A DNA stretch of 64,000 bases from Lactarius indigo. Lineage: Eukaryota; Basidiomycota; Agaricomycetes; Russulales; Russulaceae. Positions 1 through 64,000 of the stretch are shown here, in pieces. The first letter of the stretch is position 1. Each line of letters starts with the position of its first letter. Both the position numbers and the translations under genes were made by a program. The notes under the pieces are model-generated. The model had not been told where the DNA came from. It searched no databases and saw nothing but the letters and a program-made list of their open reading frames with translations. The stretch spans positions 62,001 to 126,000 of the forward strand of contig JAFKAC010000136.1 in NCBI GenBank assembly GCA_025766275.1, written 5' to 3'.

Positions 1-705
1 GATCACAATGCACCCAGGACTTGTGCATCGCCGGGGTGTTCAGAGAATACTGAGAAGGTTGTATTTCAATGCAGGAGGTACAATCGAGTTTCTAGGCCTC
101 TGACAGAGGTCAGATGAACAATGAGCATCACCTAGGTAGGAAGAAACTCTCACCACATCAATCAGATGGCACATCAAGGTTAAGTGTGCTGTGGAGAAAG
201 GATGAGAAAAGATGTTGCAGACACTGGGTGGGAACAGGGGGAATGGAAAGGGGGGCAATGAACATCTCCACCATGAACAACCAGATGGCACATCAAGGCT
301 GCTCACAAAGGGTGGCATGTGGATAGAGGGGACGATAGAGGACAGAGAACTGAGCAACCATGCCTTGAATGGCTTGAAGAATGCTGACATGAGATGGGAG
401 GGAGGGAACAATGAACACTCCCACCAAGGCAACCAGATGGCACATTGAGGTTGCTTGTGAAGGGTAGTGTGTGGATAGAAGGGACAACAGAGGACAGAGA
501 ACTGAGCAACCATGCCTTGAACGGCTTGAAGAACGCTGACACGAGATGGGAGGTACGGAGCAACGAACACTCCCACTGAGGCAACCAGATGGCACATCAA
601 GGTTGATCATGAAGGGTGGCATGCAGGAAGGATGAGAAGAAAAAATGAACAGCCCAGGAGAAGAGGAGGAATAGTGCCAGAATGAGAGTAGTGAAGAAGT
701 GTTGA
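1..705. repeat. Direct repeat block, copy 1 (runs off the left edge)
   Basis: This block is similar, in the same orientation, to 8095-8615. Shared landmarks include GCACCCAGGACTTGTG near each start, then a CACTGAGAAGG-like stretch, then ATCACCTAGG or GTCACCTAGG, then repeated AGATGGCACAT motifs. Copy 1 is longer because it holds more tandem units. Several minus-strand frames stay open through it, but they follow the tandem repeat and show no recognisable domain, so I do not call genes. The two copies bracket a CACTA transposase, so they could be parts of one element or of an older duplication. The true left boundary is outside the window. Confidence 0.75.
279..705. repeat. 152-bp imperfect tandem repeat
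   Basis: The motif AACCAGATGGCACAT recurs at 279, 431 and 583, exactly 152 bp apart each time. A shorter-spaced relative lies at 161. Between the anchors the units share GAACTGAGCAACCATGCC and GGCTTGAAGAA. The third unit decays after about 620. The related block at 8349/8493 has a 144-bp spacing. This is a minisatellite-like array with no coding signal. Confidence 0.8.
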
Positions 706-1182
706 GAGGTAACCTAAAATAGTGTTTTTTTTTTTTGATGACCTAGAATAGTGGTGATGTGGACATTGCAGTGGCAATGGTCCTCTGGGCTGTGCAAGGC
801 TGCACAGGGTCCAGCTGCAACCACCGAGATTTGGGGTGCTCAGGCTCAGGCTAAAGTTAGAAATTAACAGATTTTGGGACCCACAATTGAGTGCTATATC
901 CTATAGACAACTAAATAACAAATTTTCAAAAGCTAAGGGACAATAAGGTAGCATTGATTGTTGTTGTTACAGGTAGCAATGTGGTATCAAAAGGGTGAGC
1001 CCCATGTTGATACTAGGCACAATCTGTGGGTACTATGATGCACATTGTTTGCTCTGCCCTTCATGCTCACTTACAACAGCTTCACTTGCCTACTGGGTCA
1101 TCCACATTGATGTCTTCTGTGTGCATGAATGACATCTGCATGAGCTGGTAGTTGAAAGTGTCTCACCTTAGGTTCTTTTGTT
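706..1182. other. No gene seen
   Basis: Apart from an 11-base T run near 725, I see no domain-bearing reading frame, RNA gene or repeat here. It may be the 3' flank or non-coding end of the CACTA element that follows. Confidence 0.4.
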
Positions 1183-4100
1183 CTAGAAATAGTGAGAGAC
1201 ACATACCCTGTCCATGGGAAGAATGTGCGCCACCTCATGACCACTGATATGGAGAGGTGTTACTGCAACATGAGAGATGATGTTTGAGGGTTCAATGATG
1301 ACAGATGGCACAAATTCCTTCCAGCGCAAAAAACCACCAGTGAAACCAAACCATCTATACATTTGGTCAACCTTGTTGAGCTCTGGGCTGGGTTGAAGAG
1401 GGGCATAGGGTCTCACACAAAGGTAGACAGATAAGTGGTGGGATTGACTAGGAATGTGGGAATGAAGGAAGATATGTGTAATCTGGCCAGGCTCTGGACA
1501 GGGCTGTGGCTTTGACATCTCCAACTGGGGAGGCCAGAAAAAGACATGGCTATCACACGCTTGACTTGTCATTGTTGAATATTGGACACCTCAGAGGGAG
1601 AACTTGTTCAGGGTCAGGAACTTGGTCTTGGGGGGTGCAAAATCACTAGAAGAACCTTCAGTGGCATCCACAATCCTGGGTCCTGGGTGCTTGAACTTTA
1701 GGAATTGTATAAACCCAGCTAGTATGGAATCAGGAAGGCTTGATTCGTGCACAGAATCTCTATCGTATGCAAAGTCTGGTGTTTGCTGTGTGAGATGCAC
1801 CACATCAATCATATGGGCCAAGCGCATCCCACGAATATCTTCTGCAAGAATATTGTTGTATACTTCCACAAGGTCACCAACACATGAGCATACTTGATCG
1901 TCATCCAAGAGTAGTGCTTGTAAATTTGCCTCCCTCATGGAACTACACATGAACGTTGATTCAAGATCACCTGGTTGAAATGGCAGTAGTGCTGAGATAA
2001 GATTCGATCTGTAATCAAATGACAAACCTAGCTTCATGTTGTGGTTCATGCTCTGCATAGAGTGGATGTGCCACTCGTAGAACACGATGCTATGTGTGTG
2101 TGCAGGCCCAAACCCCTGGAGGACATTGCCATAGTGCAAGGCAGTGTGGTGGATGAGTTTCACTTTTGCGAGCCTGTACAACAACTTGAACAATGTCATG
2201 TAATGGAAGATGTAGTGTTCATATAGCTCAACCTCATTTCGGGAGACAGAGCACAAATTCACAATCTGAACTGCATGTACTAAATCCATGAAGTTCTCTA
2301 ACTTGGCTTTCCAGTCATTGGGTAGGTCATCTCCTCCCCAAAGTCTGATTAAAGTGATAGGGAGGTGGATGGTACAGATGACTCTCCAGTTGTTTGCACT
2401 GAGTTTGCCCTGTGCCGTCATACCCCAATTTGGAGGGGCCTTCATAACCCAAGACAGAAGTTTGGTGAGGACCATGTCTGCCCAAATGGCCTCCATAATG
2501 TCCTTGCCAAGTACAGCACCATTATCAAAGGGAATTTTTGGCTTCTAGTTGGGATTCACTTGAGAATGTTCTTGAGGAAGGACATTAGCTTCTACCTAAA
2601 TGGAAATGAGACCAAACAATTTGATGCAACACATTGCACACACACCCAAGCAGTGGCTGTGGTGTACAGTTCTTCTTTGTTGCAAAGGTTATTCAGCTTC
2701 TCGTGAGACATTTGGCAGTGGTCCTGACAGACAAATTAAAGCAATATTTTTTTGGCCTGCAACACAGTATTCTGGGCAGCACAACTGACTAGTTGTTGGA
2801 TGCACTTGTCTATAGCCATCTGCTTGTCCTTTGAGGGAACTCTGTCGTCTCCCAGAAAGTGACTTGATGCGACCTAGAAGAGACCAGGTTGGGTATACGA
2901 TTCTGTCATACAGGCGACATACCGAGTCATCTGTAGTGACACTCCTCTCATGACTACATTGAGAGTTGACATCAGTTTTGTGGCATGAAAAAGGCATAGA
3001 AACATCATGATGTCTTTTGCCCATGGGACAAATAGTAGGTGGTTTGATTGTCTTGCCAGGTGTATTTTTACACTTTGTCCAACAACAGTAACCAATTTGG
3101 TTTGTCCAACAGTGCAAAGACACTCACCCATTCAGCGATAGTTGCAGCTAATTGTGACTTGTTACCTGCACAACACAAGTTGTGGTCATTGCAAATATGC
3201 CAGAGGATATCACAGGTGCAGTCCCTTCCACTAAGTTTGTCCCAAAGATGCTCTGAATCTTGAGTCGCACATATGAGTTCGTACCACTTCTCTAATTCAG
3301 AGTCTGAAGGTCTTGGAATTGCTTTAGCAGTCAATGCCATTGTCCCATCACCACTTGGATTGGATGTATCAATACCCCAAACCTGCTGACAATGAGTCTG
3401 GAATAGACCAGCATCAAAAACATGCATAGGTTCAATGGAAGTGAATAGAATGGGGTTCCAATAGGGCAACAAAAGGAGTGGGGACCACCTGATACCATAA
3501 TTTTGGAAAATTGCTCCTTGTTTGTCAAGATTTTCTGTGTCGTGCCATTGCTTTGCTACCTTGACATGTTCAACAACATCTCGTTGTGGCCAACTGTCTC
3601 TGTCCAGATTTTCAATATCTTGCACCTTTAAGTTGTAGTGCATGCAGAAGTAAGTTGCTGTTGGGCTTGCAAAACCACCAGCCTGTCGCACAGCCAGCAT
3701 ATCTGAGACAACAGGAACAAGTATTGCCCGAACTTGGGAACCTTGTTTATGTCTTGCCGTTTAAGAATATAGGATGCCAGGGTCAAAGAACTCCAGTAAG
3801 ACATCGATAAGAAGTTTAAAACTATGGTTGATGTCAGAAAGCAAGGGTTTCCTCAGTCTGGGAATTATACCAGTGAGGAATTATACCAGTGAGGAATTAT
3901 ACCAGTGAGGAACATGTTTTCGGGACAGTGTCGCAGATGAGGGGGAAGATTGAGCAAGACCAACCAAATAGCAGTTGATGAGACAGTTTGCTTAGCCTCT
4001 TTCATATGGTACAGATTAAAGCTATCCATTGAGAATAAAAATGCTAGGTGCATTTCATTTGCTGGCCCTGGGAGAAACCATTCACCTTTCTTCAGGAGAA

Positions 4101-5172
4101 TCTTGCACAAGTGTGCTCCATCCCACATGTCCTCCATGTATTCTTTGCAAGGTCTCTGAAAGGCTTTAAAAATGAGTTCTTCGATGGCAGGCCTGGAAAG
4201 CAGTCGCCCAACCCACTGCTTCAAATCTTGAGCCTCATACTTGCATAGAGGAATGGTATATGCCTTGGCATTGACAATAATAGTCTCAAATAAGGGCATG
4301 CCACAGGGAGGTGCGGTGCAAATGCAACAGTGTGTACAGTAAGACAGAGTGGAGACAGCAAGCTGTGAATCTTCTGACATCCCACTTTTGGCCTTCTCTA
4401 TGAAGTGGGGATGGTCATTGAAAGAAACAGGTGCTTTCCTTTTTTTGGTTTTGGAGAGGGAATAATTGTAGAGGAAGTAGCAAGAAGGGCAGCAAATGTA
4501 GCTGTGGGTGACTAGATCGAGGTCATACTGTACCAGAAGCTTTCTTGGGTCCATTGGCACTTTGCTCACCAAGGAACGAAGTGATGCTTTGCTGTTCAAT
4601 ATACACCTCATGCCAGTGAGTAGGATGGCTGTGCCATGATGGGGAAGCCAATATAGAATATACATGTCCAAAGTTGTGACATAGATTGCAAGAAGAGTTG
4701 GATTCTTGGGGTGTCTCACCACAAAAAAGTTTTCTATTGCATTGTCAGACATGGCAGTACTGAGTAAGGACTGAAGGATACCTGTATTTACTATAGTGCC
4801 CTTAACACCCCACTTGCTTCATTGACCAGACCATTCAATCTCCTTTAAACGATTTATCCTGATCAACTCTTGCAGGACACAGTCCTTGGTATTCTCCTTC
4901 ACATTGGTGGCTTCCATTGACTTGAGCATATCCAGAATGTTGCAAAGTCGATGTTTGTGTTCCAAATAGACTTGATTCATGGGTGCTGACATCAGCACAT
5001 ACAGGCCAGTATTGGGTTGCCTGATTTGCTGAGAATCTTGAATGTGATAAGGGCTGCTATTGATAGGGTCATTGACAAAGTCCAAAGAGTTGATATTGGG
5101 AATCCATGTGAAATGAGCAGAAAGCTGTGAATCTATAGCCAAGAAATTATCCATAGAGATTGGATCAGACAT
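1183..5172 (-). pseudogene. CACTA (CMC superfamily) tnp2-type transposase, decayed
   Basis: The reading runs from about 5172 down to 1183. Family landmarks appear in the expected order: a cysteine-rich segment with CPSCYFLYN (about 4490), WDGAHL, then LNLPPHLRHCPENMFLTGIIP (about 3900), GGFASPTATYFC, YGIRWSPLLLLPYWNPI and MHVFDAGL (3700-3400). These are followed by GKLSANNWRVICTIHLPITL (about 2400), FGPAHTHSIVFYEW, and a C-terminus ending GHEVAHILPMDRV (about 1210). In the family this protein cuts and joins CACTA ends in the nucleus. The gene is broken: a 16-bp unit is triplicated at 3863-3910, a TAA replaces sense near 3770, and the frame is littered with stops between about 2500 and 3065. 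Some breaks could be introns. I could not find convincing CACTA terminal repeats. Confidence 0.85.
3863..3910. repeat. 16-bp unit repeated three times inside tnp2
   Basis: AATTATACCAGTGAGG occurs three times back to back (3863, 3879, 3895). It falls just after the conserved ENMFLTGIIP stretch. The two extra copies add 32 bp and shift the transposase frame. With one unit the reading would continue in the family pattern, so this is a local duplication that helped inactivate the gene. Confidence 0.9.
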
Positions 5173-8094
5173 AGGCTTGGGCCATAGAAGTTAGGGGAAA
5201 GTTTGGAGTGCATGAAGCAAATTCAAAACACTGAGAACAATGGTTAATTTATGGGGTAGGTTTACATTTGTGAGTTTAATCGCAACCACCAAACTATGGA
5301 ATTCATTAACTCAATTCTCACACAAGCCAGACACAACAACCATTGTTCAAGGTCTGAGGTCAGCGATCATTGTCATACTCATTAAGGTGTCTATCACGAC
5401 AGTGCATCACCATTGTTACCTACTTATGGAAACCAGAGAGGGTTGAAATACTGTTCTAGATTGGCCATCGTTGACACTGGAATTGCTACACTCGTAAGTA
5501 TGGGTTCATATGACACCCTTTAATTGATAGGAACCAACCTGCAAGTCTGGAGTCAGTGACACAAATATGATCACCAAATCACGCTTTACTTACATCAAGG
5601 ACCAGACCCCTTTACTCACATCGAACTTGACCAGTATCATCCATCACAGGAATGCTGCAGGGTTCGGTGAATACTCCAGTACAATGGGGGTCAGGGTATT
5701 ACCATGGTCTATCATAAGGGTTTGACAGGGTGCAAAGGGGGGGACACCTAGACAAGAATAGGCAACCCAATGCCATGGAAACTGAAGAATCAAGAGACCA
5801 TAACAAGCGGTCAAAACTAAATAAATCAGAGTACAAAGGCAGAGAGGTGCATGGTGAAAAGACTAGAAAAGTCTATGACACCTTCCAAATGCATGGAAAG
5901 ATGTTGTTAGGTGTCAGACACCAATATGGTATGAAAAGGTCCACCAGAATATTGGATGAGAGGAGAGGAAGCAGCTGTAGCACACATGTGAATGTGAAAC
6001 CATGGGTCAGCTGTCCAGAGTTGTTTGGAAGTGGGGCATGAAGCATAGGTTAATCATTGCACAATGGTGGCATGGTGAGTGTGGGCAGACAGGGTATCTC
6101 GCCCTGAGTGGTAGGGATAAGTTGTGGAGGTAGCCCCACTATAGTCCTGACTGAGCTACCTGTTAGGGTTGGTGTATGCATAAAAGTCAATGGTGGTATA
6201 ATTTCAACAAGGGATAAGAAGCAGACTTACTGCGCAATCTAGCTTCTCAGGGCATATCACTACCAACAAGTGCATTGATACCTTTCAGTGGACCTGGACC
6301 TTGAGTCACAGAACCATGGGCATAGGGCAGTATTTTAACAGCAACAGCATGGTCAAAGGAATGGTTGGCTGGACATTCTGACATTGACATGAGTTCATAA
6401 AATATGTACAGAAGATCATCGACTGTAAACTTAAATAACAGCATCATCAAGCCGGAAAACTGTGTGAGCTTAATGTGATAGAAAGGTGTACAATGGACTG
6501 TCAGTGTGCATTATCACTAGGCACACTCATTTGGGGTACATGTGTGGACAGCACATAGGAGATCATATAAACCATAAACAGTGCGAAACAAAAGTGCTAT
6601 CAGAGGCAAATCCTTTGTCACTTGAAAGCTGATGAGACACCCTGCTCATACAGAAGACATACTGTTGAAAATAATCCAAAGGTGCAAGTAGGTAGCAAGA
6701 GCCTCATCAAGCCATGCATGTCACATATTCACTCATTTATGTGACTTTGGTTCCTGGTGATGCCCTTGTTAGAAATAGGAATGTTAGAGAAAAATATTCA
6801 ACAAATTCGTGAACTGCTCACTCACAGTAGTAGACCCAAGATGAGTGATGGCTTACAACCCCTGCCCTGCCCTGCCACGTTTTCCTCTTGCCCAGTCTTC
6901 CTGACACCACACAGTAGTGACAAACCTGAGATTGACCCCAGTCAGAGAAGGTGAGTGTTCACGGTTACCTATCAAAGGCAGTAGAACCAGCCGTGATGAC
7001 ATTGACCAACCAACACACTCACCTGTGCCAAGGGCTCCCCAACATGGCTTGCTGCTATGGAACCTCTAAAGGAGGCAGAAAATCAGAGCATCAACCAGAC
7101 AATGCATCAAGGTCACTTGTGAAAAATGCCCCAAAGTTAAACCCATGTCCACACCGACAGGAGCGAGTGCAACACCAAGCAGGGACATGACCAGCATAAA
7201 AATCACCCTGCTCCAAGCTGGTTTCACAAGACCAGCAACCAAGTTGGAATTACATGTCACACAATGTGGGACATTCCAACAAGAGAGAAGGTAAGCCTGA
7301 CAGATGTCAATTATCCCTCCCCCTTGGGTCAGAATTCCTCAATGTGGAAGCATGCATGCGAGTTTGCCATGACATTTGAGGTGACACCGCCAAAAGTCAG
7401 CCATCCCCTCAAATGTGCCTTTGTCCCAACAGTCAAGAAACTGTCACCTGAATCAAAGAGCTTAAGTGGGACCATAGGCCCGCTGCCCCTACTCAACACC
7501 CTGTCAGCACTCCCCTTACCTGCCTGCTCGTATGGACCACTCCACCAGCTGCAGGAGGATTCAGGTCTCCCACCAGCACTAGGCAAATGATGGAGGCCAC
7601 ATGAGGGTTGCCCTTGTGGGCAGTCGAGGGACCAATGTGTTCTAACCCAGCTACAGGCTTCACAGGGCCTTCCCCGGCTGAACAAGAGGCCCATGTAGCA
7701 GGGGCACATCTTCACCAGGGGCTTTGGGTCTAGCAATGGTGCTTGGTGGGCACAAGGTATGGGGCACATAAGTCTTCTTCTTCGAAGCAGCAGTAAATGA
7801 TGTGCAGTGCAGTGCAGTGCAGTGCACCTTGCCTGAATCCACCAACAAAGCAACTTTGTCTTCAGGTGAGCGCAGCTGCTCCTCATCAGTCAGGCAGGCC
7901 AACAGTGCACTGCAACCAATGCTACTCAGAATCAGCAACAGGCCCAGGCTGGTCACTAGACTGGACACTAGACTGACCTCCCTTCCCCTGCACAACTTCA
8001 GCAATATTCACACCCAGACCCCCCATCAGGGACTGCTCCCCTGGACAGGGTAGGAATTTTATCTCCCACTGCCCTGAGACAGTGCTTTCCAGAG
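5173..8094. other. No gene supported
   Basis: Open frames of 60-185 codons occur on both strands, but none shows a domain, a consistent splice pattern or recognisable family residues. A short GTGCA run (five copies) lies at 7802-7826. The stretch sits upstream of the tnp2 start and between the two direct repeat blocks, so it is most likely non-coding or decayed transposon DNA. Confidence 0.45.
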
Positions 8095-8615
8095 GTGGGT
8101 AGCAACGCACCCAGGACTTGTGCCCCATTGCAGTGCCCAGAGAGCACTGAGAAGGCCATATTTCATTGCAGGAGGCACAATTGAATTTCTAAGCCCACAA
8201 CAGAGAACAGATGAATAATGAGTGTCACCTAGGCAGGAAGGAACTCTCACCATGTCAATTAGATGGCACATTGATAAAAGACTTGAAAAACTTGAGTGTT
8301 GTGGATGCCAGGTGGGAACGAGGGGCAATGAATACATCCACCATGAACAACCAGATGGCGCGTCAAGGTTACTCATGAAGGGTGGCATGCAGATGGAGGG
8401 ATGACAAAGAATTGACCGATCACACCTTGAACAGTTCAAAGAATGCCAACACAAGATGGGAGGGAGGGAGCAACAAACACTCCCACCAAGGCAACCAGAC
8501 TGCATATTGAGGTTACTTGTGAAGGGTGGTGTGCAAGGAGAGAGAGAGAGAAATCATGAGTGGCACAGGGAAAGAGGAGAAACATTGATGAGAGTGGTAA
8601 AGAGGGACCTTCATG
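8095..8615. repeat. Direct repeat block, copy 2
   Basis: This is the second copy of the block at 1-705, in the same orientation. It keeps the GCACCCAGGACTTGTG landmark and two AACCAGA anchors (8349, 8493) spaced 144 bp. It has fewer tandem units than copy 1 and many substitutions, so the duplication is not recent. It ends near a GAGA-rich run at about 8540. Confidence 0.75.
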
Positions 8616-9566
8616 GTTTCAAGTGTTGGGCCAGTTGGATCCAACCAGGCTGGGCTAGATTAACTTAGGGCTGTTGGATTACAGTTGCTTGAGTGCCCAG
8701 CACTCACTACAGTAGCACTCACTTTGCACTCACATTGACCCTCATTTTGCATCACATTTACTGTAACCCCTTGGTTCATCAAGCAGCTTTAACCATCTCA
8801 GGATTCATGAAAACTGTGAGTGGTCACATGTTCTCACTTGACAACTCAGCTGTTAACCATTTTAGGGCCAACCAGTCTGGATGGTTTTTGGGAGAATATT
8901 GGTGCGTTCACATTCACTTGCTACTGTTCCTACATGTACCTCAACAACACCATTGCCCAGCATGTGGGTTACCTCATAGGCACGTGCACTTGGTGTACAA
9001 CCATGTCCAATGACTGTATCACCCCAGCCAAGGCAAAGGGGAGTAGAAGAGGACCAAAGACTTGAGACTGAACTCATACTCATAATGATCGCTTCATACA
9101 GGTACCAGTTTCACCTTATTCCTGTGGTCTGGGAAATCTCCATACTCGTGTCTCTTGATCTTGCTCTCACGTTTTGACTTCAGCTCGGATCTTGGCTGTG
9201 GTTCCTCTAATCCCTTGCCCCCCTCTTGTCCATCCTCTGCCCGTGATTATTCACACACGTGCTCTCGAGCACGTTCAATGGCTCAAGGGGCATGAAGGGA
9301 GTTTTCTCGTGTATGGGTGCAGGCAGTACATGTAAACCCAATCACTAGTAATTTACAGAAAGTGAAGAGAAAAAACAAATGGTACATGTATGGGCTACTG
9401 TAATCACAACTGAAGAAAATCAATTGGATCACTAGAATCAGAGTCAGTTCCACCACAAGTGTCCTCGTCTGTAATGGCATTAATCTTCCACACTCCATCT
9501 GGGGGCAGCTTGTGGGAGTGCCTAGTGGAGCACATAGAGGTCCCAGTCAGGCGAGCCTGACCCCAG
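8616..9566. other. No gene seen
   Basis: This stretch lies between the repeat block and the Gypsy-1 5' LTR. Frames of 60-105 codons are present but carry no recognisable family signature. CACTCA-type short motifs are scattered near 8700-8760. Confidence 0.4.
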
Positions 9567-10138
9567 TGTTACGATTTTCTTGGACTCGTTCTTTCACATA
9601 TCACTGTTCCCTTCCCTATACTATACGAGCCCTGTACAACTACACGAACTTTACGATTATCCGGTTTCTACCGTGCGCCCTACTTATCGATGCTCCCTTC
9701 TGATAAAGTTCGACATGTGCTAGTTTCCGTTGTGTTCTCAATCACGCACAACTCCGCGTGATTCGCCTTTATTCCCAGTATGACTTCCCTTTGTTCCCCT
9801 TTATGTCTCTCCCCTTGTCCCAAGAACAGCGATGGCACCATCTGTTTGTAGTCACCATACTGACACTTATCTATTTAAACCTAGTCCTATCTAGCTTGTA
9901 CGGTAGACTAGACTTCTTGTGTAATACTACACTTGAACGCCTTCGTGCCCTCCATTAACTCGCAAACCCCTTGCCTTTGCTAGACCTTCGAGTCTTAGCA
10001 CTCCTCTATGATCCAAGTGACTAACGTCCTTGTGGTCCTTGTGCATCATTCTACTGAAACCAAGCCTTTGAGCTTGTGTTACCGTGATCCAACTGACTCA
10101 GTACAGGTTGTACCCAACGCCCCTGTAGTGGCGCTACA
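9567..10138 (+). repeat. Gypsy-1 5' LTR
   Basis: The LTR is 572 bp, starting TGTTACGATTTTC and ending GGCGCTACA. It pairs with 17489-18679. By my reading about two dozen positions differ between the two (around 4%), and most are CG against TG or CA. A TATTTAAACC box-like stretch near 9870 could be the promoter TATA region. The sequence just inside the LTR (TTAAGTCTAGTCT) would be the primer-binding region, but I cannot name the tRNA. Confidence 0.93.
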
Positions 10139-10159
10139 TTAAGTCTAGTCTCTCACACT

Positions 10160-11752
10160 GTGGCTCTCACCAGCCAAAGCCAAACCAAGTTTGTCCAGGA
10201 ATACCTGGAACGACACGCTGACGATGACCTCCGATCCTCGATCAAAGGAACAGCTACTTGGAGGAACACTCCCCACGACACAGGATACTACGTCTTCAAC
10301 CCCGACAAAAACACCTACGAACCCATCGAATATATTGAAGACCAACACGTCTGGGCCTACGTTGCCTATTCAGATAAAAAGCATTCGTGGTATTCGATCA
10401 AACCAGTACCCGCTTCCCTTGGACTCGGACCAGGAAAAGCCCGAATACAAGGCATCGATGTCAACTCCGACATAGCAGAACCCGACTCAGATAGCAAAAA
10501 CCCAGACCCCACTCTTACACCTACTATCACTAGAACAGTCGACTTCACATCATATGCCGACATGTCCACCACCCAAACCCAACTCGCAACCACCCTCACC
10601 CAGTCAGGAGGTGGCCAACCCAGTGGAGGAACGTCCTCCTCTGCGGCTGCTCCAAGTGGTGGAGGACATCCTATGGGAGGAAGTGTGCCAGCAGGCGGAA
10701 GCAGCCCTCCAGGAGGCCCAGGAAGCCATCATGGAGGCAGTGCACCTGGAGGTGGAGGCGGAGGCGGCGTGCCTGGAGGTGGAGGCGCGGCTGCAGGAGG
10801 AGGAGGAGCAGCCCCAGGCCTCCTTAACAGGAGACTTGGGGGAAACGCCCTGCTGGAGTTTACAGGAGATCGGGAATCCAGTTGAGCGTTTCTCAACGCC
10901 TTCTCCCTCTATTGAGGAATGAATCCCACCGTGCAACAGTTGGTAGTCCCATACTCCCGCGCAATGACCCTCCTTTCCTATATCCGGGGCCCCCTTGTGG
11001 ATGACTGGGTCGATGAACAAATTCAATGGCTTGTTGCTCAATTAGTAGCAGGAGTGGCCCTAAACGAAGAAAACCTCTGGGACACTATCGAAGCACAATT
11101 TATTCAAGCATACACCGATACCACACAACAACAGAAAGCCCAACACTCCATCCAAAATCTCAGAATGGAGAAGGAAGACATCGACACATACATCGCCAAG
11201 TTCACAAACCTTGCCAATAAAGCAGGGTATAATAAAGATGAAGCTACCACACTAGAAATTTTCCAGAAGGGACTCCCCAACGCCCTCATCATAAACACAA
11301 TCAAATTCCATCATCCAATCACATGGAACGATTGGAAAGCAGCCGTAACGCTGCAACAGGCCGAATACCTCCTTCTAAAAGACAAACTTATGAAAGGAGG
11401 AAACAATAAACAAGGGGGAGCATCCCGTGACCAGTGGTTATCAGCATTAAACAAAAACCGAGACCCCAATGTGATGGATGTTAGCCGCACAAGAGCAAGA
11501 GCCGCCCTAACCGACACCAAAAAAATGCAACTACAGAAAGAAGGAAGGTGCTTCCGTTGCCAAGGCCAAGGGCATATTTCCCGCAACTGCCCTCAAAAGC
11601 CTACTACCATTAAAGCCACTGAAACCACAACTCCCATGACCAGCGCCCCCACGACCGCCACCATCTCCATGACTGCATCACACCCCCTTTCCAATGAAGA
11701 ACAAGCTGACGCTCAAGTGGTGGCGTTATTCACTCAAACCCCAGAAGTATGA
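10160..11752 (+). pseudogene. Gypsy-1 gag
   Basis: Gag packages the retrotransposon RNA. One frame runs from ATG 10160 to the stop at 11750-11752, broken by two in-frame TGA codons (10883-10885 and 10913-10915). The N-terminal part is followed by a Gly/Ala-rich low-complexity stretch (about residues 150-230). The capsid-like region has ALLEFTGDRE, then RGPLVDDWVDEQIQWL. Next come DPNVMDV and a CCHC zinc knuckle CFRCQGQGHISRNC (about 11550). Both TGA codons stand where an arginine CGA would fit. The gag stop overlaps an ATG (ATGA at 11749-11752) that opens pol. Confidence 0.9.
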
Positions 11753-14700
11753 GAATTGATGGTGGACAAATTATTTGGCCAGAAGAAGGATTTTCTGAAC
11801 GCTTGAACCCAGCGGCCTGGGCTAGAGCATTAAAACTTAGTGTGTACAATAGCAAATTCCGATCTATGCGAATTCCAGTACTTTTCAAATCTACACACGT
11901 GACGGCCGAACGAAATGTCCTTGTCAACTCTGGAGCAACCGACAATTTCATAAGCATAAATCTCTTAAAACAACTAAGGATTGCTTGGCTCGAAACGGAA
12001 CGACCCATCAAAATATGGAACGTGGATGGAACCCATAATCAAGGTGGGGAAATCACCTCATTCACCGACCTAACCGTCAAAACAGGAGGAAGAACTCAGA
12101 ACCTCCGATTCCTCATCACAGACCTTGGGAATGATGAAGTTATCCTAGGATACCCCTGGTTCGCCGCTTTTGAACCAAAATTTCATTGGTGGGATGCTAC
12201 ACTTGATGAAGAGTTTCAACCGGTGGTAATCACCAGCCTTAATTTGTCAGACAAAGCCATGCCTATGGAAGCCACTATTAAGGCATTGGAGACATACCAA
12301 CTTGACGAATGGGCTTGGGAACAACTGGAAGGGGAAGAAGACCCCTACATCAGACTACGAAAAACAACAACGGCATCGGAATTGGCGCAACAAGAAGCGG
12401 CCAAAAAACCGCAAAAAACCTTCGAAGAACTTGTCCCTGAAGAATATCGCAGGCATAGCAAAGTTTTCAGTGAAAAAGCTTCCCAACGATTTCCCCCATC
12501 ATGAACGTGGGACCACACCATTGACCTTATTCCGAATGCCCCAGAAACCATGGACTGTAAAGTATATCCACTCACAATCCCCGAAACCGAGAAGCTGTCC
12601 GAATTTGTAACCAAACACTTGGAGAAGAAATACATTCAACCTTCAAAGTCCCCCTATGCGTCTCCCTTCTTCTTCATCAAAAAAAAGGACAGGAAACTGC
12701 GACTGGTACAAGACTATTGCCGCCTCAACAAACTCACAGTGAAAAATCACTATCCCCTTCCCTTGATCCCTGAACTTATCGATCGGATCCGAGAAGCATG
12801 GCTCTATTCTAAGCTCGATATCCAATGGGGATATAATAACATCCGAATCAAACCAGGAGATGAGTGGAAGGTGGCATTCAAAACTAATCAGGGACTATTC
12901 GAACCGCGAGTCATGTTCTTTGGCCTTACCAACTCCCCCAGCACCTTTCAGACTATGATGGACACCATATTCCAGGAACTGATATTGACCGGAGAAGTCA
13001 TCATCTACATGGATGATATCCTAATCGCAACGGCAGACGACCGAACCCACCATCGACGAGTCCTATACCGTGTCTTAGACCTATGCAATGAACACAACCT
13101 ATACATTAAACCAGAAAAATGTGTATTCGAGGTCTATGAAGTGGAGTATCTAGGCCTAATCATTGGACATGGCAAACTGCGAATGGACCCAGTAAAAGTA
13201 CAGGGCATACAGGACTGGAAAGCACCAAAATCCCTGAAAGAAGTACAAGCCTTCCTAGGCTTCTGCAACTTCTACTGACGATTCATAAGGGGATTCTCCA
13301 CGATAGCGAGACCACTCCACGACCTCACAAAGAAGGACGCTCCATGGGAATGGACGGAGGCCAGACAAAAGGTGTTCAATACCATCAAAGAGCAAATTAG
13401 TTCAGAACCCGTACTCCTATTCCCAAAACTAGACCAACCATTCGAGATTGAAGTAGACGCTTCTAGCTACGCATTAGGAGCGGTACTAAATCAAAAGGGA
13501 GAAGACCAGAAGACGCACCCAGTTGCATTCTATTCCAAGTTGCTGACAGAAGCAGAACATAATTATGATATCTATGACAGAGAGCTACTAGCCATCATCA
13601 AAGCCTTACGAACGTGGTGCACATACCTAGTTGGCTCCCCCCACCTGATAACTATTCACATGGACCACGCTAACCTCCAATACTGGAAGGAACCAAGAAA
13701 AATCAGCAGACGAGTAGCGTGAGAGTTTCAAGAGCTCTCTGAATACAACTTTGTACTCAAGCACATCCCTGGTACAAAAAATACCCAGGCAGACTCTTTG
13801 TCACGACAACCCGATTACAATGATGGGACAACAGATAACGACCATGTTATGGTACTACCAGAAGAGGTATTCCTGAAGATAACCCAGATGTCCATGCATG
13901 ACATGGACATATGGACTCAGATTACCCAAAATATGGAAGAATCCGCAGTACTCCCATGGGTTGAGCCCCACAACCTGAAGAAGCACAATGGCCTGTGGTG
14001 GAAAGGCGACGCCCTCGTTGTTGTGGGAAACAACGATCTTAAGCGGGGGGTAATCACCTTTTTCCACGATACCCCAAGCGCAGGACATCCGGGGATTGCA
14101 AATACCCTAGAACTAGTACGACGTGACTTCTGGTGGCCAAATATGCGAAAAGATGTAGAAGCCTACGTCAAGGGATGTGCTACTTGCCAAAGCAACAAAA
14201 TCAATCCTCACCGACAAAAACCACATCTATTCCCCATCACCACAGACCCATCAGCCGAACCTTTCGAAGTTGTAGCAATGGATTTCATAGTCAAACTCCC
14301 GCAATCAAATGGGTTTGATTCAATTCTCACCATCACTGATCATGACTGTTCGAAGGCAGCAATATTCATCCCCTGCAATGAAACCATAACGTCAGAAGGG
14401 GTGGCCAAACTTTATCTCCAGCACGTATATCCTCATTACAGCCTACCCTGTAAGATTATCTCCGACCGAGACCCCAGATTCGCATCCACCTTTATGAGGC
14501 AACTGTGCAAAACCCTGGGAATACAGCAAAATGTTTCATCTGCGTATCACCCCCAAACAGACGGGCAATCAGAACGCACCAACCAATGGTTGGAACAGTA
14601 CCTACAACATTGGTGTAACCTGCGACAAGACAACTGGGCAGAACTACTACCCATGGTGCAATTTGCACACAACTCTTGGACAAATACTGATGAACAGCAC

Positions 14701-15952
14701 ACATAGAGATCTTACTCACAGAGACAAAGTAGACTGTGGTGAGATAAGAAGGGTGGCTGGAAAGCAGCAACAGGAGTCAAGCAGTGGAAGCAAGAAGTAT
14801 CTGGCACACAACAGTGAGGAACTGATGTTACATTAGAGAGGAGGAGACATACCTGGCACACAACAGTGAGGAACTGATGTGGACCAGGAGCGTACAAGCC
14901 TACTACTTATACTATATAGGAGGGTGACACTACTACAAGGTGAGTAACAGGGTGTCACAGAGTACAAGGAACGCATTGTTCTACAACAGGACAAAGGAGT
15001 GTGTGCAAAGGGAACAAGGCGTACAAGAACAAGGAAAGTCCAGACCAAATGATATCATAGTGACATCATAATAAACATAGTGCTAAAAGAAGAACAAGAG
15101 ACGGAGTACAATGAAGAGTCCAGAGTAGTCTATACGATGTCATTGTACAGTGATGTCATACATGACGCAATGATAAGTGCTAGATTGTACAGATCAGAAG
15201 TAAGTAATCTACATGTCCAATTAATCTAATCTAAAGCAGTCCATGCTGCAAGTCCAGTCTGTACGAGCTGCTAAGTGCGCAAGGGTCACTTATCAACAAA
15301 TACCACGACCAAACACTCCCCATTCTCGCTTATCATGGGGTGGGAACCACAAACAACGTGGACACCCAAACCGTCAAACAGCCCGACAGTGGACCAACGA
15401 TTGGAAGATTTGTTGGTACTCAGACAACATGCCCAAGATAGCATCAATCACACACAACACCTCATGGCGCAACGAGGAAAAACGGGGTTCACACCTTATC
15501 AACAAGAGGACCAAGTATGGTTAGAAGGGACAAACCTCCATACCTTCTACCCCACAAGTAAACTTGCCCCAAAAAGATACGGACCCTTCAAAATTACTAG
15601 GGTCCTATCAGACGTTTCCTACGAACTGGAACTTCCAGCATCATGGAAGATCCACCCTGTGTTCCATGTGAACCTTCTCACGCCATACAAGGAAATGGAG
15701 ATGCACAGCACGAATTATACCCGACCCCCACCTGACCTTATCGAAGGAGAAGAAGAGTATGAGGTAGAACAAATCGAAGACGCCCAGGAACGAGGAAGAG
15801 GGCGCAAACTCCACTACCTAGTTAAGTGGAAAGGATTCCCACCAAGTAACAACACATGGGAACCCGCAACCAACATGACCCATGCCACAGACGTCATCAG
15901 GGACTATTACAGACGATACCCATCCGCCAAAAGGGCTGGACGAACGATATAA
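11749..15952 (+). pseudogene. Gypsy-1 pol polyprotein, split by a solo LTR
   Basis: The order is protease, reverse transcriptase, RNase H, integrase, chromodomain. The protease motif reads VNSGATDNF: the catalytic Asp of the family D-S-G has become Asn. Reverse transcriptase has YMDDIL (about 13010). RNase H starts at EIEVDASSYALGAV. Integrase has an HHCC zinc site (HDTPSAGHPG...CATC), then MDFI, SDRDPRF and SERTNQ for the D,D,E triad. The chromodomain has YLVKWKGFPPSNNTWEP (about 15820). The frame holds across the whole pol once the insertion at 14688-15298 plus its 5-bp duplication is skipped. Three TGA codons interrupt it (12502, 13276, 13720), each fitting a former CGA. Confidence 0.93.
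14688..15298 (-). mobile_element. Solo Copia LTR (family L), inserted in Gypsy-1 integrase
   Basis: The LTR is 611 bp and reads TGTTGATAAGTGACC to TTCATCA on the minus strand. It is flanked by the perfect 5-bp duplication AATAC (14683-14687 and 15299-15303). It matches the LTRs at 17945, 21357, 22723 and 23454 and the fragment at 20955. A solo LTR is left when the two LTRs of a full element recombine. The insertion interrupts the integrase C-terminal side. Confidence 0.95.
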
Positions 15953-15991
15953 AGTAAAGAACAATTGTCCCAATAGTTCCCCAGCCCCCCA

Positions 15992-16180
15992 ATGACCGAT
16001 ACACCAATCTCCAACACCACCCTTGTCCACATCCTCAGTAACCCCCAACTTGAAGCCACCCTCAAACAAGGGATCGTCACCATCGACCTTTCAGACATCC
16101 CCCGACTATCACCACCACCTTCCCCCCAATCCACCATGACCATCGACCCCGTCCCCATCATACCCCGAACTCCAGAATGA
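15992..16180 (+). CDS. Short Pro/Ser-rich ORF leading into ORF3 of Gypsy-1
   Basis: A 62-codon frame begins 40 bases after the pol stop and ends at TGA 16178-16180, which overlaps the ATG of ORF3 (ATGA at 16177-16180). It is rich in Pro, Ser and Thr and has no domain I recognise. It may be the N-terminal part of ORF3, displaced by a 1-base indel, rather than a separate protein. Confidence 0.4.
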   Translation: MTDTPISNTTLVHILSNPQLEATLKQGIVTIDLSDIPRLSPPPSPQSTMTIDPVPIIPRTPE

Positions 16181-17346
16181 GAACCAGGAGAACTCACCCC
16201 ATCAACGCCAGAGGAAGGACAATACTCCCCCACACCTCCTCCCAGGCAACCATCCACTCCCCTCCCGAACCACTGGCACCTTCGCCACTGTCCTCCTCAC
16301 CCTCTACCCCGCCACCACCACTCGAACCTTTCACCCCAGTCCGCATCCATACCCCTATTGACTATGACCGGCCTGACTCCCCGTCTGAAGACACTGACGA
16401 CCCTGGCGCCCCCTTCTTTCCAAATATACAAGGCACCCCAAAGTTCTACCCATTACAGATCCCGCTACCTGACGGTGGATCTAATACGGTGAAGTATATT
16501 TACTATCACAAAGGATTCACCGAGGTAGTAGGAACGATGGGCGCCCGGCAACCACACTATGGAGAGACAGTTTACCTCTCATCACTTAGGCCTAATATCT
16601 CAGCACCCCCCTTCACCGCCGAACAGCTTCAGTTCTTTGACCCTCACGACATCCGTGCTTGCGCCTTAGACGAAACCCTCATCGAGCTCAACTCCCCACA
16701 CCTTATGGCTGAAGTCACTAGGCTGTGCACAGGGCTCCTCACACTCAAGGAGATTGACGAAAAATGTGAGAAACTAGAAGAGGACGTGCACAAACTCAGA
16801 TCAGAGCAACTCACAGTGGACCTAATGCTAGCCAGCACTAAAAGACGGCTTCAGTACGTGGTGGCCCTTGCCACTATCGGCAATGAATATGCACGAATGA
16901 TGGCACTACCAGCCCCGCTCCAACATTCACACTACACCATTCCCTTCTCCCCACGACGGGGAGGACCACTAGAATTCCCCCGCCTTGCCAACAAACCCCA
17001 TCGACGACGCTGCTACCATTGCAATAGTCCCCACCATCTCATACGCAACTGCCCCACCAGACCACGACCAGCATGTCGACACTGCCAAAGTCAGGAACAC
17101 CAATCGTACCGGTGTATCTTTCGCCACGCAGGGATGGTCACTGAAGTCATCACTACCTCCCAAGCAGACGAACGCATTTGGCAAGCAGTGGCCACCGAGG
17201 CGACCACTTCCTTTACCGTCCCAGAACCGCCGACAGTCGCAGCCAAAACTCAAGGGAGGTGGTGCGGACGATGCTTTTGCACCAACACTGATCACGATGA
17301 GATTCGATGCCCCCAGTATGAGATGTGTCGTAAGTGTGGGTGCTGA
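16177..17346 (+). pseudogene. Gypsy-1 ORF3: coiled coil plus tandem zinc knuckles downstream of pol
   Basis: This is a 389-codon frame after pol, where most chromoviruses have no gene. From the N-terminus it has a Pro/Ser-rich stretch, then a module with EVVGTMGARQPHYG (about residue 125). A charged helical segment with a likely coiled coil follows (LKEIDEKCEKLEEDVHKL), then ASTKRRLQ. Zinc-binding clusters come next: CYHCNSPHHLIRNC, CRHCQSQEHQSYRC and CGRCFCTNTDHDEIRC. A fourth cluster beginning CRKCGC is cut by TGA at 17344-17346, although matching residues continue past it (GPLFFLKTHHC). Gypsy-2 carries the same gene at 32196-33523. Zinc knuckles of this type usually bind nucleic acid; the role of this protein is unknown to me. 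Confidence 0.8.
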
Positions 17347-17474
17347 GGACCCCTCTTTTTCCTCAAAACCCACCACTGTCGACTCGACATCTCTCCGTGG
17401 CCAGAGAATGACCTCGACGCTGACATCTACGACCTTGTTGACCCGGAGTGCTGAAGTCGAGGCATCTTCAGGCC

Positions 17475-17488
17475 AAGACAGGGGGTAA
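17475..17488 (+). promoter_or_regulatory. Gypsy-1 polypurine tract
   Basis: The purine-rich AAGACAGGGGGTAA abuts the first base of the 3' LTR, the usual place for the plus-strand DNA primer in LTR retrotransposons. Confidence 0.75.
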
Positions 17489-18679
17489 TGTTACGATTTT
17501 CTTGGACTTGTCCTTTCACATATCACTGTTCCCTTCCCTATACTATACGAGCCCTGTACGACTACACGAACTTTACGATTATCCAGTTTCTACCGCGCGC
17601 CCTACTTATTGATGCTCCCTTCTGATAAAGTTCGACATGTGCTAGTTTCCATTGTGTTCTCAATCACACGCAACTCCATGTGATTTGCCTTTATTCCCAG
17701 TACGACTTCCCTTTGTTCCCCTTTATGTCTCTCCCCTTGTCCCAAGAACAGCGATGGCGCCATCTGTTTGTAGTCGCCATACTGACACTTATCTATTTAA
17801 ACCTAGTCCTATCTAGCTTGTACGGTAGACTAGACTTCTTGTGTAATACTACACTTGAACGCCTTCATGCCCTCCATTGTCTTGTGAACCCCTTGCCTTT
17901 GCTAGACCTTCGAGTCTTAGCACTCCTCTATGATCCAAGTGACTTGTTGATAAGTGACCCTTGCGCACTTAGCGGCTCGTACGGACCGGACTTGCAGCAT
18001 GGACTGCTTTAGATTAGATATATAGGACTTGTAGATTAGATACTGTTTTGATCTGTACAATCTATTACTTATCATTGCGTCACCTATGACATCATGTACT
18101 ATGACATCATGCGGACTCCTCTGGACTTGTCATTGTACTACGTCTTTGTTCTTCCTTTAGATATACCTTTATTGTGATGTCATTATGATATCATCTTAGT
18201 CTGGACCCTTCTTGTTCTATACGCCTTGTTCTCCATATGCACACTCCTTTGTCCTGTTGTAGAACAATGCGCTCCTTGTATTCTGTGACCTATAGTTACT
18301 TCCCTTGTACTAGTGTCACGGCTCTGTACAGTATAAGTAGACTGCTTGTACGCCCTGGTCCACATCAGTTCTCTCACTGCTGTGTGCCAGGTATGTCTTC
18401 TCCTCTGTAATACCATTATCAGTTCTCTCACTGCTGTGTGCCAGTTTACTTCTGCTTCACCTGCAAAACTTCCCCTCTGCTGCTTACCAGTTGCTACCTC
18501 TATCTCACCACAGTACTTTGTTCCACTGTGAGTATAGGTTCCATCTTGCTGTTCATCATGACTAACGTCCTTGTGGTCCTTGTTCATCATTCTACTGAAA
18601 CCAAGCCTTTGAGCTTGTGTTACCGTGATCCAACTGACTCAGTACAGGTTGTACCCAACACCCCTGTAGTGGCGTTACA
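17489..18679 (+). repeat. Gypsy-1 3' LTR, interrupted by a solo Copia LTR
   Basis: Starts TGTTACGATTTTC and ends GGCGTTACA. Its 1191 bp minus the 614-bp insertion and 5-bp target duplication leave 572 bp, identical in length to the 5' LTR. The interruption is at 17945-18558. Confidence 0.93.
17945..18558 (+). mobile_element. Solo Copia LTR (family L) inside the Gypsy-1 3' LTR
   Basis: The LTR is 614 bp, from TGTTGATAAGTGACC to TTCATCA, with a perfect TGACT duplication on each side (17940-17944, 18559-18563). The host LTR sequence resumes exactly where the uninterrupted 5' LTR predicts. It contains a TATAAGTAG promoter-like stretch at about 18330. Confidence 0.96.
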
Positions 18680-18713
18680 GCATGGAGGCTTGAACGTGGG
18701 CGAGTTCCACAGC

Positions 18714-19895
18714 TCACATCTCAAAGTGGTGCAACATGTGGGCTTTGAGTAGTTCCACAGAAATGGAGTTGTCTACAAGGGCAGGGGTTAGCCCGTCGTG
18801 AACCACAGGATGTGACATCTTCACATTCAGCAAGAGAAAAAGTAGGCCCAAGCAATGGATGTCTATGTGGCCAATACTTTCAATGCAATATATGAGGTTG
18901 CGGTAAGTTGTCATAGCCACCTCAAATTTTATGGGATCGTCGTCAAACATGATGCTCATCAGTTTCTGGATGAGCTGTAGCTGCATCATGCCGCTGCACT
19001 TCTTGTGCCGTGCACGCAGGGAGCAGAAGGCCTCAGTGGAGGTTGCACAGGTTGCGATGTGTAGTATCTCCATGGAGTACATGTGGGTCTGCATGTAGCC
19101 CAGGATCATGCGGTCATTGCCATTCCAGTATCGATGGTTGAGGGGTTCGGTTGCCTTGTCGGGGCAAGACAGCAGCCCAAGTGGGTACTCGTTGAGCTGG
19201 GACATCGCCAGTGTGTGGAGCAAGAAATGTGACCATTCCAGCCAGTTTCCAGTGGATAGGGAAAGCTTGAGCTCTGATGGCCACACAGGCAGGCCTGCCA
19301 ACGATTCGTGCCTGATCGTGCCAGATGTCGTGGGCATGGCAGGGTTTGTTGCTGCACATGTCATCTGAACAGTCGGTCAGGGTACTGTGGGAGCTGCCAT
19401 GCATTGGGGGGTGGCAGATGTGCGATGGCTGCGATGGCTGCGGGAGCTCCTGGGGCCAGACTGACACGGAGATGACTGCATACTTTCAGATGATGAGGGT
19501 GATTCAGAGTCCAGGCTGTGGGATTGACAAGGTCAGTGGTGTGAGTGGATGGCCTGCAGTTGTGGGGGTACATATGGGCACATAAGTCCATCAGATGACT
19601 CATGCGTGCGTGCCTGGCAGTACTCATGAGGAGGAGTGTCTCAGGATATTGTGATGAAGTGTTGTCTGGGAGGCAGTGGAGTCGATGGGGCAACCGGCGG
19701 TGTTAGGGACATCGACGAGTCATGGCAGTCTCTGGGGGCTGAGCTGGGGACGGTATGCCTCAAATGTGATGTTGAATCAATGTTGACGTGCTGGGAGTTA
19801 TTATCATTATCAGTGTTTGATTCTTCGATTGGGGGGAGTTTGGAAAGACTTGTTAAGGAGCTTGGGACAGACCAGGGGTTTGTTTCAACAGACAT
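18714..19895 (-). pseudogene. Copia-like gag, frame-shifted
   Basis: The clearest part is 18714-19364, with LKLSLSTGNWLEWSHFLL and a pattern of spaced hydrophobic and aromatic residues typical of Copia gag (UBN2/gag-pre families): HRYWNGNDRMILGYM, then ATSTEAFCSLRARH. Frames at 19361-19895 on the same strand appear to hold its N-terminal, Ser/Thr/Pro-rich part in other frames. The C-terminus and all of pol are missing, cut close to the Gypsy-1 right end. The element is separate from the L-family LTRs as far as I can tell. Confidence 0.7.
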
Positions 19896-20135
19896 GGTGA
19901 GGCGAATGATATTCTGACTGATTCTAAAGGCGAAGACAGGAGATGAGATGATTGCAAGACGACGACAATAATGGTGCGATTCTGTAAGACGATATGATCA
20001 CGAGACAACTTTGGCACTGATCACAAGACAACTTTGGGAGAAGACGAATGCAAGGGGGGATTGACAAGCGGTAGATGGGGAAAACACCAGTCTGAGGGGT
20101 CCAGGAAAATCGGCAGGTCGCAGCTAGAGACCCGC

Positions 20136-20148
20136 AGGGCCCATAACC
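20136..20148 (-). promoter_or_regulatory. Primer-binding site for the Copia-like gag element
   Basis: The minus strand reads GGTTATGGGCCCT, which complements the anticodon arm of initiator tRNA-Met (GGGCUCAUAACC) with one G-U pair. This half-tRNA priming is known from Copia-type elements. A candidate LTR end (GATCTCA) lies three bases upstream on the minus strand, and gag follows downstream. A second copy of the same site is at 22341-22352. Confidence 0.6.
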
Positions 20149-20251
20149 TTTTGAGATCCTAATACAACCCTCAGTATGTGGGAGCAGGCGAACTTCGATT
20201 ATTGATTACAAACCTAATACAACTGAGGCGGGTTATTAATACAAACTTTAC

Positions 20252-20749
20252 TGTTATGGTACGGACTCATACACGACTCATGACTGGTTATGACTACGGT
20301 CTGGTATTGATATTAGTCATGGACTCTTACATCATATCAGTCAGCATAGTAGTTCGCATGTGATTGTGACTCATGTATGACTCATTCCTAGGATAGCTGT
20401 ACTAGGGTTCGAGCTAGTTATGCTACTGGTTTCCATTTGTTCTAGTGGCGCTTTAAAGCCCACGTGTATTTGTATAAGTAGTCACTCTAGAAGACCAAGA
20501 GTCCCCATCTTGGTCTTCTTCAATCCACCACTTGACTTGTCTTTTGCCTGCCTTAGTCTCGGACTAAGTGTGCCTCCACTCGTATCCACTAAAGGATACT
20601 TCTCTTCCATCCTTTTACTGCAGCGTGTGCCAGTAGTGCCCCTGTTCAGCTTGTGTTGGGTTGACACGAGGTCCCCATTCACCCATCTTCGCTAAGTCAA
20701 TTACACCTGTCTTAAGTCCAAGTCAGACTGACGCCAGTGGAGCGTAACA
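20252..20749 (+). mobile_element. Solo LTR of a third Gypsy-like family
   Basis: The LTR is 498 bp, starting TGTTATGGTACGG and ending GCGTAACA, flanked by the perfect duplication TTTAC (20247-20251, 20750-20754). The termini resemble those of Gypsy-2 (TGTTATG...GCGTAACA) but the interior differs. TTGTATAAGTAG near 20470 may be its TATA region. It interrupts DNA upstream of the Copia-like gag. Confidence 0.9.
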
Positions 20750-20954
20750 TTTACAGTAGTATGGACGATGTGAAAACTTACCCCTCAGTATGCAGGAGCT
20801 GGCGAACTGAGGGGTTGAAACGGTAAACTACGAGATATTATAGTGGCTGTTGTTTATGAATTTCTGTAACCAAATACTGTCCAAAATGTCCAATAGTCAT
20901 TCTGGAATCGAGTCATCACATGATGTATTCCTCAGCCCCCCTTGCAGCACAACA

Positions 20955-21309
20955 TGTAACACAAGTCATGTACTACAAGGTAGTTATTGTTCTACAAACG
21001 GACAAAGGAGTGGACATTCTGAGAACAAGGACAGAAAGAACAAGGAGAGTCCAGAAGTAAATGATATCATAGTGACATCATAATAAGGATAGACCTAAAG
21101 GAGAACAAAGAAAGATACAAGAACATGTAGTACAATGGATAGTCTGGATATGTCCATATGATGTCATTGTACATGATGTCATAGGTAAAGAAGTCCAAGA
21201 TTGTACAGATCAAATCTAATCTAAAGTGGTCCTAATTAATCTACAGCAGTCCATATCTGTAAGTCCAGTCGGTTAGAGCCACTAAGTGCGCAAGGGTCAC
21301 TTATCAACA
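20955..21309 (-). mobile_element. Truncated Copia LTR (family L)
   Basis: This is about the first 355 bp of the LTR, in minus orientation; its TGTTGATAAG start is at 21309. The 3' half is missing. It stands head to head with the plus-strand LTR at 21357, separated by 47 bp, so the two form a large inverted repeat. Confidence 0.85.
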
Positions 21310-21356
21310 AGAGCCATCAAACACAGGGACAAGAGCAGTAAGTTGTGAGGACATAG

Positions 21357-21972
21357 TGTTGATAAGTGACCCTTGCGCACTTAGTGGCTCTAATGGACCA
21401 GACTTACAGATACAGACTGCTGTAGATTAATTAGAACCGCTTTAGATTAGATTTAATCTGTACAATCTAGGACTTCTATGACATCACTGTACAATGACAT
21501 CATATGGACTACTTCCGGACTTTTCATTGTACTACGCATTCTTGTATCTTTCTTTGTTCTGCTTTAGGTCTATCCTTATTATGATGTCACTATGATATCA
21601 TTTACTTCTAGACTCTCCTTGTTCCTTTCTGTCCTTGTTCTCAGAACATCCACTCCTTTGTCTGTTTGTAGAACAATAACTATCTTGTAGTACCTGACTT
21701 GTGTTACATCCCTTGTATAGTGTCACTCCCAGAAAGTGTATAAGTAGAGTACCATGTACACTCCTGGTCCACATCAGTTCTCACTGCTTGTGTGCCAGGT
21801 AAGCTCCCTCTTCTCCACTGTAATACCAATCATCAGTTCTCACTGCTTGTGTGCCAGACACTATCTTGCTTCACCTGCTAAGACCTCCCTCTGCTGCTAT
21901 CCAGTTGCCACTTGTATCTCACCACAGTCTACTTTGTCACTGTGAGTACAGGTCTGTCTTTGCTGTCCATCA
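21357..21972 (+). mobile_element. Solo Copia LTR (family L)
   Basis: The LTR is 616 bp, from TGTTGATAAG to TCCATCA, flanked by the perfect duplication CATAG (21352-21356, 21973-21977). It is the same family as the copies at 14688, 17945, 22723 and 23454. A TATAAGTAG stretch is present near 21740. Confidence 0.94.
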
Positions 21973-21977
21973 CATAG

Positions 21978-22340
21978 ATGGTGATAAATCTGTTGGCTTT
22001 AAGAACATCAGTATCAGAGTTTCATCATAATACTGAGTGAGATAATAAAGCCAGCATTAATCCATTCGACTACAGAGCAAACTCTGCAGACTTTGGTCTT
22101 TGGAGACTACCATAGTCTATGCCAAAAGAACTGCTCAACCATGTCAACATTGGACAGTGGGCCAAGTATGTGTACTCCTCTAGAGTACAATACTGGGTCT
22201 GTTATGAACCAGGGCACCTTCCAGGGTCTGTTTGCTGTATCTCATAACAAATCTGTTCTTCCATAGGAGATACAGATAGTAGGAGTGTGCCACCACTGGA
22301 TGCTACTTCATCAAGAAGTGCAACAGCAAGCCCTGTAACA
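21978..22340 (-). other. Leader of a second Copia-like element, no ORF
   Basis: This DNA lies directly downstream (minus strand) of the primer-binding site at 22341-22352, so it is probably the untranslated leader of that element, cut off by the solo LTR at 21357. An inverted pair TGTTATGA/TCATAACA brackets about 50 bp at 22199-22249. I see no coding frame. Confidence 0.4.
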
Positions 22341-22352
22341 GGGCCCATAACC
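22341..22352 (-). promoter_or_regulatory. Primer-binding site, initiator tRNA-Met half type
   Basis: The minus strand reads GGTTATGGGCCC immediately after an LTR end CAACA. It is the same site as at 20136-20148. Confidence 0.6.
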
Positions 22353-23376
22353 TGTTGTGCAGCAAAAGCCTTACAGGCTAAAGCACAGCATGCAGGAGGG
22401 ACATTCTCACCTTTGCAGTAGGTTGAGAGACTGTTTCAGAGGGGAGAGTGTGCACAAGTGAAGAGAGGTGAAGTTCTGTATTCACCTCCCTCCCCATAGG
22501 AGGATATTTATACTCTATGGCCCCACCATGTCCATTTGCACAAAAGTGATGAGTAAAGGCATCCACAATATTGCATTTTTATACACACCTGATGTGTTTC
22601 GCACTTCTGAGACAGTCATGAGACTTCTCCTCATCACTGGACATGATACACCCAATACCATACATATCCTGACTTGCCTAATATGGTAAACATAGTACCA
22701 TAATGTTGTAACTGCTATAGATTGTTGATAAGTGACCCTTGTGCACTTAGCAGCTCGTACAGACTGGACTTGCAGCATGGACTGCTTTAGATTAGATTAA
22801 TTGGAAATGTAGATTACTTACTTCTGATCTGTACAATCTAGCACTTATCATTGCGTCATGTATGACATCACTGTACAATGACATCGTGTAGACTACTCTG
22901 GACTCTTCATTGTACTCCGTCTCTTGTTCTCCTTTTAGCACTATGCTTATTATGATGTCACTATGATATCATTTGGTCTGGACTTCCCTTGTTCTTGTAC
23001 ACCTTGTTCTCTTTACACACACTCCTTTGTCCTGTTGTAGAACAATGCGTCCCTTGTATTCTGTGACACTCTGTTACTTACCTTGTAGTAGTGTCACCCT
23101 CCTGTATAGTATAAGTAGTAGGCTTGTACGCTCCTGGTCCACATCAGTTCCTCACTGCTCTGTGTGCCAGGTATGTCTTATCTTCTCAATTGTATCATCA
23201 GTTCCTCACTGCTCTGTGTGCCAGACAATCTCTTGTTTTACTTGCCAGACCCCCTGTTGCTGCTTCAAGCACTACTGCATATCTCACCACAGACTCTTTA
23301 GCCCTCTGTGAGTATGCCCTTCTACTGTGCTGTTCATCATAGATAAGGTCCTTATGTACTTATCATGTTCCAACAC
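22353..23376 (-). repeat. LTR of a second Copia-like family, split by a solo LTR
   Basis: On the minus strand this starts TGTTGGAACATGATAAG (23376) and ends GCACAACA (22353), directly next to the primer-binding site. After removing the L-family LTR at 22723-23339 and its 5-bp duplication, about 402 bp remain. The ends form a TGTTG/CAACA inverted pair. GTATAAAAATG and GAGTATAAATATCC inside could serve as TATA regions. The outer boundary is inferred from the terminal motif only. Confidence 0.6.
22723..23339 (+). mobile_element. Solo Copia LTR (family L)
   Basis: The LTR is 617 bp, from TGTTGATAAG to TTCATCA, with a perfect TAGAT duplication (22718-22722, 23340-23344). It is nested in another LTR. 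Confidence 0.94.
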
Positions 23377-23453
23377 AGCTGTCATCTATTTTTACTCAAG
23401 GGGCCCCCCATTTTGGATTTTGCTGTAAATAAAAAGTGTGTGTTTGGATGGAG

Positions 23454-24066
23454 TGATGAACAGCTCAAATAGATAGCATACTCACAGTGGCAAAGGTGAC
23501 TGTGGTGAGATATGCAGAGAGTGCTTGAAGTAGCAACAGGGGTTGTCAGGCAGAGTGAAGCAAGTGAAGTCTGGCACACAAACAGTGAGAACTGATGTTA
23601 TACATTGCAGGAGAGGGAGCTTACCTGGCACACAAACAGTGAGAACTGATGTGGACCAGGAGCATACATGGTACTCTACTTATACACTTTCTGGGAGTGA
23701 CACTATACAAGGGATGTAACACAAGTCACGTACTACAAGGTGGTTATTGTTCTACAGATGGACAAAGGAATGGACGTTCTGAGAACAAGGATAGAAAGAA
23801 CAAGGAGAGTCCAGAAGCAAATGATATCATAGTGACATCATAATAAGGATAGACCTAAAGGAGAACAAGGAAAGATACAAGAACGTGTAGTACAATGAAA
23901 AGTCTGGAAGTAGTCCATATGATGTCATTGTACAGTGATGTCATAGAAGTCCTAGATTGTACAGATCAAATCTAATCTAAAAGCGGTCCTAATTAATCTA
24001 CAGCAGTCCGTATCTGTAAGTCCAGTCTGTATGAGCCGCTAAGTGCGCAAGGGTCACTTATCAACA
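23454..24066 (-). repeat. 3' LTR of the family-L Copia element
   Basis: The LTR is 613 bp, reading TGTTGATAAG at 24066 to TTCATCA at 23454 on the minus strand. Just upstream on that strand is CACGGGGAGA (24067-24076), a polypurine tract, and then the end of pol. This ties the L-family solo LTRs to a Copia element. Confidence 0.92.
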
Positions 24067-24085
24067 TCTCCCCGTGATCTACAAT

Positions 24086-24967
24086 CTAAGTACACAAGAG
24101 TCCCATGTCATCATTGTGCTTCTGCAGCAGGACACGCAGTAGTGACTTTGTAAAGCCGTCCACAACCATATCTACAGTAGGAGTTCTAATGAGGGTGATG
24201 GTCCCCTTTTTGATGTACTCCTGAATGACATGATGCTGTATGGCAATGTGCTTAGACTGTCTCCCAGTGACAGGGTTCAAGGCCAAGTCAATGGCACCCT
24301 TGTTGTCACCATGAAGTGGGATGGGGTCGTCGACCTCGTACCCAAGTTCCGTGAGGAAGCTCTGATACCACGCAGCCTGGTTAGCTGCGTCGGTCATGGC
24401 CATGTATTCCGCTTCCGTTGTGTTTTGGGCAACAGTCTTTTGCTTGCGCGAAGACCAGCTTATTGCACCGTTAGCTAGTAGGAACACATAACCAGAGGTG
24501 GAGTGGCGGTCATCAGTCTGATCAGCCAGACTGGAATCAGTGTAGCCATGAAGGCCATCACCATTGGCGCCATCATAAACAATACACATATCCATAGTTC
24601 CTACTAAGTAGGACAGGACATACTGTGCAAGTCGCAGATGTTGTGGTGAAGGATTCGCTGCGTACTGTGCCAGACGTGACACAGCGAAAGAGATATCTGG
24701 CCTAGTGCCAATCTGCACATAAAGCAGACTCCCAATCAGAGACTGATAGTGGGAAATATCTGAGGCAGTTGCCTGCAATGTATATTTAACTAGGTGCTCA
24801 TCAGCACCAGCGGGCAAGGGTGTGTTGTGTGGTGTTGCATCAGACATGCCAAAGCATTCAAGGACATCCTTGATGTAACCAGACTGATCTATTTCGATGC
24901 GTCTGAGGGAGCAGTTGCACACAATGCGCATACCAAGATAAGACTCTATCTCCCCGAGATCTGTCAT
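24086..24967 (-). pseudogene. Copia pol, C-terminal part only (RT end and RNase H)
   Basis: The frame is 293 codons. It opens within the end of the reverse transcriptase (DLGEIESYLGMRI, then YQSLIGSLLYVQIGTRPDISFAVS). RNase H follows: GYTDSSLADQTDDRHSTSGYVF, ISWSSRKQKTVAQNTTEAEYMA and LHGDNKGAIDLA, with SKHIAIQHHVIQEYI before the end. These are standard Ty1/Copia landmarks. The rest of pol and gag are absent because the frame stops at the left end of the hAT element (24971). The surviving part has no internal stop. Confidence 0.92.
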
Positions 24968-24970
24968 CTC

Positions 24971-25160
24971 TAGTGTTGCCGTGGCTCAGCTCAAATCGGC
25001 TGAGCCAGCCAAGCTGGGCCAACTTGAGCCGAGCCAAGCTGACAATCGGCTCATGACCAAAGCTGGCTCAGCTTGGCTCAGGAGCTGGCTGAACCGCGCT
25101 GAGCCAGGCTCAATTAGGCATGACCAGATTAGGCAGGTCAAGCTGGGCTTGACTTGGGCG
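24971..25160. repeat. hAT left end: TIR and GGCTCAGCT subterminal repeats
   Basis: After the 16-bp TIR, GGCTCAGC, GGCTGAGCC, GAGCCAAGCTG and relatives recur every 10-25 bp up to about 25160. They match the right end in type. Such clusters are binding sites for hAT transposases in known elements. Confidence 0.75.
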
Positions 25161-26264
25161 AGATTCCACGAGAATAAATCGTTTTCAGTATTCTGTCTGC
25201 CGTTCCTGGCTGAGCCAGGAACGAGCTGGCTGATCTCAAGTCTTGACTTCAAGCACGGAGAATTGGAGACTGCGGAGACTGAGGGAAATCGCTACTTGCT
25301 GTCCTGGGTGAGTCCTCCACTCCATCTCCAGGCCTTCGCTTCCCTCGCCCCTCCATCCTCGCCTATGCTGCGCCACCCTCCCCTTTCCCATCGCTCTTCT
25401 CGCCTACCCTCCATCCCCGCTCTGGTGTCGCTGTCAGCACACATATCTCCCTGCTGTCTGCGCGCCGTCATTGTGCTGTCAGCGCTGTCGGCGCGCCGAC
25501 TGCTCGCTGTCTGTGTGCTGTCAGCACGCCGGGTGTCTGCCCGCACACTCCCTCCTTGCCTGGGGTCCTGCGTGGCTCTCCCTCTTGTTCTCTGTGCCAT
25601 TGCGCTCTCCCTCTCCTTCAGGCCCTCGCCCTTCCCCTCGTGCTCTCTGTTCCTGCTGCCTCATCGTCTGCCTCCGCTACTCACTGATCGCTGCCTACCC
25701 CCATCGCCGTCGCCAACTCCTCACTCCCCCGCTCTTGCCCCCATGCACTTCGCCCCGTGACCACCCCATGACGCTGTCGCCGCTGTCTCGCTGCCTGCCT
25801 CCGACGACCCTCTCCGTCGTCGCCCTCGCTGCCATCTGTGGCCACCTCTGCTGCCGCCATCTCGCTGCCTGCCATCCTGGCTACCCTGCTGCCTGTCCTT
25901 AGCCATGCCTTCTTTGCCCGTGCGTGCGCATGCGCCAACCCAGAATGCGATTGGCTATTCACCGATTGCTAGCACCCTCATTCGCACCTAGTGTTTGTAT
26001 CTACTGTAGTGTAGTATGTATATTGATTTGAGAAATAGATTTTATTAGTTTTGACTCTAGTATATACAACAAGTACTACTATCTACTACGAGTGAAGCTC
26101 CTCCAACCAAGCCGCATCGGCATTGTCCTCCTCAGGGCCTGGCATTGCCTTGGGGGCCTGGGTTGCGTCGTCGTCATCGCCTTGAGGGCCTGGGGCAGTT
26201 CGTCACCTTGAAGCCACGGGGATGAGTGGTGCGGAATTGTACATCGGATGGGAACGGGATCGTG
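25161..26264. other. GC-rich internal hAT DNA, no gene
   Basis: Long frames (for example 24981-25760) arise from CTG/GCC-rich sequence low in stops and show no domain. Composition mirrors the C/G-rich stretch near the right end (39300-39950) in opposite orientation. The part at 26090-26240 (CCTTGAGGGCCTGGGGCAG) resembles 34750-34800 on the other side of Gypsy-2. Confidence 0.5.
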
Positions 26265-26269
26265 CTCGC

Positions 26270-26841
26270 TGTTATGATCCGACGCTTCGGACCTAAGCCA
26301 CAGTATGTCTCCACCCTCTTCCCCTTCTGTACTATACCTTGTTACCAAAGGAGCTACTGTTACTAGTGGCGCTGTTTCTTTGATCCGAACTTCTGTTTAC
26401 TCCGTTTAGTCTCTTTGATATTGTGTGGACTTGTGTTCATGTTGTTTGGAACCCTGTCCTATATAAACCTGTACCATAGACCGTAGGAAGCCAGACTTGG
26501 CTTCGTTTGCAATCTAGCAACCTTGCCTCGTACTTTGGTGTGACCTCGCCTTACCCTCTCTTCTTGTGCATCCCCTACCTCAGTCCCTAACCAGGACACT
26601 TCGAAGTCTTTGCAGTTGAACTATATCAACGCGTTACACCTGTTATACTCTGTGCACTAGCAAGATCAAGTGTAGAGAAGTGTTAGACACTTCGGACGAG
26701 GAGTCCTACATTACAGAGTAGTGCTGCACCTTGTGCCACACTTTATCACTCGTATTTCATAGCAATAAGACAACAGAGGTCTTCGCTTGATACTTGTGTG
26801 ATTCAAACCTTTAGAACCCACGCCCCTGCTAGGGCGTAACA
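26270..26841 (+). repeat. Gypsy-2 5' LTR
   Basis: The LTR is 572 bp, starting TGTTATGATCCGACG and ending GGCGTAACA. CTATATAAACC at about 26459 is a good TATA region. Inside the element, TAAGCCAAGTCTAC follows the LTR; it resembles the TTAAGTCTAGTCT of Gypsy-1, so a shared primer site is possible. Confidence 0.95.
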
Positions 26842-27049
26842 TAAGCCAAGTCTACAACTCCCAACACACCCAAGACACTACTGCCACACAGCAGAGTGGG
26901 CGACGATCCAAGAGGACGCATCAGCCAACAACCAGACACTCCACAGAACCCAGAAACGACGGCATAGCCGGGCGACGGATCCTCCTTGACACAAGAGGCC
27001 GCTTCAGCCATCCCCTTACACAAATCAGCACCCAAGACAGACCACAATC

Positions 27050-27781
27050 GTGGCTAGCATCAGTGTCACCTTTGAATCAGACAACGATTGGACCCCAGTC
27101 ACAACCAGAACACAAGACGACCTCCCACACCACGTTAAAAGCAGTCAACTAGGAAAAGGAGCTCGCTGGGCCACAACATCAGGCAGACCACCTTGTTACA
27201 AGTGCCTCATCAAAGGCGAACTCAGACCAGTGGAATTCATCAACAACAACTGGTACATCCTCCGATACTTTCAGAATACATACCACACCAGAGCCATAAA
27301 CATCACACCACACAGATTTGCTGAAGGACTAGGCTGGTGGAACGAAGAAGACGAACAGAACCCAGAAACGCCCACACAACAATCATCCTCAGCACCAAGA
27401 AACACTAGGGGAACATACGGACTACAACAAGACTCATCAGAAGAAGAACCCAGCTCAGACGAAGCGGAATCACACTCAGAACATCGCCTAGACATCACAG
27501 TACCCACACAAGCTTCGTCACAAGCCAGCCCCACTATCCCTATCTGGATAGAACCATCCCCAGGAAGAAGGATTCCCAGCCCCACTACCACCAATCAGAT
27601 TGCCCTCCCCAGTCGAACCACCCCAGATCCCCATCACACCACAGCCAACACTTATCATGTCAGCCATAAACGCCACAGGCACTGGCACAGGTACCGGCTC
27701 AAGCACCGGAACAGGAGGAACACCAACAACGAGCTCAGGAGGACTCAAAGGAGCACCCCCTACTCCGTTCACCGGAGATAG
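27050..27781 (+). CDS. Gypsy-2 N-terminal ORF (gag leader region)
   Basis: A frame of 243 codons from ATG 27050. The N-terminal 110 residues contain a compact segment (RWATTSGRPPCYKC, RPVEFI, ITPHRFAEGLG). It can be loosely lined up with the start of Gypsy-1 gag (TWRNTPHDTGYYVF, EPIEYI, KPVPASLGLG). An acidic, Pro/Ser-rich linker follows. The frame overlaps gag (next frame) from 27600, and the last 50 codons are Arg/His-rich and look out of frame. I read this as the N-terminal part of gag separated by a 1-base shift. Confidence 0.6.
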   Translation: MASISVTFESDNDWTPVTTRTQDDLPHHVKSSQLGKGARWATTSGRPPCYKCLIKGELRPVEFINNNWYILRYFQNTYHTRAINITPHRFAEGLGWWNEEDEQNPETPTQQSSSAPRNTRGTYGLQQDSSEEEPSSDEAESHSEHRLDITVPTQASSQASPTIPIWIEPSPGRRIPSPTTTNQIALPSRTTPDPHHTTANTYHVSHKRHRHWHRYRLKHRNRRNTNNELRRTQRSTPYSVHRR

Positions 27782-28714
27782 AACAGAGAGTGGTCAGTTC
27801 AAAAGAGAACTACTACGATACATCAAGTTAAATAGCGAGAATGAACTCATCAAAGAACCTTATGCACGGGTACTATTCGCCCTTACAATGTTCAAAGGAG
27901 GTGTACAGCTGTGGGTCAACCAAACCGAAGATGACATGGAAGCGGCACTAGCAGACCCCACCAAAGCCCTCACCAAAAACAGCAAAGATCTTTGGGACGG
28001 TTTTCTCGACACCTTCGACAGAGACTGGACCGACACTCTAAACAAAGAAAGAGCCTATCAGAAGCTCATCAGTTTGACGATGCAGGGTGGAGCATTGGAC
28101 AGTTACATCCTCGACTTCGAACACCTTGCAGGAATAGCAGGATGGGCAAGAGATGCCCCTGGAACGGTGGAATTCTTCAAAAGAGGACTACCCACAGGAC
28201 TGTATCGTGCTTGCCTTATGCGAACCACCATCCCAAACACCATGGACGAGTGGCAAACCGCTGCCAGAGCAGAACACCAACGCTGGAAGCTACTAAAAGC
28301 CAGACCAGGGAATAGAAACCCAGGGCCAACCCAGAATGTCCACCAAGGACGACCAAAGCGAGACCCAAATGCGATGGATGTAGATGCCACCACCTCCACC
28401 CCCTTTAAGAAGCTTACTGAAGAAGAAAAGAAAGCCCTCATGAAAGAAGGACGCTGCTTCAAATGCAGACAGCAAGGACACATGGCTAGGAACTGTCAAC
28501 ACAAAACACCAAACCAAACCAAAGCCAGAGCCACAGACACCCAAGAAGCGGACACTGCACCCCCATACACCCCAGAAGCAAGCACCTCATCAGTGGCGCT
28601 ACCACAACCGAAGATAAAGTCCGACAAGCCCATGCACTCGTCCAAGGCATGACTGAGGATGAAAAGAGACGCTACTATGCCTTAGATCAGGATTTTTGCG
28701 ATGCCGACCTGTGA
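27600..28714 (+). pseudogene. Gypsy-2 gag
   Basis: The frame 27600-28652 carries a Gly/Thr-rich start, then PTPFTGDR, a capsid-like region (LWDGFLDTFDRDW, YILDFEHLAGIAGW, FKRGLPTGLYRACL), RDPNAMDVD and a CCHC knuckle CFKCRQQGHMARNC (about 28460). Near 28620-28650 the reading shifts, and a sister frame carries HALVQGMTEDEKRR to the TGA at 28712-28714. That stop context (TGAGAGCTG) matches the Gypsy-1 gag stop (TGAGAATTG), so it is probably the true gag end. Confidence 0.85.
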
Positions 28715-28759
28715 GAGCTGACAGGGAGGCCAATTCAATGTATAGTTCGCGATAGTGCT

Positions 28760-31700
28760 ATGACAATCAAAGTCCTCGTTCGCCTTTACTACAAAGAAGC
28801 TCGCATAAATGTGCTGCTGGACAGCGGTGCAACAGACAACCTAATCGACCGAAACCTAATCCAAAAACTTGGACTAGGAACCACTCCTCTGAAACCACCC
28901 AGATTGGTCCGGAATGTAGATGGATCGCTAAACAAAGATGGCACCATGACAGAAACATGCCAGCTATGGATAAAAAGAGGAGAAGAAGAAACTCCTTTCC
29001 AGTTTTTCGTAACCAGCCTAGGAGAAGACAGAATGATCTTTGGATACCCCTGGTTCGAACACGAAAACCCAGACATAGACTGGAAGAAACAAGAGCTGAA
29101 AGGAGAAGCCATCACCATCCTGACAGGAGGGTACCGCTTCCGAAGAAAGCGACACCAAGAAGCGAAAGCGGCAGCAACCAAAACAACCTTTGACCCAGTA
29201 AAAGAAACTGCAATCCCAGAAGAATACCAGCGCCACAACAAAGTATTCTCAGACGAAGAAGCACAGCGCTTTCCCCCAGAAAGAGAAGAAGACCATCCCA
29301 TCACATTGCGACCAGATGCACCCAACAAGATCAACTGCAAAATCTACCCCTTGACTCCAGAAGAAGACAAGGAGTTGAAGGCATATCTGACGAAAACATA
29401 GCAAAAGGATACATCTATGAAGGAAGCTCCCCCTACGCTTCCTCCTTCTTCTTCAGAAAGAAAACAGACGGAGGGTTGCGCCCTATCCTGGACTACAGAC
29501 CCCTAAACACCTGGACAATAAAAGACACTTACCCACTACCTCTCATCTCCGACATCCTGACCAACTTAAATGGGAAAACACTGTTCTCAAAGTTCGATAT
29601 CAGATGGGGGTACCATAACATCCGCATAAAAGAGGAAGACCAGTGGAAGGCAGCCTTCAAGACACCAAGGGGCTGTTCATCCCTCGAGTCATGACCTTCG
29701 GCCTCACAAATGCACCAGCCACCTTTGCAAGAACCATGAGCAGAATACTTCGACCACTTATGGACAAATACCCAAGAGAGCTATTTGTGTACATGGACGA
29801 TGTCCTGATAGCCACAGAAGAAGATACAGAACGCCACAGACAAATTGTACACGAGTTCTTGGAAATCTGTGAAAAGGAATCTTATTTCCTTAAAGCGTCG
29901 AAATGCGTGTTCGAACAAAGAAAGATCCACTACCTAGGCATTGTCATCGATGGGTCTCAAATCAAAATCGACCCAAAGAAGGTAGAAGGACTAAAAGACT
30001 GGCCAAGAGACATCAAGTCAGTCAAACAAGCAAGAAGCGTGTTGGGAACACTAAGTTATCAGCGACCCTTCATCCCCAACTTCGCTCACTTAGCAAGACC
30101 CATCACGGACACAATAAAGACGTCAGAAGGACCCTTCAGATGGACAAAGGAAGCAGCAGAAGCCTTAGAAGCTCTCATCACGCTTGTGTGCAAAGACCCC
30201 ATCTTATGCCAACCAGATATGGACAAACCTTTCGAACTAGAAGTAGATGCCTCCGCTTTCGCCACAGGGCAATCTTAACACAAAGAGACAGCCGAAACAA
30301 ACCACAAGCTGTGGGATACTTCTCCAAATCATTTTCAGAAGCGGAGCGCAACTATGACATCCATGACAGGGAACTCCTGGCAGTAATCAGAGGACTGGAA
30401 CACTGGAGACACCTTCTTTTAGGGTCCCCCCACGAAATCACAGTGTTTACAGACCACAAAAACCTAGAATATTATCGCCACCCTCGACAAATCAATAGGA
30501 GAGTGGCGCGCTACATCCCCAGACTTGCAGACTATCACATCAAACTTCACCACAAACCCGGACCCCAAAACCATGCTGATGCCCTGTCAAGACGCCCTGA
30601 CCACGACACCGGAGCAGGGATAACACTGATGTAGTGGTCCTGACCCCAACCATCTTCGCAAACTCCGCTCTCTCCATAAGGATAGATGACCGGGTCATGG
30701 CACACCAATTAGACCACCAAGACACTCTGGACGAGTGGGCCCCCCTTCCACCTAGTAAAACAAGGCAAACACTGGTGGAAGGTGACAAACTGGTGGTTGT
30801 GGACAACACACCGCTAAAGAGGGGGGTAATTTCCCTGTTTCACGATACAAAAACAGCTGGACACCCCGGAATAACAAAGACCTTGTGGTTAGTGTCACAA
30901 GACTTTTGGTGGCCAAACATGAAAGACGACATATCCGCATATGTAAAGGGCTGTGCCACATGCCAATCAAACAAGAACTTCCCTGGGAACCCGAAACCAC
31001 CGATATTCCCCATCAAGACTAACCCAGAAGCACTCCCTTTTGAAACCATCGCTCTAGACTTTATCACAAAGCTACCCCAATCAGAAGACAATGACACAAT
31101 TCTCACCATCACGGATCATGACTGTTCCAAAGCAGCCTTCTTTATCCCATGCAGCGAAACAATAGACGCAGAAGGAGTGGCAAAACTCTATGCCAAAACT
31201 GTCCTGCCACACTATGGACTACCAAGAAGGGTCATCTCCGACAGAGACCCCAGATTCACAGCGAAGTTCATCAAAGAACTGTGCAGAGTGCTTGACATAG
31301 AACAAAACATCAGCACAGCATACCACCCACAAACAGATGGACAATCAGAGCGAACAAACCAGTGGTTAGAACAGTACCTCCGAATGTTCATAAACCATCA
31401 ACAAGACAATTGGACGGAGCTACTACCACTGGCACAGTACACCCACAACTCCTGGCCAAGCGCAACCACTAAAAAGGCACCCTACGAATTAATCCTTGGG
31501 TACATCCCAAGAGTACACCAACCAGAAAGAACGACCACAGTACCAGGAACACAAGAGAGATTGGAGCGAATCCAGGAAGCCAGAAGGACCGCCCAAGCAG
31601 CAATTACCCATGCACAGTCACTCTACAAAGGATCCTCTCGCTTCGAACAACACACAGAAGGAGATAGTGTGTGGCTGGATGCCAGGAACTTGAAAACAAC

Positions 31701-32175
31701 GCACCCTAGTTTCAAGTTAGCCCCAAAAAGATATGGACCCTTCAGGGTCACAAAGAAGATCTCCGCCACCACATATGCCCTGAAACTTCCCCATCAGTGG
31801 CGGATCCACCCAGTATTCCATGCGTCACTCCTGATGCCATACAAAGAAACCTCCATACATGGAAAGAACTTTACGGAACCACCCCCAGATCTAGTAGATG
31901 GAGAACAGGAGTGGGAAGTCGAGAAAATACTAGAAACAAGACGCCACAGGAACCAGTTACAGTTCCTAATCAAGTGGAAGGGATACTCCGATGCACACAA
32001 CAGTTGGGAACCAGAAAAGAACCTCAACGCCCCAGAACTTATTCAGGAACACTTTGAAAGCAACCCCAGAAGCGAAGGAGCAAAGCAATGGTTAAAACGA
32101 AAGGAAGTAACAGTACGAACAGCAACCACCTTCCCCACTAGCTTCCTCACCATGCCTCTCGCTCCTCCTCTGTAG
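28760..32175 (+). pseudogene. Gypsy-2 pol polyprotein with several 1-base frame shifts
   Basis: Protease keeps the catalytic Asp (VLLDSGATDNLI, about 28820). Reverse transcriptase: LDYRPLN, FDIRWGYHNIRI, YMDDVLIAT (about 29800). RNase H: FELEVDASAFATG, then DRELLAVI. Integrase and chromodomain lie in one intact frame, 30634-32175: HHCC site (HDTKTAGHPG...CATC), LDFITKLP, SDRDPRF, SERTNQWLEQ, and a chromodomain with FLIKWKGYSDAHNSWEP. The frame changes near 29390, 29670, 30268 and 30615, each by one base with no sequence lost. I cannot tell from the window whether these are real or sequencing errors; nearly identical LTRs favour a young, once-active copy. Confidence 0.92.
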
Positions 32176-32195
32176 AACGTCTTGTTGCTCGTGCC

Positions 32196-33523
32196 ATGGA
32201 AAGAGGCTCCTTTGACGAAACACCCTCTGTCACACCCTCCTCTGGCTATTCTCCCTTCCCAGCACGACCCCCTTCCTTGCCTTCACTCATCCAGGAACCA
32301 CAACCCATCGATCCCACCATGCCCAGCGTCATAGAAACAGAAGGAGGAGGAATAGCCCTTCGCGTTCCCCCTCCTGGACACACAGCTCCCCCTACTCCCG
32401 AGATACACCGACCTACCACCTCCCCCCCTGATCCTAGAGTGCCATGGCTCGTCTCAGCGAAATAATCAACGACCCAATCATGGACGCACTCCCCATTAAC
32501 TATGAAAGGATGCACATCACTGCTGAAGAAGACGACGACCCTGGCTACCCCTTCTTCTTGAATGACCCCTGGAGCAGCCGCTATGTCCACTTCCTCATCC
32601 CTGACGACGCTGACCCAACCTCGTACATCCGAAAGGATGCCAAATGGATCAAGATCAGTGAAAACAAAGAAGATGTCATCGGCACCATGGGCAAGAACCT
32701 CCCTCACTATGGCCTCCCCCTTTTCCTCCTTCCCAGAGACGACGACCCCCACAATCCAGCTCCCCCCATCACCCCAGCTCAGATGCAGAACTTGGACGAA
32801 GCTTCCCCCACAGCCAGACAAGTCGATGAAGTCCTAGAAGACCTGAAAGATGACCGCCTCACAGCAGAATCTCCAGGACTCGCCGACTCTTGCGAAACCA
32901 GAAGGCCCTCCGAAAGGAGATTGAAGGCCTGTACAAGACGATGGAGCCCCTCAAAAGGCACCTCCTCAACATGGACATGCAACTAACCAGCACCCGAAGA
33001 AGGCTGCAAGAACACAAGGCCTATGTCCGGATTGCAGACCGATGGCTCACACTACACCCCCCTCCTCCGGAAGAAGAAACTCACCCCTTTGAAGTCCACC
33101 ACATTCCTGCCCCTGCTACCTCGCTACCACTCCATGCCAAGACTCCACGACGAACCAGAAGGACCTAGCCCCTCTGCAGAAAGGAAGAAGAGACGCAAGC
33201 GCAGAGCCAACAAGAAGGAGACTGGCACCATTCGACTTTGTTACAGGTGTCAGTCTGAAGACCACCTCTCCTTCGCCTGCCCTCAAAAACAGAAGTTCTG
33301 CTGGAGGTGTTCTAGCACTGACCACTTCCCCTATCAGTGCCTCTGGCCAGCCCCAGAAGAACGCACTCAGTGGTGTGGCAAGTGTTTTACCAGCAACAGC
33401 CACGAAGAAATCAAGTGCCCCAAGTATGAAAATTGTCGCAAGTGTGGGGCCCATGGTCCCTTCAACTTCCTTCGCCAACATCGCTGCCCCCTCCCTCGCG
33501 AAAGCACCCCTCCAACGATGTAG
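32196..33523 (+). pseudogene. Gypsy-2 ORF3: coiled coil plus tandem zinc knuckles
   Basis: This is the counterpart of the Gypsy-1 gene at 16177-17346, spread over three frames by single-base shifts (32196, 32444-32860, 32890-33150, 33023-33523). Shared features in order: Pro-rich start; DDPGYPFF; EDVIGTMGKNLPHYG; a charged helical stretch; TSTRRRLQEHKAY; then zinc clusters CYRCQSEDHLSFAC, CWRCSSTDHFPYQC, CGKCFTSNSHEEIKC and CRKCGAHGPFNFLRQHRC. A basic stretch (KKRRKRRANKK) precedes the clusters and could be a nuclear signal. The fourth cluster, truncated in Gypsy-1, is complete here. Function unknown. Confidence 0.8.
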
Positions 33524-33577
33524 ACAACGATGTCTATGACCTGATGGACTTCGAAGCACTCTAGGGAGAGTTGACTT

Positions 33578-33590
33578 AGAGAGGGGCTCA
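33578..33590 (+). promoter_or_regulatory. Gypsy-2 polypurine tract
   Basis: AGAGAGGGGCTCA abuts the 3' LTR start at 33591. Confidence 0.75.
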
Positions 33591-34165
33591 TGTTATGATC
33601 CGACGCTTCGGACCTAAGCCACAGTATGTCTCCACCCTGCCTTCCCCTTCTGTACTATACCTTGTTACCAAAGGAGCTACTGTTACTAGTGGCGCTGTTT
33701 CTTTGATCCGAACTTCTGTTTACTCCGTTTAGTCTCTTTGATATTGTGTGGACTTGTGTTCATGTTGTTTGGAACCCTGTCCTATATAAACCTGTACCAT
33801 AGACCGTAGGAAGCCAGACTTGGCTTCGTTTGCAATCTAGCAACCTTGCCTCGTACTTTGGTGTGACCTCGCCTTACCCTCTCTTCTTGTGCATCCCCTA
33901 CCTCAGTCCTAACCAGGACACTTCGAAGTCTTTGCAGTTGAACTATATCAACGCGTTACACCTGTTATACTCTGTGCACTAGCAAGATCAAGTGTAGAGA
34001 AGTGTTAGACACTTCGGACGAGGAGTCCTACATTACAGAGTAGTGCTGCACCTTGTGCCACACTTTATCACTCGTATTTCATAGCAATAAGACAACAGAG
34101 GTCTTCGCTTGATACTTGTGTGATTCAAAACCTTTGAGAACCCACGCCCCTGCTAGGGCGTAACA
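33591..34165 (+). repeat. Gypsy-2 3' LTR
   Basis: The LTR is 575 bp, matching 26270-26841 apart from a few small indels. It ends GCGTAACA followed by the CTCGC duplication. Confidence 0.95.
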
Positions 34166-34340
34166 CTCGCGGTCGATTTGCGCGGGAAAAAGCGGACGCG
34201 ACGGGCCATCTCCTTGATGCGTGCTCGCGGTCGATTTGCATGGGAAAAAGCGGATGCGACAGGCCATCTCCTTGATGCGTGCTCGCGGTCGATTTGCGCG
34301 GGAAAAAAGCGGACGCGATGGGGCATCTCCTCGATGCGAC
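34166..34340. repeat. 58-bp tandem repeat, three copies
   Basis: CTCGCGGTCGATTTGCRYGGG starts at 34166, 34224 and 34282, exactly 58 bp apart. Each unit contains GGGAAAAAGCGGAYGCGA and GGCCATCTCCTTGATGC. Gypsy-2 inserted at the CTCGC of the first unit. Minus-strand frames through it are repeat-driven and not called. Confidence 0.9.
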
Positions 34341-35378
34341 AAATCTCGCCGACAAATGACCGCTGGAAGGGGTTTACATCGGGGTTGAGCTTAGGAGGGG
34401 TTAGAATAGATGGGAGCTCACCAAGTTCGGAAACGGTGTTGTGGGCGACCTCGGCCAGGACAAAGAGCTGGATGAGGCTCATTGCCTCGGAGACTGAGGA
34501 AGTACACCATCAACGACAGCATCAAAGAAAAAAAAACGTAAAGAGCACTCATGAAATAAGGATCAAGCACGGGGCTGGTGCTACAGTCGCCACCATCGGG
34601 GGATGGGTGACGTCGTGGCCTCGAGGCCCCACCACTGGTACTGGTGCCACTGCCGCCGTCACCTTAGAGGCTTGGGTGACGTCGTTGCCGACTCTGGGGT
34701 AGCACTGTTGTTGTCGCCATGAAGCCCCGGGGCGTTGTTGTTGTTGTCGTCGTCGTTGTTGCCTTGAGGGCCTGGGGCAGGTCGTTGCCTTGAAGCCCTG
34801 GGGTTGGTGCCATTGCCACCACCGTTGAGGGTTCGGGTGACGTCGTTTCGTGTCATCATCACCTTGAGGCTCAGGGGCTGGTGCCGTCGCTGCCGCCACC
34901 TTTGGGGGCTTGGGTGACGTCGTTGTCGTCGTCTCGGGGTTGGTGCCACTGCCGCCGCCGTTGGGAGTGGGTAGGGTCGTCACATCGTCGTCACAGCAGC
35001 TGGACGATATTGTCGTCATCGCCGCTGCTGGGAGCCAGGGGGAGGAGACGTACCTAGCATCCTGGATAGGCTGTGCAGCCTCCTCTCAAGAACCTGACAG
35101 AGGTTCTTGGCCTCAGGGCTCGTCGTGGTGGTCTCACCACAGCTGTATGAGGCTGGTCTTGATGCCTGCGAGGGTGCGTGTGGAAAAATGGAAATGAGTT
35201 GGGAGTGTGAGTGTTCACGAAATTTTGCAGCCACCAGACATACGCCGCGCATTCCCACACTCTCGTCTCAGTCTCCTGCCGTCTACTACGCTCTTGTCTC
35301 TCCTTATCTTTGCACGATCTCAGCTCTACTTCATCTACTTCTTAAATCCTTTTTGTGTTACTCTTGGCTTCACCCACT
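34341..35378. other. hAT 5' region with degenerate 70-80-bp repeats
   Basis: GGGTGACGTCGT recurs at about 34605, 34674, 34835 and 34912, embedded in GTTGTCGTCGTC-rich sequence with CCTTGAGGGCCTGGGGCAGG. The minus-strand frames are Gln/Pro/Thr-rich low complexity. The last 150 bp before 35379 are pyrimidine-rich and may be the transposase promoter or leader. Confidence 0.5.
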
Positions 35379-37213
35379 ATGGCTGGATCTAGGAAGAGGG
35401 CCCCCTCAACACCCAAAAGAACTCCAAAAAAGCAAAAGACTACCAAGAAAGCTCGGGTCAAACAGCTTCCTGGTGGTGCTCTGGAGATGTCTTTTCAGCT
35501 TGATGGTATGTGCTCATTTTTCAATGGTGTATCCATACATTCATACTGTTGTTAGTTGCATCCACAGCTGCTCAGGCATCAACTGCCAGACAGCATGTGC
35601 ACTTTGATCTAGACACCACTTCTGTGGCTTTGGGTGGCCCCCCTGGACCCTCACAACAGAATTTAGAGGGAGAGGATCCCTTTGCAGGTTCTTCACCTGT
35701 TCAGGCTCTCAATCAAGTGAGTATTTATTTTATTACCTTTATAATTTTTCTTTAATCAATTTAATACAGGGAGGCCTTAGCTTACCTCAGCCTGAGAACT
35801 TTGACCTTGGAAATGTGTCAGAGGGCTCTCAGGAGGGTGGTGCTGGCCCCAATGACCAGGAAGGCAGCTCTGACCCTCCAACTCCAACCCATCACTCAAG
35901 GAGGGCTCAAAAAGCTGGGTCTAGGCTAGGATCAGGTGATGATACCTTGAGATTTTTTCAAGTTGTTGAAGGGAAGAAACAGTGCAAATTCTGCTTGTAA
36001 GTTTATTTTATCTATTTTATTTTATTTCTAAAAATATTTTAGGGTACTTCATCAAGAAGATGCATCCATCAAAATACACTCATATCGCCCCACTACTGCA
36101 ACAGGTCCACTGCGGTCTCATCTGCTCAAGAACCATGCAGAAGAGTGGGTTGCTGAGTGTCAAAGACTCAAGATTGAGTTGAGAGGTAAAGAGGGGGAAG
36201 AAGCTGTTGCAAGAGTTACTGGAGTTTCTGTGGAGCGCCAAGCTGAGCGCCACACTCCCTTCACTCAAGACAACTTTTTAGATGGCCTTGTGCAATTTAT
36301 TGTTGCCACAGATCAGGTTTTTTTTTTTTTTCTATTTTTTTCTCTTATTTAATTTTTTTTTAAAGGCTGTGATGATTGTAGAGAGACCAGAGTTCCGCCA
36401 CCTGTGTCTCCTACTTCGCCCTGAGCTGCATGATGCAGACATCCCTCACAGGACCACTATGCAGAAGCGCATTGTGGAGAACAGTGTAGAGGCTCTTCAC
36501 AATTTATCTCAGAATATTCAGGTAATGTCAAATTATCATATCTTAGTGCTTGAGGGCTAACTTATATTTAGAAGAGCTGCCTTGGGAGGGTCTCTTTTAC
36601 CACAGACATGTGGTCTGACCCTGACCTCAAGCCATATATGGCTGTTACTGCTCACTGGGTAGAGCAGATCCAGACTCAAGATGGCCAGCAAAAGCTAACC
36701 CTTAGAGCTGATCTCATTGGATTTGTCTATTTTCCTGGGACCCACACTGGGGAGAGGTTAGCTGAGGTCTTTTATTTTATTATTACTAGGATGGGGCTTG
36801 AAAGAAAAGTAATATCTATTTTATCTTATAAAAAAATTCAGCTAATTAATTTTTTTAAAAAACAGATTGGTTGGAAACAACAGATAATGCATCTAACAAC
36901 AGCTCTATGATGGAGGCATTAGAAAATCAGTTGAAGAAGCAATATCCTAATACTAGGTTTTCTGCAGAGCAGAATCACATCAGGTAAGTATCAAACTATT
37001 TATTTATTTATTGCTGACACTTCTTAGATGCTTTGCCCATATTGTAAACCTTGCATGCAAGGAAATGCTAGAGGCAGCACCTGCATTTGGTTTTCACCAA
37101 GTTAAAAAGCTTCAGCAAATTATTGTTTATGTGAGTTTTTCCTTTTTTCCTGTTTTTTCCTGTTTTTTTCCGAGTTTTTTTCCGAGTTTTTTTTTTTCTT
37201 TTTCTTTTTTTTT

Positions 37214-37245
<32 letters not shown>

Positions 37246-38879
37246 TTTTCTTTTTCTTTTTCTTTTTTCTTTTTCTTTTTTCTTTTCTTTTTCTTTTTCT
37301 TTTTCTTTTCTTTTTTTTTTCTTTTTCTTTTTCTTTTTTTCTTTTTCTTTTTCTTTTCTTTTCTTTTTCTTTTTCTTTTTCTTTCTTTTTCTTTTTCTTT
37401 TTTTTTCTTTTTCTTTTTCTTTTTCTTTTCTTTTTCTTTTTCTTTTTCTTTTTCTTTTTCTTTTTCTTTTTCTTTTCTTTTTCTTTTTCTTTTTCTTTTT
37501 CTTTCTCTTTTTCCGAGTTTTCTCTTTTTTTTTTCTTTTTTCTAACTTATTTATAATAGATCCACAATTCATCACGAAGGCGTGATATATTTGCTGCAAT
37601 TGCAGAGGAGTCAGATGTACCTTCTCTGCAATTAATTCGTGATGTGGAAACAAGGTGGTCCTCTGCTTATTTGATGATCAAGAGGGCATTTGTTTTGAGA
37701 GAGGTATGTTTTAAATCATTTAATAAATTCTAATGCTAACTTTGAGTTAGGCAATTGATAGGTTTATTCAGGAGGAGGGAGGGCCAGATCCATTAGATGA
37801 GGATGATTGGATGGTCCTTCAAGGACTTCAGAGAATTCTTCAGGTATGTAAATATTTTCCTTCTCTAATTGTGTATTAATTAATTAATTTATTAGATTCC
37901 CTTCTGGTATCAGCAGTCACTCTCTTATGAGAAGACACCAACACTTTGTGGCACAGTCCCTGCATTTGAGGGCTTTATAAAGTCTCTAAATGACTTGGCC
38001 ACTGACTTAATGATTGAGGGACTGGATATTGGTCTTATCATTAAAAAAGGTATAGAGAAGACAGAATCTTATTCTGCTCAGGCCTTTGAAACTCCAGCAT
38101 ATCTGCTTTCAATGGGTGAGTGACCATTTTAATATGCTGCATAATTTCTCATGCCATGTGAACAGTTCTTAACCCTTTGTTAAAGCTTGAATGGTTCAAG
38201 CAACAGTACCCATCACATGTTGCTGAAACAGTAAAGCATCACCTCCTTGATGCAGTGAGTGCCTTTAATTTGTCATGCCACTTTAAAACTAAAATCTTAA
38301 GTAGCTCAGGCCATTACACACACCATCTAGAGCCCCTACTAGATCAGCTGCACCCCCTCCACCTTCTGAACCATTTGGTGGCATGCAGGCCACTTTGGCA
38401 AGCCTTGGTATTGGCAGAATGCCTACCTACAGGCCATTGGCAGATACCTTAGAAGGTGAAATTGATGACTATCTGGCAGTCCCAGTCAAATTTGCCAATG
38501 TTATGGAGTTCTGGCAGGTGTGTAGGGTGGGCCATTTTGTTAGGGGGTACTAACAGCAGTTGGAATGGCAGGAACACCAGAAAAAGTGGCCAACACTCTT
38601 CAAGCTTGCTATGGACTTACTCCCATTCAAGCCACTTCAGTACCATGTGAGCGTGTCTTCTCAGCAAGCAAGGAGACAGCTAGAGCCAGGAGGAACCGCC
38701 TTAAGCCAAGCAACATGGAAGCCCTACAGATACTTAAGTTCCAGGCAAAGTATAAAAGGGAACTCAATTTCACTGAAGGGCTTGGAGAGAAGGATGAATT
38801 AGCAGAGCTAGAAGGAGTGGAGGCAGTCAGACCAGTTGAGGACTTGAGGGCTTATCTCAGGGGCATCAGCGAGCAGTAG
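35379..38879 (+). pseudogene. hAT-family transposase (BED finger, RNase H-like core, hAT dimerisation)
   Basis: This is a multi-exon gene starting MAGSRKRAPSTPKR at 35379, with introns of about 45-110 bp (plus one of about 420 bp). Exons encode a BED zinc finger (KKQCKFC, then TGPLRSHLLKNH across an intron near 36000) and the core segment RVSFTTDMWSDPDLKPYMAVTAHW. TTDNASNNSSMMEAL, CFAHIVNLACKEML and RDVETRWSSAYLMIKRA follow. The C-terminus has SVPCERVFSASKETARARRNRLKPSN, the hAT dimerisation motif. In hAT elements this nuclear protein binds the TIR and subterminal repeats and cuts the element out. A 1-base loss near 38630 separates the WPTLFKLAMDLLP part from the dimerisation motif, so the copy may be dead. 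Confidence 0.87.
37130..37545. repeat. (CTTTTT)n polypyrimidine tract in a transposase intron
   Basis: About 400 bp of almost pure C/T on the plus strand, mostly CTTTTT with CTTTT and CTTTTTT variants and a few CCGAG interruptions at each end. It lies between the exon ending QQIIVYV and the exon beginning IHNSSRRRD, so it is intronic. The Phe- and Lys-rich frames through it are artefacts. Confidence 0.93.
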
Positions 38880-40131
38880 TTTGAAAAGAATCTATTTGCA
38901 ACAAGGCTATATACATGTATTTGTACCTAGGAATGAACTACATACAAATAGGAGACCCGTGCGACTCACCCAGGGTGACCAGAGAGGGAAAAGAGGGAGG
39001 GGATGAGAAAAGGGGATGGGGAGGGGGGGGGGCGAGGAGGGTGCGAAGGTCCAAGGGTCGTGAGGGGGACGCAAAGGCGGTCCGAGGTGGCGCGAAGGCA
39101 TTCCGAGGTGGCGCAAAGGCAGTCCGAGGAGGCATGAGGGGGGTCCGAGGGCAGTCCGAGGGGGCGCGAGGAGGGTGCGAAGCAGTCCAAGGGGATGCGA
39201 CGGGGGGTGCAGGGCAGTCCGAGGGGGTGCGACGGGGGGCGCGGGGCAGTCCAAGGGGGTGCGACGGTGTACGATGGCAGTCCAAGGGGGACCCGAGGTG
39301 ATGAGACAGCGAGGAAGGGCCCAAGGCACAAGATCGGCAGCGACCTGGGGCAGGTGACAGCGACAGCGATGACACAGCTGAGGGCGCAAGGCGGCGGCGG
39401 CAAGGGCGCAGAGTGGCAGCGGCGATGAGGGCATCACAGAGAAGGTGAGAGCGCAGATGGCTGCAGCAAGGCCAACAATGACAGCGGCAGTGGCGATGAC
39501 GCAGACGGCGGCGCGAGGGCGCAGACGGCAGCGACAATGACAACAGTGGCGGCAGCGAGGGCACAGGCAGCAGCGGCAGCGGTGAGACACAGACGGCGGT
39601 GGTGACAATGCAGAGAGGGCGGCGACGGTGAGGGGGCAGAGTGGTGGCGAGGGGCAGAGAGCAGTAGCGAGGGGGCAGAGGACAGGAGCGAGGGACAGGC
39701 GGCGGTAGCGAAGATCCAGAGAGGGCGGCAAGGACGCGGCAAGGTGCTGAGGGCGGCAGAGGACTCAGAGCAATGGTGAATTGGGCGCAGAGAGCGGCAG
39801 CGGCAAGGACAGCGGCGAGGACCCGGGGCAGCAGTGAAGATGTAGGCGGTGGCGGCAAAGACCCAGAGAATACACATAGCAAGCGGTCGGCACGCAGGCA
39901 GCGCGGACAGCGCGCAGACAGCGCACAGACGGCAAGCCAGCGTGGGCAAAGAAATCAGGGGGGGGGGGGGGGCAGCGAAAACGAGAGGAACAGGAAGGGG
40001 AGTAGTACAACAGTCTCACACAAAGTCACATGGGCTTGTCGAACGTGGGGCGAAGGGCGCAGTACGACGACGTCAGCCTCATCAGGTCTGAGTGTCTGGC
40101 TACCCAAAATGGTACGATTACTTATTCGTAC
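38880..40131. other. GC-rich 3' region of hAT, no gene
   Basis: Long frames on both strands come from stop-poor GGC/GCA/GCG repeats. Between 39077 and 39300 there is a minisatellite built on GGCAGTCCGAGGGGG, first with a 21-bp spacing and then about 32 bp. From 39340 to 39770 the sequence is GGCGGCAGCGA-like. A run of 14 G lies at about 39959. Confidence 0.6.
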
Positions 40132-40263
40132 TTTGAGTGGCTCGAGCCAGCTCAGCCTGGCTCAAGCCGGCTCAATTGGGAATGGCTCAGCTCGGCTCAT
40201 CATTTTTGGTCGAGCCACACTTAGCTGAGCCAAGCCAAGCTGAGCCAAGCCACGGCAACACTA
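40132..40263. repeat. hAT right end: TIR and GAGCC subterminal repeats
   Basis: GGCTCGAGCCAGCTCAGCC, GGCTCAAGCC, GGCTCAGCTCGGCTC and GCTGAGCCAAGCC lead into the 16-bp TIR at 40248-40263. Confidence 0.78.
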
Positions 40264-40371
40264 TTGATTAGGAAGCCTCTTACGCGGAGCATCGAAACGG
40301 GAAGGAGTCTGGGTTCGGACCAGTCTATACTATACTCTATACTTGCAATCGCGGGCCACCGACTTCTTCCG

Positions 40372-42211
40372 ATGGATCACTGGCGACTCCTTTGGGACAG
40401 TAACGACGCGGTAGTCATCGGTGGAGGTACGTCTGTCTCCTCATCTTAGATTGAGGTTGAGGTGCTTAATGGCTGTTGGTTTTTAGGTCCTGATGGTTAC
40501 GTGGCTGCGATCGAGGCAGCCCAGCTCGGTCTCTAAGCTCGTTTGTGCTTGCGTCGGCCACTTCTCCCCGTCGCTTGTCTTATTCTCTTCTAGACCACAT
40601 GTATCGAAAAGCGCGGGAGCGCTAGACGGGACATACTTGAATGTCGGCTGCATCCAGGTGGTGCTCAATAACTCGTCTATCACTAAACACTCTATGATGT
40701 TAAGAAACGCGGTATCGATGGTGAGTCCTAAACTTCTCATTCCTTTTTTTTCGCTAATGTCAAAACATATTAAACTAGTAGAAGTGTCAACTGACCTTCC
40801 GCAGATGCCTCAAGGGCGACATAAGACTCCGTGAACACGGAAGGCATCGAAATCCTCTTCAAGCAAAACAAAGCCGACTATATCAAGCGAACCGCCTCTT
40901 TCGTCTCCCCCAATGCCATCTCCGTACAGCTCATCGACGCGAGTCTACTATAGAAGCGAAGAACATCATCATTGTAACAAGGTCCGAAGTTGCTCCCTTC
41001 CTTGGTAGCGCACTGAGATAGACGAACAACAGATCATCAGCTCGACTGATGCGCTTTTGTTGCAGAAGGTCCGAGAAGAGGGTTATGATTGGCAGCAGGA
41101 TCATTGGACTGGAGATAGGGAGCATATGGAGTCGACTAGGCGCTGGAAGCGACCATTATCGAATTATAGTATCGGTGGTCCGGGGATCGACGAGGAGATC
41201 TCGTGCGTTCTGCTTCTTAACTTGTGTGCTACTCTCTTTTTGACGTATCACGGCGTGCTTAGGAAGCAGTTCCAGGAATCGATGATGAAGCAAGGCCCGG
41301 GGTCCAAGTTTTAAAATCGAGCACTAAGGTGCTTCTCTGCAGAGAAAATGGACGGGAAAAAGTGGTCGTCACGGCGGAGAGGTGCTAAGGACGGAAAGCA
41401 GGAACTCAGTGCGTTACCTATTTTACTTTATCTGGGAGAGAATTCGCATGGTCATGACAGCTCGAAGCAGATGTTATACTCGTTGCCGTCGGCTGCCGAC
41501 CATACATACAAGGCCTCGGGCGTCGAAAATGTCGACTTGAAGTTGACTCGCGCAGGCGCATCATGATCGGCGACCATCAACACGAGCGTGCCGAACATCA
41601 AGTACATTGCGATGTTATATCCGGGCCAATACCCGCCGCACAAGGCGGAAGAGGGGGGCATCACGGCGGTCGAGTACTACATCCACACCGGCCATGGTCA
41701 CGTGAACTACGGGACGATCCCGAGCGGGTGTACACGCACTCCGAGATTGCGTGGGGTCAAGGAGACGGAGCAGGGACTCAAGACGGACTGCTGGAGTACA
41801 AGTCGGCCGGTTCCCATTCCTTGCTAACTCGCGGGCCGAGACGAACTTGGATACCGAAGGCCAGGTGAAGTTCCTTGTGGAGATGGAGACGGACAGGGAC
41901 AGGATCCTCGACGCACACATCATCGGTGCGTGTCGTGTTTTCCCATATTTGGGGCAGAGTTGCTGAGTTTCGTGGGTTCCTTGTGTGTTGATAGGTCCTA
42001 ATGCTGGCGAGATGATCACAGAGGGCGCGCTTGCGCTCGAATGTGATGCAAGCGCCCGAGAGCATCGCAAGCACGACAAACGCACACGTATGTCCCTCCT
42101 TTCTCTTTTTCGCCCCATCCTGCCTACAATACGTTCCCTTAGCCAACAATGTCCGAGGCGTTCCGCGAGGCAGCCCTGCAAGTGTCTTCTGGCAGTGCGA
42201 TCCACTTCTAG
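40372..42211 (+). pseudogene. Dihydrolipoamide dehydrogenase (DLD), pseudogene copy A
   Basis: DLD is the E3 flavoprotein of mitochondrial 2-oxoacid dehydrogenase complexes. The copy has NDAVVIGGG (FAD site), an intron, GYVAAIEAAQLGL, then YLNVGC. It continues through ADYIKRTASFVSPNAISVQ, EISCV and a recognisable central domain, [24 protein letters not shown] and GPNAGEMI. It ends MSEAFREAALQVSSGSAIHF with a stop at 42209-42211. The first redox Cys of the family CLNVGC motif is Tyr. There are many stops and frame changes (for example after AAQLGL, and between 40900 and 41100). No mitochondrial transit peptide is visible. It lies tail to tail with the NLR and is repeated at 48885-50605, where it is similarly dead. 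Confidence 0.9.
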
Positions 42212-43306
42212 AGTGAGAGCAATGGTCAGTCTGTGTGAGAGGACTGCCGGGGTGCATCGCGTGCATACATATAAATCACATTTCCTCCGTCGGGTATTTC
42301 ACTACCCTGTATCTGGGGCACCTACGACACGAGGGCCATCTACACACAGCCTGAGCCAATACTAATCCCCACTTTACCTTTTTTGCCTGTGGTACGTTAA
42401 CTTGCGGTCATGTGATTTACTGGCCAGTTCAAGGGCCGGTTTATCTTGGTTCAGTGCCATTGTTACAGTGTCGCTTTCCGAGTTGTCTCCCATAGAATCT
42501 TATATTTCACCCTCGCCATCTCTGGACCCTTCTCGTCTGAGTGAATGACAAAACTGACGTTTACTGCGTTTTCCTGGTGCTTATTTAGATGCCAAATGTT
42601 GTGTCAAAAACGTGAGAGAACGTTTGAAAAAGCCTATGCTTCTACTGTACAAGTCATTTTCATGCGCCGAGGATACTCCCAGGATCATCGAGACATCCAC
42701 GATAAGGTGGACAGGTGTCTTGAGTGTCTTTCATTTGTTGGAATTTGGTGAGTTCACGCGCGAGTTGTCTCGGCGTGGGATACTGCCCGCAATCGGTGTC
42801 CGGCATCACCTGCAACCTCATGTGCGGGTGTTCGCATGTGTGATCGTGTCCGTCCATAGTGACTGTGATAAGGGACAATCCCTCAATCTTCTACTTAGTT
42901 GAGACGTTGTTCGTGTTCGTTTCTAACGGAGGGGCGGATGCCCGTCTTCATTATTTCACATGTATGTAGACACATTATGCTACAGTCCTTACGATGTGTT
43001 TAAGAACGCTTCATGCGCTCCTGACACCCCAGTCGTTAACTGGGTGTGCCGGCCCGCTGCATTTCATCATCATCTCCTAGACTACTACATGTCACACACC
43101 GTAGCAACACATAATCCGGCTTCGTGGATCCGCGGACTCCATAGCCTGTTTCGAAGAGATAAGGCTCTGTTCATGGATCAACTGGTATTGATTCATCGCA
43201 TTCTCGATTCGAGCACCATCACCACATAATACAACTAGCGTACTACGATAAAACGGTCGGATAAGAAAGATGGTGTCACCGAAAAATATAGCCTTGCAGA
43301 TACCCA
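42212..43306. other. DLD/NLR convergent intergenic region, copy A
   Basis: No gene. AGGATCATCGAGACATCCACG (42672) corresponds to 50613 in cassette B, where it follows DLD directly, so copy A holds about 450 bp that B lacks (or B lost it). 43093-43260 matches 50675-50860 and the right edge of the window. Confidence 0.6.
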
Positions 43307-46300
43307 TCACTCGTTCTATCGCTCCGATAGTAGTTCGACGATCTCTGTGTATTCATTTTCTTTGGCCTCGTCCAACGGAGTCATTCCATCGGTTGCCGCG
43401 TGCGTTCACGTTCCACCGTGCTTCAATAATAATTGCACGACTTTCAGATGTCCATTGAAGGCTGCATTGTGCAACGGAACCCGGTCAAGGTCATCGCGCG
43501 CATTGACTTCGGCATTGTGTTCAAGAAGTATCTCGGCAACCTCGAGTACAACCATTGACTGCTGCAAGGTGCTAGTGCGTGGTCGAATGATTGCCCAAGC
43601 TGGGCTTCCAGGTCTACGCCACGGTCGAGTAGCCACCGCACGACATCAGGCAAACCGGTTTCCGATGCACGATGTAGAGGGGTTTCGTCGTAGTCATCCC
43701 GGATATTCAGATCGGTGCCATGCTCCAGTAGCAACCATACAATCTCAACGTCCATTTTGGTGAATGCTGCCTGCCAGGGAGTCCCGTAGGAACCGCCCTT
43801 GGTATTCACGTGCTGCGGATGCTTTGAAAGCACGTGTTCGACCAGAGCCCGGTTTCCAATCCGTACGGCGTAATATAAGGGGGGTGCCTTTGGTTGTGCC
43901 GGGCTTTTCCCCGACATCGAGGGCCCATCAATGTTGTGGAGCCAGATCCATGCAGCGAAATGCGGCTTGTCTGCGTCGAGCAGTTCGTCGATAGCATCCT
44001 TCGCGTGCGACAAAACATTCTCGGACGTCACGTGGTCGGACCAGTGCTCTGCTGCGTATTTGGCCAGGGGAAATCCCGTGATGCTGTCGCGGTCAACTCG
44101 CTCATCGAGCCGGAGGAGGACACCTAGAGACGCTTGCGCTAGAATCGTGTGCGCAGACTCGAGTCGAATATGGAATCGCGACTCCTCTCCGACACAACTT
44201 GCAAGCCGATTTGATGTCAGGAACTCTTTCACAGAGAAGTGCGAGAACTGAACCACCCGGGAATCACCATCCATGACGACGGTCACCAAACTGGAGCATG
44301 CTGATAGCACCGCCTCTTCGTTGTCTTCCCACCGCCAATCTGCATTCAACTTCGGGCCGCCGCGCGCGTTGAAGTCGATGGCCAGGACTTCGGCAAGTTC
44401 TTCGACTCGAAGTGGACGAACGGCCACAGTCAGGCATTGCAGTAGACGATATGCATGATCTATGTTCGCTCGGCTGATTTCCCTTAGTATCCGCTCGTAT
44501 GTCTCGTCCAGGGATTTGGGTAATTCGTCCAGGATGTTGAGGACGCTCGATGGGAAACAGTGGCGTAGTATCTCCAATTGACAGAATACCCATCGGAACC
44601 TGCGCCGAATCAATCTTCAGCGAGCACAACAACGGAGTAGCGATGGGCTTACATTCCATCAGCCTTGGTTGAAAGTCTTTCGACGACCAGGTCCCTTTCC
44701 TCCGCTCTCCATCGACGCATCCTGGAGTCCGAGTGAACAACCGAGTTGACATAGTTCGCGATATCCGCGCTCTGTCCGCTTTCATCATGAAGTGATATCC
44801 GGTGGGCTGCCAGTGGCTCGAGGGCATTACGGATGTCGATCTCGGGTCGACTCGTGATACACATATGCAAGTTCGAAAGTTTCAACCCGACGAGATCCTT
44901 GACAAGTCGCAGGACCTTTTCGCGAGGTGATGGCACCCCTGATGTGTTGACACATTCGTCGACCGCGTCCAAGATGAGGTAGATTGGTGTTTGTCCGAGG
45001 GCCACGAGCATGGTCTTGAGGCACTGCGCAAGTGCGTCCTCATTTGGCTGGACTGATCCCTGACGATGAGCGGAGTACAAGTCATGAAGAATGTCGCAGT
45101 AAACATCGGACTGATGAGAGAGCTGGATGAGAAGAGAGCAGAGCAGAGCACGGGAATCCTGCTTTGCGGTGTCCTTGAAGTCAAAATAGAAGTAGGCCAT
45201 CGACGCGAACCCGGCATTGCAGACGTCTTCTATATCTCGGATGATCACGGAGCTGGACGAAATCAAAAACTTGAGCGCAAATATAGACGCAATTCGTCAG
45301 GGAGAAACGAACTAAGAATACTTTTTCCCGAGCCCGCTAAGGGACAACAGGAAGGTGTTAGTATGAATTCGGTCGGAGAGCAATGGACGTACGTTTTCCA
45401 TGAACCCACAACAGGCAGCCATCAGCCCTCCAACGGTTTGAAGGCGTCACCTCGAGTGAGCCATGCTGCGGTACCCTCGTGATGGGCACCGCAAGCAGTG
45501 TTGTAATTGATGGACGGATCGGGGGGAGAGATCCAGTTTCGGAGTTCACGTCGAAGCTGGTTACCTGTGAAGTACGTGAGCAGCCGCGGCTAATGTCAGT
45601 ATGTAAATCACTGACGGTTCATATCGTCTACGGTATTCATGATCCGTTGCATTGCTGCGGTTCTTTCCTTCCCTCCTAGGAAAGCCGAAGTATGAGGATG
45701 GTGCGTAGATCATATACGCACGGAAAAAACACACCGTCAACGATTAGCTTCACGACACCTTGGACCCTTCCGTCGACACCTGGACCCTTTCGTCGATACC
45801 TTGGACCCTTTCGTCAACACCTTGGACCCTCTCGTCAACACCTTGGACCCTCTCGTCGACGCCATGGGCCACTCGTCGACGCCCTGTACTCTTTCGTCAA
45901 CACCCCGGACCCTTTCGTCGACACCCTCCACCTTCCCGTTGACGTCTTGCACCCCCTTTCCGACGCACTTCACCTCGTAATCCACACTATGCGTCAGCCT
46001 CACGAGTTCCGCAGTCGCCATTCGGGCTTCTTCTTGCGTCAATTTGTCGAGTCTCTCCAACGCGTCCTCAATATCTCGTCTTCCAACAAGCTTTTGAAGA
46101 ATTTCTCTGAATGACGTCTAATGAAAAGAAATCGCTGTATAAATTGGAGAATAACATACTCGCTCCCTTGTCTGATCTCCTTGGTAGCTATTGCGAAAAT
46201 GGACAACACCTCGACCATAATATTCACCACAATGTCCGTCATAGCTGTCGTGTGGAACTTCTGTGTAGGCCTCAAGCCGTTTGAAGAAGTTCTCGATGCG

Positions 46301-46795
46301 TTCGAAGATGTCGATGAGAACACCGTGGCTGGCAGCAACATCCTTGGATGCCTAAATGATCGAGCTGTCACAATTGTCCACAGAGTGAAGTCGACGAAAT
46401 ACTCACCAAGAGCAAAACTCCAATTCCGGCAAAAATCACCTTGGCAGGAGAGAACACCTAGAAAATGAGAGTGAGCGCGCAAATTGGGACAAGGCAGCCC
46501 CAGATAGTCACCAAACCAACGCCCTCACGAGCGTAGCAGAGAACGCGTAAAGCACGTTCACGGTCGGATTAAGCCACTTTGTCAACCTCTCATCATCCCG
46601 CCGAACTGATCGAACTCCTCGACCTGGGCTAAGCACGATGAGAATTGCATCGGGAGAGTTGCAAGTCTTGAGCTGGGTGGCTAAGGGGTGAGAGGTGATG
46701 TCTTGTCCTGTTCGCTTTTTGTAGGCTTTAACGGCAGTTTGGAAGATAGAGTCGAAGTTGGAGGAAGAGGTGGTTGGGAGAGGGGACTGAGACAT
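43307..46795 (-). pseudogene. NLR A: Goodbye / coiled coil / NACHT / ankyrin, frame-shifted
   Basis: The gene starts MSQSPLPTTSSSNFDSIFQ at 46795, the same N-terminus as NLRs B and C. NACHT is well kept: a P-loop reading G-K-P-G-S-G-K-S across an intron (about 45340), IYLILDAVDEC and LHMCITSRPE. The helical region with RPLRVEELAEVLAIDF and the ankyrins (DETPLHRASETGLPDVVRWLL) sit in the frame 43444-44613. Breaks against NLR B are: one base lost near the end of exon 1 (an upstream GTGAGG donor could rescue it), two bases lost after KRLEAYTEVP (about 46245), one in the heptad coil, one near 43575 and one near 43412. The coil has about 12 heptads. Fungal NLRs sense non-self or allelic partners; its ligand is unknown. 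Confidence 0.88.
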
Positions 46796-47419
46796 GGTGT
46801 AGCCGTATGTCGATTTGGGCTGAGAGGAGAGGAGAGACGACCGGATGACCTGTGACTGTAATTAAATGGAGAGAGCTGAGGCAGGACGCGGACGAGGCAC
46901 AGCCTCGTGTACTGCAAAAGATTCGGGTGATCTGGATAAGGATGATAGACGCGCTACCGACGTGATAACAATAAATACGGCAACTTGATGGCATCGTGGT
47001 GGATGCGGTGTGGATAGGGAAATAGTTCGAGTTGAAAGAAGTAAGGACTGTCGTCGATGGCAATGACTCGGGGCTCATACTAGCGTCGGATACCTGGCAT
47101 ATGTACAACATGACAAGGCCCAAATAATATGGGGACTAACCAAAGGGCTGGTCTATAATTAATTTTTCCTGTGTGCGATATGTAGCACTACAACACGGTT
47201 ACACCGGCGTCCAATGTCCGGAACAATCTCAATACGAGACACCTTAGGGATCGGTTGTGGCTCAAGTTAACGGGGCTTTCACCCCCATATTTCTTGCGCT
47301 ATCACCTTGAGCAATGCGTTTGTTGAGTTTGGAGTATGTAAGTATATAAGCTCTTCCTCAATTGTGAAGGACGGTAGTATGTTCAAAAGTCGGTCCAAGT
47401 CGGGCGTCCCAAGACTCGA
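46796..47419. other. NLR A upstream region / sedolisin A downstream region
   Basis: No gene. Blocks are shared with 54584-55559 and with 56610-57059: GATAAGGATGATAGACGCGC, a GGTTAC-containing block and GCAATGCGTTTGTTG. It should contain the NLR promoter. Confidence 0.6.
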
Positions 47420-48770
47420 AACCTATCGAGCCCAGAGAAAGCCAACGTCTAAAATGTCGAGGGGCGAGTAGCCATCAAGCAGCGAGATTGTACGAGCACG
47501 TTCCGCGTCTTTGTAATCAGCCGGTGCCGAGGATAGACGACCCGGATAAGGAGGAGAGACGCATGGGAGCCGCTTGTGCTGGACATAACTACCTCGACGC
47601 CATGAGGAAGTTACAGAATCTGATACCTTGCGATGATGTCGGAAATGCCGCGACCCGTAGCACTGCACGAAACACGGAGCACGGATATGTCAGCTGAGTT
47701 AGAGACCTTGATATTGGTTGCCGAAATTACAGACGAAGAGAGGCGCGGCTTGCAGTTGGTAGCTCGCGCGCTGGAAGACGGTAGTGCGAAAGCTGCCGCC
47801 GGAAAGTCTCGGCGCGATCTCAGGCTCGTAGCTCGTGGTCCCGTCGACGGAAGCGACCCAGGGACCCGTGAACGGGTGATGGTGTGGGCGACCTGTGCAC
47901 GAGCTTCTTCCAGGACTCTTCCGAGCCATACACAATGCACACGTACAGGTTGTGGAGAACATAGGCATATACTGGACGGAGCCGTCGTCGTCGGTCATAT
48001 GGTCACTTTTGCCGGCGCCGAAATCACCGTTGGCGAGAACTGACCTCGCATGTGCCGAGCTGCGCGAACACATACTGTACCTTTTGTATTCTCTCGGGGA
48101 GGCTCGGTCATATGATGTCGGCAGAAAGTCCAGGTGGCTAAGGGTGTATCGGAGGCGAGTAACCAGTCGTCCGTGCCCGGCGACCGGCGGCCAGTGTTGC
48201 CGAAGATGCGCGGGGTCTGATGCTTACACCGAAATTGAGCCTGGAGTCGAGATGGGTCGAATTTTATCCCCGTCGTCAACTTATACGACAGTGAAGGTGG
48301 CGTCGACGCTGTCGATGCGGTGTTTGGTTTGAACATGAACGCGGCCAAATCTCTTGGGCACGGGTACTGCCTGGAAATCTCGGCCCTGAATCCCCAAGCA
48401 TGTTCTGGTCCGTCGCAGAAAGTGCGTGGGTAAATTTGTTGTACAGCCAGCGCACGAACGACTGTGGCTCGGCATAGTCACGGCTCTCCTAATCCAGCCT
48501 CGCTGCAGCATATTGGGGTGCATTCACGGCGTCTCCCACTACATGGGCGGGGAAGCAATGTGTTTTTCTGGCGCCACAATTAGCACATGGATGTGCTGCA
48601 CCGTGGGAAGCGCATAGCAACAGGGCAGACAATGAGAGCCTCGTTTGAGTGCCAGTAGAGCTGATATGACGCATTGAGAGCATTTTCTGGGTCAAGGACA
48701 CGCCATTGAGTGTCAGTGTGTTACTACCACGGGCAAATGAGACGGAAGAGGAATGAAGCTAGTGAGGGTT
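47420..48770 (-). pseudogene. Sedolisin-type (S53) serine peptidase, pseudogene A
   Basis: The reading is minus, in several frames. Family landmarks in order: the propeptide end YALPTVQHIHVLIVAPEKHI (about 48590), DATFTVV, DWLLAS, SVLANGDFGAGKSD (the GD-G motif), then YEPEIAPRLSGGSFR and NQYQGL. GRGISDI follows, then a decayed GTS-S region (STSGS) and ISLLDGYSPL. In the family these are acid peptidases secreted after propeptide removal. The end is shortened: GYSPL runs directly into VGFLW, whereas copy B keeps about 150 bp between them. Many frame changes make it a pseudogene. It is upstream of NLR A on the same strand. Confidence 0.8.
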
Positions 48771-48884
48771 GTAGTATCCAGACCAGGGTTGTATCTGGAT
48801 GCAGAGCGACAAGCTCAGGAGAGGGGCCGCGCTCTAAATAAGTACAATATTATGTAATGTAGGATCTGTGAGTTGTGAGTTTGG

Positions 48885-50605
48885 ATGACGCACTCACTCA
48901 TCTTAGACTGAAGGCGAGGCGCATAACGTTGGTTTGTAGGTCCCGTGGCTGCGATCAAGGCAGCCCAGCTTGGTCTCAAAGTCTGTTCGTGGCGTCGACC
49001 GCTTATCCCGTTGCTCATCTCGTTCTTCACTAGACCGCACGCATATAGACCGCACGCATATAAAAGCGTGGAATGCTAGGTGGGACGCACTTGAACGTCG
49101 GCTGTATTCTTTCCAAGGCGATGCTTAACAACTCGCAAATCTGCCACCAAACACTCCATGATATCAAGAAACGTGGCATCGACGGTGCATCGTTAACTTC
49201 TTCCAATGCCATTTTTCACTGACTTTTTAAAAAAAAAAAAAAACCGGTCGAAGACGTCAAACTGAATCCTCCGAAGGTGCTCAAAGCGAAGGAAGACTCC
49301 GTCGATAGCTTCACAAAGAGTATCGAAATCCTCTTCAAGGTGAACAAAGTCGACTACATCATCAAAGTAACTGCCTCTTCCCAATACCATCTCCGTGCAG
49401 ATCGGCGGCGGCGGCGAGTCTACCATGGAAGCGAAGAGCATTATGATTGCGATAGGGTCCGTGATTGCACCCTTCCCCGATGGCGCCATCGAGATAGACA
49501 GCCAACAGATCGTCAGCTCGACTGGTGCGCTTTCACTGCAGAAGGTCAATGAAAGGGTGGTAATCATTGACGGCAGCACCGTTAGACTGGAGATGGGCAG
49601 AGTATGGAGTCGACCAAGATCATTGGCAGCGTAGGCACTGACGAGGAGATCTCGTGCGTTCCCTCGATTTCGCTTGTGGTGTCGCTGTCCTCTAACATAT
49701 CACGGTGTGCTAAGGAAGCAGTTCCAGAACGCTATGACGAAGCAAGGTCTCAAGTTCAAATTGAGTACCAAAGCACTCTCCTCAGAGAAGAAGGATAGGA
49801 AGGTGGTCGTCACGACAGAGGCTGGTAAGGACGGCATGCATGACTCGGTGCGTCACTCTCAATTTACTTGATCTGTGAGAAAATTTACATAGTATGAGGC
49901 AGCTAGAAACAGACGTTGTACTCGTTGCCGTTGGCCGCCGACCATATATCCAAGACCTCGGCCTCGAAAATGTCGGTGTCGAAGTCGACTCGCGCGGGCG
50001 CATCGCGACCGACGACCAGTTCAACACAAGCGTTCCGAAAATCAAGCACATCGGCGACGTAACCTTTGGACCGATGCTCGCGCACAAGGCTGAGGAAGAG
50101 GGCATCGCGGCGGTGGAGTACATCCATCGCGGCCATGGTCACGTGAACTACGGGACGATCCCTAGCGTGGTGTACATGTACATGCACCCCGAGGTTGCGT
50201 GGTCGAGAAGACGGGCAGCGTGAAGTAGTACAAGGTTGGCCGATTCCAGTTCCTTGCTAACTTGCGGGCCAAGACGAACTTGGATACCGAAGGCCGGGTC
50301 AAGCTCCTCATAAAGGTGGAGACAGACCGGATCCTCGGGTGCACACCATCTGTGGGTGTGCTATTTTCCGCACTTAGGACTGAGTTGCCGAATTTCATGC
50401 CCCCTTGTGCGTTGATAGGTCCAAATGCTGGCGCGATGATCGCAGAGGGCATGCTTGCGCTCGAATACGGTGCGAACACAGAGGGCATCGCACGCACGAC
50501 ACACACGTATGTCCCTCCTTTCCCATTTCTTCGACGCCCCGTCCTGACCACGACTTTCCCTTCTCTCAGCCAATGCTGTCCGAGGCGTTTCGCAAAGCCG
50601 CCACA
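48885..50605 (+). pseudogene. Dihydrolipoamide dehydrogenase (DLD), pseudogene copy B
   Basis: The same gene as 40372-42211, but lacking the first exon with the FAD-site GGG. It has [41 protein letters not shown] and MIAIGSVIAPFPDGAIEIDSQ. The central parts [44 protein letters not shown] and [13 protein letters not shown] are clear, as is the end [10 protein letters not shown] (about 50590). The first redox Cys is His here and Tyr in copy A. A run of about 15 A at 49228 and several frame changes break it. It is better preserved in the middle than copy A. Confidence 0.9.
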
Positions 50606-50892
50606 GGAAGGATCGTCGAGACATCCACGGTAGGGTAGACAGGGGTCTTTGGTGTTTTTTATTCCTTGCGCTATACACCGTAGCAACCCATTAACCGGTT
50701 TCATGCATCCGCAGATTCCATAGCACGTTTCAAGGAGGTAACGCTCTGTTGCTGGATCAATGGTATTTGATTCATCACATTCTCCAACTTAAGCACCATA
50801 AGTGTATGATACAACTAACGTACTACAATAAATCATTCGTGTAAGACATGATAAAAAGCCGTCACCCAAACGAATAGCCTCGTAGATACCCA
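50606..50892. other. DLD/NLR convergent intergenic region, copy B
   Basis: A short version of 42212-43306. ACACCGTAGCAACCC at 50675 and GGTAACGCTCTGTT at 50736 match the copy A region and 63885-64000. Confidence 0.65.
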
Positions 50893-53800
50893 TCACTCGT
50901 TCGTTTGCTCGGATAGTAATTTGACGATCTCCGTGTATCCTCGCGATTTGGCCTCGTCCGACGGAGTCTTGCCGTCGTTACCGCGCGCGTTCACGTTCCC
51001 ACCGTGCTTCGATAGTAATCGCACGACTTCCAGATGTCCTTGCAAGGCTGCATCGTGCAACGGGACCCGGCCCCGCCTATCGCGCGCGTTGACCTCGGCA
51101 TTGTACTCAAGAAGTATCTCGACAACCTCGAGACTTCCATTGGACGCTGCAAAGTGCAGTGCAGTCGATCGATCTTCCGCCTGGGCTTCGAGGTCCACGC
51201 CACGGTCGAGTAGCCACCGCACAACATCAAGGAAACCGACGACCGATGCGCGATGCAGTGGAGTTTCGTCGCCGTAGCCCCGGATATCCAGATGGGCGCC
51301 ATTCTCCAGTAGCAACCATACAATCTCGACGTCCCCTTTGTGAAGTGCTGCGTGCAAGGGAGTCCCGTAGAAACCACCCTTGGCGTTGAGGTCCTGCGGG
51401 CGCTTCGAAAGCACGTGTTCTACCAGGGCCCGATCCCCAATCCGTACGGCGTAATATAAGGGGGACCCTTTTGGTTGTCCTGGGCTTTTCCCGGTCATCG
51501 AGGGCCCATCAACGTTGTGGAGCCAGACCCATGCAGCGAAATGTGGCTTGTCTGCGTCAAGCAGTTCGCCGATCCCATCCTTCGCGTGCGATAAAACATT
51601 CTCGAATTTGACGTGGTCGGGCCAGTGCATTGCTGCATATCGGGCCAGGGGAACTCCCCTGATGCTGTCGTGGTCAACTTGCTTATCAAGTCGGAGGAGG
51701 ACACCTAGAGACGCTTGCGCTAGAATCGTGTGCGCAGACTCAAGTCGAATATGGAATCGCGACTCCTCTCCGACACAACTTGCAAGCCGATTTGATGTAA
51801 GGAACTCTTTCACCGAGAAGTGCGAGAACTGAACCACCCGCGAACCACCATCCATGACGATGGTCACCAAACTGGAGCATGCTGATAGCACCGCTTCTTC
51901 GTTATCTTCCCACCGCCAATCCGCGTTCAACTTCGGGCCGCCACGCGCGTTGAAGTCGATGGCCAGAACTTCTGCAAGTTCTTCGACTCGAAGTGGACGA
52001 ACGGCCACGGTCAGGCATTGCAGTAGACGATAGGCGTGATCTCTGTTAGCCCGGCTGATCTCCCTTAGAATCCGTTCGTATGTCTCGTCCAGGGACTCGG
52101 GTAATTGCTCGAGGATGTTGAGGACGCTGGATGGGAAGCAGTGACGTAATATCTCCAATTGACAGAATACCCATCGGAACCTGCGCCGAATCTTTGTTCA
52201 GCGTGCACGACAACGGAGTAGTGACGGGCTTACATTCCATCAGCCTTGGTTGAGAGTCTTTCGACGACCAGGTCCCTTTCCTCCGCTCTCCATCGACGCA
52301 TCCTCGAGTCCGAGTAAACAACCGAGCTAACAAAGTTTGCGATATCCGCGTTCTGTCCGCTTTCATTGTGAAGTGAGATCCGGTGGGCTGCCAGTGGCTC
52401 GAGGGCATTATGGATGTCGATCTCGGGTCGACTGGTGATACACATATGCAAGTTCGAAAGTTTCAACTCGATGAGATCCTTGACAAGTCGCAGGACCTTT
52501 TCGCGAGGTGATGGCACCCCTGATGTGTTGAGGCATTCGTCAACGGCATCTAAGATGAGGTAGATTGGTGTTTGTCCGAGGGCCACGAGCATGGTCTTGA
52601 GGCATTGCGCGAGCGCGTTGTCATTTGGCTGTACTGATCCCCGACGGTGCGCAGAGTACAAGTCACGAAGAATGTCGCAGTAAGCGTCGGACTGATCGGA
52701 AAGCTGGATGAGAAGAGAGCAGAGCAGAGCGCGGGAGTCCTGCTTTGAGGTGTCCTTGAAGTCAAAATAGAAGTAGGCCATCGACGCGAACCCGGCATTG
52801 CAGATGTCTTCTATATCTCGGATGATCACGGAGCTGGACGAAATCACAGCTTGAGCGTGACTATAGACGCAATTCGTCATGAAGAAACGAACCTGAGAAT
52901 ACTTTTGCCTGAGCCCGCTAAGGGACAGGAAGGTGTTAGTATGAATTCGGTCGGAGATCAAGGGACGTACGTTTTCCATGAACCCACAACAGGCAGCCAT
53001 CAGCCCTCCAACGGTTGAAGGCGTCGCCTCGAGTGAGCCATGTTGCGGTACCCTCGTGGTGGGCACCGCAAGCGGTGTTGTAATTGATGGACGGATCGGG
53101 GGGGGATCCAGTTTCGGAGGTCACGTCGAAGCTGGTTGCCTGTTAAGTATGTGAGCGACGGCGGCTAAGAACAGCGGGCGCTGGGGAGATCACTGACGGC
53201 TCATATCGTCTACGGTGTTCACGATCTGTTGTATTGCTGCACTTCTTTGCTTCCCTTCTAAGCAAGCCAAAGTATGAGAACGTCGCGTAGAATAGATAAG
53301 CAGAATCACAAACCATCGAGGATTAGCTTGACATCGTCGTTGATGACTGCCACCCTATGATCGACTTGTTTCACTCCGTCATTGACTGCCTGCACATTTT
53401 GGTCAACGCGTTGGACCCCCTCCCCGACGCCCTGGACTCTCTCATCGACACCCTGGACTCTTCCATCGACGCCCTGGACTCTTTCGTTGACGCCCTGGAC
53501 TCTTTCATCGACACCCTGGATTCTTTCGTCGACGCCTTGGACCCTCTTGTCAACACCATGCACCCTCTCATCGATGCCATGTACCCTCCCGTCGACGCCC
53601 CGGACTCTTTCGTCGACGTCTTGGACTCGTTCACCGACGCCTTGAACTCTTTCGTCGACGCCCTGGACCCTTTCGTCGACACACTCCACCTTCCCGTCGA
53701 CGTCTTGCACCCCCTTCTTGACACCTCCACCTGGAAACCAACGCCCATCACCTTGTCGTCCATACTATGCGTCAACCTCAGGACTTCTGCGGTCGCCATC

Positions 53801-54583
53801 CGCGCCTCATCTTGTGTCAATCTGTCCAGTTTCTGCAGCGCGTCCTCGATATCTCGTCTTCCAACTAACTTTTTGAAGAATTTCTCTGAATAAAATCTAA
53901 GGAGATAGATCAGAGAATAACTGGAGAATAACGCACTCGCTCTCCCTTGTCTGATTTCCTTGGTCGCTATCGCGAAGATAGACAACACCTCCACCATGAT
54001 CTTTACTATAACATCCGTCATTGCTGCTGTCTGCGGAACTTCGGTGTAGGCCTCAAGTCGTTTGAAAAAGTTCTCTATGCGCTCGAAGATGTCGATGAGA
54101 ATGTCGTGGCTGGCAGAAACATCCTTGGATGCCTGAATGATCGGGCTGTCACAAGGGTCTGCAAGGTGTGCTAAACGGAGATACCCACCAAGAGCAAGAC
54201 TCCAATTCCAGCAAATATCACTTGGCGGGCGAGAACACCTGTAAAACGAAGGTGAGAGCACAAATCGCGGAACGAGGCATTCTCCCAATACTCACCAAAC
54301 CAACGCCCTCACCGAGTGTAGCGGAGAATGCGTAAAGCACGTTTACCGTCGGATTAAGCCACTTTGTCAACCTCTCGTCATCTCTCCGAGACTGCTCGAA
54401 CTCCTCAACCTGGGCTTTGAGCACGGCGAGAATTGCATCGGGAGTGTCGCAGGTCTTGAGCCAGGCGGCTAAGGGATGAGATGTGATGTCGTGCCCCGTT
54501 TGCTTTTTGTAGGCCTTGAAGGCAGTTTTGAAGATAGCGTCGAAGTTGGAGGAAGAGGTGGTTGGGAGTGGGGACTGAGACAT
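50893..54583 (-). CDS. NLR B: Goodbye / heptad coil / NACHT / six ankyrins, nearly intact
   Basis: STAND-type receptor, cytosolic by family. Exon 1 (ATG 54583) encodes a Goodbye-like domain (FDAIFKTAFKAYKKQTG, LNPTVNVLYAFSATL). Short exons follow: IDIFERIENFFKRLEAYTEVP, then KFFKKLVGRRDIEDALQKLDRL, a coil of about 18 heptads (VDERVQG type), and PPDPSINYNTACGAHHEGTATW. The NACHT P-loop G-K-P-G-S-G-K-S is split by an intron (52892-52975). Walker B is IYLILDAVDEC, followed by LHMCITSRPE. The last exon (50893-52160) has RPLRVEELAEVLAIDF and about six ankyrin repeats, ending LLSEQTNE and TGA. One problem: exon 2 near 54216 lacks a base that NLR A has (GCCAAGTGA against GCCAAGGTGA), putting a stop after the Goodbye domain. 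This is either a real truncation or an error. The rest is open. Confidence 0.87.
53325..53715 (-). repeat. 21-bp repeat encoding the NLR B heptad coil
   Basis: About 18 consecutive 21-bp units encode VDERVQG and close variants (VDGRVHG, IDERVHG, VDKRVQG, VNERVQG). The unit length equals one heptad, so unit gain or loss keeps the frame and coil register. NLR A has roughly 12 (45750-45990) and NLR C about 8 (61640-61810), less alike. Confidence 0.92.
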
Positions 54584-55559
54584 GGTGTAACGGTATGGCG
54601 TCGATTGGAGTTAGGAGGAAAAGCAGATAGCCTGTGACGGCAATTAAACGGAGAGAGCTGAGGCAGGACAAGGCACTGCCGCACAGCCTCGTGTACTGCA
54701 AATATTTGAGTGATCTGGATAAGGATGATAGACGCGCTACCGACGTGATAAGGATAGACGCGGCAACTTGGTGACAACATAGGCGGATGCAGCGTCTAGT
54801 GAAGGGAAATAGTAGTCGAGCTGACGGAAGAAAAGTGCGGCCGATGACAATGGCTTGGGGCTCATTTGTCAGATACCTAGCAGAGTCTTGTACAGCACGA
54901 CAAGACCTAAGTAGTAGTATAGGACTAACAAATGGACTCAACTAATGTTTAATTTTTCTTGTGTACGATACGTAGCACAATAATATGGTTACGCTAGCGT
55001 CCGACTTCCGGAACGATCTCGATACAAAGATACCCCCACGCCCAAGATCGGGTATGGCTCAAATTGTTGATGTTTTTAATCGCATGTGTCTAGCGTTATC
55101 GCCCCAGCAATGCGTTTGTTGCATTCGGAACATGTAAATTCTACTTCTCAATTATGAAGCACAGTACGTCCAAAAGTTGATCCAAACTGGGAGTCCCAAG
55201 CCCCGTGTAAGGACCAGCCGAGGTCTGTGCTCGAAACTACACTAACCGGCCCTACTATATTGAAACCATTCCACATCAACGCCAACATCATCGCCAACAC
55301 TACGCCTATGACTCGGAGCCTCATGGCGGACCAACGCCAACACCTTGCACGTCCCGAAACACTTTAGATTACCTTACAATACTTCCTTATCCGACGACTA
55401 CTCGTGTATATAATGCCTCGGCTCTCTCTCTCTCTCTCCAACTTGCGTGCTTAAGTGCTCCGTGCCGTCGGTCGCCTTGTCTCTCTTGTCTTGTATCTTG
55501 TTTACGTCTTCCTCTAGGGACGAATCTCGATCGCCTTGCAGCTAATACCTATTCCCCAA
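54584..55559. other. NLR B upstream region
   Basis: No gene. Shares the GATAAGGATGATAGACGCGC and GCAATGCGTTTGTTG blocks with cassette A. From about 55210 to 55540 it holds B-specific sequence with a (TC)n run at 55423-55439 and a GTATATAATGCC TATA-like stretch near 55410. Confidence 0.55.
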
Positions 55560-56545
55560 ATCTACGAAACCCAGAGCAAGCCAACATCGGGAGTAACGAG
55601 GCAATAGGTCTGATGCGTCCCGCAGGATCCTAGCAATGGAAGAGTATCCACCAGTGTTGCAGCCAGGGTTCGAACCAACTGTGATGTCATAGAGGGTCAC
55701 GAGGCCATTGCCGAACGGCCAGGAGTTGAGAAGCCGAGGGGCGAGTAGCCGTCAAGCAGTGGGATTGTGTGAGCCACGATCTGTACATTTGCAATTATCC
55801 GGGCGCTTGCAGATAGACGAGGTAGAGAGATGCATAGGAGTCGCTCGTGTTAGATGCGACTACCTCGACGACATGACGAAGTTTCAGAATCTGATAGCCT
55901 GCGCGGCGGTGTCGGGGACGCCGCAGCCCGTAGCGTTACACGGATCACAGAGCATAAATATGTCAGCTCAGGTCATGGAGGCGAGCATACTCGTAGGGGC
56001 CTTGATACCAGTTGCTAAGGTTCTAGATGAAGGGAGGCATGGCCTGCAGTTGGTACCTCGCGTGCTGAAAGCAAGACGAAAAGCTGTCGCCGAAAAGTCT
56101 CGCTGCGATCTCCGGCTCGTAGACCGTCGTCTCGCCAACATAGATAACCCCAGGACCTGCGAAAGGGTGGTGGGATGATGGTTTACCTGTACACGAGCTT
56201 CTAAGACTCTTCCGAGCTAATTAAAGATGCCACACGTACAAGTTGTGAAGAACACAGGGACAAACTGGACAGGCTGTCGTCTGTCACATGGTCCCCTTTT
56301 CCGACGCCGAAGTCAATGTTCGCGAGGACTGACCCTGCATGCGCCGAGCTGCGGAAACCATACATTACATATTCTCTCTTGGCGGCTTGGTCGTACGACG
56401 TGCTAATGAAGCCCGGGCGGTCGAGGATGTATCGAAGGTGAGAAAGCAGTCGTCCATGCCCGGCGACCCACGGCGAGTGCTGCAGAGGATGTGGGGATCG
56501 GGTAGCACGTATGCCGATTCCGTGTTGTAGTAGGGTGGTTCGAGT
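55560..56545 (-). pseudogene. Sedolisin-type (S53) peptidase, pseudogene B
   Basis: The propeptide and N-terminal part are missing; the rest follows copy A in several frames. Segments: VLANIDFGVGKGDHVTDD (about 56310), VTDTA-like GRG region (about 55910), IPLLDGYSPL, then LGFLNPW-type residues, and LYDITVGSNPGCNTGGYSS (about 55680), a strong S53 C-terminal signature near the calcium site. Stops and frame changes are frequent. Confidence 0.8.
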
Positions 56546-56609
56546 CGGAAGATGAGGAGAGGAAAAGTATGGGAGTTGTGGCCGTAGCTAGTACAGCGTC
56601 GTGTAAGTT

Positions 56610-57059
56610 ACCGCATATGGGTGATAAGGACGATATGCGCGCTATCGACTAGAAGGTGATGCAGCAGCATAACTGGACGCGATGTCAAGAGACAATACAG
56701 TTGTTCGAGATGAAGGAAGAGAGGTCCGTTGATGGCAAAGAACAAACATAGCTGTGATACCATATACGGCATTGGGACGGTAGCGTCCAAACAAAGCAAT
56801 ACTGACCAATGAACTAGTAGTACTAGTACTGGTAGCACGATCGTTTGTACAATACCCCACAATATGCACTACTACATGGTTACTCTGACCTCCAACGCGT
56901 ATAAAGTCTTGCCAGTGATCATCCTGAACTTTCAGGCATCCCCACATCTGGGATCGGGTATGGCTGGTTGATGGGGTACGCTATGCGCCAAAGCGTAACG
57001 AGTCGGACCACCCTTGAGGTCAAGTGTCTTGGGTCGCAGGTTTCGGCTTTGGCTTCGCT
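56610..57059. repeat. Relic of an NLR upstream region with no NLR attached
   Basis: GATAAGGACGATATGCGCGC (56621), ACTACATGGTTACTCTGACCTCC (56871 region) and TGGGATCGGGTATGGCT (56948) match the blocks upstream of NLRs A and B, in the same order. Here they are followed on the right by sedolisin C, but on the left by sedolisin B instead of an NLR exon 1. A cassette has lost its NLR and DLD. Confidence 0.65.
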
Positions 57060-58075
57060 CTGTTTCAATGGCATATGTCTGGCGTTACCTCCATGAACAA
57101 GTCAATGTCGAGAGTGAAGAGACAATAAGTCCGGTGGGTCGTACAGGGGCGATGGCGAAGTATCCATTGGTGTTGTAGCCTGGGCTCGAGCCAACTGTGA
57201 CATCATTGAAGAACACGAGATGGGGGAGCAGCCTTCGAAAAGCAAGTAGTCATTGAATGGTGAGATTGTACTAACCAGGATCGGTACATTTGCGGTTAGC
57301 TGTGCTCGGAACCCAGATAGAAGGGAGGAGAGACGCATGAGTGCCGAGCCACTTGTGCCAAGCGCATCTACCCCGACGTGGTGTCAGACCGCAGACTCGC
57401 ATGCCAATTATAGTCATACCCTTAGCACCAATGTTGGAAATATATACGTGCCGCTGCACGAAATACGAAGTAAGTCAAAGTCAGATCAGGTTACGGAGGT
57501 GAACGCGGTTGGAGAGGCCCCTTAACAGCCTTGATACTGTTCCCGTGGTTCCCAGGGAGAGTGGACGCGACTGCCGCTGGTTCCCACGCGCCAAAAATAA
57601 AACCGAAAAACCGCCACCGGAAGGGCTCGTCGCGATCTCCGGTTTCTAGCCCGTCATCCTGCCTATGTCATGGACACGCGAAGCGTGGTACTGTGGTGGG
57701 CAATCCGTACCTGCACCTCCAAAAAGGGGGGGAATGCCTAACGGGACGCCCCTCTCGTGGTAGACGTACGACGTACTGACCATCGGCGGGGAGTTCAGAT
57801 GGTTGATGATGTGTGAGCCAGGCAAGGAACCAATCGCCCGTGCTGGACCGGTGCCGTAGAGGATAGGGAGTAGGACATGGCCTCGGTCTGCTGGATGCCA
57901 GGGCTTAGCTCATTAGCAGAAATCTGGTCGTATTCCGCATCGTTGAGTCGCATGACGAAAGTAACATCGGTCCCATCGGTGCGGTGTTCGAGCATGAACG
58001 TGGCCGAGACCGCCAAGGGGACCGCTGGCGTTGCATCACCCAAATCCTTAATAACTTTGGTCCATAGCAGTTAGT
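57060..58075 (-). pseudogene. Sedolisin-type (S53) peptidase, pseudogene C
   Basis: The reading is minus. It has a propeptide/catalytic boundary segment (TDVTFVMRLNDAEYDQIS, then PGIQQTEAMSYSL, about 57900), a catalytic-Ser region reading GTSGSA (about 57350) and ISPFNDYLLFEG (about 57245). The C-terminus is NDVTVGSSPGYNTNGYFAIAPVRPTGL (about 57150), close to the family NDIT-GSNPGC-T-GF-A-GWDPVTGLG pattern. The middle of the catalytic domain is largely lost. It belongs to the relic cassette described at 56610-57059. Confidence 0.75.
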
Positions 58076-58592
58076 TAGTAGGTGAACGTGTTCTATAACC
58101 AGTGCAGGAACGTCGGAGAAGTGTTAAGATCATTACGCGGCTCAGTTTTTGCGAGACTCAGAGTTCGGGAAGTCCCGGAACTATTAGGTCACGTGAGGTG
58201 CTACTGTTGAGAAGCCTGGGACCCCTAGAGACGTACCAGTATTGTCTTGAGTATTGTATGGCCCGAGTACAGTGACTTGCATCTGACCTGAATTGCCCAC
58301 GACTCCACATGCATAAAAATTTAGGAGAGGACTCGCGCCGTAGCGAGTAATAGGCTCCTACGAAGCGTAGATAGAAGTGATGAAGCAGAGAATAAGAAAC
58401 ATGGAAACGTAGATGGAGGCACCCGAACGCAGACGGAGACCGTTGATGCAAAAGGTAAAAGCATGGATGAGATATTCATTTTCGTACGCGTGCAAGGTAT
58501 ACTGTAATTGGGTATCATTCTGAGCCCAGCGAGGACGTAGTCCTCACGGCGCTCCAAAAGTTCGAATCATAGGCAGGTTGATAAGTACAGGA
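58076..58592. other. Intergenic, no gene
   Basis: Lies between sedolisin C and the 3' end of NLR C. No domain-bearing frame and no match to the A/B/right-edge NLR 3' flank, so NLR C differs in its downstream context. Confidence 0.4.
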
Positions 58593-61500
58593 TTACAGTA
58601 GGAACAACTTCTGCACATCTCGTGCTTGATCTCGTAAGGTTCGGGCCAATGGGAGATCTACGTACGAACCGCCGCTGGTTTCTTCTGACGGATCCCATCC
58701 GCACACATTTGCATAAGTGTTTGCATCTGCATCTGGGTTCAGCAATATTCGCACAGCGCCGAGCTCTCCTTCATACGAAGCTACGTGCGAAGGGGTAGAC
58801 CCGTTGTTGTTCCGAGCATCGGCCTCCGCGTTTCTCTCGAGTAGCACCTTAATAACCTCGCAGCGCCCGTAGAATGCCGCAATGTGCAGTGGAGTGTTTC
58901 CGGTGTTGTCGCGCGCGTGTACATCCGCATCGTGGTCCAGCAACAACCGCACAACTCCAGCTCCCCTCAGATGCTAAGTGTAACGGGGTAGTTCCGTCGT
59001 CGTTCCGGGCATTGACCTCGACAGTGCGCTCTAGGAGTACCTGGCAATCGGGGTGCCCGTTGACCGTGGCGGAGTGCAGTAGAGTATTTCCAATGTCGTT
59101 GCGCACGTGCGTATCTCCCCCACTGTCCAACAAAAATAGCACAACATCGAGCGTCCCTCATCCGATGCGCCGTAACGGGGTAGATCCCACGTCATCCCGG
59201 GCATCAACCTCCAGACCGCGCTCAAGTAGTATTCGAGAAAACTCGAGGAGCCCATTGGCGGCTGCGAGATGAAGTAGAGTCCTTCCTCTGTTGTCACGCA
59301 CATGCACGTCCGCGTCGCGGTCCAGAGTAACTGTGCGGTATCAAGCTCTCCTTCCTCCAATGCTCGGTGTAACGGGGTATATCCCTCGTCGTCCAAAGGA
59401 TTAAGCTCCGCACCGCGCTCGAGCAGAACCCGAGCAACCTCGAGGTGCCCGCCGGACGCCGCTAAATGCAGCGGAGTCTGTCCGTCCTTTCCTTTTGGGT
59501 CCAAGTCCGCACCGTGGTCTAGCAGCCAGTTACCGGCGTCGAGAAGCCCGCGTTCTGAGGCGATGTGCAGTGGAGTCCAGGAGTCCGCGGACAGGGAATT
59601 GACATCGGCACCATGCGTGAGCAACATCTGGGAAATTCCGATGTTTCCCCAGCGCACTGACGAATGCAATGGAGTACCGCAAAGACCTCCCAAAGCGTTC
59701 ACGTGATGTGGATGTTTTACTATCGTGCGTTCAACCAGACCACAGAATCCATGACGCGCGGCGAAGCATAAGGGAGCTGCCGGAAGAGGCGCTGTGGTCA
59801 GCTTTGGAGAGTCGTTAGGAAATAGATCGCGTAGGTTTTGCATTCCGATCCATGCTGAAAAATGCGGCTTGTCCATGTCGCAAAAACTATCCATTGCGCC
59901 CTTTACGCGTGTTTCCACCCCCTCGAACTGCGCGTGCTTGACCCAGAATTCAGCAGCGTATTGGACAAGAGGGATGCGCTTGATTTTGTCTTCGTCCTTG
60001 TGGTTGTCCAGGCGGAGCAAGACGCCGAGACAAGCCCGGACAAAAATTACGTGTGCGGGCTCGAGGGAAATATGGAACGGGAGTGCCACTCCAGTAGAAT
60101 TTGCAATGCGCTCCGATATCAAGAATTCCTTTACGGAGAAATGGGAGAAATGAACGACCCGGTAGCCATCGTCGATGTTGACGGACACCAAGCTGGAACA
60201 CGCTGACAGCACCGCCACCTCCTGGTCCTCCCAGCGCCAACCCGTGTTCAATTTCGGGACTTCTCCTTCTCCGTCGTCGAAGTCAAACGCAAGCACTTCC
60301 GCAAGCTCCTCGACCCGAAGTGGCCGAACAGCGACCGCGAGAAATTGCAACAGTCGATATGCGTACTGTCGATTGGCCTTGGTGATCCCCTTCAGGATGC
60401 GCTCATATGTCTCGTCCAGAGATTCGGGCAATTCTTCGATGATACGACGCACATTGGTCGGGAAACAGTGCCTTAGAACCTCTAATTGACAAAAAACCCA
60501 TCGAAACCTGTGTGAGAACATGAGACCACGAAGGGACTCACTGATCGAAGTTGTACTTACATTCCATCGGCTTTCTCCGTGAGTTTCTCGATAACCATAA
60601 CCTTCTCCTCATCTTTCCATCTCTTCATCCTTTTGTCTGAGCGAACGACAGAAGTGATGTAGTAGATAATGTCCTGCTTTTGTCCACTTTCGTCTTGAAG
60701 GGATAGTTGTTGAGTTGCCAGAGGCTCAAGCACAGTGCAGATGTCGAACTCAGGACGGCTCGTGACGCATAGACGCAAATTTGGATGGCGAAGCTCGACG
60801 AATTCTTCCACGAGGTCTAGCACCTTCTCACGCGACGACGGAACACCGATGTTGTCGGGACACTCGTCGAGAGCGTCAATGACGAGATAAATGGGTGCTT
60901 GCCCCGCGATCGCAAACATATTCTTGAGACATCGCGCGAGTGATGCGTTACTTGGTTGTTCCGATCCATCTTTATGCGCCGAGTATAGTTCAAGAAGAAC
61001 GTCACGTAAGTCATCGGATTGATCGGAGAGCTGGACAAGGAGGGACGATAATAAAGCACGGGAGTCCTGTTTCGCTGTGTCCTTGAAATCGAAATAGAAA
61101 TAAGCCACGTAAGCCAAGCCAGCTTTGGACATAGTCTTGATTTCCCGGATAATGACGGAGCTTGGGGATGATGTAAGTTCAATAGGGACGCAACTTGTCA
61201 AGGAGTAACACACCTTAAAACGCTCTTCCCAGAGCCAGCTGTAGAACCAAGAGGTAATTAGTAGCGGTAATTAAGATCCAGATGGTAATTTGATAAGTAC
61301 GTTTTCCGTGGATCCACAACAAAGAACCGGACGCTTTCCAATCAGCGAAGGTGTTGCCTCGGGCACACCATGTTGCAGTACCCTCGTGGTGGGCATCGCA
61401 CGCGACGTTGTAATTGACAGATGGGTCGGGGCAGAAATCCATTGTCGCAGGTCTTGGCGTAACGTATTCCCTGTACGAATGCCTAAGCTGTCGTATTCTG

Positions 61501-62609
61501 CAGGCAAAGAGATCACGAACGGTTTAAATTGCTGACTTCGTTAGCAACCTTTTGAACCGCCACCTTTATTTCTTTTCCACCTAGCCAAGTAAAAGTGTCA
61601 GGATACGACGGGCAAGCTATGCAGACATGCCTCACCTTCAATGACTGCGCTGACTTTGTGATTGACGCGTTGTACTTCGTCGTCGACGCACTGCAGTTTG
61701 TCGTCGACATCCTCTAAGTTTGTACTAATAGCCTGTACCCTCCCATCGACGCGCTCCACCTTGTCATCCATGGCCTTCACCTTGTCGTCAATTCCGCGAC
61801 TGATCTTCAGTGCTTCTGCTGCCGCCATACGAGCCTCCTCCCGCGTCAATCCGTCGAGCCGATGTAGCGAGTCCTCGATGTTTGTCCATCCGACTAGCGT
61901 CTTGAGGTACTTTTCTGGAAGACATTGACTTTCGTAGGACTATGAACAGGAAAGGACATACTCATTCGCCCCTGCTTGACTTCCTTCGTTATGATCCCAA
62001 GGATTGAAAGAACTTCGACCATGATCTTCACGATGATGTCCGTCATGGCTGCCGTCGGTTGTACCTCTATATAAACCTCGAGTCGCTTAAAAAAGTATTC
62101 GATGCGTCCAAAGAGGTCGACGAGTGCTTCTTGGCTAGCACGTACGTCCTTTATGGCCTCAGAGATGTGTGTGTTACCAAGGACCGCATGTCGGAGCCAA
62201 GGAAAACGCTTACTTTGAGCAGGATACCAATCCCAGCAAAAATCGCATCTGAAGGTGGGAATACCTGTAGGGACATAAGTCAGAGGGTAGATCTCGAGTG
62301 GATTAACCTGTCGCGATTTACCAGCCCAACTACGTTGCCCAGGGTCGCAGAGAATGCGTGCAAGACTTTGACAGTTGGTACCAGCCACGTTGTTAACTTT
62401 TCGTCTGCATTTTGGGATTGGTCGAACTCTTGAACTTGGGCTCGAAGCACGTCGAGAATGGCACTCGGAGCACCACATGATTTCAGTTGGACGATCAAGG
62501 GATGCGAGGCGATGTCTTTTTTTGTCTGTTTTTTGTACGCCTCCAATGCATCTCCGAAAATTGTCTCAAAGCTTGTGGGGGTGGTGGTCGGAGCCGGAAC
62601 TTGGGACAT
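58593..62609 (-). pseudogene. NLR C: diverged Goodbye / coil / NACHT / ankyrin paralogue
   Basis: The start MSQVPAPTTTPTSFETIFG (ATG 62609) lines up with NLRs A and B, so I prefer it over an upstream in-frame Met. The same exon pattern follows: SATLGNVVGLV, IFAGIGILLK, LVDLFGRIEYFFKRLEVYIEVQ, then LDGLTREEARMAAAEAL. A short coil (MDDKVER, VDGRVQA; about 8 heptads) leads to NACHT with P-loop G-K-P-G-S-G-K-S over an intron (about 61230), IYLVIDALDEC and LRLCVTSRPE. The ankyrin part is longer than in A/B (roughly ten repeats, for example GQTPLHLAASGGHLEVARVLL). It changes frame near 59335, 59155 and 58950, each by one base. Those shifts, like the one in NLR B, may be real or sequencing errors. 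Confidence 0.87.
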
Positions 62610-63884
62610 GTAGTCGTTGAAGTGACTGTTGGTTCGGTGAGTGAATAGTAGAGGAAATCGCAATTGGGGGACAATTCATTATATGTGCCCTAATATATTT
62701 TTAGCCTATGACGACCAGGACGTCCTGTGAACAACAGATAGCCGCCGAAATATTCCAGAGAGCCAAGAAAGGAGCCAGTGACCTTTCCAGCAACCGTAAT
62801 ATACGCGCCAAAAATTGCAGTGAAATCCGACTCGAAGTGCGACAAACCGCAGGAAAGACGTGCTCAGATTCATTTATTTACTCTAGGAGAGGTGCAAGTA
62901 CGAGGATTGAACGAAAGCTAAGATGACCCTCACAAACTGCCTCACGCAGAGCAGCGGGATGAGATCTGCGAGTTACCCCATTTGGAAGCGAGTCGACTGT
63001 CAATATGTCAACGCGCGTACACAAGGGCGCAGACAAGGGCCTTAACAAGAACACGCCTTGTTCCAAATACAACAACCAATCCTTATTATCAGTGAGGATA
63101 AAATTATGTTTGTGCACACGAATTGTCCACGTTATACTGGGTAGCCATGTTTACCTGCTCGGGGTCCCGTATTCACGACAAAGACGTGCGGTACCAGGAA
63201 CTGCCAGGTGGCATCCGGGATTGGCAGCTAGGTGGTGTACGGCACAACATAGCTATATGGTCAAAGAGATATAGGAAAGGCTGGTCGAGGAGGCACAAAA
63301 AGAAAAGGGTCCCCGCCAGTCATCCAAGTCTTGTACAAATTCATCGCTTGAAGAATAGCTTCTGCGGGTTATAGCAATTAGAATGTAACTCAACGCCTTC
63401 TGGAATATGACAGAACTCGATTAAGAGATCAGAATGTTGAGATTGGGCAGCGGTGTATCATGGGTAAGTTGAGGCGATGTGGGCGATGTCTGAGTGGCGC
63501 CCGAAATAAGGTAGAAGAAGAAGGAACACCAAGCCATGCGCCGTGTGACGCATGTAGTCGAGGCCCTGAAGGGACTAAAGGGTAAGTAAGTCGAGATGCA
63601 CTTAGGGGCGCTGAACCCGTAGCAGGTTGGACAAACCACTGACAAACCTCTACGTCCCGGTCCGCGGAGTTCCGGGTTCAAAATCGTGGGAACGGAGGCT
63701 CACATCCAGCGATTGTTCTGATCTTGGTAACTTAATCGCAAGGCAAAAACGCGGTATGGCGATATATCGGCCCCAATCCAGGAGTGTTTTCAGGAGTCTT
63801 GAGTGCTAACTGGTGATGCCACATCGCGTCTCAAGACTGCTACGCCGGACGCTTGGCCATTGAGCGCAATTCCATCCCTTGAGC
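62610..63884. other. No gene supported
   Basis: Upstream of NLR C. Frames of 60-90 codons on both strands show no family features. No sedolisin landmarks are visible, unlike the regions upstream of NLRs A and B. GGGTTCAAAATCGTGGG near 63675 looks slightly like a tRNA B box but no cloverleaf forms. Confidence 0.45.
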
Positions 63885-64000
63885 AATATATCATATGCCG
63901 TAGAAACTCATAATCCGGCCTTCGTGTACATTCCACAGTTACACAGTCAATGTATTTCGGGGAAGTAACGCTCAGTTTGTGGACAATGGTATTAAATTCG
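63885..64000. repeat. Copy of the NLR 3'-flank sequence at the window edge
   Basis: The sequence from GCCGTAGAAACTCATAATCC through GAAGTAACGCTC and GGACAATGGTATT follows, in order and spacing, 43097-43204 and 50678-50776. In cassettes A and B this block lies about 100-120 bp before the NLR stop codon. The window ends before any coding sequence. Confidence 0.75.

Follow-up and report, generated by a model that had tools for sequence, protein, structure and literature searches.

A probable tandem array of NLR receptor genes with decaying passenger genes in the milk-cap Lactarius indigo

A 64,000-nucleotide stretch of the genome of Lactarius indigo (the window) lies in a contig of 129,672 bp (C42), which continues 3,672 bp beyond it. 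Two units, A and B, stand head to tail, each made up of a dihydrolipoyl dehydrogenase (DLD) gene (+), an NLR (-), and a sedolisin gene (-), and are followed by two further NLRs, C and D. The question that this locus raises is which part of the repeated unit is maintained and how its copies multiply. The locus probably represents a tandem array of NLR (STAND) receptors of this ectomycorrhizal fungus, in which DLD and sedolisin are decaying passengers and the NLR alone keeps coding.

Layout of the array and architecture of its receptors

Self-comparison of the window confirms that the three-gene unit is present twice, as the initial annotation had proposed, with all blocks at E < 1e-100: the DLD blocks (40440-42175 and 48897-50602) are 71% identical, the NLR blocks 85% (43096-45958 and 50675-53548) and 78% (45749-47413 and 53504-55200), and the sedolisin blocks (47458-48208 and 55735-56491) 71%. 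The third NLR that had been proposed is also present, at 58.5-62.6 kb; this NLR C is 64-67% identical to A and B in its three long blocks and belongs to a distant clade, its NACHT being 59% identical to that of NLR A. Moreover, the minus-strand NLR predicted beyond the right edge was found as NLR D, with its stop about 118 bp outside the window, near the predicted distance. The repetition of the full cassette holds for A and B but not for C and D, beside which tblastn detected no DLD pieces on C42 or C179, while sedolisin pieces occur 5' of NLR D on C179. The sedolisin relic placed at 56.6-58.1 kb does have matches, albeit weak ones (Table 1). The order A-B-C-D recurs on contigs C179 and C58, so that C42 is not alone in having the duplication.

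Table 1. Features of the array in window coordinates
Feature	Position	Strand	Evidence and remarks
DLD relic, unit A	40379..42212	+	DNA 78% identical over 1.9 kb to functional DLD locus on C113; best ORF only E 0.031, below Pfam cut-off
NLR A	43307..46795	-	Goodbye, heptad coil, NACHT, WHD, ankyrin; spliced model and mapping
21-bp minisatellite, NLR A exon 4 (45735-46106)	45753..45943	-	Tandem Repeats Finder; coding heptads
Sedolisin (S53) relic, unit A	47458..48477	-	tblastn 47756-47866 (3e-9), 47939-48325, 48384-48458
DLD relic, unit B	48897..50602	+	Pfam Pyr_redox_dim 7.5e-12; PDB 1jeh E 1.1e-17
NLR B	50893..54583	-	Pfam Goodbye 8e-7, NPHP3_N 1e-21, Ank_2 5e-45, GPIID_WHD 1e-6
21-bp minisatellite, NLR B exon 4	53425..53680	-	Tandem Repeats Finder; about 12 units
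Sedolisin relic, unit B	55635..56511	-	tblastn 55635-55733 (6e-6), 56050-56157 (7e-8)
Weak third sedolisin relic	57595..58001	-	tblastn E 0.006 and 0.003
NLR C	58515..62609	-	Pfam, spliced model; at least 11 ankyrin repeats; C-terminus position approximate
NLR D 3' flank	63885..64000	-	stop codon 64117-64119 and start 67421, both outside the window

NLR A gives Pfam matches to NPHP3_N (9e-22), Ank_2 (9e-13), and GPIID_WHD (1e-6). A NACHT-type NTPase is recognized in NLRs A, B, and C by NPHP3_N at 78-90 bits (Pfam cut-off 24.8), whereas the Pfam NACHT model itself reaches 20-23 bits, below its cut-off of 26.7, and Ank_2 exceeds its Pfam cut-off in all three, which identifies C-terminal superstructure-forming repeats. 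Goodbye scores 29.9 bits in B, above the cut-off of 24.8, 18.6 in C, below it, and 26.8 in the NLR A copies on C58, C106, C179, and C265; the WHD of NLR C, at 23.3 bits, lies below the Pfam cut-off of 27. The Walker A motif of NLR C, GKPGSGKS, spans an intron, and GSGKS was found in one frame of each of the 15 NLR copies examined, so that a loss of Walker A in NLR B, suggested by a first reading by hand, was rejected. A motif search caught 3 to 11 ankyrin repeats per copy; the best within-copy pair was 43-60% identical in five copies, and repeats of the HiC type (more than 85% identical over 100 residues) were found in none of five copies.

A stalk that varies in heptads

The linker between Goodbye and NACHT is a heptad coil encoded by 21-bp repeats, and exon 4 of NLR B measures 573 bp on C179 but 468 bp on C58, a difference of 105 bp or 5 heptads. 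Linker lengths of 76 of 104 Russulaceae-type proteins, taken from the best 120 listed of 683 matches to NLR C after exclusion of 16 with incomplete anchors, fall in one class modulo 7, a count that rests on predicted and related proteins. A further 66 proteins were found with the stalk as query and are biased to heptads and, therefore, the main figures come from the first set. The linkers of NLR C (89) and NLR D (68) also stand on this seven-residue ladder, and core positions of the coil are 85-90% hydrophobic over 90 proteins in a register picked to favour hydrophobicity. An AlphaFold2 model of P0025 built from 40 sequences (mean pLDDT 61.7) renders the stalk as a helix only at about 50 or less and, thus, supports nothing about it. 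Judged from these predicted proteins, stalk length tends to move in exact seven-residue steps in Lactarius and Russula.

This heptad-step stalk is the new element of the locus, and slippage alone may suffice as its cause. The chances are about even that the ladder reflects 21-bp slippage only and that stalk length has no role, since the arrays of A and B have a 21-bp period in their DNA, from which slippage alone yields steps of seven. However, NLR C stands on the ladder although Tandem Repeats Finder reported no array for its stalk in the window scan, NLR D does so as well, from outside the scanned window, and the hydrophobic core is kept, even though a coil under constraint could still vary neutrally in length. 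It seems quite improbable that the stalk is a length-coded assembly module, in which only stalks of equal length and charge pattern would bundle, the array thereby encoding numerous receptor complexes that stay separate in assembly; the 21-bp minisatellite would then allow heptads to be added or dropped as whole units in each copy or allele of an NLR.

Spread of the unit, selection and decay

The repeated unit would consist of the NLR and flanking DNA that formerly held DLD and sedolisin genes, and recombination between units would add or remove copies and homogenize parts of them. Amplification by unequal crossing over fits the array. Spread by transposition or ectopic insertion instead is unlikely: there is indeed a breakpoint where unit A begins on the left (40.3 kb), at which C179 has another DLD-NLR unit and the other four contigs carry different DNA, repetitive at 35.6-36.6 kb, and further members of the clade are found on C17, C220, C112, C247, and C270, but all members lie on the same strand on C179 (8 of 8) and C233 (11 of 11), and neighbours, with NLR C counted among them, are 4.9-12.7 kb apart in 13 of 18 cases and 26-104 kb apart in the remaining five. 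Synonymous divergence is uneven along the A-B and A-Z NLR pairs, which points to gene conversion as well.

The NLR had been expected to be the selected part of the unit, and its dN/dS of about 0.2 between pairs, against 0.35-0.56 for the DLD relics, agrees with this and indicates purifying selection on the NLR core; moreover, 39 of 41 same-clade NACHT exons are open. Functional DLDs give 0.04-0.05 and relics against functional DLDs 0.16-0.28; as the relic values are below 1, constraint must have acted on the relics for at least part of their history. Ankyrins evolve faster than the NLR core (0.35-0.84), with changes concentrated at ligand-facing positions, in a position set picked after the data had been seen and with counts summed by hand. 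The set is that of the designed-ankyrin library positions. Positions 46, 48, 56, 57, 78, 79, 81, and 89 are named in the accessible part of PMC3602593, and their spacing agrees with the set used. The ankyrin excess was not significant in the B-Z pair (p 0.075), where the WHD ratio is high (0.70), and was absent from the same-slot A and C pairs between C179 and C58 (p = 1).

Near-complete NLR frames had been described, but on C42 the spliced models meet stops at residues 101 (A), 102 (B), 355 (C), and 102 (D); intact frames are instead seen on the sister contigs C179 and C58, on both of which all four NLRs are open in a nine-exon model, with 1017 aa for A and 1224 aa for C on either contig, and 1083 aa (C179) and 1048 aa (same slot of C58) for B. 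The frame breaks on C42 are small indels with 0-3 substitutions relative to the nearest copy (mismatches/gaps against C179: B 0/3, C 2/13, D 0/15; for A against C58, 3 mismatches and 19 gaps). C42, C106, and C265 terminate at the same base and are identical from 48 kb onward. C42 looks like a noisy, redundant contig and is probably phase-switched. Interrupted frames in this assembly can stem from consensus errors, and so can any gene models derived from such frames; gene model P0137 places sedolisin remnants ahead of NLR A. That the NLRs are decaying pseudogenes, as DLD and sedolisin are, was suggested by the window alone, where all four are broken, NLR A being broken on C106 and C265 too, but was dropped after comparison with C179 and C58 and is now very unlikely, given breaks almost without substitutions, open frames on these contigs, and the low dN/dS.

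The passengers, in contrast to the NLRs, are dead, as had been claimed. Stops and broken codons interrupt DLD in both relics on C42 and in all six relic copies outside it, including those on C179 and C58, and the relic of unit B is partly inverted on C58. Functional DLD copies exist elsewhere in the genome. On C113, open DLD and S53 ORFs lie a few kb apart and array DNA found no NLR-like match between them. The sedolisin there has little in common with the relics, its best matches to them spanning 39-124 bp at 68-82%, so that C113 is at most a candidate for the ancestral locus.

On C42, C179, and C58, tblastn recovered S53 only in fragments, a number of them interrupted by stops. Pfam did not find the S53 family in the ORFs tried, and a PDB sequence search with the sedolisin ORF of unit A returned no sedolisin, only antibody chains (E 0.02-0.6). 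Six sites, distributed over five contigs (C157, C281, C108, C248 twice, and C35), carry DNA that matches the sedolisin block of unit B and lies no more than 1.3 kb from S53 prodomain matches. Among 41 same-clade NACHT exons, 23 have a sedolisin relic on their 5' side at a distance of 2.4-3.5 kb, in a unit table that took in 23 of 26 DLD rows and 29 of 45 sedolisin rows, second fragments and short weak matches being omitted; one omitted row, on C112, likewise falls on the 5' side of a clade member, 2.4 kb away, and would give 24 of 41. This recurrent position could recall fungal gasdermins, in which, according to the part of PMC10197012 concerned, a protease gene neighbours the cell-death gene, and the relics would then be broken functional pairs of NLR and sedolisin; such a pairing is highly improbable, as the sedolisin pieces on these three contigs are fragmentary while the NLRs remain open.

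An assembly artefact in the A/B duplication, for which the shared end of C42, C106, and C265 without differences from 48 kb on and the many small indels of C42 could speak, is scarcely credible, since A and B diverge by 15-29%, well above consensus error, and A adjoins B in the same A-B-C-D order on C179 and on C58, the latter hundreds of substitutions from the others.

Proposed working and comparison with known systems

In the tandem receptor array proposed here, the ankyrin repeats would bind a non-self or modified-self ligand, upon which NACHT would oligomerize in an ATP-dependent manner, and the heptad stalk would bundle and hold the Goodbye domains, whose own bundle would trigger a defence or cell-death output. 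The DLD passenger, functional elsewhere in the same genome, offers a built-in yardstick for selection on a basidiomycete receptor, and a stalk changing in heptads in Lactarius and Russula is directly testable.

Part of the literature search, on Lactarius or Russula NLRs and on heptads in fungal NLRs, yielded nothing useful. Among other Lactarius species, P0033 of L. vividus, P0025 of L. deliciosus, and P0028 of L. pseudohatsudake are 78-83% identical to NLR A and share its Pfam architecture. Goodbye-like domains are described in the available portion of PMC9815663 as related to the MLKL/HeLo four-helix bundle, and the NLRs treated there have in common with those of L. indigo an N-terminal Goodbye and a basidiomycete origin; that text contains no word beginning with "coiled", and the heptad ladder was not found in the portion consulted. 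Dyrka et al. 2014 (PMC4986451), in the sections at hand, report fungal Goodbye-like/NACHT/ankyrin NLRs as a large family, which the L. indigo receptors resemble in the order of their domains, in ankyrins that vary on the ligand-binding face, and in family size; they differ in ankyrin repeats that are not highly conserved internally, in the 21-bp heptad stalk, and in the dead DLD and sedolisin passengers. Clusters in Sordariales, as far as the consulted text of Bonometti et al. 2025 (PMC12258605) goes, are defined by consecutive NLRs less than 40 kb apart with fewer than eight non-NLR genes between them, hold two to five NLRs each, and consist of paralogous copies in 16 of 272 cases. Compared by NLR spacing, that is, by the distance part alone of this definition, C179 likewise has consecutive NLRs less than 40 kb apart at 656-723 kb, where six same-clade NLRs and NLR C lie within 67 kb. 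The array is of a known kind, made of Goodbye-NACHT-ankyrin NLRs, in longer tandem runs than those reported for Sordariales.

Layout and genomic setting of the NLR array

The window corresponds to C42:62001-126000 in an assembly of 291 contigs totalling 90.3 Mb, and a tandem array of predicted NLR genes is evident from the sequence. Self-comparison of the window bore out the A and B cassettes, each composed of a dihydrolipoyl dehydrogenase (DLD) on the plus strand and an NLR and a sedolisin (S53) on the minus strand, as well as NLR C, as proposed in the initial annotation. This had also anticipated a further NLR past the right edge, with a stop codon roughly 100 bp beyond it, and C42 (129,672 bases) indeed runs on for 3,672 bases containing NLR D, whose stop codon lies close to the expected point. 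The order A-B-C-D also occurs on C58 and C179 (767,822 bases); the latter carries an extra DLD-NLR unit, Z, left of A and 95% like B, and this slot holds other DNA on the other four contigs. Moreover, the B-unit DLD is partly inverted on C58, C42 shares its terminal base with C106 and C265, and no differences among these three were found from 48 kb onward. The LTR retrotransposon in the window is a young insertion near the array.

Features in and just beyond the window, in window coordinates, and one locus on another contig
Feature	Position	Details
Second retroelement	10916-14703	ORFs for Gag, reverse transcriptase and integrase; probe 12000-13000 matched in all 40 of the 1305 genome-wide candidates that were scored
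Inverted and direct repeats	20954-24066	About 600-1400 bp; includes palindrome 20954-21709
LTR retrotransposon	26270-34165	Flanking repeats 576 bp, 99% identical; matches RNase H, integrase zinc-binding and chromodomain
T-rich microsatellite	37143-37541	Roughly 400 bp, just left of array edge
GC-rich minisatellite	39062-39298	32/64-bp, just left of array edge
Public protein P0137 (H4582DRAFT_2152318)	43307-48477	Chimeric gene model: sedolisin-relic residues first, then NLR A
3' flank common to NLRs A, B and D	from about 63.9 kb	Start at NLR D
NLR D stop codon	64117-64119	
DLD and S53 ORFs	C113:191099-200900	Open DLD; S53 ORFs on both strands; all within 10 kb

A genome search with the NACHT exon of NLR A, in which 150 of 729 candidates were scored, yielded 41 exons at least 78% identical to A, including the same copy on redundant contigs, the next best reaching 65%. 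Eight of these same-clade exons are on C179 and eleven on C233, and 39 of the 41 contain no stop, the two others being copy A on C106 and C265. On the 5' side, at a distance of 2.4-3.5 kb, at least 23 of the 41 have a sedolisin block, and at least 11 of these also have a Pfam-level DLD match 2.3-4.4 kb on the 3' side. Both counts are lower bounds, since some DLD and sedolisin matches were left out. The DLD of the B slot is in inverted orientation on C58. Pfam Goodbye domains occur in at least 138 places genome-wide (150 of 967 candidates scored). C12 and C257 hold more NLR runs, of another clade, C12 with ten same-strand matches spaced 8-18 kb apart among the 40 scored.

Open NLR frames and dead passengers

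A gene model of nine exons, derived from NLR C on C179 and carried to the other copies by alignment, gave open frames of 1017 (A), 1083 (B), 1224 (C), 954 (D) and 1086 (Z) residues on C179 and of 1017, 1048, 1224 and 954 residues for A to D on C58. On C42, however, the frames stop at residues 101 (A), 102 (B), 355 (C) and 102 (D), and NLR A stops at residue 102 on C106 and C265. Thus, the near-complete NLR frames first described do not hold for C42, whereas predicted frames are evidently open on other contigs. The public protein P0129 aligns with NLR A of C179 at 100% identity across 810 residues. Against C179, NLR B of C42 shows 0 mismatches and 3 gaps, NLR C 2 and 13, and NLR D 0 and 15, while NLR A shows 3 mismatches and 19 gaps against C58 but 84 and 22 against C179. 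Given these counts, C42 is a noisy contig rich in small indels, in which an A unit of C58 type seems to be fused to a B-to-D stretch of C179 type; the junction may reflect either a phase switch or genuine recombination.

The passengers, already described as dead, are evidently so, and a contrast in selection is apparent at codon level. Within the 387 codons compared, stops and broken codons are absent from four DLD loci (one on C113, two on C250, one on C185), and each of the six DLD relics compared from outside C42 contains both. Functional DLDs gave dN/dS of 0.04-0.05 in five of six pairs, the remaining pair lacking synonymous change; relic pairs gave 0.35-0.56, and comparisons of a relic with a functional DLD gave 0.16-0.28. 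Genome-wide, 14 of 26 Pfam DLD matches contain a stop, and C42, C179 and C58 carry degenerate pieces of sedolisin. The open DLD and S53 ORFs on C113 lie a few kb from each other, with an ORF resembling a ubiquitin hydrolase between them, and a link of this locus to the array is only suggestive. The sedolisin passenger is no odd gene for the genus, since PMC8417538 reports strong induction of this family in Lactarius-pine roots.

Heptad steps in stalk length

The heptad coil between Goodbye and NACHT, here the stalk, is encoded in NLRs A and B by a 21-bp minisatellite in exon 4, specifying GVDERVQ-like heptads. Exon 4 of the open copies measures 375 (A), 573 (B and Z), 468 (B of C58), 279 (C) and 216 bp (D). 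Stalk length was measured between fixed anchors in 120 listed matches to NLR C, all from Lactarius or Russula where organisms are named; both anchors were present in 104 proteins, with segments of 26 to 166 residues. Length equals 5 modulo 7, the class forming a ladder, in 76 of the 104 proteins and 21 of 42 distinct lengths, and every rung (26, 33 ... 166) is filled. On distinct lengths, modulus 7 gave p = 3.1e-7, corrected for seven classes and uncorrected for the 13 moduli tried and for relatedness; modulus 14 gave 1.8e-3, and none of moduli 2 to 6 and 8 to 13 was significant. Once the set was thinned at 70% identity outside the stalk, the ladder class held 20 of 27 proteins. For none of the moduli tried did a period emerge in three further segments of these proteins, two of which had only ten distinct lengths. 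A search with the stalk alone found 100 proteins, again from Lactarius or Russula where named, a few unnamed ones resembling unrelated coiled coils; with proteins found in this way added, the class held 105 of 154 measured (of 186).

Within the array, ladder lengths occur in B and Z (187), B of C58 (152), C (89) and D (68). NLR A (121) is off the ladder, in the second commonest class (15 of 104 proteins). Across 90 on-ladder proteins, V, I, L or M account for 85% and 90% of residues at the two core positions, the register having been selected for this property, and D/E and K/R flank these positions. Judged from these sequences, stalk length evidently tends to move in heptad steps, and slippage of the 21-bp repeat may fully account for this.

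A comparable stalk is not mentioned in the passages of the literature consulted, nor is it the subject of the titles and abstracts listed, and "coiled" has a count of zero in PMC9815663. As in the wider family, going by PMC12881547 and PMC9815663, the ankyrins would sense the ligand, NACHT would drive oligomerisation and Goodbye would deliver the output.
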